The translations under genes were made by a program, and so were the position numbers. 40,855 nt of DNA, taken from positions 1 through 40,855 of the IMG/VR virus record IMGVR_UViG_3300025133_000257. The stretch is one strand, 5' to 3'. Within the stretch, counting starts at the first letter, position 1. Each line of letters starts with the position of its first letter. The DNA comes from a virus. Under the pieces are notes generated by a model. That model saw nothing but the letters and a program-made list of their open reading frames with translations, had not been told where the DNA came from and ran no database searches. This document shows positions 1 to 40,855 of this stretch, piece by piece.

Positions 1-113
1 TGTGTAACATAAATCTCTTTTTCCCACGGAATCATGGATTCTATTTCTGTTAGACTGTAATTGTGGTGTTGCATTAGTTGAAAATTGAGAGTATAATATC
101 CGTACAGGCTCAA
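1..113 (-). CDS. Partial gene, possible baseplate hub assembly protein (gp51-like)
   Basis: An open frame runs off the left edge of the window on the minus strand, directly behind the gp26-like gene. The readable part gives a short hydrophobic/aromatic stretch followed by HHNYSLTEIESMIPWEKEIY. A Y-S-L-T-E-I-E-x-M-I-P-W-E-x-E-x-Y pattern is, from memory, typical of the small hub-assembly protein that follows gp26 in T4-like phages. The start is uncertain: a TTG at 113-111 would overlap the upstream TGA stop (TTGA), while the first ATG is at 74-72. Gene order and motif agree, but only about 25-37 residues are visible, so the assignment is tentative. Confidence 0.45.
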   Translation of the reverse strand, partial: MSLYGYYTLNFQLMQHHNYSLTEIESMIPWEKEIYVT

Positions 114-835
114 ATGGCTGAGCCCGATTTGAAAAAATCGAGTAATCCCTTCAGTACTATTTCTTTTTCTTTTCCGTTTTTTGTTTTGATTGTATCTTTA
201 TATTCTAATTTTGGAGATGTTGCGAAAAAATGTACCACCTTTTCGTATTGATCTTTTGTAAAATTGCTAACAAATTCTGTTAATTCTGGAATAGAAAGCA
301 TATTTTTATTTAATGTCTCTTCTTTTGTTGTAATTTCATCAATACAATGAATAATAAGATTGAACAGTGGAATTGCTTCTGCTCCTTTAGTGTTTTTTAT
401 TCTTTCTAATATTTTAATAGTAGGATAGTTCATCGTGATAATAATATCGTCTGTTATTGCTATCTCGTTCGTGTGTTTTTCGTCAAACTCAACCTTTATA
501 TCATCGATATTAATATTAAGTTTAATTTTTTCATCACTATTTGGAAAACCATAAGTAGGAGTCAACATTTCACCTATAGATTTTGCACGAAGTTGTAAAT
601 AAATATATTCAATATCAAACATTGGTAGTTGTTCAATGTTTTGTATATCTACACATGATTTAATTAAATCCCTAACGGCATGCATTACCGTTAGTTCATC
701 AGAAGATTCTTTTGCCATTAAAAGAATCTTTTCTTCCTTTACGAGAAATGGTCTAAACGACTTCTTTTCTCCATTTGAGGGTAGGGTCAATTCATATTTT
801 GGGGTTGCTTCTTGAAGCATTTCTACTATACTCAT
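110..835 (-). CDS. 26: Baseplate hub subunit/assembly protein, T4 gp26-like
   Basis: This 241-residue protein carries, near residues 20-42, the segment FRPFLVKEEKILLMAKES, the hallmark of the T4 gp26-type baseplate protein family (Pfam T4_baseplate). In T4 the protein takes part in assembly of the central hub of the baseplate in the cytoplasm before tail-tube polymerisation. T4 gp26 is about 208 residues, so the length fits. The ATG at 835 is preceded by an AAAGGA Shine-Dalgarno sequence at a normal distance. The gene lies on the minus strand between a possible gp51-like fragment and a tube-fold protein, a setting of tail-assembly genes. The C-terminal third is less recognisable. No Cys-rich insertion is present, unlike many neighbours. 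Confidence 0.85.
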   Translation of the reverse strand: MSIVEMLQEATPKYELTLPSNGEKKSFRPFLVKEEKILLMAKESSDELTVMHAVRDLIKSCVDIQNIEQLPMFDIEYIYLQLRAKSIGEMLTPTYGFPNSDEKIKLNINIDDIKVEFDEKHTNEIAITDDIIITMNYPTIKILERIKNTKGAEAIPLFNLIIHCIDEITTKEETLNKNMLSIPELTEFVSNFTKDQYEKVVHFFATSPKLEYKDTIKTKNGKEKEIVLKGLLDFFKSGSAI

Positions 836-861
836 AATTTTTATTCCTTTTTTTGTTAAAA

Positions 862-1344
862 TTATTCTACTTTATATCTATAATATTTAATCATAACTTG
901 AGTTTTTGTGATTTCATTATTCATTGCATGTCCCATATTTACAGGAACTATGGAAATTGGATATGCGCCATATATTTTGTATGTCATTGTTGGCGTGCCA
1001 CTTTGACTTAATTGCTGAATAGTTAGGTTATTCGCTGTTGTTTCTACATTCCCCGGAGACGCCTTCCCATTCCAAATGGTCTGGCCCGCATGGTATTCGG
1101 ATAGTTTCCGCGGAAATCCCGATGGATGTTCTAGAAAAGTCAATACAATATTGTCGTTAAATGTCTCTCTGTATGGATAATGTATTATTGGACCAAAAAG
1201 GTTATATGCAAAAGTGGTTACTGTTTTTGATGGTAAGGTTACTGATTCTGCAAATACTTGCACTCCGTCCCAATATACAGCGAACCGATTGGCCCTAGAA
1301 AATCCATCTTTATATGTGCCTCTAAATTGTGATATTGATGCCAT
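862..1344 (-). CDS. Tail-tube-fold protein (gp19/gp54-like)
   Basis: Taking the ATG at 1344 gives 160 residues, close to the 163 of the T4 tail tube protein gp19. The features match the tube-protein fold: an N-terminal S-R-A-N-R-F-A-V-Y segment, then V-T-L-P-S-K, a T-F-N-D-N-I-V-L-T-F-L strand, and near the end a Y-P-I-S-I-V-P-V-N-M-G segment followed by N-N-E-I-T-K-T-Q-V, resembling the tube-family ending where Asn-Asn-Glu-Ile precedes the last strand. The role would be in the inner tube or the baseplate-proximal tube ring. An upstream in-frame TTG at 1395 would overlap gp4 by 43 bases, and the ATG is the better start. A TATAAATA word lies 5 bases before this ATG on the minus strand. Whether it is the main tube protein or a gp54-type initiator cannot be settled, because the rest of the tail genes are outside the window. 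Confidence 0.72.
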   Translation of the reverse strand: MASISQFRGTYKDGFSRANRFAVYWDGVQVFAESVTLPSKTVTTFAYNLFGPIIHYPYRETFNDNIVLTFLEHPSGFPRKLSEYHAGQTIWNGKASPGNVETTANNLTIQQLSQSGTPTMTYKIYGAYPISIVPVNMGHAMNNEITKTQVMIKYYRYKVE

Positions 1345-1349
1345 ATTAT

Positions 1350-1357
1350 TATTTATA
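1350..1357 (-). promoter_or_regulatory. TATAAATA late-promoter word, minus strand
   Basis: The exact T4-like late promoter -10 word TATAAATA is read on the minus strand, overlapping the stop of gp4 and ending 5 bases before the ATG at 1344. If it is a true promoter with T4 geometry, the transcript would begin at about the start codon and be almost leaderless. It could instead act only as an unstructured AT-rich start region. Confidence 0.4.
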
Positions 1358-1787
1358 TAAGAATATCGTCTTCTGTCAAAATTATAAAGCTCCAAGCCCT
1401 AGTTTTACAAAATTTATTAGCGGCATTCCATTTTGCTTCATTTATTGTATAGATAACGCATTCGTTTATGTAGTTTTTTGTCTTTCTTTTTGGTTTTTTC
1501 GGTGGTTGTGTTTGTTTTTTTGGTTTTACTTCAATAATCACTGTTTTGGTGTTTCCATTCTTGTTTTTTATCTTTGCAATGAAATCAGGAAAATATTTGT
1601 GATTTTTCTTATCTATTGGTGAATAATACGGTATTGGTAGTTCTTCACTTCCCCATTTCAAAACATTCATATTTTCATCAAGATACTTACATACTCTTCT
1701 TTCCCACAAAGAGCGACAAATGATATTTGATGGGTTTCCAATATATTTCTCTTCATTGTTTATTTTATATTTTGTTTTATATGCCAT
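1353..1787 (-). CDS. 4: Head completion nuclease, T4 gp4-like
   Basis: The ATG at 1787 gives a 144-residue protein, close to T4 gp4 (about 150). In T4 gp4 (also called gp50/65) is needed to finish filled heads before tails join. The protein shows a PD-(D/E)XK-type nuclease layout: R-S-L-W-E-R-R around residue 29, then the pair Y-F-P-D-F at 65-69 and I-I-E-V-K-P-K at 84-90, with D68, E86 and K88 as the presumed metal and catalytic residues. The segments around N-P-S-N-I-I-C-R and Y-Y-S-P-I-D are also typical of this family. The frame stays open upstream to 1892, but those 35 residues do not resemble the family and would overlap the divergent gene. Its stop lies 8 bases from the start of the tube-fold gene. 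Confidence 0.85.
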   Translation of the reverse strand: MAYKTKYKINNEEKYIGNPSNIICRSLWERRVCKYLDENMNVLKWGSEELPIPYYSPIDKKNHKYFPDFIAKIKNKNGNTKTVIIEVKPKKQTQPPKKPKRKTKNYINECVIYTINEAKWNAANKFCKTRAWSFIILTEDDILI

Positions 1788-1816
1788 ATATATTTTAGAA
1801 TCTTCTAGATTGTATG

Positions 1817-1824
1817 TATAAATA
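1817..1824 (+). promoter_or_regulatory. TATAAATA late promoter at the strand switch
   Basis: An exact TATAAATA lies in the 76-base gap between the divergent gp4 (minus) and tube-junction (plus) genes. It is 39 bases before the ATG at 1864, leaving room for a leader with an AAAGGA ribosome site at about 1849. This is the best placed of the late-promoter words in the window and would drive the whole plus-strand tail cluster. Confidence 0.65.
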
Positions 1825-1863
1825 TATTGTCGCGAACTAATAATATCTAAAGGAAAATGTCCA

Positions 1864-2853
1864 ATGACGACAGCAACTTGGCCAGAAGGCAAACATGCAA
1901 CTACCGTAGGTGAGATAGGAGGATTTTTAAACTTCTATGCTCAACCTTTTGAACTTTATGTGGACAGCAGGTCTGAAAAGACTAGTGGTGGTGGTGGTCA
2001 TGCAATGGTACATAATATAACTTTACCATATGTGAATAGTGTTTCTACCGAAACATCAACGTGGGACACCAACAATAGTAATGACTATCTTAATCGTACA
2101 GATGCGGATACGGGTCTAGTGGACCAAGTGGTGGACTTTTTCGCTGATATTTGGGACTGGATGGATGTTACCTATTCACAAGAAACTGTGAATATGGAAG
2201 TAAGTAACGCTGGATATAAAGGACCTGTATTAAGACAAAGGCATTATTCATATACTTTATTAAATCGTAGTGGTACGGCAGAAGAAGGTAAAAATATAGC
2301 AGAGATTTGCAGGTCATTTCAAGCATCTGTATATGGAAGAATGGGAGACGGGCTCCGAGTAGCAGATAATACAGTGCTGCCGCCACCAATGTGGTGGATA
2401 TCTTATCTTCCGAATTCAACTGCTGGGAATTTAAAGGATTTCGATAGATATGTGGAGCCCAATAATATCTTTGGACTTCCAAAGGGGGCAAGTGACTTTA
2501 TCAAAAGAAAATATGGGATCAGACTGGCCCAGCATGAAAGTGACACCCATCCATCCATCATGAAAGCAGGGCATAACGCGTGGCGTTGGAACATGGATCC
2601 ATTTACTTCTGTTCTTGTAAATGTATCAATATCCCCCACATCTGCAACAGATGCTATTCAAGTTCCAACGATGAGTGGCTGGCCACTTATAACCACATTA
2701 AAACTTAGTTTCTTAGAAGTAGACCAAGTACTTGGTAACAAAAACCATGATGCTATTATACCGTACAGTTGGGCCCAAGACGAAGATAATAAGTTCTTTG
2801 GAGGTAAGGGAAAAGACAAAAAAGGTAATGTTGGAGCCGCATCAGACCCATAA
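1864..2853 (+). CDS. Baseplate tail-tube junction protein (gp48/gp54-like)
   Basis: This 329-residue protein fits the size of T4 gp48 (364) and gp54 (320), which form the rings that cap the baseplate hub and start the tail tube. Supporting features are the central Y-S-Y-T-L-L-N-R-S-G-T-A-E-E-G-K-N-I-A-E-I segment (about residues 128-148), reminiscent of the T4 gp48 region where a tube strand is followed by an Asp/Glu-rich helix, and the C-terminal strand pattern L-I-T-T-L-K-L-S-F-L-E-V-D with a typical tube-protein closing helix. A glycine run (GGGGG) occurs near residue 43. It lies between gp4 and gp53, as expected for a T4-like baseplate block. The start ATG has AAAGGA upstream. Which of the two T4 proteins it corresponds to is not clear. 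Confidence 0.65.
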   Translation: MTTATWPEGKHATTVGEIGGFLNFYAQPFELYVDSRSEKTSGGGGHAMVHNITLPYVNSVSTETSTWDTNNSNDYLNRTDADTGLVDQVVDFFADIWDWMDVTYSQETVNMEVSNAGYKGPVLRQRHYSYTLLNRSGTAEEGKNIAEICRSFQASVYGRMGDGLRVADNTVLPPPMWWISYLPNSTAGNLKDFDRYVEPNNIFGLPKGASDFIKRKYGIRLAQHESDTHPSIMKAGHNAWRWNMDPFTSVLVNVSISPTSATDAIQVPTMSGWPLITTLKLSFLEVDQVLGNKNHDAIIPYSWAQDEDNKFFGGKGKDKKGNVGAASDP

Positions 2854-2866
2854 GTGAGAAAAAATA

Positions 2867-3916
2867 ATGTTTGAAAATTATCCAAAAATAGAATATGACT
2901 TTATAAACGAAAACGGCACCTTTACTAGAGAGATGCAGGATATCTTTCGTAGAGTTTCACTCACAGAAGAAACCATGAAAAATGGAGAGAATTATAAAAT
3001 ATACACCATCAATGATGGAGATACTCCAGAGAGAATTGCATTTGAAGCATATGGTGATGAAAATCTTTGGTGGGTCGTTTTATTAGTAAACAACATTTTA
3101 GATGTCCAAAACGAATGGCCAAAAAGTGTCACCGATATTACCAGACAGTTTGATGATTTTCTAGATGGGAATAGTTACTACACAACGGAAACACTTGATA
3201 TTCAAAAGGACGATATCATAGTAAAGAGAGATGTAACTGCTGATGGTTCAATAGACATAAACATATATGGTGTGATTGATAGTCATGATTCCTTTTTGCA
3301 TAAGTTTGATGTAAAGAACCAAAAAGCAAGTGATACAAAACTTGATGAGAATGATGAATTCTATATTTATAGAAGAAACGGAGATGAATATGTAAAGGTT
3401 GATGGGTTTGGATATACTGCTTGTGCAAGACAGAGTATTGGTTCTACAGCTTGCGCGCAAATTTTAGGTCCTACTGCTGGATACAACGTCGCTGGCAAAA
3501 TACCTGTTCCTAACGGACCTTTTTGTAACACTGCTGGTTCTACTTTTGGAATTGTTCGTAAGAAAGATTCTATTAAAAATGGACTAGAATATTTTGAATA
3601 TAAGGGTGATAGATTGAATCCTTATTCTACTGCCAATGGATCGGGAGCAAGCGGGGACTTTTATTTGAGTGTGGGCCAAAATCTCTGTGGATATACTGGT
3701 TGCCTTCTATATCAATACATTTCTCCCGATGATAATGTTCCATCATATATTAATGTGGTTAGTAGTGGTGCAGACCTTATTCGTATTAATGATGATAGAA
3801 GAGTAATTAAACTTGTTAAGCCTAGTGTAGTAAGACAAATTGTAAAAGAATTTAATGTCCTTATTGGTGGAGCTGTTCCTCCAGGAACAACAAAATATAT
3901 AACCCTCAACGGTTAG
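2867..3916 (+). CDS. 53: Baseplate wedge protein gp53-like with a Cys-bearing insertion
   Basis: The N-terminal segment at residues 42-80 (Y-T-I-N-D-G-D-T-P-E-R-I-A-F-E-A-Y-G-D-E-N-L-W-W-V) is the LysM-like signature of T4 gp53, which joins wedges around the hub. The C-terminal D-D-R-R-V-I-K-L-V-K segment (about 313-322) also fits. T4 gp53 has 196 residues and this protein has 349. The extra length lies mainly at about residues 110-300 and includes six Cys (around residues 186-286) plus a Gly/Ala/Thr-rich stretch. I infer a surface insertion added to a core wedge protein. The start ATG follows 13 bases after the previous stop and has only a weak GAGA-type ribosome site. Confidence 0.82.
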   Translation: MFENYPKIEYDFINENGTFTREMQDIFRRVSLTEETMKNGENYKIYTINDGDTPERIAFEAYGDENLWWVVLLVNNILDVQNEWPKSVTDITRQFDDFLDGNSYYTTETLDIQKDDIIVKRDVTADGSIDINIYGVIDSHDSFLHKFDVKNQKASDTKLDENDEFYIYRRNGDEYVKVDGFGYTACARQSIGSTACAQILGPTAGYNVAGKIPVPNGPFCNTAGSTFGIVRKKDSIKNGLEYFEYKGDRLNPYSTANGSGASGDFYLSVGQNLCGYTGCLLYQYISPDDNVPSYINVVSSGADLIRINDDRRVIKLVKPSVVRQIVKEFNVLIGGAVPPGTTKYITLNG

Positions 3917-3928
3917 GAGAATTTTATT

Positions 3929-6091
3929 ATGCCAATGACACATGCAAGGGGATTTGAAGCGGCCATAACCAAACTTATCATTAAAAAGATTAAGGGGGGT
4001 GAAGAATTTTGTCTTATTGGTTGTGATGATAATATTGGAGGGTATTTATTAGATTTAACAATACAAGAAAGTATATTTTCCTCTTCTGTGGTTGGAAACA
4101 TGACAGTAAAAGAATTAGGCGATTTTATGGATAAGTTTATAGTCACTGGCCATAATGAAACTGTTTATATAGAAATAGAAAATCTTACTATTCCAAATTC
4201 AGATCATAAATTAGAATTTTGTGTCAATGATATTCATAAAATAGCCAATGCCGCTACAAGTGATGCCGCTTATGGTGGTGCATCAAAGAGGGTTCAATGG
4301 AAAATTCATTTCGTTTCCTGTGAACCCATGTATCTTGACATTCCAGATTGGCAAGAAAAGGCTGGATATGTGGATGAAGACCGTTTTCTTAAAATTGCAA
4401 AAGGACGATCACAAACAAAGTCTGGAGCGAGTCATTCTAGAGGGGAAGAAGACCTAAAAGATTTAGTCGGTGAATTAGCAGACAAATATTTCAATCCCGA
4501 AGCAACAAAATACAGTAAAGCACAAAACGAAATGGATATTGAAGGCACACACAATTCAATTTGGTTAAAAGCCCACCCAAATCTATATCCGTGGGGAAAA
4601 TCAACAAACACGATGTCATTAATGCAAACGATGACAAATCTAGCAGAAAATTCTATAACCGAAGACATGAAGCATAGCAATTTTTTGTTTTGGGCAGATT
4701 GGGATGGGTATCATTTCAAATCAGTTAATAAAATGATTGAAGATACAAAAATTCCAAAATCGTCTGAAGGCGCTCCAGACCTTACTACACCGCATGTCTA
4801 TCAAAGGAGTGATGGTACAACTCAGTTAAAGTATTTGGAAGGAAAAGGCGACCCGAAAATTTTATATCAGAAGGAAAGTCGAGGATATGATCATCTTGGA
4901 AATTGGCAAGATGGGGTATATTCTTCTTATTATGAACACACTGAACCAAATTATTCAGACCCCTATGTGGATTATCTCGATTCTAGTTCTCAACATCCCT
5001 CTAAAATTATTGATTATGATTATCATAGAGATTGGGAAGAATGGAACACAATAGAAGAGTATAAAATTATTTCAGATGAAATTGATACAAGTCTTGATAA
5101 AGAAAATCCACAAAAAAATAGATTGTATAGACACGATAATGACATCTATGGATATTTCTCTCCATATCTAAACGACCCAAATCCCAAATCATACGATTTC
5201 ATTACAAGTAGATTAGAACAGGGAAACCGTGGTAAAAGTAATAGTATATATTGGCAATCGCAGGGCGACTTTTGCAATTATTCAATAGCAGACTTAGAAA
5301 AAGTATATAAAAAAATTATAAAACCATCGGAAGAAAATTACAAAGAATTTCTACGAATTAAAAACTTAAAAGAAAAATGGAATGTATATAGGCATTCAAT
5401 CTGTTGTGATAAGCAAGATATTAAAAAACAATTCCTTGCAGTAATTGATGATGCGGCTTTAATATCTGATGATGGTGGAACTCCAAACAGAGGAGGCATA
5501 TACGAATACTCTTGGAGAGAAGTTGAAATTTGGCCAACAGGCGCTATCAACGGTTATTGCACAGAAGGGGATGAAGAACCTGAAATATTATCAAGCGATG
5601 ACGCGCCTCTTTCGGTTGTTGTAGTTCCTTGTGGATTACAGGGAAAACATTTTATGGACACAGGTGATAATGGGGAAGAGCCATCAATCCCTAGTCAATG
5701 GACAAATGGAGCATATAACATCAATGAATTGTTAAACACAAAAATTGGAGATGATGTATATGTAGGACCAGGAGTAAATGTTGCAGACGATGACTTCAAC
5801 GATTATCCAGAAGCATATCAAATGATGCCAGTTGGTGGTTACTTTAAAGTTGGTGATGACCCATGTGCAAACGATCACGAAGAAACTATACATTTTCATA
5901 AACATGTCGTGCAAATGTACAGACTTCCTGCTTATATGTTAGAATGTATTGGTCCAGACGGGAGTGAATCGGACGAAAGTTCAAGCGATGATAATGGTGG
6001 TGAAGGTGAACCAGAAAATCTTGGGCCAGAAGAAATTTTCTTCTTTGATGTTCCAAATGCACATGACGGATTATGCGGCTGTATTGAATAA
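3929..6091 (+). CDS. Probable baseplate central hub protein (gp27-like N-terminal part)
   Basis: A 720-residue protein in the position of the hub genes. Residues 40-110 show a strand-rich region with [12 protein letters not shown] and [12 protein letters not shown], the kind of hub domain that measures deviation and binds the tube. At about 250-266 [13 protein letters not shown] is typical of gp27-like hubs. The last 45 residues are an acidic Ser/Asp/Glu linker (about 678-704) followed by a short tail ending C-G-C-I-E. T4 gp27 has 391 residues, so this is much longer. The classical final hub domain is not obvious here, but a similar domain is found in the gene at 9271. A strong AGGAGA ribosome site precedes the ATG. 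The functional call rests on context and short motifs. Confidence 0.55.
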
Positions 6092-6093
6092 TA

Positions 6094-7590
6094 ATGAGTA
6101 CACATAGAATATGTTGTTGTGGATGTGGTGATAAACCTTGTAATGGTAATGAATTTTTATACGAAAATACAAGTGGAAATTGCCCTGTTTGTGCAATAGG
6201 GGAATCAACACATACTTATGCTGGCCATGAACCACTTGCACCATTGCCATGGAGCCCAGATGATTTGTATGTGGGAGAATATTGCTGGTCTAATCAAGTG
6301 CCGGATAACACATGTTTCTACGGTGTCTGTAAACCCCCGATGATTCCACCACACTATTATCAGTTTGCATCTCCTATGGGATTTCTTCCTTGGTCGCCTC
6401 AAGTATTTGCAGATTGGATAGAAAATTGGGAAGGCCCACTTGTCCCAAAGGGCGATTGTACTATGCATTGCACAGAAGAAAACATTGGATGTCATAGTAT
6501 TGCTTTTGTTGGTAATGTTGGAAATTATTGGAGAGAGGGGCTTGATTGTGGTAAGAAAATTTCAACCGTGCCTCCCGAAAACGATGAAGACTTTGGAAAT
6601 TGGCAATGGACAAGAGAGTGGGTACAGTCTGGTGGTAAGTTAGTTGTTATGGGTGAAGATGCATGGTGTCTTTCTAAATCTTTAAAGTTTAATAAAATAG
6701 AGCCACACTATACATCTACTGGTTGTAATATTCCTTGTGATGTTGAAAATGTATTCGATGAATATGAATCGGAAAATTGGGATGGTGTGACAATATCAGA
6801 TAGATTAAAATTATTTGCTGAGTTTTGTGCAGATGGTTCTACGGGGGAATTCGGTCCAGGAGGAATTGCAGGACCAGAAGAATTTTTTGAATTTGGTGAT
6901 GCCGAGAATAGTGAACGGATAAATGAGAATGAAGCAATATATGAGGATGGTGCTATAGTTGGCATCAAACCATGTTGTCAAAAAACCCTACGACCATTTA
7001 AGAAAAAACCAGAAGGCTCAACAGATGGAAAATTACCATTTTCAGTTTATACTAATAATGCGTTTGGTTTGATTCCCATCAATAAAGGAAAGTCATTAGT
7101 TGGAAGTTGCGACAGTAAAGATTGCACCATTGTATATAAAGAAAACGGTAAAGGTGGAGTTATAGTAGTTTATGATAGTGATGTGTGGGGGATGACTGCC
7201 ACACAAAAACCATTAAGCACATACTCAATAGCCGCGGCCACAATAGGCTCAATTACACCAGAAGAACTTCAATTGAAAAGTTGTAATAACGACTTTTGGA
7301 AATTTTTATGTGAAGAGTTTCTTGTCGATGAAGATGAACCATATGAACCAGATGAATGTGAAGGTCCAATATTTTGGGATAATATGGGCCCAGATTATGA
7401 AGATAATGAATGCCTTGCAATTGCCGCGTGTTGTTTTTCAGATGGTACTTGTGAGGATATGAATGCTTGGCAATGTTCCAAACTGGTTGGAAAGTGGCGA
7501 GGAAGATGTTTGGGGTGTGATAACAACAATAGCAGTGCCATAGGAAATTGGTGTTGTCCTACATGCTCTGATATGGGTGGAGGAGAATAG
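6094..7590 (+). CDS. Cys-rich virion protein with an amidotransferase-like middle domain
   Basis: 498 residues, beginning with a Cys cluster (I-C-C-C-G-C-G). The middle (about residues 130-375) has alternating strands such as [12 protein letters not shown], then [13 protein letters not shown], and later [13 protein letters not shown]. This resembles the Rossmann-like fold of class I amidotransferase-like domains, although no catalytic triad can be assigned. The C-terminus carries one full unit of the window-wide repeat (A-C-C-F-S-D-G-T-C, about 445-453, then C-x-x-x-x-G-K-W and C-x-x-C). It starts 2 bases after the hub stop without a clear ribosome site, suggesting translation coupled to the hub gene. 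A structural or tail-tip role is inferred from position; the fold assignment is a hypothesis. Confidence 0.5.
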
Positions 7591-7592
7591 AG

Positions 7593-9242
7593 ATGGTATA
7601 TATTGAACCTTGCGAAGTTGAAGATTTATTCGGATCATGTTGTACTTGTCAATATACACCACAAGGTGACGGTGATGGTGGAGGTTATCGTGCTTTGCCT
7701 CCCCCGGAGATTCCCACACCACCAGAATTACCCCCTCCAAGAAATCCTGATGAGGACCGTGACGGCGAACCACGGGGCCGTGATTTACCCGATGAATATG
7801 GAGGCATGTGTTGTGACAAAAACCCAGAATATCATGCATCAGGCTGCGGTCATTGTTACACTACTAGTAGTGACTACTGCGATGGAGAATACCAAACTTT
7901 TGTCCTTTTTTCACCAGAATGTCAACACCCGCGTGAACCATCCTGTCCTGATAACTACGTTGAGCAAGCTTGTTGTGATGCCGATTGTTGTATGGCTGAA
8001 CCCGAACAAGGATGGGACAGCCCGTGGGCTTGGTGCGACCCGTGGTGGGATTGCCCGGCCGACTACGGTTGTCCAGGTTCTGGACCGTGTCAGGAATGTT
8101 TATTTCGGGAATGTGAAGAGCATTGCGACTGTGCAGAGGGAGAATGTTGCAACGAAGTCCAAGACTTAACCAGGTGTGTTGAAGGTGACTGTGAACGTGA
8201 TTGTGGAGATGGAGAGGAGTTGGGGGCATGTTGCTGTCGGAAACCGGTGCCTCCTTACTGGCAGTGTATTCTTACTGATTTTGAATGGTGCGATGATCGT
8301 AGAGGTTGGATGGATGGTGGTTGTCTTTGGAAGGGAGCTGGTAGTACTTGTGATGATGATGACATCTGCGATATTGGTTATGAATGTGAAGTCGATGCAG
8401 ACTGTCAATCTGATTATTGTTGCTCTGATTTTGGTAATTGTGTACCGTGTGCATCTTGTGATTGTCAATGTATTGATAATGTTGAAGAATGGGAATGCTG
8501 TGAAGAAACAAATGGGGACGGATTATGGCATTCGGGTGAAACCTGTGAAAGTTATGATTGCGAAGAAGATTGCCCAGTTGAAGATGAATGTGGTCCCAGT
8601 AACCCCTGTCCACCATGTTGGTCTTGTGAAGACGGCGAATGTGTACCCGAATGTGCAGAGAATAGTGATTGTCCATATAATAAATGTTGCTATGACGGGT
8701 GTTGTTCTACTTGCGAACCAGAGTGTGAAGAGGATGATGATTGTCCTGGCAGTCAATGTTGTAAGAACGGTTCATGTACATATGACTGTCCACCAGAACC
8801 CGAATGTGCAGAGAATAGTGATTGTCCGCCAGCACAGTGTTGTGAAGGCGGTGAATGTGTTGATTGTCCACCAGAACCAGAGTGTGAAGAGGATGATGAT
8901 TGTCCGCCAGCACAGTGTTGTGAAGGCGGTGAATGTGTTGATTGTGATCCAGAACCACCAGATGGTGATGATCAATGTAACACCAGTTCAGATTGCCCTG
9001 AGGGACTGTGCTGTATTTATGTTCCAAGCCTTGAAAGCAAAGCGTGTATGTTTTGCGACATTGGAGACACCTGTGTTGGAGATGATATTCCTGACGGTCC
9101 TATGTGCTATTGCGAAGTGACAGCAGGAGGCAATGTGCCGTGCGAACCAGGAGATACGCCCGATAGTGACGGTTTGTGTTGGTATTGGTATTGTTGTTGT
9201 AATGAAGCAGTCTGCGGCCACTATGAATGTCCGTGGTTATGA
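7593..9242 (+). CDS. Extremely Cys-rich protein with tandem WAP-like CC repeats
   Basis: 549 residues of low hydrophobicity, rich in Cys, Asp, Glu and Pro. The section at about 333-466 is a tandem array of about 26-residue units of the form PEC-(A/E)-E-(N/D)-(S/D)-D-C-P-x-x-x-C-C-x-x-G-x-C-x-x-C. The spacing D-C-P-x-x-x-C-C resembles the whey-acidic-protein four-disulfide core or EB-type modules, but I cannot claim homology. Earlier parts hold irregular CC and CxC clusters. No signal peptide or membrane segment is visible, so the Cys residues would be made in the cytoplasm and oxidised or loaded with metal later. It has a strong AGGAG site and starts 2 bases after the previous stop. The local GC content is higher than in baseplate genes. 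The function is unknown; a structural decoration or metal-binding role is possible. Confidence 0.6.
   Translation: MVYIEPCEVEDLFGSCCTCQYTPQGDGDGGGYRALPPPEIPTPPELPPPRNPDEDRDGEPRGRDLPDEYGGMCCDKNPEYHASGCGHCYTTSSDYCDGEYQTFVLFSPECQHPREPSCPDNYVEQACCDADCCMAEPEQGWDSPWAWCDPWWDCPADYGCPGSGPCQECLFRECEEHCDCAEGECCNEVQDLTRCVEGDCERDCGDGEELGACCCRKPVPPYWQCILTDFEWCDDRRGWMDGGCLWKGAGSTCDDDDICDIGYECEVDADCQSDYCCSDFGNCVPCASCDCQCIDNVEEWECCEETNGDGLWHSGETCESYDCEEDCPVEDECGPSNPCPPCWSCEDGECVPECAENSDCPYNKCCYDGCCSTCEPECEEDDDCPGSQCCKNGSCTYDCPPEPECAENSDCPPAQCCEGGECVDCPPEPECEEDDDCPPAQCCEGGECVDCDPEPPDGDDQCNTSSDCPEGLCCIYVPSLESKACMFCDIGDTCVGDDIPDGPMCYCEVTAGGNVPCEPGDTPDSDGLCWYWYCCCNEAVCGHYECPWL
8823..8945 (+). repeat. Near-identical 78-bp direct repeats in the WAP-like array
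   Basis: A 45-base block encoding the CP-PAQCC-EGGEC-VDC part of the unit is identical at 8823-8867 and 8901-8945, a period of 78 bases or 26 codons. More diverged copies precede it (about 8650 and 8740) and one follows (about 8975). The pattern indicates recent tandem duplication in frame. Confidence 0.85.
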
Positions 9243-9246
9243 TTAG

Positions 9247-9254
9247 TATAAATA
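9247..9254 (+). promoter_or_regulatory. TATAAATA late promoter
   Basis: Exact late-promoter word in the 28-base gap between the Cys-rich gene and the gene at 9271. An AGAGG ribosome site sits between it and the ATG, although with T4 geometry the leader would be very short. Confidence 0.5.
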
Positions 9255-9270
9255 ATAAAAAGAGGTCTAT

Positions 9271-10101
9271 ATGAAGAAAGTACAATTAATATCAAAACTA
9301 ACAGAATTTGCAAACACCGCATATGTTCATAGCAGAAAAATAACTCATGCACATGGCGGTGTGTGGGATGAGTATCCGTGTGCAAACCCAGACGGTCCAG
9401 TAGACAATTGTGATTGCCCAGAGGATGATGATTTGTGTAATTGTCCTTGTCAAGAATTAAAACCAGATTCAGAAGAACAATTAGAAATAATAAATGGTGA
9501 AGAACTTTTGCTCTTCGTGGAAAGAGACTGTTCCACTGGTGACTGTGATGATGGTGGGGGGAGTTCACCTCCCCCCACTGTTTCTGCTGACGACATGAAA
9601 GAACCCACCCAAAAAGAAGTTGAAGAAGCAGAAGAATCCATTAAAGAGTGTGAATTGATTGAAAGTGTTTTGGGAGAAGAGTATTTGGGATGTCTATGGA
9701 AAGATATAAAGCATCCAAGTAGTTGCAACTGTCCTTGTGTTGGGGAAAAGTTCGGCGAATATCTCGGATTAACAAGAACCTATGCAACGTATTGGGACAC
9801 AGAACCCAACCAACCGTTGATAAGAAACGCACAAATGACACTTCTTGGTTCACAAACCGTCAAACTCCACCTTATGCCTGATTATACTTTGAGGCCAGGT
9901 ATGTTTATTTACATTGTAGACCAAGAGACGGCGTCTGTAAAAGAAAAAAAGTTTGGAGGGAGGTGGTTAGTCCAAGGAATAATTAATCATCTTGGCGGAT
10001 TTCCTGTCGCGGGTGCGATGGTGGTGATTGCAGTAAGGGATACTCAAGTCCAAGACCCAAACGAACAAGGCGGATCTAACGCAGGTTGCTCGTCTTGCTG
10101 A
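9271..10101 (+). CDS. Cys-motif protein with a hub-like C-terminal domain
   Basis: 276 residues. Residues 37-60 and 151-156 carry paired C-x-C-P-C motifs (CNCPC at 56-60 and 152-156), and residues 94-130 form an acidic/Pro linker and a Glu-rich helix. From about 184 to 257 there is a small beta-rich domain: A-Q-M-T-L-L-G-S, then L-R-P-G-M-F-I-Y-I, K-K-F-G-G-R-W-L-V-Q-G-I-I-N-H, and a closing strand M-V-V-I-A-V-R-D. This sequence of a value strand, R-P-G-x-x-I, a G-x-W-x-V turn and a closing strand is the layout of the last domain of gp27-like hub proteins. I therefore infer a detached hub domain. The C-terminus GCSSC arises from a 37-base duplication (see repeat). Preceded by TATAAATA and AGAGG. 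Confidence 0.55.
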   Translation: MKKVQLISKLTEFANTAYVHSRKITHAHGGVWDEYPCANPDGPVDNCDCPEDDDLCNCPCQELKPDSEEQLEIINGEELLLFVERDCSTGDCDDGGGSSPPPTVSADDMKEPTQKEVEEAEESIKECELIESVLGEEYLGCLWKDIKHPSSCNCPCVGEKFGEYLGLTRTYATYWDTEPNQPLIRNAQMTLLGSQTVKLHLMPDYTLRPGMFIYIVDQETASVKEKKFGGRWLVQGIINHLGGFPVAGAMVVIAVRDTQVQDPNEQGGSNAGCSSC

Positions 10102-10121
10102 ACAAGGCGGATCTAACGCAG
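10063..10121 (+). repeat. 22-bp direct repeat spanning the stop codon
   Basis: The 22 bases at 10063-10084 recur exactly at 10100-10121, an offset of 37 bases. The second copy, read in the original frame, would end the protein EQGGSNAD then TAA. The first copy continues into GCSSC and a TGA that overlaps the second copy. The layout looks like a small tandem duplication that replaced the protein terminus. Confidence 0.85.
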
Positions 10122-10182
10122 ATTAACTCAATATATCACGATAAAATTATCATTAGTGTTTATACATACAATATTAGAATAG

Positions 10183-10190
10183 TATAAATT
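10183..10190 (+). promoter_or_regulatory. Late-promoter-like word TATAAATT before gp25
   Basis: One mismatch from TATAAATA, at the end of a 106-base gap (10102-10207) that otherwise holds only the repeat copy and AT-rich DNA. It is 17 bases before the gp25 ATG, with a GGAG ribosome site between. Confidence 0.45.
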
Positions 10191-10207
10191 CACCCGGAGA
10201 AAAATAA

Positions 10208-10666
10208 ATGGCCATTGCAAGTACAAACACAGACATTAATATAGATTTAAATAAAAATAAATTTACTAATGATGTAGGAGTAGTGAGGGATGTTAATTCT
10301 GTACGACAATCTCTTATCAACATAATACTTACAATTCCTGGAGAAAAACCATTCAATAGAGGATTTGGAACAAGGATTGAAGACTCTTTATTTGATAATT
10401 TCGTCTATTCAGACAGCATAAACACTCAAATGGAGATAAGAAAAACTGTAGAAGCATATGAACCAAGAATTGAAATTGAAGATGTATACATTTCAGATGT
10501 TCCCTTTTACGAGGGCAGTGTATTAGGCGGAATGGAATCAAATGCAAGAGCAACAGTATCAGATTCTAATCAACTATATGTTTATATTTCATATTTTTTG
10601 GTAAAGGGAACATCAAACGTCGCGGTTCAAGATGCAATTCAAATCGGGGTAAAAAAGGTAAGATAA
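10208..10666 (+). CDS. 25: Baseplate wedge protein gp25 (gpW/gp25 family)
   Basis: 152 residues with the family layout: N-terminal D-I-N-I-D-L-N-K-N, V-R-D-V-N-S-V-R-Q-S-L-I-N-I-I-L-T (about 28-44), P-G-E-K-P-F-N-R-G-F-G-T-R-I-E (about 46-60), and an E-P-R-I-E-I-E-D-V-Y-I segment. T4 gp25 has 132 residues and related proteins are about 140-150. It joins gp6 and gp53 to form the wedge core near the sheath. The ATG is preceded by a good GGAG site and followed by gp6 with a 3-base gap, the classical gp25-gp6 order. No Cys insertion is present. Confidence 0.95.
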   Translation: MAIASTNTDINIDLNKNKFTNDVGVVRDVNSVRQSLINIILTIPGEKPFNRGFGTRIEDSLFDNFVYSDSINTQMEIRKTVEAYEPRIEIEDVYISDVPFYEGSVLGGMESNARATVSDSNQLYVYISYFLVKGTSNVAVQDAIQIGVKKVR

Positions 10667-10669
10667 AAC

Positions 10670-12445
10670 ATGGCACAACCAAACACAAATCTTGGAAGTT
10701 TAGATTTTAACTCTGTTAAAGGGAGTATTATAGATTTTCTTAGAACTCAAGACACATTAAAGGATTTCGATTATTCGGGTTCAGCAGTTCAAGTGCTTAT
10801 TGATGTTCTAGCATACAACACAATGTATTATGCTCACTATTCAAATATGGTTGCGAGTGAAATGTTCTTAGATTCAGCACAAAGATTATCATCATTAATA
10901 TCACTCGTTAAACCGTTGGGGTATGTAATACCCGGCAAGATATCAGCAAAAGCGAGAGCAAAAGTTCGTCACGGCGGCAGTGGTAATCCAATACTTGAAA
11001 AATACACCAGATTTTCTGGAAGGAATGAAGCAGGAACAGCATACTCCTTCTATACAGTTGATGAATGGCCATTAAATCTTGACGGAGAAGCAATTGTAGA
11101 GATATATGAAGGGAAAAGTTTATCAAAAGATATTCCACTATTGGTTGATAGAGATACACAAAAAGGATTTTTGCACGGATTAGATATCGATATTTCCACG
11201 ATTAACATAGAAGTAAAACTACATGGAAATAACGAATGGGACCCTTGGGCAAAAGCGGATAATATACAATCTGGTTTAGATGACGATAGTAGTGTATATT
11301 GGTTAGAAAGAAGTGAATTAGGTTTCTTTATTGTGTTTGGTGGAAATGTTGGAATTAATACTACTGTACAAGTAGGAAAGCAAATAGGGCCAAATGATTT
11401 AGTACGAGTATCCTATTTAAAAACCAACGGCAATGCAGGAAACGGAGTAGGAAGTTTTAGAGTTCAAGGCCTTGCGGGTGCAGAAACTGATACGGTGTCA
11501 ATGTCTTCTGGTGGTGCAGACGAACCAAATTTAGAGTCTATTAGATTCTTTGCGCCAAGGTGGTTTGCGGCACAAGATAGAGCAGTAACGGTAGAAGATT
11601 GCAGAGCAATGCTAGCCAGGTATGGAATTGGAGGTAATGTTGATAATCCATTATCTGTGTTTAATGTGTGGGGTGGAGAAGAAATGGACCCTCCAATGTA
11701 TGGTAGAGTTTTTGTTTCTGTTAATGAAGACAACGCACTAGATTTGGCAGCTGTTGCAGAACGTGTAGTAAATCTGTTAAAGGAGAAAACCTGTGTTACT
11801 ATTTTACCAGAATTTGTGAATCCTCAACAAATTGAAGTTGTTGTTTCTGGAATGCTTGCTTGGGATCCCATGCAAACCGATCTTTCAAGGGGACAAATAA
11901 TGAACAAAATAATAAATGTAATAGTAGAAAAATATCCTCTAAAATTTAACAACACATTTAGCGCATCTGAGATTTCTGGTGCTATTAATTCTGTTGGAGA
12001 TTCTGCTGTTTCTACCGATTCAAGCACCTTTTCTTTTTCTATTAAGGGTGTGGTGTTAGGACCACAACATGGTTCGGTACGGGTTAATTTTGGAAATAAA
12101 TTAAAACAAAGCAGTGTTAGTTCTTCTGAATTTGTTGCAGGAACAAAGATTACAGGAGATTATGATATTCCTGCTGGCCAGCTGATTAAAATTAGAACTT
12201 ATGGTGCGGTGGATAAATTTGGAAAACAAAAAATAGAAGCATTTTATCAAAACGAAAATAATACAATAAGTCGTGTTCCAAATGTTGGTGTATTGATTCC
12301 AGAAAAGGGGATTCTAGATTTATATGAAGGTACTGCTTCTGAACCTTTTTATGTTACAGTGACACCATCAGGTTCTGTGGTTGTAGCAGATAAAAATATT
12401 ATTTCAAAAGTAAATGTCTCTAATCTTGAACTTGTAAGAGTATAA
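10670..12445 (+). CDS. 6: Baseplate wedge protein gp6
   Basis: 591 residues, close to T4 gp6 (660). The N-terminus has the family pattern L-D-F-N-S-V-K-G-S-I-I-D-F-L-R-T-Q-D, then D-Y-S-G-S-A-V-Q-V-L-I-D-V-L-A-Y-N-T and S-E-M-F-L-D-S-A-Q-R. A baseplate_J-like region follows: R-F-F-A-P-R-W-F-A-A-Q-D-R-A-V-T-V-E-D-C (about 288-307) with G-G-E-E-M-D-P-P-M-Y-G-R-V-F-V-S (about 336-351). The protein forms the wedge ring clamp around the hub. It follows gp25 by 3 bases and has only a weak ribosome site, so translational coupling to gp25 is likely. Confidence 0.95.
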   Translation: MAQPNTNLGSLDFNSVKGSIIDFLRTQDTLKDFDYSGSAVQVLIDVLAYNTMYYAHYSNMVASEMFLDSAQRLSSLISLVKPLGYVIPGKISAKARAKVRHGGSGNPILEKYTRFSGRNEAGTAYSFYTVDEWPLNLDGEAIVEIYEGKSLSKDIPLLVDRDTQKGFLHGLDIDISTINIEVKLHGNNEWDPWAKADNIQSGLDDDSSVYWLERSELGFFIVFGGNVGINTTVQVGKQIGPNDLVRVSYLKTNGNAGNGVGSFRVQGLAGAETDTVSMSSGGADEPNLESIRFFAPRWFAAQDRAVTVEDCRAMLARYGIGGNVDNPLSVFNVWGGEEMDPPMYGRVFVSVNEDNALDLAAVAERVVNLLKEKTCVTILPEFVNPQQIEVVVSGMLAWDPMQTDLSRGQIMNKIINVIVEKYPLKFNNTFSASEISGAINSVGDSAVSTDSSTFSFSIKGVVLGPQHGSVRVNFGNKLKQSSVSSSEFVAGTKITGDYDIPAGQLIKIRTYGAVDKFGKQKIEAFYQNENNTISRVPNVGVLIPEKGILDLYEGTASEPFYVTVTPSGSVVVADKNIISKVNVSNLELVRV

Positions 12446-12461
12446 GAGTATAGGAATTTGA

Positions 12462-12469
12462 TATAAATG
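12462..12469 (+). promoter_or_regulatory. TATAAATG overlapping a start codon
   Basis: A late-promoter-like word overlaps the ATG at 12467, so it cannot supply a transcript containing that ATG if T4 geometry holds. It may be an AT-rich initiation context rather than a promoter. An AGGA sequence occurs 14 bases before the ATG. Confidence 0.2.
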
Positions 12470-13852
12470 TTTATTAACGGTATTCCATTCAATCCACCAG
12501 ACCATAATGAATTTTATCAAATGATTTTGGTGGGGGAAAAAATTGATAGACTGGAAGATCAAGCATCAAACCAACACATCGATATTCGGCATTTATTCCC
12601 AAGATACATCTTAAAAAGAAGTGAATCATCTAGTCCAACAAATTACTTGGTAAAATTTACTCAAGCATATTATGATTGGTTATATAATTTTGGTGGTTAT
12701 AGATTATTTTCTTTACCTCTACACTCCATAGCAATAAGTGAATTATTAGATATTGACCACACACCTGATGATTTTTTAAAGCATTTTATATACACATATG
12801 CTCCTGGATTTCCTGATTGGTATCTGTCAGGAATTACTACTGATGCACCTCATGGTGTTACCTCAGAATCGCACCTCGCGAACAGTGGAGTTAGAACATT
12901 TATAAAAAATATTCGACAAGCATTTTATCAAAGAAAAAGCACAGAAGACGCTTATCGATATTTCTTTCAATCTTTATATGGTGCAGACCAATCTACTGAA
13001 TTCTATTATCCAAAGACAGATATTTTTCGATTAAATGGTGGTAGATTTGACGGACAATATGTTTACGGTTATATCACAGGTATGCCGGACGACATCGCGC
13101 CACTTGAGGTTGATTTGCCAACACCACCTTCTGATCCCAAACAGACTCCGCATAGTCATGTATATGATGTGTTGCCTAGTAGCACTCTAAACGGAAGATG
13201 GAGATTCCAAGATAGTGATTGGCTTCAAGAATATTCATATGTTATTAAAGGGCACATATCACAAATTAACGAAGAAACAGGAATGCCAATTTACTTTGAT
13301 GCTTTGTATGAAATGCTTCATCCTGCTGGGATGAAGGGTTTTTGGGAAAAGACTGAAGAAGATTATATTCCACCTGATGATTTTGATGGTGGTTTTAATT
13401 TATGCGAAGCTCCAAAATTAGAAAATTATTTTGGATATAGAATGAACGATATAACAAGTCCTGGAAAATGTATGGGCTGCTCTGGCAGTGGCCACACATA
13501 TGATGGACCTACTGCAATGTTTTATGGTATTGGTGAGTCCAGTTTGGGTGGATTAACTGGATGGACACATGGAAGTGGGTGGGCAGGCATAGGTGAAGGT
13601 GCAATTTGTATAGAAGGCACGAAGGGTTCTACTTTTGATGCATGGGGTGGTATTACTCTTTCAGGTCAAGGAAAAGGAAATACTTATGGCGCACCCACAC
13701 ATTTCTATCCTGATTGGGCATATGGAATATCTGGTGATTTAACTAATCGCACACCATTTAAAGAGATATATATAGGAGAGTTCATAGAGTTATGTCCTTT
13801 TGAAAATAGTCCAAATCTCGGTCTAACTGGATGTACTGCAAACTCATGTTAA
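12467..13852 (+). CDS. Baseplate/tail structural protein (wedge-associated)
   Basis: 461 residues. The N-terminal half resembles a family of T4-like virion proteins that follow gp6 in marine phages: Y-L-V-K-F-T-Q-A-Y-Y-D-W-L-Y (about 66-79), F-L-K-H-F-I-Y-T-Y-A-P-G-F-P-D (about 104-118), F-I-K-N-I-R-Q-A-F-Y-Q-R-K-S-T-E-D (about 145-161), then E-F-Y-Y-P-K-T-D-I-F-R-L-N-G-G. The C-terminal part (about 300-461) is Gly/Ser/Thr-rich with few Cys and may be a fibre-like or attachment region. It lies between gp6 and a gp8-like protein, where T4 has gp7. I do not claim identity with gp7, which is much longer. The role in tail peripheral structure is inferred from context. Confidence 0.6.
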   Translation: MFINGIPFNPPDHNEFYQMILVGEKIDRLEDQASNQHIDIRHLFPRYILKRSESSSPTNYLVKFTQAYYDWLYNFGGYRLFSLPLHSIAISELLDIDHTPDDFLKHFIYTYAPGFPDWYLSGITTDAPHGVTSESHLANSGVRTFIKNIRQAFYQRKSTEDAYRYFFQSLYGADQSTEFYYPKTDIFRLNGGRFDGQYVYGYITGMPDDIAPLEVDLPTPPSDPKQTPHSHVYDVLPSSTLNGRWRFQDSDWLQEYSYVIKGHISQINEETGMPIYFDALYEMLHPAGMKGFWEKTEEDYIPPDDFDGGFNLCEAPKLENYFGYRMNDITSPGKCMGCSGSGHTYDGPTAMFYGIGESSLGGLTGWTHGSGWAGIGEGAICIEGTKGSTFDAWGGITLSGQGKGNTYGAPTHFYPDWAYGISGDLTNRTPFKEIYIGEFIELCPFENSPNLGLTGCTANSC

Positions 13853-13861
13853 GGAATTTTT

Positions 13862-15754
13862 ATGGCTAATATATTAGAAAACAAACCGCCGATACTAGCT
13901 CAGGCTGAGCCCTTGATGCAGTTGCGAAACATGCAAGGTTTATCTTTAATATTGGGAAGAGTTGCGGCTTCGGATACGATACAGAATAGTTCCGAATCAA
14001 TTAATAACTTTAAGAATTCTATGGTATACGCAAAGAGTTTGATATGGAATGATATTATTAGAGTTGCGCCAGTACAGCCAGGAGAAAGAAAGTTCGCTTC
14101 GTCCGTTGACCGCCCCACTGCATACAGACCAGATGGAACATCAATAGTAGAACAACAGAGTGGCAAGTCATATACACTTGACGGTGCTGGATACTTGCAC
14201 TGCATATTGGGGAATAGTAATTTAAATTGGCGTGAAGATTTATGTGATTCAGAAAGTTTTGCAAAAGGTCTTCCATCATATAAAGGAAACGGATTACACA
14301 CAACATCATCGGGGTGGGTTTATGCTACTGTGGGGAAAATGTTTGATGGGGTTGATCCAGCAGGTCCGAATTGGTTTCCTATTACACATTGGAAGGACCA
14401 TTGGGGGGAACACAAGGAATTAAATTCTAAAGATGTAAAAGCTCAAGCAACAAGAATATGTGGTTCTGCTGGCGAACAAACTACAGGAACTTGTTGTTTG
14501 TATTATAAAGAAGATTATTATGATGATGTTGCGGGTGTGACATGGGGTGCAGGGGATTATTATAAATGTACATGTGCAAAATGTTATCATTGTCTAGAAA
14601 TGGCAAGGTCTTTGGATATGGATTATTTATTTACTAAGTTTGTTGGGAGTGGTCCTACTGGAGGAACAGGTGAAAGGTGTCAAGATTGTGATTTAGATAA
14701 TTATCCAAACAATTGTGGACCTTGTCCTTGTACAATAGGAACTTATGATAAATTTGATGTGTTGTTGAACGATAAATTTTTACCAGAAAAAGGTATGGCA
14801 AAAACAAACGCAAAAATTGCACAGAATTGGAAGGGTGAATTGGCAGGTACTGTTCTGTGTCATGTTAATCTTGATGGATTAGATTCTACAAAAAGAGAAA
14901 TTAATACTGCTTATTGGAAAGAAGATAAATTATTAGAGTTTATTGGACCACAAGCACCCGGTAAAAATACCAAAACAGTTTATAGATTAGCAACAGAAGT
15001 TAAAGACGGCAATAAAGAAATTATCACAGGATTGACGCTTATAAGTACTGGCACATATACATCGATGCCGCTATTTCCAGAAGCAGAACTTACTAAGATG
15101 GTGCCTGGAATAGATGCAACATATTTCCGTATGGTTATGCTTCCAGATTTTTCTGAATTATCAGCAATTGCTGAGTTGGTGGGTGGAACACGGGTTCAAG
15201 TGAACACAACTGTGTCCTATTCAGACATCCAAAACAAAACGAATGTTGATAGTTTTAATACTTATGCCCTCGGTGTGCCGTATGCGGGTAACAGGCCTTA
15301 CTTTAACTCAAAAAACAATACCCCAAACTCTTCTAGATTAACATACAGAAATACAGAAGTTGAAAAATCGGTAACGATGGATTTGGCTACCAATATTGAA
15401 GAACAAGAATCGCGAGAAAAAGTAAAAAGAAATACACAAATTTCCACCACAAAGGCAGGCCCTGCGATATTTGCAAATGCAACTGCAACCAGTGTGTCTA
15501 GTGTAGATTTGGAGATGTTTGCAGGCAATAATACAGATTTTACAACAGATTTTAAATATGTTGATGTTTCGGGAGACACTTGGGAAGCACCCAACACTGC
15601 ATGGTTAAAACCAACATCTTCGCAGTCGGGCAAAGAACTCGATGCACAAGCAACAGACATTCTTCATGTGAATAAATTTTCTTTGAATGTTCCAAAAGGC
15701 GCCGATAAACCAGGATTTATAAACCTGCAATGTAAAGTAACTTTAACATTATGA
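13862..15754 (+). CDS. Possible gp8-like baseplate wedge protein with a Cys-rich insertion
   Basis: 630 residues. The start resembles T4 gp8: L-S-L-I-L-G-R (about 27-33) followed by a helix with S-L-I-W-N-D-I-I-R-V-A-P-V (about 58-70) and a Y-x-L-D-G-A-G-Y-L-H-C strand pair, similar to the gp8 L-x-x-G-R, W-x-x-M and Y-x-C layout. T4 gp8 has 334 residues. The extra length includes a Cys-rich loop at about 199-293 with C-C, C-x-C-x-x-C-x-x-C and C-x-x-C-x-C patterns. The C-terminal half is beta-rich with repeated Thr/Asn strands. Good AAGGA site 9 bases after the previous stop. The gp8 assignment is a tentative motif and context call; a different wedge-peripheral protein is possible. Confidence 0.4.
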   Translation: MANILENKPPILAQAEPLMQLRNMQGLSLILGRVAASDTIQNSSESINNFKNSMVYAKSLIWNDIIRVAPVQPGERKFASSVDRPTAYRPDGTSIVEQQSGKSYTLDGAGYLHCILGNSNLNWREDLCDSESFAKGLPSYKGNGLHTTSSGWVYATVGKMFDGVDPAGPNWFPITHWKDHWGEHKELNSKDVKAQATRICGSAGEQTTGTCCLYYKEDYYDDVAGVTWGAGDYYKCTCAKCYHCLEMARSLDMDYLFTKFVGSGPTGGTGERCQDCDLDNYPNNCGPCPCTIGTYDKFDVLLNDKFLPEKGMAKTNAKIAQNWKGELAGTVLCHVNLDGLDSTKREINTAYWKEDKLLEFIGPQAPGKNTKTVYRLATEVKDGNKEIITGLTLISTGTYTSMPLFPEAELTKMVPGIDATYFRMVMLPDFSELSAIAELVGGTRVQVNTTVSYSDIQNKTNVDSFNTYALGVPYAGNRPYFNSKNNTPNSSRLTYRNTEVEKSVTMDLATNIEEQESREKVKRNTQISTTKAGPAIFANATATSVSSVDLEMFAGNNTDFTTDFKYVDVSGDTWEAPNTAWLKPTSSQSGKELDAQATDILHVNKFSLNVPKGADKPGFINLQCKVTLTL

Positions 15755-15772
15755 TTTTAGGAGTTAATAACA

Positions 15773-16795
15773 ATGCCAAATAGCACAGTACCAATTAGAA
15801 CTGGAGGAGACCCCTCCTTTCCCCTATCTCCCGGACCACATTCAAGTAGGGTAGAAGGAAATATTGCAACGAATGATGAATTTACATCTAAACCAAAAAA
15901 TTATCAATCTGTTGCATTTACACCAGGATTTCCACTACAGGCGTCTGAGTTAAATGAAATACAAGAAAATTTTCAATTACAAATGACTCTCACTATTGCT
16001 ATGATGAATAACTGGATTACATCTGGTGTGGGTCCTATGTGGAGAGAGCCGAGTGGTGCATTTGTTCCCGGCGATGGTTCTGTAACTGGAACTTCTCCTT
16101 GGACAAGAAATACAGGGATAGGCGTGGGTGGTCAAAACTCAGCCAATGGTGGCCATGTTGAAGAATATGCAATTTCTGGGCCTGGTTGGAGAGGTGCTAC
16201 ACCCCTTCATCCTTTTGAGTGTCCTTATTTAGATGCCGTCGGCGATAACATACATACTTCACAAGTAGAAGTAGAGTATCTTAATGCCCAGAATAGATTG
16301 AAAATAACATTTAATCCTGGGTGGTGGTGTGTGGAACTTCCAAGAAGAAATCCGTGGGCAGGTTCTTCCGATAGTACGAAATATATCAGTGGATTAAAGC
16401 ATTGGATTTATATTGATGAATCTTTTGTAGTTGGACCTATTCCCCTACCACAAGGTCAAAATTTGTATAATTCAGAAATTCCAGTAGGCCTTGTGATGCA
16501 AGCAGAATATTATCATTGTTGTGATAATGATGATGATATAACACATCCGTGTGACCCAGAATTAGCAGACAATTCCGCGGGGGGTTACAACCCTATGGGA
16601 TGTGGTGCTTCTAGGTATTCAATAAATGCTATTGGTGCATCTACGGTTAGCAATGCTAATTGGCCAAATAGTGACGGTGGCGCGTTTCTTCCTGGAGGAA
16701 AAGAGGAATACGATAAACTATCACTGGTGTGTAAAATTAACCCATACAACAAGACTGTAAGATATATGAACAATATTATTCTATACACATGGTAA
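15773..16795 (+). CDS. Tail/baseplate protein with PGxxLQASELNEIQ motif
   Basis: 340 residues. At about 50-63 it carries P-G-F-P-L-Q-A-S-E-L-N-E-I-Q-E-N-F, a motif seen at the N-terminus of many phage tail-fibre and baseplate attachment proteins, usually just before a helix that packs on the baseplate. The middle has Gly/Trp-rich strands. A small Cys cluster Y-H-C-C-D-N-D-D-D and C-D-P is at about 244-262, followed by C-G. It begins 18 bases after the gp8-like gene with a clear AGGAG site. A role as an attachment adapter for side fibres is plausible from position ahead of the fibre genes. No enzymatic motif is seen. Confidence 0.5.
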   Translation: MPNSTVPIRTGGDPSFPLSPGPHSSRVEGNIATNDEFTSKPKNYQSVAFTPGFPLQASELNEIQENFQLQMTLTIAMMNNWITSGVGPMWREPSGAFVPGDGSVTGTSPWTRNTGIGVGGQNSANGGHVEEYAISGPGWRGATPLHPFECPYLDAVGDNIHTSQVEVEYLNAQNRLKITFNPGWWCVELPRRNPWAGSSDSTKYISGLKHWIYIDESFVVGPIPLPQGQNLYNSEIPVGLVMQAEYYHCCDNDDDITHPCDPELADNSAGGYNPMGCGASRYSINAIGASTVSNANWPNSDGGAFLPGGKEEYDKLSLVCKINPYNKTVRYMNNIILYTW

Positions 16796-16803
16796 TATAA
16801 ATA
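16796..16803 (+). promoter_or_regulatory. TATAAATA late promoter
   Basis: Exact word overlapping the end of the preceding gene region (TAA at 16793-16795 precedes it) and lying 20 bases before the fibre gene ATG at 16824. This is a plausible late promoter for the fibre block. Confidence 0.55.
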
Positions 16804-16823
16804 TATAAAAAGAGAAACTAAAC

Positions 16824-19229
16824 ATGGCAAACAATGTAGACGACAATAGATATATCATCCCTTATTTAACGGGTAATCACACATTTGCTGATTGGGCAAG
16901 TCATTATAACACCACAGTTATAAACAAACTCAATCTCGGTAAAATATACAATGGTATATCTGGTGAAGGTATTGTGTTTACTCTTGGTACTACTGCCGCC
17001 AATGACCCAGTAGGCGGAGATTTGACTTCTATAAATGAAGGTGACCTTGCCGCGGGGACATTTAGATGTAGTCTTGCAGATAGAATTCCAAAAGGAATCA
17101 CATTCAATGAAGATGTTTCCATTCTTGGTGTATTAAATTATGATTTAAGTAAATTAGAAAACCCAACAATTAATGTAAGAGTTAATTCATCCCAAGGATA
17201 TACGGGAACAAAAGGTTTTACTTTTGGTAATCCTATTCGTGTAAAAACATCAAACTCTCCTGGAGAAGAGGGGTGTACTGGTTCTCCAAACTATTTTTTA
17301 GGCAGAGCAGACACTTTAGATTTTGCAGAAGTAATGGGTGTGGTTAGGGGTACTACTTGGCCGGTAGTTGGTGGTGCGGGTGACGGTTCAACATATCCAC
17401 AAGGACCATATACAAATAATAACACATATATTGATGTGTGTCTTTCTGGTAGAATTAAAGGAAACTTTGGTGATGTTTGGGGACATAACGATGGAGTTGG
17501 TTTAACTGCCGGTGAAGTTTACTTCCTAAGTCCTGGAACTAGCGGTGGTATAACTCCACTAGAACCTACAATTGGAGGTCAAGTATCCAAACCCATAATT
17601 ATGGGCCTCGCTGGAGATGAGGGGATTGTTCTTAATTATCGAGGACAATTCTTGCAAGGCAGTGGTACAGGTGGAACGGGTGGCATTAACGACAACAGAT
17701 TCTGGATTGCGACATCAAATGCGGCCTTGGTTCGTGGTGTTGTTGCGGGGTATGATGGTTCTAATTGGCAAGTTCAAAAAGCACCAGACGAATTAAGCGC
17801 GGCACTTGGATTAGTTATCGATAGAGTTACTCTAGATGGAACAGATTATATTGAAATTGTTACTTGTGGTCACTTAAATAATATTCCTGTTCTTGGTGAG
17901 GGCAAAGGTTCAGCACCAACAGGATTGGTATATATTGATTCTAACGGAAAATTAACTTCTGAAGCGCCCGCGGGTTCTGCTAAACCATTTGCGGTTGTCT
18001 GGCCAGATGGTTCAGACCAGCGCAGAGGTGTAATTATAAATCAAACTCATGGTGGTGGAGGTGGAGGTGGAGGTGGTGCTAGTACTGCTGAAAGTACTTG
18101 GCCGGGGGGAGGAGTAAGTCAGAATTGGGCCTTCCGTTCTTCTACTTCTGGAGGGGCAACATACGGCTCCGCTGTCAACGAAAACCTAATGGTCAATGGT
18201 GGATTTGATATTTGGCAAAGAGGTGTAGGTAAAGATTCTGCCTTTGGTGCAACAGGAACAGCATATTTTGCAGACCGTTGGGTAAGAATTGATGGTGTTT
18301 CTGGTGCGGGTGGTATACTAGGAACATATAGCATACAAAGACAAGAATTTGCAAAAAATCAAATAGATGTATTTGGTAATCCAAAATATTATCTTTCATC
18401 TAGTCACACAATTGCAGGCACAGGAGGCCATAATGGTGATAGAATTGTTATTCAAAACCGAATAAATGATGCAAGAACCGCAAGAGGACAAGATGTAACT
18501 TTATCCTTTAGTGCGAAGTGTGGTATAACTGGTGCTACATTAGGCATCGTGGTAAATCAATATGACGGAACAAATTCACACACAAAAGATGTTGCACTGG
18601 CAAGTTTAGGAAGTATTTGGGGTAAACATGAGGTTTCGTTTACAATGCCAAATCTAAGAGTTTCACCTACTGGAAAACATTATGTTGGTGTTGGGTTTGA
18701 TGTTACAAAATTAAATACAACTTTCGACCTTGCAAAAGTTAAACTTGAAAGGGGTTTGGTTGCAACCGTGAATGGACCGACAGACGAAGCGAGGGAATTG
18801 GAAAAATGTAGTGAGTTCTATCAACGAACTTATAATGTAGATGAAAATACTCATAGTGTAACTATGTTAGATGATAATAATCCTTCAATAACTGTACTAG
18901 ACATTACAACTACACCAATGAAAGATTATTACCACAGATTCCCAGTACGAATGAATTCAATACCAAGTGTTACATTCTTCTCACCAAAATCGGGTCAAAC
19001 AGGAGATGCATATAATAGAACAGCAGAAGCAGATTTGAGAAAAACTGCTGGAACGAAGTCTCCACACGGAACTAGAATATCTTCAACAGGTGCAACCACT
19101 ATTATTGCAGAACACAAAACAAGAGATGGTTTATATATTGTCATCCCAGAAGGTACAGTATTGTGGGACCAAGTATCCACACACTATGTTGCAGATGCAG
19201 ACTTAACCGAGGATATGCCAAACGCATGA
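16824..19229 (+). CDS. Tail fibre-like protein with adaptor domain and C-terminal carbohydrate-binding-like region
   Basis: 801 residues. About residues 169-277 form a domain E-V-M-G-V-V, a strand ending in G-R-I-K-G, then G-E-V-Y-F-L-S and S-K-P-I-I-M-G, which has a clear paralogue in the next gene. A second copy-like region at about 295-395 (A-L-G-L-V-I-D, then T-G-L-V-Y-I-D-S-N-G-K-L and A-K-P-F-A-V-V) suggests the domain is repeated. A run of nine glycines at about 410-418 separates the next part. From about 458, N-G-G-F-D-I-W-Q-R-G and F-A-D-R-W-V is the opening of a carbohydrate-binding-like fold common in phage fibres. I infer a receptor-binding or fibre-shaft role. No Cys repeat is present except a few single Cys. 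Confidence 0.65.
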   Translation: MANNVDDNRYIIPYLTGNHTFADWASHYNTTVINKLNLGKIYNGISGEGIVFTLGTTAANDPVGGDLTSINEGDLAAGTFRCSLADRIPKGITFNEDVSILGVLNYDLSKLENPTINVRVNSSQGYTGTKGFTFGNPIRVKTSNSPGEEGCTGSPNYFLGRADTLDFAEVMGVVRGTTWPVVGGAGDGSTYPQGPYTNNNTYIDVCLSGRIKGNFGDVWGHNDGVGLTAGEVYFLSPGTSGGITPLEPTIGGQVSKPIIMGLAGDEGIVLNYRGQFLQGSGTGGTGGINDNRFWIATSNAALVRGVVAGYDGSNWQVQKAPDELSAALGLVIDRVTLDGTDYIEIVTCGHLNNIPVLGEGKGSAPTGLVYIDSNGKLTSEAPAGSAKPFAVVWPDGSDQRRGVIINQTHGGGGGGGGGASTAESTWPGGGVSQNWAFRSSTSGGATYGSAVNENLMVNGGFDIWQRGVGKDSAFGATGTAYFADRWVRIDGVSGAGGILGTYSIQRQEFAKNQIDVFGNPKYYLSSSHTIAGTGGHNGDRIVIQNRINDARTARGQDVTLSFSAKCGITGATLGIVVNQYDGTNSHTKDVALASLGSIWGKHEVSFTMPNLRVSPTGKHYVGVGFDVTKLNTTFDLAKVKLERGLVATVNGPTDEARELEKCSEFYQRTYNVDENTHSVTMLDDNNPSITVLDITTTPMKDYYHRFPVRMNSIPSVTFFSPKSGQTGDAYNRTAEADLRKTAGTKSPHGTRISSTGATTIIAEHKTRDGLYIVIPEGTVLWDQVSTHYVADADLTEDMPNA

Positions 19230-19241
19230 TGGAGATAATCA

Positions 19242-20612
19242 ATGCCAAGTTGTAATACTAATAATAGTTCAAATCTTTCAGGAAACTTGAACATTCACAA
19301 CATCACAAGTAGTGGTGCAAGACTTTTAATGACAGTTCCTTTGAGTGGATTTTCTGGTGGAAGATTATCTGAATATCAAGGGGATGATGGAATTACCTAT
19401 GGAGATGCTATTCGTTATAATCCTATAGCATATCATGAAACAAATAATCCCAGTGGTGGTAAATATATAAAAGCAAGGGCGAATAAACCTGAAAACTCTG
19501 AAGTGGTGGGTATTGTTGAAAGTGTTAATGTGGCAGGTGACCCTCTTGTCGGTGATGACGGATATGTAACTGTTGTGGTGGCCGGACAAATCAATCTCCC
19601 ATCTGTTAGGTTGATGGATGCAATTTGGCAAGATCCAATTCAAGGATTATCTGGCGCTGCCGGTGGAAATGATATATATTTCTTGAGTGCGGCAACTGCT
19701 GGTGTGCTTCAAAATTTAGCACCAACAGAACCTACTAATGTTATTAAACCGATATATCAAGTTGCTCCAGATTCTCCATGGACCGGTCAAGTTGTAAACT
19801 ATATTGGATATCAAGCGGGTGGGCAATTAGTTGCAGAAGACCTTCGTGATAATCCAGTTGGTGCAATTAGAGAAATGATTGCTCTTCAAACTGGAGATGA
19901 GACTAGAAAGGGTTGGGTGCCGATGGGAAGTGAATTGAATTTGGATGATGCAGATGGTACAAAAAATACTTATGGGTATGCATACCAAAGGGGTGCATTG
20001 GGATCAATAAGTAAAACCAAAGTTAGATGTTATGTTAAATCTGCTCCTCCTACTTCTCTGGTAAAACAAACAGTGAAAATGCGTGATGGTGATGGAAAAC
20101 TAACAATAACAGGCAGAGTATTCAATGTAAGTACGGCAAATAAATATATCGACCTTGAGTTCCAAGCAAGTGAATATCCTAATCTTGGAAATATTGTGCC
20201 TGATAATTATTTTACCTCATCAAGTGGTGCATCACTTCAATTATCCAATACACCTGCAACATATCTTAGTTTTACTTTGCCTAAAGTTTCTCAAAACACA
20301 TCAAATAAAGATATTACCCTGATAATAAACAACAAGGATGTCAAAAAGAAATTAAAATATATGTGCTTTGCTCCAGAAGATTTAATTCCAGGTAAGTGGA
20401 CTGCCTCAAGAAATTCGGTAGTATCCCTTCCTCAAGACTTAACGGTTAAAAAAATCACGGTAAGTGATACACTTGCGGTATCTGATGACTCATATCAAGT
20501 TACTAATTTAGTAAAAAATATAAAGGAACTAAACGACCAAGTAAATACATTAACTCAACGGACTGGTGGGGTTTCTGATACCTTCTCTTCTGCCTATGGT
20601 TCAGAAAAATAA
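19242..20612 (+). CDS. Tail fibre/shaft protein sharing the adaptor domain of the preceding gene
   Basis: 456 residues. About 87-190 repeat the pattern of the previous protein: E-V-V-G-I-V-E-S, then V-T-V-V-V-A-G-Q-I, a G-x-A-G-G-N-D-I-Y-F-L-S strand, and I-K-P-I-Y-Q-V with N-Y-I-G-Y-Q. The C-terminal region ends in a probable short coiled coil at about 423-440 (V-K-N-I-K-E-L-N-D-Q-V-N-T-L-T). It starts 12 bases after the previous gene with a good GGAG site. The pair probably arose by domain duplication or share a fold for building the fibre stem. Confidence 0.55.
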   Translation: MPSCNTNNSSNLSGNLNIHNITSSGARLLMTVPLSGFSGGRLSEYQGDDGITYGDAIRYNPIAYHETNNPSGGKYIKARANKPENSEVVGIVESVNVAGDPLVGDDGYVTVVVAGQINLPSVRLMDAIWQDPIQGLSGAAGGNDIYFLSAATAGVLQNLAPTEPTNVIKPIYQVAPDSPWTGQVVNYIGYQAGGQLVAEDLRDNPVGAIREMIALQTGDETRKGWVPMGSELNLDDADGTKNTYGYAYQRGALGSISKTKVRCYVKSAPPTSLVKQTVKMRDGDGKLTITGRVFNVSTANKYIDLEFQASEYPNLGNIVPDNYFTSSSGASLQLSNTPATYLSFTLPKVSQNTSNKDITLIINNKDVKKKLKYMCFAPEDLIPGKWTASRNSVVSLPQDLTVKKITVSDTLAVSDDSYQVTNLVKNIKELNDQVNTLTQRTGGVSDTFSSAYGSEK

Positions 20613-20629
20613 CAAAGTAGAATATAATA

Positions 20630-23600
20630 ATGGTAACAATTATTCATGGTAGCAGTCACTTCAAACCAATCGGACAGACAGCAGTCACTGGACCGGTTGG
20701 ATTTACTGGTCCAACTGGGCCTACAGGACCTACCGGCGGATCACCATTAGGACAGACAGGATGGAGTGGGGGCAACATCACCGATATGTACCTTATTGGT
20801 GATAAACTTCATACCATATTTGCAATACACGACCGTGATGGAGTCTTTCGGGGACAAACTGCCGGTTACACCACAACAACAAAAATAAAAGGACAAACGG
20901 GAGATACTTATAACCTAATTGATGTTGGTATTACTTTTGGTGGAATTGGCACAGGTGGTGCAACATTTGCAAAAGGCAGAAATAGTGCAGAAGATTTAAA
21001 TACTATTATAATAAAGAGTATCGAAGTTACTGGTGATAATGATGGTTCTGCAATCTCTCTAACTCAACGACACGATTTAAACACGATTAATATTCATTTT
21101 GACAGAGGTCGATTTGGTTATCTTGATATTGGTCCTGGTAGTAGTCAAAATCAATTAGTAGGAACTGATTCTAACGCATTGAATGTTCATTGGTTCGTTG
21201 GTGTTACTGGTGCAACATATGATATAGGAACTAGTCGTGGATTAGAAGATGGTGCATATGCAATTAATACAAAAGTTGAAGATTATAAAGAAAAGATAAA
21301 ATACCTCACAGTTGGTGCCGCGGGTTCTGGTTCAGATTTAGAAAACTTAAACGAATATCCTGATCATGACCCGATATATGCTCCGCCAACAAATACACCA
21401 ATTGATCCAAATGTGGCAAAAAACTTTGTGTTAGATATGAGGCAACTTGAAAATGTTGATTCTGATGGATATACTGGTGGAGTTCAACTACGTTTTCGTG
21501 ATGCACACTTTGGATATACTGGAAATAAATCTAACTCAAATAACAATTTAGGAAAAGCATTTACACTCGTTACTCATGGTGCAACTGTTGGATATGAATC
21601 ATCTAGATTCGATGGAAGGAATATACTTTGGCCATTAGATTTAGAACCATGTTGGAGTGGGAAAACAGATATTATCAATTTCTTCTGGTTGCCTTGTGAA
21701 GAAAGAGATTTAGGCCACCCAGATGGAAGTCATTGTGTGGGTGGTGCGGCATGGCATGGAAATATTGTGCAGTGGAAATCTCAAGCAACAGATATCATTT
21801 CGGGAACTGATGATGACCCATTCTTCTGCCATTCAGAAACTAGTGATTATACTACGGAATTCAGAAATTATAATTCTGGAATGACTGGAGCAACTGGTGC
21901 GTGTTGTGTGGGTGATGGAATTTGTGTTTATACAACACCAAGTTTGTGTTATGGTCATTATTTTGGTGCAGGAACAACTTGCGGTGCGGGTGGAAGTGGA
22001 AGTATTTGCTATGAACCTGGTGCGTGTTGTGTAACAAATACACAGATAAATAAAACCACTTGTTATGAAGATATTTCTTCTAATTATTGTGTAGAATTGG
22101 GCGATAAATTAAATTATGTTTCTTCGTTTGGTGGAACAGGAAGTGAATGTGTGGATATGCGTTGTGGAAATATTAAAGACAAGAAAGGTGCATGTTGTGA
22201 TGGTTTAGGACAATGTTTTACATTGACGGAAAAAGAATGCAATAAAAGAAAATATTATTTTGCTGGTGTTGGAATTTCTTGTAATTTAAACAGTAAAGGT
22301 GTTGTTAATGTTTGTCAAGGTGGAACGGGTGCATGCATTTTAAGTAATACTATATGTGAGGATGGCTGGTCGGGTGGTGCATGTATAGGTGGTGGTTATC
22401 TTTATGCGGGGAATAATACTAAATGCAACGATGTTAAAGATATAAGAAAATCCTCAAGCACATCTGGATGCATTCCAGAAGTGTCTGGATTAAATTTAAA
22501 ACCTGGTGACCTTTATGCTGGAGGAATGGTGGTCGGACTTTATAGACCACATGGTTCTTCAATAAGAGGCAACAAGTCGTTTGGTGGCAATAAAGAAACA
22601 CCTTGGCAAGAATTGATGAAGGGTTCAACGGGTTCTACTGGTAATCTAGGATATCCTTCAGAGAAATATAAATCTAAATATGATTATCATGGGTATGGTT
22701 TTGATTCTGTCGGATGTCCAGACTATAATAAAATGTCCACATTAGACGAAATTGCAAGACCGGATGCATATTATATCGTAGTATCGATGCACCATTTGGG
22801 AATTACTGGTGACAGAGAAATAGTAAATCCAAGTGTGGTTTATGGTGCAACTAGTGATTTCTTCTGGGGAAACCGTGGAAGTGCATGGGGTCCAATATAT
22901 GACCAAAGAACTGGAAAATACGATGACATAAGCAAAGAGTATAAAGAAAAGATTTTCAGAATATCTGAAGGTTATTGGTATAACCAAGGAATTACCGGCG
23001 CGGCATTAGGTACTCTTGCAACAAATACATTCAGTTCTTGTAGAAAGGCAAGAAGACTTGGTAACGGTGCAATACAAAAAATACAAACGAAATCAATACA
23101 ATCTGCACATGGATTGTGGCACAGAAACTGGGGAATGTATAATAATATTAGAGTAATTAGTGCTGATAATGCACTATACAGAAACTACAACGATAATGAT
23201 GGTACTTATTCTGGTTCTGATTTTGGTCCTGGACTCACTGGTTCTTATGTTTCTGCATTCCGAGCGTCGCGATTATTTAGTGATAATTTAATATCTGCCA
23301 CTGGTGCAACTGGTCCTATTAATAATAGAGTTTCTAGTTGGTATATTCCAAGTCATGATGAAATGGCATTTATTGCATCTAATTGTGTTGGGGAGTATCA
23401 AGGATTTAATTTAAATGCTGAACTACTTCAAGAAGATGGTGTTCCGTTAAATGGGTGGCACTGGACTTCTACTGGTGCGTTCAACGAAGTTAAAGGAACG
23501 ACTTTGGGAGTTGGAGAAGGTATTATTAATCCAGTTGGTGCAACTGGACCAGCAGGAATTACCGCAGACCCAGGAACACTTGCATGGGCAATGAAATTCG

Positions 23601-23791
23601 ATGCAAATGGACATGAAGGCAACTTTAAAGTTGGCAAGAAAAATAGAACTCACAATAAATATAAAGTAAGACCTATTCGTTTAATTCGTTGTGATGGAAA
23701 ATTTGCAGACGGCGAAGATGAATACTATAAACTATGGAAACTCCCGAATGTTCTTCGGGATGAAGACAAAGGAATAAATCAAAGGTACTAG
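20630..23791 (+). CDS. Collagen-like fibre protein with Cys-rich core and lectin-like C-terminus
   Basis: 1053 residues. N-terminus I-I-H-G-S-S followed by collagen-like Gly-X-Y (G-P-V-G-F-T-G-P-T-G-P-T-G, about 21-37). Residues about 423-604 hold five to six units of the Cys repeat (G-A-C-C-x-x-D-G-x-C then C and C-x-x-x-x-C). From about 620 to 1031 the protein resembles DUF1566/C-type-lectin-like modules: opening G-D-L-Y-A-G-G-M-V-V-G, W-Y-I-P-S-H-D-E-M at about 904, H-W-T-S-T-G at about 944 and closing V-R-P-I-R-L-I-R. This fold often binds ligands in phage or bacterial surface proteins. No SD site is obvious: AT-rich leader directly after the previous stop. I infer a trimeric receptor-binding fibre. 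Confidence 0.6.
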   Translation: MVTIIHGSSHFKPIGQTAVTGPVGFTGPTGPTGPTGGSPLGQTGWSGGNITDMYLIGDKLHTIFAIHDRDGVFRGQTAGYTTTTKIKGQTGDTYNLIDVGITFGGIGTGGATFAKGRNSAEDLNTIIIKSIEVTGDNDGSAISLTQRHDLNTINIHFDRGRFGYLDIGPGSSQNQLVGTDSNALNVHWFVGVTGATYDIGTSRGLEDGAYAINTKVEDYKEKIKYLTVGAAGSGSDLENLNEYPDHDPIYAPPTNTPIDPNVAKNFVLDMRQLENVDSDGYTGGVQLRFRDAHFGYTGNKSNSNNNLGKAFTLVTHGATVGYESSRFDGRNILWPLDLEPCWSGKTDIINFFWLPCEERDLGHPDGSHCVGGAAWHGNIVQWKSQATDIISGTDDDPFFCHSETSDYTTEFRNYNSGMTGATGACCVGDGICVYTTPSLCYGHYFGAGTTCGAGGSGSICYEPGACCVTNTQINKTTCYEDISSNYCVELGDKLNYVSSFGGTGSECVDMRCGNIKDKKGACCDGLGQCFTLTEKECNKRKYYFAGVGISCNLNSKGVVNVCQGGTGACILSNTICEDGWSGGACIGGGYLYAGNNTKCNDVKDIRKSSSTSGCIPEVSGLNLKPGDLYAGGMVVGLYRPHGSSIRGNKSFGGNKETPWQELMKGSTGSTGNLGYPSEKYKSKYDYHGYGFDSVGCPDYNKMSTLDEIARPDAYYIVVSMHHLGITGDREIVNPSVVYGATSDFFWGNRGSAWGPIYDQRTGKYDDISKEYKEKIFRISEGYWYNQGITGAALGTLATNTFSSCRKARRLGNGAIQKIQTKSIQSAHGLWHRNWGMYNNIRVISADNALYRNYNDNDGTYSGSDFGPGLTGSYVSAFRASRLFSDNLISATGATGPINNRVSSWYIPSHDEMAFIASNCVGEYQGFNLNAELLQEDGVPLNGWHWTSTGAFNEVKGTTLGVGEGIINPVGATGPAGITADPGTLAWAMKFDANGHEGNFKVGKKNRTHNKYKVRPIRLIRCDGKFADGEDEYYKLWKLPNVLRDEDKGINQRY

Positions 23792-26500
23792 ATGATACAC
23801 GGAAGCAGTAGAATAGAAGATTTAACAGGAATCAGTTCAATAACTGGTCCTACTGGTCCTACTGGTGCTATTGGTCCTGGGGGAACTTACGGAAGAACTG
23901 GTCCACGAGGAACTACTGGATTTACTGGTCATGGTATTACAGGTGCTACGGGAACAAACACTGGTGGTTTATATACACATCAAATTATATTTGACTTGGC
24001 CGGTTTTGAAGGTAGCACTTATGGTTGGAAAACTACTGATGGAACAACACTAGGAGTTACTGGTGTTCGTGGCTCCACTGGTGATAGACCGAGCGACGAT
24101 TTCGTAATTTGGAACACTATAGGGGCAGGAGGTATTACAGAAGATTTTAGCGGCAATTATGGTGAACTGTTTAGTGAAAAATTAGGCCTAACAGCGTATT
24201 TTAGAAATTTAACTATTTCTGGTAGAGATATTGCAGTCCGAGAACCTACCGATTATATGATTATGCTTGGCGGTATAACTTATGGTTTCGGCAGAATGGG
24301 AATAACAGGAGAACTTTTATTCATCAATCCAGAACTTGGTGGATTGTCTGCACAGGGCGCACCTAATACTTTTTGGAGTGGCGACCAATTAACTGCAAGA
24401 ATTTTATCACACAAAGAATCATACAACCAAACCACAACCAATAATAACTTAACACAACCAGTAAATAACCTAGCAGATAACCCAATAAACACATCAGCAG
24501 TTGTAAGTACATCAAACATTGATGGAACTGCTGTTACTTTTAGTAGTATATTTACAGACCAATATAATGGAGAAGGTGGAACAGCAATTGCAAGCGGTAT
24601 TCATATGGGTGGTGGTTCACCAGGTGAAGTTTATAAATTTGCTGGAGTAACATTTGATACTAAATTTTCTTTAGAAGATGTTGTAGTAGGTTCTTGTTGC
24701 TATTGTTCTGATGGTATGGATAGACCAGACCATAGAGATTGTGTTGATTATGTGACTCAAACTTATTGCGATGGAATCGGTGGTAATTTCTCCTTTGATG
24801 TTTGTATGAATAGATCGGAGGGACCAAATTGTTTCTCAGAAGGTTCTTGTTGTGTAAATGGAACGTGTGTTGCAACCAGTGAAGAAAAATGTCAATTGTT
24901 TGGTGGTTTCTTTGTTGAAGATTTGGATTGTGAATTCATTCGTACTGAATTGGGTGGTTGTCCACATCCTTGTGCCGAACGAGGAGCTTGTTGTATAGAT
25001 ACTGAATGCTTTGAATTTACTGAACACGAATGTTCTTTCTTTCCAAACGGCATGTGGTTTGATAAATCTTGTGCGTCTACTAACTGTTGTTTAGAAGCAA
25101 ATTACGGAGCGTGTTGCGTTGATGAAGTGTGTTATCACACCACCGCGGACATGTGCGGTAAATTAAGAACCGATGGTGGGGATGGTCCATCTACTGGCAT
25201 ATTCTGGGGATTGGGTTCAGAGTGTGCAGGCCTGCACTTAGCTAAGGTCGATGGAAATCCCCAAGACACCTATTCTTATGAATCATATTATGCCTTCAAC
25301 TGTCTTGACAGCGATGGTAATGTGACTGGCGAATTGGGTTCAAATGGTAAGTGTTCAGATGGAACGAATCCACCTTGTACTGGGTGTAATGGGTGGACTC
25401 AGTTAATGCCAGAGGCAACTGAGTGTATTGATGGTTATGAAGCATCGTATTGCACATGCGATACTATAGACTGCATATGTGAGCCTCAAGGAGAGTTCCC
25501 ATACCGTTGCGTTGATACCGACTCATGTGGAACACTACGGTTGGCAAATGGTACATGTTGGGAGTGTTGCAAAAATCAACCAGACAACTATGTGGCTTTG
25601 GGTTCATGCTGTATGAAAGATATTGACTTCGGATGGCAGTGTATTACTTCTTCAAGAGAAACTTGTTTTATTGCTGGCGGATACTTTAGTATAGGTTCTT
25701 GTGATGCTGTGAATTGTGAATCGGGTTCGTGTTGCAGAGATTTTAATTGTTCAATGGAAAATGCCGAAGAGTGTGCTGATATCTTTGGAGAGTGGCAAGG
25801 ATATAGTTGCAACGACACTGATTGTTCGGGATCCCGATTTAAAGATTATGATGTACCAGAATCGGTAGCAGAACCAGAGGCCTTAATTGGTATATCACCC
25901 AAAGATAGAAAAGACAAGAGGGTTCGCAGATTAGAAATGGAACAGGGTAATGTGGTTTTTAAACCTAAAGAGGTAAAAGAATCAGTTCCAAAAAATCAAT
26001 GTCCAGAATCGACTAACATTTCTTCCTGCATTGAACCTGATATTGTGGTTGCTCCCTCAAATAAAAATCATTGGACTATAGAAGTAGGAAGTGGTGAATG
26101 TTCTTGTTGTTCCCCTGGGGTTTGTTGGAGCGGTGCGTTAGGAGATGGTGGTATTGCTGAAGATTGTTCTGTATTTGGAGATACCGCTAGTCCAGTAACA
26201 GATTGTTTTAGTGGTAATTGCAAACCCAATTCTTCTACCAAGTCTTATGAAATACCATCTTTGCCCACAGATGTTAAACCAATATGTACAAATTCACAAT
26301 GGGAAACTAATGAACTTGGATGCACTCCATATGTGGATGTTTCTAAACCCGAAAAACCAGTTTGGATGGTATGTTCTTGTTGTTGTAAAAACGGAAGATG
26401 TTTACAATTTGAAGAACCTATTCCTTGTTCAGAATGTGAAGCGTTAGGAATAGATAACGACTGTAAATGTATTAATGGGTGTGATAAGTGTTTTAATTAA
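23792..26500 (+). CDS. Collagen-like and Cys-repeat surface protein
   Basis: 902 residues. It opens with M-I-H-G-S-S like the preceding gene and a collagen-like stretch at about 15-50 (G-P-T-G-P-T-G-A-I-G-P-G-G). From about 300 to the end it is dominated by Cys-rich units (G-S-C-C, G-A-C-C, with C and C-x-x-x-x-C spacing), about ten of them including irregular copies such as C-C-K-N-Q near residue 590. A charged non-Cys linker occurs at about 680-745. It starts at the base after the previous stop and has an AAGG site. A structural role as a fibre or decoration spike is inferred. No enzymatic or lectin motif is visible. Confidence 0.55.
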   Translation: MIHGSSRIEDLTGISSITGPTGPTGAIGPGGTYGRTGPRGTTGFTGHGITGATGTNTGGLYTHQIIFDLAGFEGSTYGWKTTDGTTLGVTGVRGSTGDRPSDDFVIWNTIGAGGITEDFSGNYGELFSEKLGLTAYFRNLTISGRDIAVREPTDYMIMLGGITYGFGRMGITGELLFINPELGGLSAQGAPNTFWSGDQLTARILSHKESYNQTTTNNNLTQPVNNLADNPINTSAVVSTSNIDGTAVTFSSIFTDQYNGEGGTAIASGIHMGGGSPGEVYKFAGVTFDTKFSLEDVVVGSCCYCSDGMDRPDHRDCVDYVTQTYCDGIGGNFSFDVCMNRSEGPNCFSEGSCCVNGTCVATSEEKCQLFGGFFVEDLDCEFIRTELGGCPHPCAERGACCIDTECFEFTEHECSFFPNGMWFDKSCASTNCCLEANYGACCVDEVCYHTTADMCGKLRTDGGDGPSTGIFWGLGSECAGLHLAKVDGNPQDTYSYESYYAFNCLDSDGNVTGELGSNGKCSDGTNPPCTGCNGWTQLMPEATECIDGYEASYCTCDTIDCICEPQGEFPYRCVDTDSCGTLRLANGTCWECCKNQPDNYVALGSCCMKDIDFGWQCITSSRETCFIAGGYFSIGSCDAVNCESGSCCRDFNCSMENAEECADIFGEWQGYSCNDTDCSGSRFKDYDVPESVAEPEALIGISPKDRKDKRVRRLEMEQGNVVFKPKEVKESVPKNQCPESTNISSCIEPDIVVAPSNKNHWTIEVGSGECSCCSPGVCWSGALGDGGIAEDCSVFGDTASPVTDCFSGNCKPNSSTKSYEIPSLPTDVKPICTNSQWETNELGCTPYVDVSKPEKPVWMVCSCCCKNGRCLQFEEPIPCSECEALGIDNDCKCINGCDKCFN

Positions 26501-26508
26501 TATAAATA
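26501..26508 (+). promoter_or_regulatory. TATAAATA late promoter
   Basis: Exact word starting directly at the base after the stop of the previous gene and 33 bases before the ATG at 26541. It would give a leader of usable length with an AAGGA site at about 26525. Confidence 0.6.
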
Positions 26509-26540
26509 GTATAGCATAAACTATAAGGATGATTTTATAA

Positions 26541-29500
26541 ATGCCAGTAATCGGAAGCAGTCTAATAACACCACCACAATTCGTTGAGGGGCCTAGAGGA
26601 AATACAGGCCTTGCTGGAATTACGGGACTCGCAGGCGCTTCTGGTGTACCAGGTGCTTCTGGTCCAACAGGTGCAACAGGAATTTTTGTTCTTTCTGGTT
26701 ATCCTTCACCCTCTACTAGAGATTTAATACTCGTTTTATCAGATGGTAGAGAATTTACAATTAAAGATATTGCTGGTCCAACAGGTGCGAGTGGGACAGC
26801 GTATGGCCTCAACACCGGCACAGGTGGCGGTAAGACTTATGATATATTCAAAGAAGTAACAGATGGTGTGACTTTCTGGTTCAAAGGATTATCTGCTGAA
26901 GGAACACTTGATGTATATGAAACAAGTGATATAGTAGGAATCAGTGGTGATGTACAATACCAAAGAGGTGCAACTGCTCCGTCTGTTCAGGGTGGTAGAT
27001 ATGCTTATCTAGAAAGAATGATTGGTGGAGCAACTGCTTTTGCAGGGTTTACATATGCGGGTGCAACAGGTTCTGAATTAACTTCAAGTGAAACTGGGTC
27101 AATACCATTTGGCAAGGCCGCAGCTGGGAATTTATATTCATACGACCCAGAAGAAATTGTGATTCCAATTGGTCCTATGGATATAAGTGGAACTTATGGA
27201 CTCACTGGTAGTGATTATTCTGAAAATCCGTGGGGTACTCCTCTAGCAGACGGTGTTGGTATTCAACTTCCTGTAACAAGAGGAAGTGTATATGATGTAG
27301 AAACTCCTATCGGGATTCGTGGATTTACTGGTGAATTTTCTTCTGATGAGGTTTTTAGTTTTACTATGCATCTTAAAGGAAATGACCTTTGGGACTGGCC
27401 GGAAAATATTTATTTTGATAAGAATGATTTGTATTTCTCTTGTGGTTATGACATCATTAACTTTTTAACTTCTGATGGGGGTGTATCTTGGAAAGCAAAT
27501 GTTGCAGTTCGTGGATATGGAACTAGTGAATGTCAAAGTGTTCATGGTGTAGGTTCTTGTTGTTATACAGATGATGAAAATGAATTGAATTGTCGTGATT
27601 ATATGACAGAATCTGAATGTCACGAATTGGATAGTCCTTTTCCTGATGGGGAACATGGATATTGGGGGCCATTTTCTACTTGTGCAGAAAATTGTGGAAT
27701 GACGGCACAGGGTGTTTGTTGTAGTGAAGGTGGTGAATGGGGCAACTTTGGTGGCACTACCCGAATTTGTCTTGAAAATGTTGGAGCAACAGAATGTGAT
27801 TATTTTGGTGGTACTTTCTGGACACATTATTATTATACAAAAGATGACTGGGGGAGAGCAGTTCCTTTAGACCCTCCAGTTGTAATTGAATGTGTTGGGG
27901 ATAGGATAAAAGGAGGGGGTGGTTCTCGGAGTAGAGAAGAGAATTGTACAACTCCACCAATTGGGGATGAAGGCTGTTGCTGTTGGGCCGTGGGCGATGA
28001 CGATTGTAATACAGTGGACACAGTTCAAGGCACAACGTGCAAATGCGATTATCAAGAAGCTTCCTGTATATCTGGTGGTGGCAAGTTTTATGTTGGGGAA
28101 ACTTGTGGGGATGTGTCATCGAATGATGGATGGGGTATTTGTTGTTATGGTTGCGAGACCACTGACGATGACCATCTAGGCAATACTTGGTATGACGATG
28201 TTGAGTGCAGTGATTGTAAGAAACCATACTGTGCTGTCGATTGGAATTTTGATACTTGTGATGACGGTGAAGGAGGTTGCGATGATGTCTGTAAGCTTCT
28301 TGATGGTACTTGTTTATATGAAACGTGTCTATATGGAGAAGTCGGAAGTCCATATCCTCCACCGATGGATGCATCCATCGGTCCGGGTGATTCGGCATGG
28401 ATAATACCAGATGAGTGCAAGGATGCATCAACATGCGAAGCGAGTGTGGTTAATGGTTATAGTGGAAAATACAGTCCATTAGTAGAAGATTTTGGTGGTT
28501 GGTACAAGGCAGATATATGTTCATGCCCCCTTGACGAACAAGTTTCTGGTTCTGGCAATGGTTGGTGTCAACAACCATTGCCATGTTGTCGATATTTCTG
28601 GGATGATGTAGAACCGACAGAATGCCTTGGAGTAATGTGGCAGTGGGAGTGTGAACAGAAAATAATAGAGGGTGATGCCGATCATATGCCTCTCGGTACA
28701 GATTGTAACTCATGTTTTGGCACTGATATACATGGTGCATGTTGCGTTGGCCCAAATTGTATGTCGCCTGTGTCCAGTGATTATTGTTATAATGAAGGCG
28801 GCATTTATCAAGGAGATGAGACAGACTGCGGTTCAACACTTTGTGGTGGTGGTGGTGGTGATATGGGTTCTTGTTGTATTCCTTTTGAGCCCGGTGGTGA
28901 TGGTGGTGATGGTGGTGATAGTGATAGTAGTGATAGTAGTGATAGTGATAGTGGTGATAGTGATAGTAGTGATAGTGATAGTAGTGATAGTAGTGATAGT
29001 GATAGTGATAGTGGTGGTGGTGAGACGCATGACGAGTGCCCTGATGATGGTACAGAAGTGGAAATGTTTTGTTGTGCTTGGAGTTTGTCCGATTGCGATT
29101 GTGAAAACATGCCGACCAACTTCTGTTGCAAGCCGATATGGTGTCCTTTTGATGCGGAGGATTGTTGGGACTCCGAAGCTGGCGAGCAGGGCACACTTCA
29201 TGGTTCGATGGCAGATTGCGAAGAAGCTTGTTGTCAAGATCCATTTGGCCACAAAAGCAGGAAAAGGGATTTCGGCGATGGATATGAATGTGTTTTAAAT
29301 ATGAGTCTAGGAGATTGTACCGCTGCTGGTGGAGTGTGGAATGAATTCGGAGAATGTGCTGGTGAGTGTGATAATGTGGGTGATGAGTGTACAAATCATG
29401 GTGGTGAACTTTGTATAAATCCGTGTTGTGACCCAATTGCATGTTGCAAAGATGGAAGTTGTATAGGTGATACCTATGGCAATTATGATGACATGCATCC

Positions 29501-29990
29501 AGAAACACAACTACCACCACTAACAAGAGTTTCATGTGAATATGTTTATGGTGGTATTGCAGTGCCAGGTGTGTGTGGTGAAGTGGATTGTTGTAACGCA
29601 ACCATCTATGTTGGTGCGTGTTGTATAGAAAATGTTGAAGAAGCTTGCGAAGTTATGACTGCACAAACATGCAAAGACTCTAATGGAGTCTTTATGGGCC
29701 CGAACTCCATATGTGATACTGTTGATTGTTGTGAACCCGGTGGTGCGTGTTGTATTATTGGTTTAGATGGCCTCAGTGATTGTCAGGATGTAGCAGATGA
29801 ACAAGCTTGTGACGATATGGGGGGAGAATGGCAAGGCCGTGGAACAGAGTGTGCAACCGTGACTTGCACGGGTCGTGGTGCATGTTGTTATCCTGCGGCC
29901 GGATGTGAAGATGATGTACCGGCAACAAATTGTGTTTGTGCTGGATGTACTTATTGGGGCGATGGCAGTACCTGTTGTCCGCCGGAGTAG
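26541..29990 (+). CDS. Collagen-like, Cys-repeat and Ser-Asp linker surface protein
   Basis: 1149 residues. N-terminus M-P-V-I-G-S-S, then collagen-like Gly-X-Y at about 14-47 (G-N-T-G-L-A-G-I-T-G-L-A-G-A-S-G). A non-Cys beta region extends to about 335 and shares its position and length with the collagen-linked domain of the preceding gene. From about 337 come Cys-rich units of the G-A-C-C/G-S-C-C type, about ten including irregular ones, interrupted by a hexanucleotide-encoded Gly-Asp/Ser-Asp linker at about 785-827. It ends in a unit with C-C-P-P-E. The linker would space folded Cys units like the Sdr linkers of bacterial adhesins. AAGGA site 14 bases upstream. I infer an adhesive virion fibre. 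Confidence 0.55.
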   Translation: MPVIGSSLITPPQFVEGPRGNTGLAGITGLAGASGVPGASGPTGATGIFVLSGYPSPSTRDLILVLSDGREFTIKDIAGPTGASGTAYGLNTGTGGGKTYDIFKEVTDGVTFWFKGLSAEGTLDVYETSDIVGISGDVQYQRGATAPSVQGGRYAYLERMIGGATAFAGFTYAGATGSELTSSETGSIPFGKAAAGNLYSYDPEEIVIPIGPMDISGTYGLTGSDYSENPWGTPLADGVGIQLPVTRGSVYDVETPIGIRGFTGEFSSDEVFSFTMHLKGNDLWDWPENIYFDKNDLYFSCGYDIINFLTSDGGVSWKANVAVRGYGTSECQSVHGVGSCCYTDDENELNCRDYMTESECHELDSPFPDGEHGYWGPFSTCAENCGMTAQGVCCSEGGEWGNFGGTTRICLENVGATECDYFGGTFWTHYYYTKDDWGRAVPLDPPVVIECVGDRIKGGGGSRSREENCTTPPIGDEGCCCWAVGDDDCNTVDTVQGTTCKCDYQEASCISGGGKFYVGETCGDVSSNDGWGICCYGCETTDDDHLGNTWYDDVECSDCKKPYCAVDWNFDTCDDGEGGCDDVCKLLDGTCLYETCLYGEVGSPYPPPMDASIGPGDSAWIIPDECKDASTCEASVVNGYSGKYSPLVEDFGGWYKADICSCPLDEQVSGSGNGWCQQPLPCCRYFWDDVEPTECLGVMWQWECEQKIIEGDADHMPLGTDCNSCFGTDIHGACCVGPNCMSPVSSDYCYNEGGIYQGDETDCGSTLCGGGGGDMGSCCIPFEPGGDGGDGGDSDSSDSSDSDSGDSDSSDSDSSDSSDSDSDSGGGETHDECPDDGTEVEMFCCAWSLSDCDCENMPTNFCCKPIWCPFDAEDCWDSEAGEQGTLHGSMADCEEACCQDPFGHKSRKRDFGDGYECVLNMSLGDCTAAGGVWNEFGECAGECDNVGDECTNHGGELCINPCCDPIACCKDGSCIGDTYGNYDDMHPETQLPPLTRVSCEYVYGGIAVPGVCGEVDCCNATIYVGACCIENVEEACEVMTAQTCKDSNGVFMGPNSICDTVDCCEPGGACCIIGLDGLSDCQDVADEQACDDMGGEWQGRGTECATVTCTGRGACCYPAAGCEDDVPATNCVCAGCTYWGDGSTCCPPE
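28893..29021 (+). repeat. Ser-Asp/Gly-Asp hexanucleotide tract 1
   Basis: An in-frame low-complexity tract built from GGTGAT and AGTGAT units, encoding Gly-Asp then Ser-Asp dipeptides. It links two Cys-rich sections in the 26541 protein and can change length without shifting the frame. Confidence 0.9.
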
Positions 29991-30013
29991 GGAAATTGTT
30001 ATTATGGTTTTAA

Positions 30014-30021
30014 TATAAATG
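30014..30021 (+). promoter_or_regulatory. TATAAATG at a micro-ORF start
   Basis: Late-promoter-like word whose last three bases are the ATG of the 27-codon ORF at 30019. With T4 geometry a transcript starting here would begin inside that ORF, so its role as a promoter for the micro-ORF is doubtful, though it could serve the gene at 30106. Confidence 0.25.
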
Positions 30022-30102
30022 AGTAATGAAAACAGAAACATAGGGACAACGGGCGTCTGGTGGTGGCAGCTCAATGTTCAGATTAATGATGGAAGAATAT
30101 AA
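30019..30102 (+). CDS. Candidate 27-residue micro-protein
   Basis: An ATG-to-TAA frame of 27 codons fills most of the 115-base gap between the two largest Cys-rich genes. The peptide starts MSNENRN, has three consecutive Trp at 14-16, and ends N-D-G-R-I. The stop lies 3 bases before the ATG of the next gene, as expected for a coupled leader ORF. There is no recognisable family and a ribosome site is weak. It may be translated as a leader, or it may be chance. Confidence 0.3.
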   Translation: MSNENRNIGTTGVWWWQLNVQINDGRI

Positions 30103-30105
30103 ATA
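30098..30105 (+). promoter_or_regulatory. TATAAATA directly abutting a start codon
   Basis: Exact late-promoter word whose last base is immediately before the ATG at 30106. It cannot produce a message containing this ATG if transcription starts downstream of the word as in T4. The pattern recurs at other starts in the window. Confidence 0.3.
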
Positions 30106-33100
30106 ATGCCTGCACCAACAGAAACCTTTATATTTAAATGCAAATGCACCGAAGGCATCTGTCAGAAATGTCTTTCGTCTCATTGGGCGGAAGAGGGTGA
30201 TGCATATATTCCAGCAGGTTGTCTTTTCGCGTTATGCCCTCCACCTGAACTTTGCCAAGGAGATATAGGTCGTCTACCAGTCGATTATCAAAATCTACAA
30301 AATTGTGATGATATGTCTGGCAGCTTTTGTGAGGGGGAGCAAGAGGTAACAGTAGAACACACCTTCGGTGGAGAGTGCCCGGGGATGTTTTGTCAATCTG
30401 GCGCATGCCAGTGTGGCAACGGCACTGCGTGTGATAGTTCCGCGGATGATTGGGAAGCTGAAATTATTACTGAAGGTGCAGACATCTGCGGCGGCCCGGA
30501 TTACGACCCGCCGTGTGAAGATGGTGACCTAACTGGTGCTTGCTGTGCTGGTGCAGTATGTCACGCGTGGGTAACCGAAGATTATTGTGATACGTTTGAA
30601 CCACATGAATTCTTTGAGGGTTTGGCGTGTGGTGATATCGAATGTGACGGTGGTGGTGACGGTGGTGATGGTGGTGATGGTGGTGATAGTGGTGATAGTA
30701 GTGATAGTGGTGATAGTGGTGATAGTGGTGATAGTGGTGATAGTGATAGTGGTGATAGTGATAGTGGTGATAGTGATGTTGTCGGCGCATGTTGTTTGAG
30801 TGATGGAAGTTGCCTTGAAAATTTGAATGGTGGTGAGTGTGATGCTTTCGGTGGCACATACAAAGGTGATAGCACAACTTGCGCTGATGTGGATTGTACA
30901 CCACCAGGCCCAATCGTTGCATGTTGGGATGAAACCAAACTTAGAGCAGACGATGGGGCGGTTGGTGACCGCTTCGGCAGCAGCGTCGCAGTTGATGGCA
31001 ACACAGTTGTTGTTGGGGCATACCTTAACGACAATGACAACGGCTCCGAATCTGGTAGCGCGTATGTGTACCGCTTTAATGGAACTGGTTGGGATGAAAC
31101 CAAACTTACAGCACTCGATGGGGCAGGTAATGACTACTTCGGCACAAGCGTCGCAGTAAGCGGCGACACAGTTGTTGTTGGGGCGCCCAGTGACGATGAC
31201 AACGGCACCTGGTCTGGTAGCGCGTACATCTACGAACGCGTCGGTGGAATCTGGGAAGAAAAAACCAAACTTAGAGCAGACGATGGGGCGGTTGGTGACC
31301 GCTTCGGCAGCAGCGTCGCAGTTGATGGCAACAGAGTTGTTGTTGGGGCATACCGTGACGATGACAACGGCACCTCTTCTGGTAGCGCGTATGTGTACCG
31401 CTTTGATGGAGCTGATTGGAATTTTGAAACCAAACTACTTGCAGAAGATGGGGCAAGTTATGACGAATTCGGCTTAAGCGTCGCAGTTGATGGCAACACA
31501 GTTGTTGTTGGGGCACACGGTGCCGATAACTATTCTGGTAGCGCGTACATATACCGATTTGATGAGATTGCTTGGAATGAAACCAAACTCACTGCAAGCG
31601 ATAGGGCAAATAGTGACTACTTCGGCAACAGCGTCGCAGTAGATGGCGATACAGTTGTTGTTGGGGCACTCTGGGACGATAACGAATACGGCCCCAATGC
31701 TGGTAGCGCGTATGTGTACCAATTTGATGGAGCTGATTATTGGTATGAAACAAAACTCCTTGCAAGCGATGGGGCAAGTAATGACTACTTCGGCAGCAGC
31801 GTCGCAGTAGATGGCGACAGAGTTGTTGTTGGGGCATACGGTGACGATGACATCGGCATGAGTTCTGGTAGCGCGTATGTGTACCAATTTGATGGAAGCA
31901 GTTGGATTGAAACCCAACTCCTTGCAAGTGATGGGGCAGGTGAAGACCGCTTCGGCAACAGCGTCGCAGTAGATGGCGACAGAGTTGTTGTTGGGGCATA
32001 CCGTGACGATGACTACACTGGTAGCGCGTATGTTTATATTCCATGTGTTACTGGTGCTTGCTGTTTTGCAGATTTAAGTTGCCTTGAATATTTTGATGTT
32101 GATTGTGTTGCTTTCGGTGGCACATACAAAGGTGATGGCACAACTTGCGCTACTGCGAATTGTGGAACATCAGACGCAACAGGTGCATGTTGTTTTGAGG
32201 ATTTAAGTTGCCTTGAAAATTTGAATGGTGTTGATTGTAATACTTTCGGTGGCACATACAAAGGTGATGGCACAACTTGCGCTGATGTGGATTGTACACC
32301 AATCGGCGCATGTTGTTTTGCCTCATCGGCTGAAGATAGAGACTGTACAAGTTGTATCCAAACAACTGAAGCGGACTGTCCGTCCACAGAGTGGCACGGT
32401 AATGAAGAATGTGATGATTCATCGTGGCCATGCAGCCCGCAGAGTGGTTCGTGCTGTGTTGCAAATGAATGCACAGACGATGTTCTTCAAGTAGACTGCA
32501 ACGGCTTCTGGAATTGTGACGACTGTGATAACCGATATGGGGCGTGTTGCATGCCTTCTGCAGGGGGTGGGTGCCTGCATGTAAAGAAGACGACATGCGA
32601 TGCGTTGCTAGGAATATGGAATTGTGACGACTGTGATTCGTCTGATTGCGTCTGGGGTGCTTGTTGTGAATGGAACGTACCATCGTTATCGTGGCAGTGT
32701 TCTAATGACGTTCTAGAAGATAAATGTACAGGTCATTGGAAAGGTGAGAATTCAACATGCTCTTCAGACCCTTGTGGCGGCGCGTGTTGCAATAACGATG
32801 ATGGTACTTGCATGGATGACGACACGGTGCCTGATGCAGCGACTTGCAAAGCAATGGATAATCATTCTTGGCAAGGACCTGGTACTAGATGTATTGATGT
32901 TGGGCATCTTTGCAATTGTGACGATTGTCGCGCGTGTTGTAAAAATGGAATATGTAATGTTGAAGAATCATATGAAGTCTGTACAACCGCTGGTGGTGTT
33001 TGGTTTAATAACGAAACGGACTGTAGCACACTTGGTTTGTGTGATATTCGTGCGTGTTGTGTTGGAGACAGTTGTACACTTTTAACATCAAGTGAGTGTG

Positions 33101-35184
33101 GTGAAATCTATGGAACATGGCATAGTGATAAAACTAGTTGCAATCCTAATCCATGTGTAACCATAAATGGTATTTGTTGTGATCCGAACCAAAATGATAC
33201 TGGAAATGGTCACTGTGGCGACCCAGATGGAACTCTTACTGAACATGATTGTGTCGGTGACGAAATCTTTATTGCAAATGGCCATTGTGCCGATAATGAT
33301 TGTAGTGATGATACTGGTCGTTGTTGTTGGTGTCCAGATCCCACGGGGGATGATTGTATTTCACCTGTGTCTAATTGGCAATGTGTGAATGTACACGGCA
33401 GATGCGGGGATTCTTCTTGTATTAATTGGTCACCGGGCAATAGTCTTTGTGGTGGCTCTATGCAAGATTGTCAGAATTTAATAGATACCGGCGCATGCGG
33501 CGCAGTTGGTGCATGTTGTAGAGATTTTACTTGCACACAAGAAACAGACTATAGTTGTACTAATAACGGTAGTGGTACATGGCAAGGAAAGAATATTCAT
33601 TGCGAGGTGGATACTTGTGGCAGTGAAGACCCAGAGGGCGCGTGTTGTATAGATGAAATTTGTTCAACAACAACATCGAAGAATTGCTTGGCAGGGGAGG
33701 GAACTTATCTTGGTGATGACACGACATGCGATGGTGACCCATGTGTAATTGTAGACCCAGAGGGTGCATGTTGTTACATAAAAGGCGGTACAGAAACTTG
33801 TCAACAAAAAACAGAGGCCGATTGTGAATTATTGGTCGATTATGTGTATTATGGTGACGGTTCTACTTGTGCAGTTGAAGGTGCTGATTGTGGCACTGGT
33901 ACTGGTGCTTGTTGTTTTGTTGACACTGGATGTCATGAAAATTATAATGAGACAATTTGCAACGGTGAGGGTGGCGACTACAGAGGTGATGGTTCGGTTT
34001 GCTTTGATCAACTTGATTGCGTGGGGTCAGAAGGTGTTTGTTGTATAGGGACGGTTTGCCATGAGACATATACATCTCATTTAGCTTGTAATAGTGACGG
34101 TGGTGTTTGGACTGGGGGTGTAGCAACTTGTATTGGGTTTAATTGTGGCCCTGGTACTGGTGCTTGTTGTCGTGGTTTATGTCTTGGTGAGGACTATACA
34201 TCAGTAGATTGCGAGGCCGTGGGTGGCACATACCAAGGTGATGACACAATTTGCGCTACTGTGATTTGTCCAGTCCTTCAAACGGGTGCATGTTGCGTTG
34301 ATTTAAATTGTCTTCCGGGTGTCTATACATCAGCAGATTGCGAGGCCGTGGAAGGCACATACCAAGGTGATGGCACAACCTGCGCTACTGTGGATTGTGA
34401 AACACCAGTAACCGGCGCATGTTGCGAGAATGACGAATGCACGGGTGTCTATACATCAGCAGATTGCGAGGCCGCGGGTGGTACATACAAAGGTGATGGC
34501 ACAACCTGCGCTACTGTGGATTGTGAAACACCAGACCCAACTGGCGCATGTTGCGAGAATGACGAATGCACGGGTGTCTATACATCAGCAGATTGCGAGG
34601 CCGCGGGTGGTACATACAAAGGTGATGGTACGCTATGCAGTTCTAGCATTTGTGGATGTATAACCTGTCCCGGTGGTGATGGTGGTGATAGTAGTGATAG
34701 TAGTGATAGTAGTGATAGTAGTGATAGTAGTGATAGTAGTGATAGTAATGATAGTAGTGATAGTGGTGATAGTAGTGATACTGGTGATACTGGTGATAGT
34801 AATGATAGTGGTGATAGTAGTGATAGTACCGAACTTGGAGGCTGGTGTTGTAGTGGTGGAGAAGATAATTGTTCCCCTTGCCCAGAAGATGGGGGTATAA
34901 TTCCTGATTTTTGTTGCTATAAAGAATTGCCACCCATCGGCCCTGTTACTGACTGGTGTACACCTGAGTTTGCAACTGAAGCGGAGTGTTATGAATTTTG
35001 TTGTAACATGGGTGACATCATCCCAATTGACCCCCCAGGTATCCCCGTGCAAGTTCCCAACGTACCGACCACGATGGACAGATATACAAATGTCCAACTT
35101 GATAACGGAGAGTGTGTTTGGGTGGAATGTATGGCTCCATTTTGCCCATATCCGTTGTGTACGGAGATAAATCCACATGGCTAA
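30106..35184 (+). CDS. Giant Cys-repeat adhesin-like protein with seven-bladed FG-GAP propeller
   Basis: 1692 residues, the largest protein in the window. It has about 22 Cys-repeat units of the form G-A-C-C-x5-C-x(8-12)-C-x3-G-G-T-Y-x-G-D-G-T-T-C-x4-C, two before residue 275 and the rest after 645. Residues 276-644 are seven FG-GAP blades of about 52 residues (each T-K-L-x-A-x-D-G-A, F-G-x-S-V-A-V-x-G, V-V-V-G-A, S-G-S-A-Y-V-Y), the count expected for one closed integrin-type propeller. Ser-Asp linkers sit at about 181-224 and 1523-1574. The C-terminus carries N-G-E-C-V-W and C-P-Y-P-L-C, shared with the protease gene. It overlaps the next gene by 8 bases. There is no signal peptide or anchor, so display on the virion is inferred from the neighbourhood. 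Confidence 0.65.
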   Translation: MPAPTETFIFKCKCTEGICQKCLSSHWAEEGDAYIPAGCLFALCPPPELCQGDIGRLPVDYQNLQNCDDMSGSFCEGEQEVTVEHTFGGECPGMFCQSGACQCGNGTACDSSADDWEAEIITEGADICGGPDYDPPCEDGDLTGACCAGAVCHAWVTEDYCDTFEPHEFFEGLACGDIECDGGGDGGDGGDGGDSGDSSDSGDSGDSGDSGDSDSGDSDSGDSDVVGACCLSDGSCLENLNGGECDAFGGTYKGDSTTCADVDCTPPGPIVACWDETKLRADDGAVGDRFGSSVAVDGNTVVVGAYLNDNDNGSESGSAYVYRFNGTGWDETKLTALDGAGNDYFGTSVAVSGDTVVVGAPSDDDNGTWSGSAYIYERVGGIWEEKTKLRADDGAVGDRFGSSVAVDGNRVVVGAYRDDDNGTSSGSAYVYRFDGADWNFETKLLAEDGASYDEFGLSVAVDGNTVVVGAHGADNYSGSAYIYRFDEIAWNETKLTASDRANSDYFGNSVAVDGDTVVVGALWDDNEYGPNAGSAYVYQFDGADYWYETKLLASDGASNDYFGSSVAVDGDRVVVGAYGDDDIGMSSGSAYVYQFDGSSWIETQLLASDGAGEDRFGNSVAVDGDRVVVGAYRDDDYTGSAYVYIPCVTGACCFADLSCLEYFDVDCVAFGGTYKGDGTTCATANCGTSDATGACCFEDLSCLENLNGVDCNTFGGTYKGDGTTCADVDCTPIGACCFASSAEDRDCTSCIQTTEADCPSTEWHGNEECDDSSWPCSPQSGSCCVANECTDDVLQVDCNGFWNCDDCDNRYGACCMPSAGGGCLHVKKTTCDALLGIWNCDDCDSSDCVWGACCEWNVPSLSWQCSNDVLEDKCTGHWKGENSTCSSDPCGGACCNNDDGTCMDDDTVPDAATCKAMDNHSWQGPGTRCIDVGHLCNCDDCRACCKNGICNVEESYEVCTTAGGVWFNNETDCSTLGLCDIRACCVGDSCTLLTSSECGEIYGTWHSDKTSCNPNPCVTINGICCDPNQNDTGNGHCGDPDGTLTEHDCVGDEIFIANGHCADNDCSDDTGRCCWCPDPTGDDCISPVSNWQCVNVHGRCGDSSCINWSPGNSLCGGSMQDCQNLIDTGACGAVGACCRDFTCTQETDYSCTNNGSGTWQGKNIHCEVDTCGSEDPEGACCIDEICSTTTSKNCLAGEGTYLGDDTTCDGDPCVIVDPEGACCYIKGGTETCQQKTEADCELLVDYVYYGDGSTCAVEGADCGTGTGACCFVDTGCHENYNETICNGEGGDYRGDGSVCFDQLDCVGSEGVCCIGTVCHETYTSHLACNSDGGVWTGGVATCIGFNCGPGTGACCRGLCLGEDYTSVDCEAVGGTYQGDDTICATVICPVLQTGACCVDLNCLPGVYTSADCEAVEGTYQGDGTTCATVDCETPVTGACCENDECTGVYTSADCEAAGGTYKGDGTTCATVDCETPDPTGACCENDECTGVYTSADCEAAGGTYKGDGTLCSSSICGCITCPGGDGGDSSDSSDSSDSSDSSDSSDSNDSSDSGDSSDTGDTGDSNDSGDSSDSTELGGWCCSGGEDNCSPCPEDGGIIPDFCCYKELPPIGPVTDWCTPEFATEAECYEFCCNMGDIIPIDPPGIPVQVPNVPTTMDRYTNVQLDNGECVWVECMAPFCPYPLCTEINPHG
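30646..30777 (+). repeat. Ser-Asp/Gly-Asp hexanucleotide tract 2
   Basis: GGTGAT/AGTGAT units in frame, encoding Gly-Asp then Ser-Asp. It separates the first Cys unit from the second one in the giant protein, just ahead of the propeller. Confidence 0.9.
30808..32301 (+). repeat. Near-identical Cys-repeat units flanking the propeller
   Basis: The 96 bases at 30808-30903, directly before the propeller, closely match 32206-32301, two units after it. Both encode a SCLENLNG start, then C, FGGTYKGD, T-T-C-A-D-V-D-C. The match suggests that the propeller DNA was placed into an older Cys-repeat array or that the array was copied across it. Confidence 0.75.
30931..32037 (+). repeat. Seven FG-GAP repeat blades (coding)
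   Basis: Seven consecutive units, each about 140-165 bases. Blades 1 and 3 are identical over 72 bases (30932-31003 and 31262-31333). Bases here are richer in G and C than in the surrounding Cys array, for example in runs such as GACGATGGGGCGGTTGGTGAC, which supports a separate origin or recent duplication. Confidence 0.85.
34414..34628 (+). repeat. 86-bp exact direct repeat in the last Cys units
   Basis: The 86 bases at 34414-34499 recur exactly at 34543-34628, a period of 129 bases or 43 codons. They encode G-A-C-C-E-N-D-E-C-T-G-V-Y-T-S-A-D-C and onward to K-G-D-G. An earlier unit (about 34285) is more diverged. Confidence 0.9.
34672..34828 (+). repeat. Ser-Asp hexanucleotide tract 3
   Basis: Long run of AGTGAT units with some GGTGAT, AATGAT and ACTGGTGAT variants, encoding Ser-Asp with occasional Gly, Asn and Thr. 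It lies between the last Cys unit and the conserved C-terminal module. Confidence 0.9.
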
Positions 35185-36118
35185 TCCTCCAACCCACTCA
35201 GATGAAAAATCAACAAAAGAAGTTCTTGATGAACTTTCTATTAACACTTGTTGCGATGATGCTTGTATAGATTGTATAATTGATGGTGCGTGTCATACTG
35301 AATCTGGTTGTCCAGACGATTGTGGTGGTCCACACGGAAATCCTGTTTTCACCAGATGTGATGGTGATGATTGCGAACCACCATGTCCAAGAGAATGTTG
35401 GTCTTGTGGTCCACTTCAAATTAAAGAAGGTTATTGGGAGGATGCACAGTGGCATTGTGGATTTAATTCTTCTAGTCCATGTTGTGAATTGCAAAATTAT
35501 GATTGGGAACAAACATTCTGCAACGGTGGAGTTTCTTGCGAAGAACAAAAACGATTAAGTAAACTTGCAATGATGTGTTATTGGAGAAAATACACAAGAA
35601 ACGGGTCTTGTCAGTGTGAAGGGAATTGTCCATGCGAAGACGGACCTAACACAGACTGTCCAAATACTTGCTATTCCTGTGAAGATTTAATAAGAATGCA
35701 TAATGGTGGTAGTGAATGGTGTCATGCAGGTCCTGGTGGAACTGGAACGATGGATAGGCATATAAGAAGAACTTGTGGATTTTTGTGTAGTGAAAGTTCA
35801 GAATGTGCGGCCTGTATGGATTGTGAGTGTGATGACGGACCAATTATTCAGGTTGAAAAGAAAACTGCTAGGAGTATGGACCCACCGCGGGGTGGAGCGT
35901 GTTGTATCGATGGCATATGTAATGATGGATATACTAAAGTTTTCTGCCGAAATAGTGGTGGGGTGTATTATGGTGATGAAACATTATGTGAGGATTATCC
36001 ACAATGTGAAAACGATTATACCGACTGCGCTTCTGATATACAATGTCCTATTGGTTTGTGTTGTGAAAATGGACTATGTGTACCATGTGCGCGCGTTGGT
36101 GGAAGGGCATGGAGATAA
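35177..36118 (+). CDS. Cys-rich virion protein
   Basis: 313 residues starting inside the end of the giant gene (8-base overlap, ATGGCTAA), so the two are probably translated together; a GGAG site lies upstream. Cys is spread throughout in CC, CxxC and CxC clusters. Residues about 234-275 hold one standard repeat unit (G-G-A-C-C-I-D-G-I-C then C-R-N-S-G-G-V-Y-Y-G-D-E-T-L-C). Immediately after it is a WAP-like unit (D-I-Q-C-P-I-G-L-C-C-E-N-G-L-C-V-P-C), the same type as in the protein at 7593. This links the two repeat classes in one chain. No catalytic motif is visible. Confidence 0.55.
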   Translation: MANPPTHSDEKSTKEVLDELSINTCCDDACIDCIIDGACHTESGCPDDCGGPHGNPVFTRCDGDDCEPPCPRECWSCGPLQIKEGYWEDAQWHCGFNSSSPCCELQNYDWEQTFCNGGVSCEEQKRLSKLAMMCYWRKYTRNGSCQCEGNCPCEDGPNTDCPNTCYSCEDLIRMHNGGSEWCHAGPGGTGTMDRHIRRTCGFLCSESSECAACMDCECDDGPIIQVEKKTARSMDPPRGGACCIDGICNDGYTKVFCRNSGGVYYGDETLCEDYPQCENDYTDCASDIQCPIGLCCENGLCVPCARVGGRAWR

Positions 36119-36121
36119 CTA

Positions 36122-38116
36122 ATGCTATTTAATTATCAGAATAATCCTGAATCCCCACCAGAATGCGATAGGTGGTATGACCCAGATAGACATGACCTTT
36201 TTCTCTATGAAGATGTAAATGCGTCCCTGGACGTTATAGGTATTAATCCTAATTTTTATAATCCAGAATCTGCAAATGGATTTGATTATGATATGCCATC
36301 TTTCTCTTGTGTGGCTGCATCAAGGAGGAAAACGAATCAAATTCCGAATGGATCGCCGCCCGCTTCGTACACATGTGCATCTGGCGAACCTAGTCCGCCC
36401 CGATATATAGCAATCACCCCAAATCATGTGCTGGCAATTGCACATTATTGGGCTGTAGATGCCACCATTGGTCTCACACGTAAATTTTATGGAACTGTTG
36501 GTGGAAAGGGCCAGAATTATCAAAAAATTAAATGGACCAAATTGTATAAGTTGGGGAAGTTCAACGGATGGGATGAGTCTATGTTTGATCTTCCCGGAGA
36601 ATTGGCTATATTAGAATTTAAGGCTGCCGGGCAGAATATCGAAAATCCAGAAGACGGGGATTACAATACTTCGTTAGGTGACCCTATCTACGCGCCAGAT
36701 GTAGAAATAAAATATCCATATTATCTGCCTGAGATATTATCTCAGTATGATCCATTGGTGGAAAAAATTGAAAGCTTTCCTGGAATTGTATTTGGCCAAG
36801 ACATAAGAGGTCATATAGTGAGCCTCGTAGTTAGTGCATCATCGGCCGATGGTTTCAATACACCGAAAGAAAATTTGTGGATTGATTATCGGGGGCCCAG
36901 TTCAACCGAACCTCATGGTGACATTGATACCGCGGACCTGACGCAACCTCATCAGGGATTTATAGATGACCAACTTGCAAGAAAAGAAGATATGGGCGCA
37001 GTGTCCGCTTGGCAAGGGGATTCTGGTAGTTTATATTTTACACTCATACCCGATATGGGCACATACACGAATAATTCTCCTATTTTTGTGGCCCAGATGT
37101 ATGCACCTAATTTTACAAATGTATTACAAGACTATATCATACCGGGTGTCATAGAACCATATGATAATGAACACGGTACAGATTACGCAGATGCTGTGTG
37201 GGGGAGAATACTAACAAGGCAGTCAATGGGCATAGATGAAGTTGGTGCTTGTTGTGAAAATGTCGGTGCTGGTACAGAGTGCCATCATCGTTCACAATCC
37301 GATTGCTCGGCCGTTGGTGGTACATATATGGGTGATAACACAATATGCGGCACAAGTGATCCGAGTGATTCACACTCATGGCCGTGTGTTGGTGATGAAC
37401 CCGAAGGTGCATGTTGTGTTGGTCTTGGAGGTGTTGACAGTTGTGAATCTGTAAGCCCTGTAACGCAATGGGAGTGTGAATCACTCGGATCATATCAGGG
37501 AAATTTTACCGATTGTGAATTGTGTGCCCTGGCTGAGGGTGCTTGTTGTATGCCCGATGGTATATCGTGTGAATGGTTAGATGAAGTTGCTTGTACTTCT
37601 AAGAACGGTATATTGTTTGCTGACGAGGACTGCGCGGATGTTGATTGTAGTGAAAGTGCCACTGGTGCTTGTTGCATTGTTTGGCCATGGGAGACATGTG
37701 TTGATTGGCAGACACCCCAGCAATGCTGGGATGCAGTGGGAACATATAAAGGAGATGCCGTATCGTGCTATGATGGAATATGTGATGTAATAGGCGCATG
37801 TTGTGTTACAAATGGTGGCTGTCTTGACATTTCACAATTGGAATGCGGAAGTCTAGGAACATATAAAGGTGATGGCACAACTTGTATGACTGAGGTGTGT
37901 TATGATGACTGTGTATATTGTGCGGGTCGAGGAAGTTCCCCAAGAAATCAAATAAAATCACATCCAAACAAAATTGAAACCGATTATAAAAAAAATCATA
38001 TAGATGAAATAAAAGGCATTAATAATTACAGCAAGGTTCGACTGCCTAATGGAGAGTGTCAATGGATGGATTGTAATATGATGAACGGTTGTCCATATCC
38101 ACCATGCGGGGAATGA
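36122..38116 (+). CDS. Trypsin-like serine protease-fold protein fused to Cys repeats
   Basis: 664 residues. The N-terminal 330 residues match the chymotrypsin-fold plan: A-I-T-P-N-H-V-L-A-I-A-H-Y (His108 as the catalytic base), E-L-A-I-L-E at 160-165 in the place of the usual D-x-A-L-L, and W-Q-G-D-S-G-S at 297-303 with Ser301 as nucleophile. The acid is Glu160 at the expected Asp site or another nearby Asp, so activity is uncertain. From about 375 come five Cys units (G-A-C-C-type). The C-terminus has V-R-L-P-N-G-E-C-Q-W with C-P-Y-P-P-C, like the giant protein. It follows the previous stop by 3 bases with a GGAG site. A protease carried on the virion that processes host surface or virion proteins is a reasonable inference, unproven. 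Confidence 0.6.
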   Translation: MLFNYQNNPESPPECDRWYDPDRHDLFLYEDVNASLDVIGINPNFYNPESANGFDYDMPSFSCVAASRRKTNQIPNGSPPASYTCASGEPSPPRYIAITPNHVLAIAHYWAVDATIGLTRKFYGTVGGKGQNYQKIKWTKLYKLGKFNGWDESMFDLPGELAILEFKAAGQNIENPEDGDYNTSLGDPIYAPDVEIKYPYYLPEILSQYDPLVEKIESFPGIVFGQDIRGHIVSLVVSASSADGFNTPKENLWIDYRGPSSTEPHGDIDTADLTQPHQGFIDDQLARKEDMGAVSAWQGDSGSLYFTLIPDMGTYTNNSPIFVAQMYAPNFTNVLQDYIIPGVIEPYDNEHGTDYADAVWGRILTRQSMGIDEVGACCENVGAGTECHHRSQSDCSAVGGTYMGDNTICGTSDPSDSHSWPCVGDEPEGACCVGLGGVDSCESVSPVTQWECESLGSYQGNFTDCELCALAEGACCMPDGISCEWLDEVACTSKNGILFADEDCADVDCSESATGACCIVWPWETCVDWQTPQQCWDAVGTYKGDAVSCYDGICDVIGACCVTNGGCLDISQLECGSLGTYKGDGTTCMTEVCYDDCVYCAGRGSSPRNQIKSHPNKIETDYKKNHIDEIKGINNYSKVRLPNGECQWMDCNMMNGCPYPPCGE

Positions 38117-38126
38117 TATATAGTAT

Positions 38127-39833
38127 ATGAGTATTCAATTCAGAGCAAGAATTAAATCGGCAGGAGATTACACCAGCCTTCTTTCGGATACTGGGGTCTG
38201 TTGCTATCCAGATGGAAGTCAATCCGAAGTAGAAATTGCATACATTACATGTATGAATGCTGGAGGTTATTTCCAATATGTACAGGTTCTACAGGGAGAA
38301 ATACCAAGTGAAGTTGTTTGTCCCGATTTGAGCGATACGGGATGTTGTTGTGCGTGTGAATATGTTGATGATTATGATGCATATTTACAAAGTGTTGAGG
38401 ATGGTAGTCTTATACCACAATATACTAGTGGATTGAAAGATGTTTCTCTTTGTGAGTGTAATCGTATTGGTGGAGTTTGGAGTATTGATTCTTGTGACAC
38501 TTATAATGAGTGGGAAGATATTTTTAATCTATGTACTGGTGGAGCATATTCACACGGCACACCAGATCCAGTTGAACATGACAGAAGATTTCCAGAAGGT
38601 TGTTGTGTAAGTCATCAAGATGGTAGTGACGTAGATGGTGGTCCATATAAAGAATGTGTGCATGTTTGCTCTTCGGGTGAATGCTCTGATTTGCAAGAGG
38701 CCGCATGGCCGAGAGAGCAGTGTTGTCCAAATGTACCAAACGAATCTTTATGCATTGATTGCCCTGAGTGTTGTGCAAGTCATTATGCCACCGTTGCTTG
38801 TGGGAATGACCCAACAATACCCGAACAAGACCAGATTATGTGTGGTGAGGAAACCGCGGCAGCATATGCCGCCGGAGGGACTGCTTTTCTTGATGATGAA
38901 TTTGATAACATTTTAGTCATTCCTAAACAGTCCAGAGAAAAAAATATCGAGGAAAGATATAAGAATACTATAGCAGGAAAAGGAATAAAGGGTGTATCTT
39001 CTGTTTGTATTACAACAAAAGACAGAGTTAATTATGATTGTAAAATAAAAACCGAAAATTTATGTAGTGGAATTTGGATGGGATTAAATGATGCAGGATT
39101 TCCTTTTAAGTGCAATGATTCTGAAGTCACTACAATAAAAGATTTTCTTAAAAATGGAACAGTATCAAGAGAAGTTGTCGATGGGTGGAAAATTGGTCAA
39201 TATCAAATTGCAGGATACTATGCAGGCGTTTTCAATTATGGGGGGGAAGATGGCCATCATGAGAGTCTTGAAGGTCTTGGCAATCCAAAAACTGGGCGGT
39301 GGATTGACTATAAACTTGAGGGTGTATCAAACGATGTCAAAGAATTTAAATCTTTCACTAAGTCACAATATGCGGTTCTTATTTTGCCTAAGGATTTGGA
39401 GGATATGGGTGGCAGCACGGTGAAGCCTATTAAACTTCACTCAAACAATCGAAATATAATAAACCAATCGGTATCAAAATTTGACAGCGTTCGCAATATG
39501 CTCACACCTTTGGATAGGTTTAATGATGTTAATTCCTACATATACAACGGTATAGGTGGATGGGCAATACCTTCACACTACGCACTTGCGTGGATAGCCA
39601 AGCAGATTCAAAAACCCGAATTTATTGAAAATACAAAAAATAATAAAGCATATAAATGGGAGGATATGATAAGATCATATTGGAGTTCTACTTTGCTGGG
39701 AGTAAATAACCACCAACTTATTATGGCATACATTCAAGACTTTGACACAAAATTCGTTAGTGTGTGTCCTATTACTCGTAGGCGCCACTGGACTAGACCG
39801 GTACGTTTTGTAAAAATAAGCCCGGAGGTTTGA
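38127..39833 (+). CDS. Cys-rich protein with lectin-like (DUF1566-type) C-terminus
   Basis: 568 residues. The first 250 residues are Cys-rich with irregular CC clusters and one unit-like start (G-V-C-C-Y-P-D-G at about 23-30). The second half is Cys-poor and shows the lectin-like ending also found in the 20630 protein: G-Q-Y-Q-I-A-G-Y-Y-A-G-V-F (about 356-368), W-A-I-P-S-H at about 478, Y-W-S-S-T-L-L-G at about 518 and T-R-P-V-R-F-V-K-I at the end. A short Ala-rich stretch (A-A-A-Y-A-A-G-G) occurs near residue 248. I infer a second receptor-binding or ligand-binding spike. The start has a GGGAA-type weak site. Confidence 0.55.
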   Translation: MSIQFRARIKSAGDYTSLLSDTGVCCYPDGSQSEVEIAYITCMNAGGYFQYVQVLQGEIPSEVVCPDLSDTGCCCACEYVDDYDAYLQSVEDGSLIPQYTSGLKDVSLCECNRIGGVWSIDSCDTYNEWEDIFNLCTGGAYSHGTPDPVEHDRRFPEGCCVSHQDGSDVDGGPYKECVHVCSSGECSDLQEAAWPREQCCPNVPNESLCIDCPECCASHYATVACGNDPTIPEQDQIMCGEETAAAYAAGGTAFLDDEFDNILVIPKQSREKNIEERYKNTIAGKGIKGVSSVCITTKDRVNYDCKIKTENLCSGIWMGLNDAGFPFKCNDSEVTTIKDFLKNGTVSREVVDGWKIGQYQIAGYYAGVFNYGGEDGHHESLEGLGNPKTGRWIDYKLEGVSNDVKEFKSFTKSQYAVLILPKDLEDMGGSTVKPIKLHSNNRNIINQSVSKFDSVRNMLTPLDRFNDVNSYIYNGIGGWAIPSHYALAWIAKQIQKPEFIENTKNNKAYKWEDMIRSYWSSTLLGVNNHQLIMAYIQDFDTKFVSVCPITRRRHWTRPVRFVKISPEV

Positions 39834-39887
39834 CATATACATATTATAGTGTATAATTAGTTAGTGAGCCTTTATTATGGAGTTATT

Positions 39888-40427
39888 ATGGAAGAAAACA
39901 ATACATCAAAATTTAGAAAAGTACCAGTAGATCAAAACAAAAGAGGACTTAAAAAAACCTTTAGTATGGTGCAGAGTTTTGCCGTTGCATTAGCATCAAG
40001 GGGTGTAAACAACAAAAAAGTCAACAAACCAATCAAACAACTTAGAGTCTTGAGTTGCTTTGGCAATGAAAGTGTTGGTGGAGAACTTCCTCCTTGTGAA
40101 TATTTAGAACAAAGTAAGATTGATGATACAAAACATATTTGTGGTGGTTGTGGGTGTGGAGACCGAGAACAAACATTCTTAGTGCCAAAAGCAGACGAAT
40201 ATGGAAAATTAGATTATCCAAAACTTGCATGTCCTCTACAGATGCCAGGATTTACAGACTACATTGTCAGTACACCTGATGAGGCAGATGAACCTGTGAC
40301 TCGTAAATATTACATTGAGAATATTGATTATGAATCAATTAAAAACTTAGATGTTACTATCGGAGAACAGGAAAATCCAAATGAAGATAACAGACGCCAT
40401 CAAGAACCACAACAGAAGAAGTCGTAG
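39888..40427 (+). CDS. Small Cys-motif protein of unknown function
   Basis: The ATG at 39888 gives 179 residues and has a GGAG site at normal spacing; a GTG 24 bases upstream is in frame but lacks a good site. Cys residues are at 57, 70, 85, 88, 90 and 115, with C-G-G-C-G-C-G at 85-91, followed by Y-G-K-L-D-Y-P-K-L-A-C-P-L-Q-M-P-G-F. From memory, similar C-G-G-C-G-C and L-D-Y-P-x-L-x-C-P segments occur in uncharacterised proteins of other marine T4-like phages. The spacing could bind zinc or an iron-sulfur cluster. The N-terminus is basic. It overlaps the glycosyltransferase start by 47 bases in a different frame. Confidence 0.5.
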   Translation: MEENNTSKFRKVPVDQNKRGLKKTFSMVQSFAVALASRGVNNKKVNKPIKQLRVLSCFGNESVGGELPPCEYLEQSKIDDTKHICGGCGCGDREQTFLVPKADEYGKLDYPKLACPLQMPGFTDYIVSTPDEADEPVTRKYYIENIDYESIKNLDVTIGEQENPNEDNRRHQEPQQKKS

Positions 40428-40855
40428 AAGACAAGAAAACAAACAGAAAATAAATAAATCAATTTCTGTTTGTTATACCGTTAGAAACAGAACCAACTTA
40501 CAAAGCAAATATGGACCTTTAAGGTTATTAAAAAATTCTATAAATTCTGTTGTCAAAGCAAGTATGGGTATTAATTTTGAAATTGTAATTAGTGATTGGC
40601 AGTCCACAGATACCAATTATAGTTGGATTCCTAAAAATACCAAATTAATACCGATACATAAAGATAAATTTTCATTAGGAGAGGGGCGGAACATTTCTGC
40701 CAGAAATGCAAGATATAGTAATTTATTGTTTCTAGATGCAGATATGCTTATTGATTCTGAATTTTTAAGAAGATGTTTTAAATATCTGTCTGTTGGTAAA
40801 AGTTACTTTCCCTATCCGTGGTGTGTTTCCGAAAAGGATAAAGATAAATCTGAAA
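40381..40855 (+). CDS. Glycosyltransferase family 2-type protein, cut by window end
   Basis: The frame opens at the ATG at 40381 with an AGGAAA site in front and continues past the right edge (158 codons visible). The strand pattern S-I-S-V-C-Y-T-V-R-N-R (about 27-37), F-E-I-V-I-S-D-W-Q-S-T-D (about 72-83), F-S-L-G-E-G-R-N-I-S-A-R-N (about 103-115) and L-F-L-D-A-D-M-L-I at about 122-130 is the GT-A fold. D124-A-D126 would be the metal-binding DxD. It lies just after the virion protein block and may glycosylate virion proteins or host polymers. It overlaps the previous gene by 47 bases. Confidence 0.8.
   Translation, partial: MKITDAIKNHNRRSRRRQENKQKINKSISVCYTVRNRTNLQSKYGPLRLLKNSINSVVKASMGINFEIVISDWQSTDTNYSWIPKNTKLIPIHKDKFSLGEGRNISARNARYSNLLFLDADMLIDSEFLRRCFKYLSVGKSYFPYPWCVSEKDKDKSE

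Follow-up and report, generated by a model that had tools for sequence, protein, structure and literature searches.

The locus and its split hub gene

The window analysed here, a stretch of 40,855 nt from the viral record IMGVR_UViG_3300025133_000257 (IMG/VR), holds on its plus strand an ATG-started gene at 7593–9242 whose acidic product of 549 aa contains 96 cysteines (17.5%). D and E together make up 24% of the residues and K and R 3%, His is scarce, and the cysteines include 15 CC doublets as well as numerous CxC motifs. A Shine-Dalgarno-like GGAGGAG (7579–7585, plus strand) ends 7 nt before the ATG and overlaps the 3' end of the preceding gene (6094–7590). The search for homologues suggested in an initial annotation of this DNA found the gene in four further contigs, one copy being 99% identical and three showing 44–52% identity, and no relative among 50,697 annotated phage records.

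The gene lies within a cluster of baseplate genes, all on the plus strand. Using the gp53-like (PF11246, 2867–3916), gp25-like (PF04965, 10208–10666) and gp6-like (10670–12445) baseplate wedge genes as syntenic markers, we found the order gp53, hub N part (3929–6091), middle gene, hub C part (9271–10101), gp25 and gp6 in every split locus whose sequence covers enough of the region to reveal it. For gp6, the closest named phages are those of Sinorhizobium, Pelagibacter and Synechococcus with about 26–30% identity. The window belongs to a set of uncultured myoviruses, distantly T4-like, whose hub gene is split in two.

That the cysteine-rich gene interrupts the hub region had been seen in the initial annotation and is correct, but the flanking genes had escaped notice as what they are by sequence comparison, namely two halves of a single hub protein of family phrog_350. 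Gene 3929–6091 matches phrog_350 with E 1.9e-14 (best stretch at profile positions 166–305) and aligns to residues 34–480 of a 1636-aa single-ORF hub found in two related records (L011/L050; BLAST E 3e-49), the C-terminus of which (residues 1440–1602) aligns to 9271–10101 with 42% identity (E 8e-51). Gene 9271–10101 on its own reaches E 0.45 against phrog_350, and the corresponding gene of the relative L018 matches positions 349–428 with E 1e-8. HHalign of the hub parts of the split group against the fused hub resulted in E 2e-77 for the N part and 8e-74 for the C part. For the six split records tested, the phrog_350 matches of the N gene end at 275–358 and those of the C gene start at 340–349, with the break at about profile position 340–358, and in the fused records both parts are located within one ORF. 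Three observations lead us to read phrog_350 as a gp27-like hub: its tail-protein annotation, the position of its gene and a weaker match between the L011 C part and the 'baseplate hub' family phrog_1135 (E 1e-4).

In Pelagibacter phage HTVC008M the phrog_350 tail protein, to whose N and C parts the two flanking genes correspond, is located in the same gene neighbourhood and is encoded by one uninterrupted gene of 445 aa spanning profile positions 8–433, whereas the window group has two genes with one or two cysteine-rich genes between them. The single-ORF hubs of 1560–1744 aa from a sister group of uncultured phages (L011/L050, L032, L055, L058 and others) possess the same N and C domains, with a large insert at the equivalent position, in L011 (gene 4695–9605) about 950 aa long (residues about 480–1440). 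They differ in being one ORF with 1.4–2.6% Cys, and neither BLAST nor HHalign detected any similarity between their middle part and the middle gene of the split group. In a phylogeny based on the hub C domain, 15 split and 16 fused rows are set apart by one change with 100/100 support; as its root is not fixed, the ancestral state within this set was taken from the uninterrupted HTVC008M gene. Introns or other structured RNAs at the break were considered as well, and no Rfam match was obtained within 3500–10700. Two CNCPC motifs of the hub C part are also conserved in the otherwise Cys-poor single-ORF hub of L011, possibly a metal or disulfide site predating the cysteine-rich expansion.

The gene preceding the cysteine-rich one also belongs to the same unit, which had likewise been overlooked. 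The break of the other split relatives is filled by a middle gene of 606–2745 aa with 4–12% Cys (some being cut at the contig end), in which a conserved domain at the N-terminus is followed by a variable tail. The tail ranges about tenfold in length (238–2243 aa) and combines cysteine units of two types (A and B, see below) with acidic stretches and linkers rich in Pro or Thr, in a mix that differs between genomes. In the window and in the contigs L003 and L008 this middle gene consists of two ORFs (6094–7590 and 7593–9242 in the window), and the contig L009 begins within the cysteine-rich region. An alignment of the end of 6094–7590 and the start of 7593–9242 with the one-ORF relatives places the stop and start of the window inside a conserved continuous stretch, which reads ...CCPSCEELEEPCEPMPTGSCCRC in L020 and resumes behind the break with MVYIEPCEVEDLFGSCCTC in the window. 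Therefore, the ORF 7593–9242 is best read as a detached middle-gene tail and not as an independent insertion. The product of 6094–7590 (498 aa, 7% Cys) ends with a type-B-like Cys unit, and its predicted structure resembles class I GATase-like folds, coherent matches of the model, which has a low mean pLDDT of 57.7, being IFT52 GIFT (Z 8.6), a GH42 domain (Z 8.4) and a ThuA-like protein (Z 7.0). Not all tails are dominated by Cys repeats: those of L022 (5807–9982) and L031 (7681–9951) are largely Pro-rich (PPDPPDPP, PPGPPPG), and the middle gene of L026 (7780–9945) contains the Thr run TTTTTT. We describe these stretches as putative mucin-like linkers.

Repeat units, their turnover and their likeness to known modules

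The array of 7593–9242 repeats a unit with six cysteines in the spacing C-x5-C-x4-CC-x4-C-x2-C, here called type A. A profile search with a model of this unit, derived from the array together with its relatives, identified six such units in the protein with E-values down to 1.8e-9, and residue-shuffled decoy proteins gave no match at E<0.01. Following a type-B-like unit (GACC...C...C...G...C, 8223–8351), they are located at 8382–8450 (unit 1, ECEVDADCQSDYCCSDFGNCVPC, residues 264–286), 8649–8714 (unit 2, ECAENSDCPYNKCCYDGCCSTC), 8721–8786 (unit 3, ECEEDDDCPGSQCCKNGSCTYD), 8802–8867 (unit 4), 8880–8945 (unit 5) and 8973–9056 (unit 6, the divergent QCNTSSDCPEGLCCIYVPSLESKACMFC, residues 461–488), all on the plus strand. 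Both types were also found in middle-gene tails and in the downstream fibre genes, where type B is common; the sole other type A unit of the window lies at 36023–36088 (plus strand), corresponding to residues 283–304 of the cysteine-rich protein 35177–36118.

The very recent duplication claimed in the initial annotation could be confirmed at the DNA level. Two adjacent 78-nt copies (8783–8860 and 8861–8938) are 91% identical, TRF detects a 78-nt period across 8715–8957, and unit 4 is a chimera whose N half resembles unit 2 and whose C half equals that of unit 5, the N half of the latter resembling unit 3. The longest exact repeat of the gene comprises 49 nt (8819–8867 and 8897–8945), whereas 200 codon shuffles did not yield more than 16 nt and the relatives reach only 20–34 nt. 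This supports that the lineage of the window recently underwent a duplication or conversion. As the corresponding units differ in the three relatives with 44–52% identity, the homogenisation of the array is both recent and lineage-specific.

Despite this turnover the gene does not evolve freely. Its dN/dS is about 0.25–0.4, with synonymous sites near saturation, compared to roughly 0.2–0.45 in the neighbouring genes. Across residues 211–549 of four sequences 60 of 68 cysteines (88%) are invariant versus 53 of 231 residues (23%) other than Cys, Gly and Trp. These comparisons point to a cysteine scaffold that is kept under selection while the loops and the number of units change. The 99% identical copy in L002 (1935–3572) carries a 9-nt deletion that creates an in-frame TAG within the array and truncates the protein after residue 373; unless this is an assembly error, some genomes can apparently do without the final 176 residues.

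The units had been likened to WAP four-disulfide-core modules, an assignment that we cannot uphold. Their C-x-x-x-D-x-D-C-P...CC stretch is indeed reminiscent of WAP, but WAP requires eight conserved cysteines forming four disulfides per unit and the units described here have six, and a search of the whole window for PF00095 returned nothing at E<=10, nor did hmmscan at E<=1. The only Pfam family matching the protein at all is DUF7107 (PF23416), a family with no assigned function, which matches four positions of the array and stays below its curated cut-off of 24.6 bits (18.6 bits for the protein and 23.8 for its strongest position). Dickkopf_N and EB modules gave no match. The inhibitor cystine knot combines a knotted disulfide pairing of 1-4, 2-5 and 3-6 with the spacing C-x(3-7)-C-x(3-6)-C-x(0-5)-C-x(1-4)-C-x(4-13)-C, and every loop of the unit fits it except the last, which has two residues only.

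An AlphaFold model of the array, a prediction that had been proposed along with the WAP assignment, shows units with a regular short helix and a beta hairpin at moderate confidence (pLDDT 76, pTM 0.32). These features and the CC doublet are shared with knottins and Dickkopf, with a local rmsd of 0.6–1.4 over 26 columns (Dkk1, Hc3a), but no E-value is significant, the last loop is too short, and the units described here are arranged in tandem and occur in a phage. Foldseek against the PDB returned nothing at E<=0.001, and a second structure comparison found no chain above Z 2.4 (matches at Z 2.2–2.4). Knottins and Dickkopf rather than WAP are the look-alikes of the modelled units, albeit weak ones. 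Matches in BFVD to Cys-rich giant-virus proteins (E 1e-6) have TM-scores of 0.17–0.25 and were read as similarity between flexible arrays only.

At the sequence level the units come closest to Cys-rich repeats in bacterial proteins, mostly of Myxococcota type, and to a Dumpy peptide. The best-matching bacterial proteins, such as that of Lujinxingia vulgaris (L073), show tandem C-x(4-5)-D-x-D-C-P...C.dG.CV units with 33–39% identity, but they usually have four cysteines per unit, lack the CC and are encoded in bacterial genomes instead of phage hubs. The N-termini of bacterial proteins with units of this style look lipoprotein- or signal-like by eye. Much of the bacterial match consists of the Cys frame, and the E-values against cellular sequences are relative to the candidate stretches; therefore, a common descent of the units is not established.

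A possible role of the array at the tail hub

The gene order and the hub halves, which must pair, would place the protein at the tail hub, and we propose that it is a virion protein forming an acidic, disulfide-bonded array of beads that probably contacts the host surface. For this reading as a whole we see about an even chance. According to it, the gene provides the separately translated C-terminal tail of the middle protein in split-hub phages, and the middle-gene products would assemble together with the hub halves at the hub. Phages that assemble in the cytoplasm are expected to use few disulfides. The repeat tail would be made there with reduced cysteines that oxidise after lysis, resulting in a stiff, protease-resistant and acidic array projecting from the tail tip. 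The array, which shows no match to any known binding domain, could then bind the host surface or an extracellular polymer. Unequal recombination would quickly alter unit number and loop sequence with the cysteine frame being kept, as expected of a binding surface.

In a bolder version, which we regard as rather improbable, the array at the hub break would replace a gp5-type spike/lysozyme as the first contact with the host, its units being shuffled in order to follow changing receptors and locked by oxidation only after lysis. Our literature search, in an incomplete collection, found no description of such a hub. The middle-gene products might also fill the place of a gp5-like spike/lysozyme with the array contributing mechanical stability only, as a structural spacer or spike and not as an adhesin. 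The Pelagibacter phage HTVC008M and phage phiN3 do carry a protein of phrog_430 (gp5-like hub lysozyme) in the gp53–gp25 interval, and no phrog_430 match was found among the window genes scanned in that interval or in nine related records, all of which may however be fragments. A replacement of the spike by the middle-gene products is thus possible, but the tenfold range in tail length would be odd for a part fitting a conserved tube, and we consider a purely mechanical role to be improbable to a similar degree.

The other alternatives are less probable still. Cysteines that bind Zn, Cu or Fe, be it during assembly or at the host envelope, would make the product a metal-binding or redox-active protein, in line with its very high Cys and acidic content and its many CC and CxC motifs; few histidines, the lack of a match to a recognised metal-binding family and a conserved cysteine spacing like that of disulfide-rich extracellular repeats make this unlikely. 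We judge equally unlikely a secreted or late-expressed inhibitor, for example of host proteases, that acts outside the virion like animal knottin or WAP modules. The weak local similarity of the units to knottins extends to the trypsin inhibitors EETI-II and MCoTI, but it stays at the low Z-scores given above with no significant Foldseek match, the N-terminus MVYIEPCEVEDLF does not resemble a signal peptide by eye, and the gene sits inside a split hub gene and is fused to the conserved middle protein in relatives. A functionless leftover of gene fission could account for the stop in the L002 copy and for the faster evolution of the gene, its amino acid identity in comparisons with the window being 0.51 versus 0.71–0.85 in its neighbours. 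Against such decay, which we consider very improbable, stand a dN/dS well below 1, the near-invariant cysteines in four lineages and an ORF that runs through undisturbed in the window, L003 and L008 and stays open across the portion present in L009.

A whole phage group thus places up to hundreds of cysteines in a gene amid the baseplate cluster, where a core hub gene has been broken in two. At this point the hub gene accepts insertions of hundreds to thousands of residues, and it becomes testable whether oxidation after lysis can arm a tail tip.

Further cysteine-rich genes of the window

Most of the downstream fibre-like genes are Cys-rich too, a further point missing from the initial annotation. 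Six such genes with 3–14% Cys are located between 20630 and 39833, several of them having collagen-like GPTG starts and DS-rich linkers and many carrying tandem GACC...C...C...GGTYxGDGTTC...C units; they probably encode tail fibres. One protein of 1692 aa (30106–35184) contains seven FG-GAP_2 repeats (PF14312, E 2e-127) between Cys-rich repeat blocks. These repeats, likely forming a beta-propeller, are tandemly duplicated at the DNA level as well, with a period of about 165 nt.

Follow-up and report, generated by a model that had tools for sequence, protein, structure and literature searches.

What are the Cys-rich repeats that fill a late gene region of a phage genome, and where and how would such proteins act? 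This question is raised by the window, the whole stretch of DNA analysed here (40,855 bases), which is a complete IMG/VR record and evidently a piece of a larger phage genome. Between positions 20630 and 39833, seven open reading frames (ORFs, designated by their start positions) of 313-1692 aa each contain 3-14% Cys, with 492 Cys among 6341 pooled residues (7.8%). A preliminary description of this region proposed that a single repeat family, either disulfide-locked or metal-loaded, dominates the tail surface of a T4-like phage. The features considered are collected in Table 1.

Table 1. Coordinates and main characteristics of the features of the window.
Feature	Position	Strand	Remarks
gp53-like baseplate wedge gene	2867..3916	+	PF11246, E=2.4e-09
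498-aa Cys-rich protein, hub/gp25 region	6094..7590	+	one weak unit at 7426-7530
549-aa protein, 96 Cys (17.5%)	7593..9242	+	Cys repeat distinct from the GxCC unit; tandem at 8715-8957, period 78 bp
276-aa Cys-bearing hub-region protein	9271..10101	+	
gp25-like baseplate wedge gene	10208..10666	+	PF04965, E=2.3e-10
gp6-like baseplate wedge gene	10670..12445	+	
1053-aa fibre-like protein	20630..23791	+	short collagen-like (GxT/P) N-terminus, conserved C-terminal domain
GxCC units of ORF 20630 (3-4)	about 21896-22435	+	
902-aa Cys-rich (8.2%) protein, collagen-like N-terminus	23792..26500	+	GxCC motifs under profile threshold in the window
1149-aa protein	26541..29990	+	N-terminus collagen-like (sub-threshold for Pfam Collagen); aa 1-453 conserved
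Remainder of ORF 26541		+	Ser-Asp repeat linker, then variable Cys-rich C-terminus
GxCC units of ORF 26541 (4-6)	28734-28844, 29613-29729, 29742-29867, 29877-29978	+	
1692-aa array protein	30106..35184	+	174 Cys (10.3%), 14-18 GxCC units
Other parts of ORF 30106		+	seven mid-protein FG-GAP_2 repeats (E=2.2e-127), Ser-Asp linkers, C-terminal CPYPxC cap motif
Four near-regular units in succession inside ORF 30106	34159..34653	+	129-bp tandem duplication
313-aa protein, 14.1% Cys	35177..36118	+	one unit at 35894-35998
664-aa protein	36122..38116	+	five units (37244-37900), C-terminal CPYPPC cap
568-aa conserved protein, 5.3% Cys	38127..39833	+	closes the cluster
Small marker protein, six invariant Cys, CGGCGC motif	39888..40427	+	adjoins the gp13 homologue position

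The GxCC repeat family is real. Its unit follows the consensus GxCC-x4-6-C-x7-9-C-x13-C-x4-C, with six Cys, and occurs in tandem. A first, relaxed profile, built on units picked by a regular expression, counts 18 units in ORF 30106, 6 in ORF 26541, 5 in ORF 36122, 4 in ORF 20630 and 1 in ORF 35177; the strict profile, iterated from 548 units, counts 14, 4, 5, 3 and 1, respectively, and also picks one unit in ORF 6094 (7426-7530). Twenty shuffles of all window proteins gave zero profile matches and zero regular-expression matches, so that the family, its consensus and its coordinates were borne out as originally described. The same is true of its spread over several neighbouring giant ORFs, namely the five just listed, to which ORF 6094 is added from outside the region then considered. 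The "about 22" copies claimed for one protein come close to the 21 x[ASVIGT]CC motifs of ORF 30106 (19 for G[ASVI]CC), but exceed its 14-18 profile units. Six G[ASVI]CC motifs are found in ORF 23792, with zero units over the threshold in the window; its orthologs carry one unit (contig L073) and three units (G007). ORF 38127 has a single motif and zero profile-supported units. As the arrays are common to independent contigs, chance and assembly artefact were rejected as their source.

The six-Cys mini-domain has no significant match in Pfam, NCBIfam, PHROG or PDB. Around it, the Cys-rich proteins are heterogeneous. ORF 7593, the most Cys-rich of all, is built on another repeat (CxxDxDCPxxxCCxxGxC, with a weak match to DUF7107). 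The N-terminal part of ORF 36122 shows trypsin-like motifs by eye and no match in PDB, and a search for relatives of this ORF in viral contigs found none. The marker protein has no match in Pfam.

That the phage is T4-like, as initially proposed, is supported by the gp53, gp25 and gp6 baseplate wedge genes, present in order on the window, and by a 123-kb relative, G010, in which the orthologous cluster is followed by the marker gene, a gp13-like adaptor, a gp14-like head closure and a gp15-like sheath stabiliser. Beyond gp15 come terminase, sheath and portal genes, and the same lineage also has replication genes (on G010, not on the window). In G010, tRNA-Cys is the only tRNA found; it was set aside as a sign of Cys demand, since the other tRNA-bearing relatives showed none. 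In T4, gp10, gp11, gp12 and wac directly precede gp13. Since the cluster ends at gp13-gp14-gp15, it occupies the gp10-gp12-wac position of T4, and so would replace the baseplate pins, short tail fibres and whiskers. Another group of Cys-rich ORFs (6094-10101) is located in the hub region. There, a single 1636-aa protein of a distant relative (G005) matches ORF 3929 at one end and ORF 9271 at the other, which gives ORFs 6094 and 7593 the look of a module inserted at the tail tip. The gene order thereby suggests a tail-surface location for the arrays.

Comparisons with known phage proteins give resemblances outside the GxCC arrays. The Gly-x-y N-termini of ORFs 23792 and 26541 weakly match collagen-like phage tail fibres (PHROG 5073, 8745 and 30509), while the rest of both proteins has no PHROG match. 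The FG-GAP domains of the cyanophages S-TIM5 and S-MbCM6 and of Vibrio phage nt-1 share 36-41% identity with segments of ORF 30106 (within aa 275-619); for the searched GxCC array, the phage collection gave no match. Among 50,697 deposited phages, neither the searched GxCC arrays nor ORF 20630, aa 1-458 of ORF 26541 and the marker gave a match, with the caveat for both sets that the BLAST low-complexity filter may mask weak cases. Homology of the Cys-rich parts (GxCC array, ORF 20630, aa 1-458 of ORF 26541) to known phage proteins was likewise not found.

Array-bearing T4-like phages are a widespread and common uncultured group. The marker gene has 257 related loci in IMG/VR. Among the best 80, 75 have an ORF of 3.5% Cys or more close by, an upper figure because truncated or near-duplicate contigs are among these loci and the marker alone may exceed the 3.5% level; GxCC units are present in 35 of these 80, which is the stricter count. 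The window and six relatives share most of their gene order, and units occur in all seven. Five further contigs (L128-L132, GC about 63% where measured) hold 2-3 units in a tail gene region, a tally that leaves out the unit-bearing ORF of L132, and have no match to the other genes of the phage group. The unit alignment subset A2 found no further viral contigs; the viral contig scan with a bacterial-style subset (A7) succeeded.

The pairing of the six Cys can be approached through their losses across 579 distinct units (146 from phages and 433 from bacteria). C2 is absent in 10 units, and C6 is missing from its usual place in all 10 (p=2.3e-10); C1 is absent in three, all of which also lack C4 (p=1.1e-6), these p-values being inflated by kinship among units. 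No other pair is comparable. The C2/C6 losses are spread over about five contig groups and the C1/C4 losses over at least two. There are exceptions: two units lose C4 but not C1, and 57 keep C2 without C6 at the usual distance, some of them having a Cys further on. A looser tail window of 16 residues lowers the C2-C6 co-loss to 6 of 10 (p=4e-6), as unrelated Cys lying downstream then enter the count. Loss in pairs argues for C1-C4 and C2-C6 disulfides, and against a metal cluster; by elimination only, it implies that C3-C5 would be the third.

Structure prediction, one of the checks proposed at the outset, gave a confident fold. The last three of the four units at 34159..34653, modelled by AlphaFold2 with an alignment of 101 sequences, reach a pLDDT of 93.7, with strands and a helix in each unit; full-length ORF 20630, with an alignment of eight rows, reaches 33. 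The three-unit model has no significant match in PDB or among viral structure models, and the unit sequence matches no PDB chain. The top-ranked, non-significant structural match (Foldseek E=2.0) is ADAM17 in the zymogen-iRhom complex (PDB 9xy4), on which about one unit superposes (41 columns, 1.9 A) with no sequence match. This predicted resemblance is only a lead; a Phycisphaerae protein fuses an M12B protease to four units. ORF 20630 has eight orthologs, itself included (35-79% identity), in which 28 of 31 Cys are invariant, compared with 15.6% of the other residues. Because of the pairwise losses, the confident fold and this invariance, the unit is supported as a probable disulfide-locked mini-domain and not a metal site. 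Of the two options in the preliminary description, the disulfide one is therefore favoured, and the metal one is weakened by the pairwise losses and by the scarcity of His.

The preliminary description also likened the repeats to those of secreted proteins of marine Planctomycetes, and this likeness held. In one scan of 84,980 species of bacteria and archaea, the unit turned up at 59 loci, of which 51 bear Planctomycetota names; this tally is a lower bound and possibly biased, as the query was one short window-derived pattern. The remaining loci belong to Eisenbacteria, Zixibacteria, one Staskawiczbacteria, one alphaproteobacterial bin and one unnamed organism. Outside phages, the repeat thus appears almost only in secreted proteins of Planctomycetota (mostly Phycisphaerae), with the same unit, the same six Cys, the tandem layout and no Pfam name. 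The bacterial arrays reach 34 units per protein. These proteins differ from those of the phages by mostly having signal-peptide-like starts (by eye, in those printed), by the M12B protease, LamG or LTD domains that some carry, and by the lack of phage anchors; some have dockerin-like ends (by eye). The phage array proteins, for their part, have no signal-peptide-like start (by eye) and begin as collagen-like or soluble. Within Planctomycetota, the unit is patchy: of 199 genomes sampled, 5 have it when a strict cut-off is applied.

Divergence is uneven along these proteins. In close relatives, gp6 is 78-81% identical, ORF 20630 78% and ORF 38127 71%, while ORF 7593 aligns only partially (49-56% identity) and ORF 26541 keeps 82% identity as far as residue 453, past which it cannot be aligned. 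The array ends, therefore, diverge much faster than the anchors. They appear to grow by tandem duplication, as the 129-bp one of ORF 30106 (34194-34628) illustrates. Receptor-binding proteins typically combine a stable anchor with a volatile tip, and the arrays seem to resemble such receptor-binding parts in tempo. When scored against a size-matched set of bacterial units, 17 of the 28 window units, notably those of ORF 30106, score higher than against sibling-phage units. The units of ORF 20630 are nearest to their own phage orthologs, and in the other phages of the group, G005 excepted, most units are nearest to phage units. This fits anchors that hold old, fixed units and arrays that would show newer exchange or convergence.

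A disulfide-rich phage virion is not without precedent. The virion of Agrobacterium phage Milano, which has a contractile tail, is heavily disulfide-bonded, with crosslinks joining neck, collar, capsid, sheath and baseplate subunits (PMC10491603, PMC10811340). DTT-treated virions have lower mechanical and heat stability (PMC10491603), and the baseplate is disulfide-linked (PMC10811340). Cys make up 1.4% of Milano proteins overall and 2.1% of structural proteins, compared with 7.8% over the seven cluster ORFs here and up to 17.5%; the crosslinks are largely between subunits and a tandem six-Cys repeat is not described in the passages considered, whereas the array Cys here would sit in closed six-Cys units. 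The claim that no described phage is alike is thus upheld for the arrays among deposited phages, and qualified by Milano as far as dependence on many disulfides is concerned. The arrays are not explained by known families; repeat-domain fibres and disulfide-rich virions are already known kinds.

The reading that we favour, with a probability of roughly 0.6, is that of disulfide-bead arms on the baseplate, tip and neck of a T4-like phage, oxidised after lysis, adhesive, and built from a module exchanged with Planctomycetota; within it, we infer the location in the virion, the time of oxidation, the adhesive role and the direction of exchange. Each unit would be a mini-domain of about 38 residues with three disulfides (C1-C4, C2-C6 and C3-C5), and tandem strings of units would be borne by anchors, either collagen-like or beta-structured, that attach to the baseplate, the tail tip and the neck region of the T4-like phage. 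The array proteins would fold and assemble inside the host, and their Cys would oxidise post-lysis, resulting in stiff, protease-resistant and fast-diversifying arms. These would bind surface polymers or host exoproteins; FG-GAP propellers would be part of them too, perhaps along with domains of a lectin-like or protease-like type. Planctomycetota use the same module in their secreted proteins, and phages and bacteria would have swapped it. An own disulfide machinery, one of the routes first envisaged, was not found: neither thioredoxin nor glutaredoxin exceeds the Pfam cut-off in eight incomplete contigs, the only sub-threshold match being on G010, where a glutamine synthetase-like protein bears a fused thioredoxin-like head. 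Oxidation probably follows lysis.

The same Cys could instead hold Zn, Cu or Fe, either structurally or for scavenging or delivering metal in a reducing cytoplasm. The very high Cys content (up to 17.5%), the CC pairs, the many acidic residues and assembly in a presumably reducing cytoplasm would suit such arrays. Nevertheless, Cys vanish in defined pairs and not as a whole set, ORF 30106 has 20 His for 174 Cys, and the bacterial relatives look exported, hence in an oxidising setting, all of which makes metal binding a very unlikely reading. Disulfides that mainly harden or crosslink the tail, as in Milano, would explain the arrays without adhesion, and the stability lost by that phage under DTT, together with its disulfide-linked baseplate, lends this idea some weight (PMC10491603, PMC10811340). 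It is improbable all the same: Milano has far lower Cys and many inter-subunit crosslinks, whereas the array Cys lie in closed, fast-turnover six-Cys units, next to gp6-like and gp25-like proteins with 2 and 0 Cys.

It has also to be considered whether the array proteins belong to the virion at all, since FG-GAP and GxCC domains are also found in exported bacterial proteins, and secreted or lysis-released late proteins might merely sit in a tail operon. Their lack of a signal-peptide-like start (by eye), their collagen-like N-termini, which weakly match families of phage tail fibres, and the position of their genes between gp6-type wedge genes and gp13 make this quite improbable. Mimicry, in which the arrays would copy Planctomycetota exoproteins and let the tail dock into, or be tolerated by, the protein coat of the host, draws on the 17 of 28 window units that are closer to bacterial than to sibling-phage units, and on a repeat otherwise almost confined to Planctomycetota. 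We regard it as unlikely, but not negligibly so: in the other phages of the group, leaving G005 aside, the nearest relatives of most units are phage units, the G010 terminase is nearest to those of marine cyanophages (60% aa), and one 20-kb stretch of G010 gave no credible CRISPR spacer match against 392 Planctomycetota genomes. Two other candidate host links were rejected, namely a planctomycete contig with a brief, imperfect DNA match that is not inside a CRISPR array, and a T4-like contig in a Planctomycetota bin, whose terminase resembles that of these phages no more (55%) than the cyanophage ones do (60%) and which has no Cys-rich ORFs. It is the shared repeat that may link the phages to Planctomycetota hosts. 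A broader form of the disulfide-arm reading, in which a marine T4-like clade infects Planctomycetota and its gp10-gp12-wac region and tail tip are now hypervariable arrays exchanged with these bacteria and serving as a recognition repertoire, is tentative and on balance doubtful.

Overall, the likely disulfide pattern of a six-Cys mini-domain could be read from evolution alone, and a common uncultured phage group devotes much coding capacity to such units. To our knowledge, few T4-like phages of Planctomycetota are known. The gene content points to tails that would be studded with disulfide-locked adhesive arms. If confirmed, these would add to the phage fibres a class made of disulfide beads, would raise the question of how such proteins get oxidised in a lytic cycle, and could aid in finding the phages of Planctomycetota.

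Further domains are suspected in the Cys-rich cluster proteins of the tail region. Read by eye, the N-terminus of ORF 36122 (36122-37240) resembles a trypsin-fold protease in having a GDSGS motif as well as the residues AHYW; its comparison with the PDB gave no match. Similarly, WxIPS..WxS motifs were seen by eye in the C-terminal regions of ORF 20630 (22600-23791) and ORF 38127 (39200-39833), which look like the DUF1566/Lcl adhesin type, and neither region gave a profile match. When the six-Cys GxCC unit was used as a Foldseek query, ADAM17 was the top-ranked match, at a non-significant E=2.0.

The GxCC unit also occurs, in 2-3 copies, in the tail gene region of a separate, GC-rich phage lineage. 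The hub-region protein encoded by ORF 7593-9242 (17.5% Cys) carries WAP/DUF7107-like tandem repeats that differ from this unit. In L009, a contig almost identical to the window, this tandem repeat is interrupted by a stop codon and a small deletion (L009:1935-3572), either a natural variant or an assembly error.

Features of the phage group, the second lineage and the Planctomycetota locus
Feature	Location	Strand	Details
Marker protein	39888-40427		Small, conserved; adjoins gp13; six invariant Cys, CGGCGC motif
GxCC units	L128:5913-8990		Second lineage, tail gene region
GxCC units	L130:7872-8609		Second lineage, tail gene region
M12B (reprolysin/ADAM-type) protease, then four GxCC units	L014:2315-4771		Phycisphaerae protein
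Thioredoxin/glutaredoxin-like N-terminus (CGWC) fused to glutamine synthetase-like domain	L100:12758-14251	minus	Single phage protein (relative G010)
tRNA-Cys(gca)	L104:13549-13622	minus	Relative G010
tmRNA gene	L215:495-887		Related phage contig; tag ANNNNYMAIAA
tmRNA gene	L242:2647-3010		Related phage contig; tag ANTRAFAMAA

The whole phage group is marked by the small protein adjoining gp13, which had no match in a Pfam search and is a candidate metal protein or assembly factor. The 123-kb relative G010 carries a large cluster of sugar-nucleotide, sulfotransferase and glycosyltransferase genes at 1-31 kb (L099 and L100). Its tRNA-Cys is the sole tRNA detected across this relative, and tRNA-Cys was absent among the tRNAs read in the others. 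The tmRNA genes of the two related contigs constitute a possible clue to the host.
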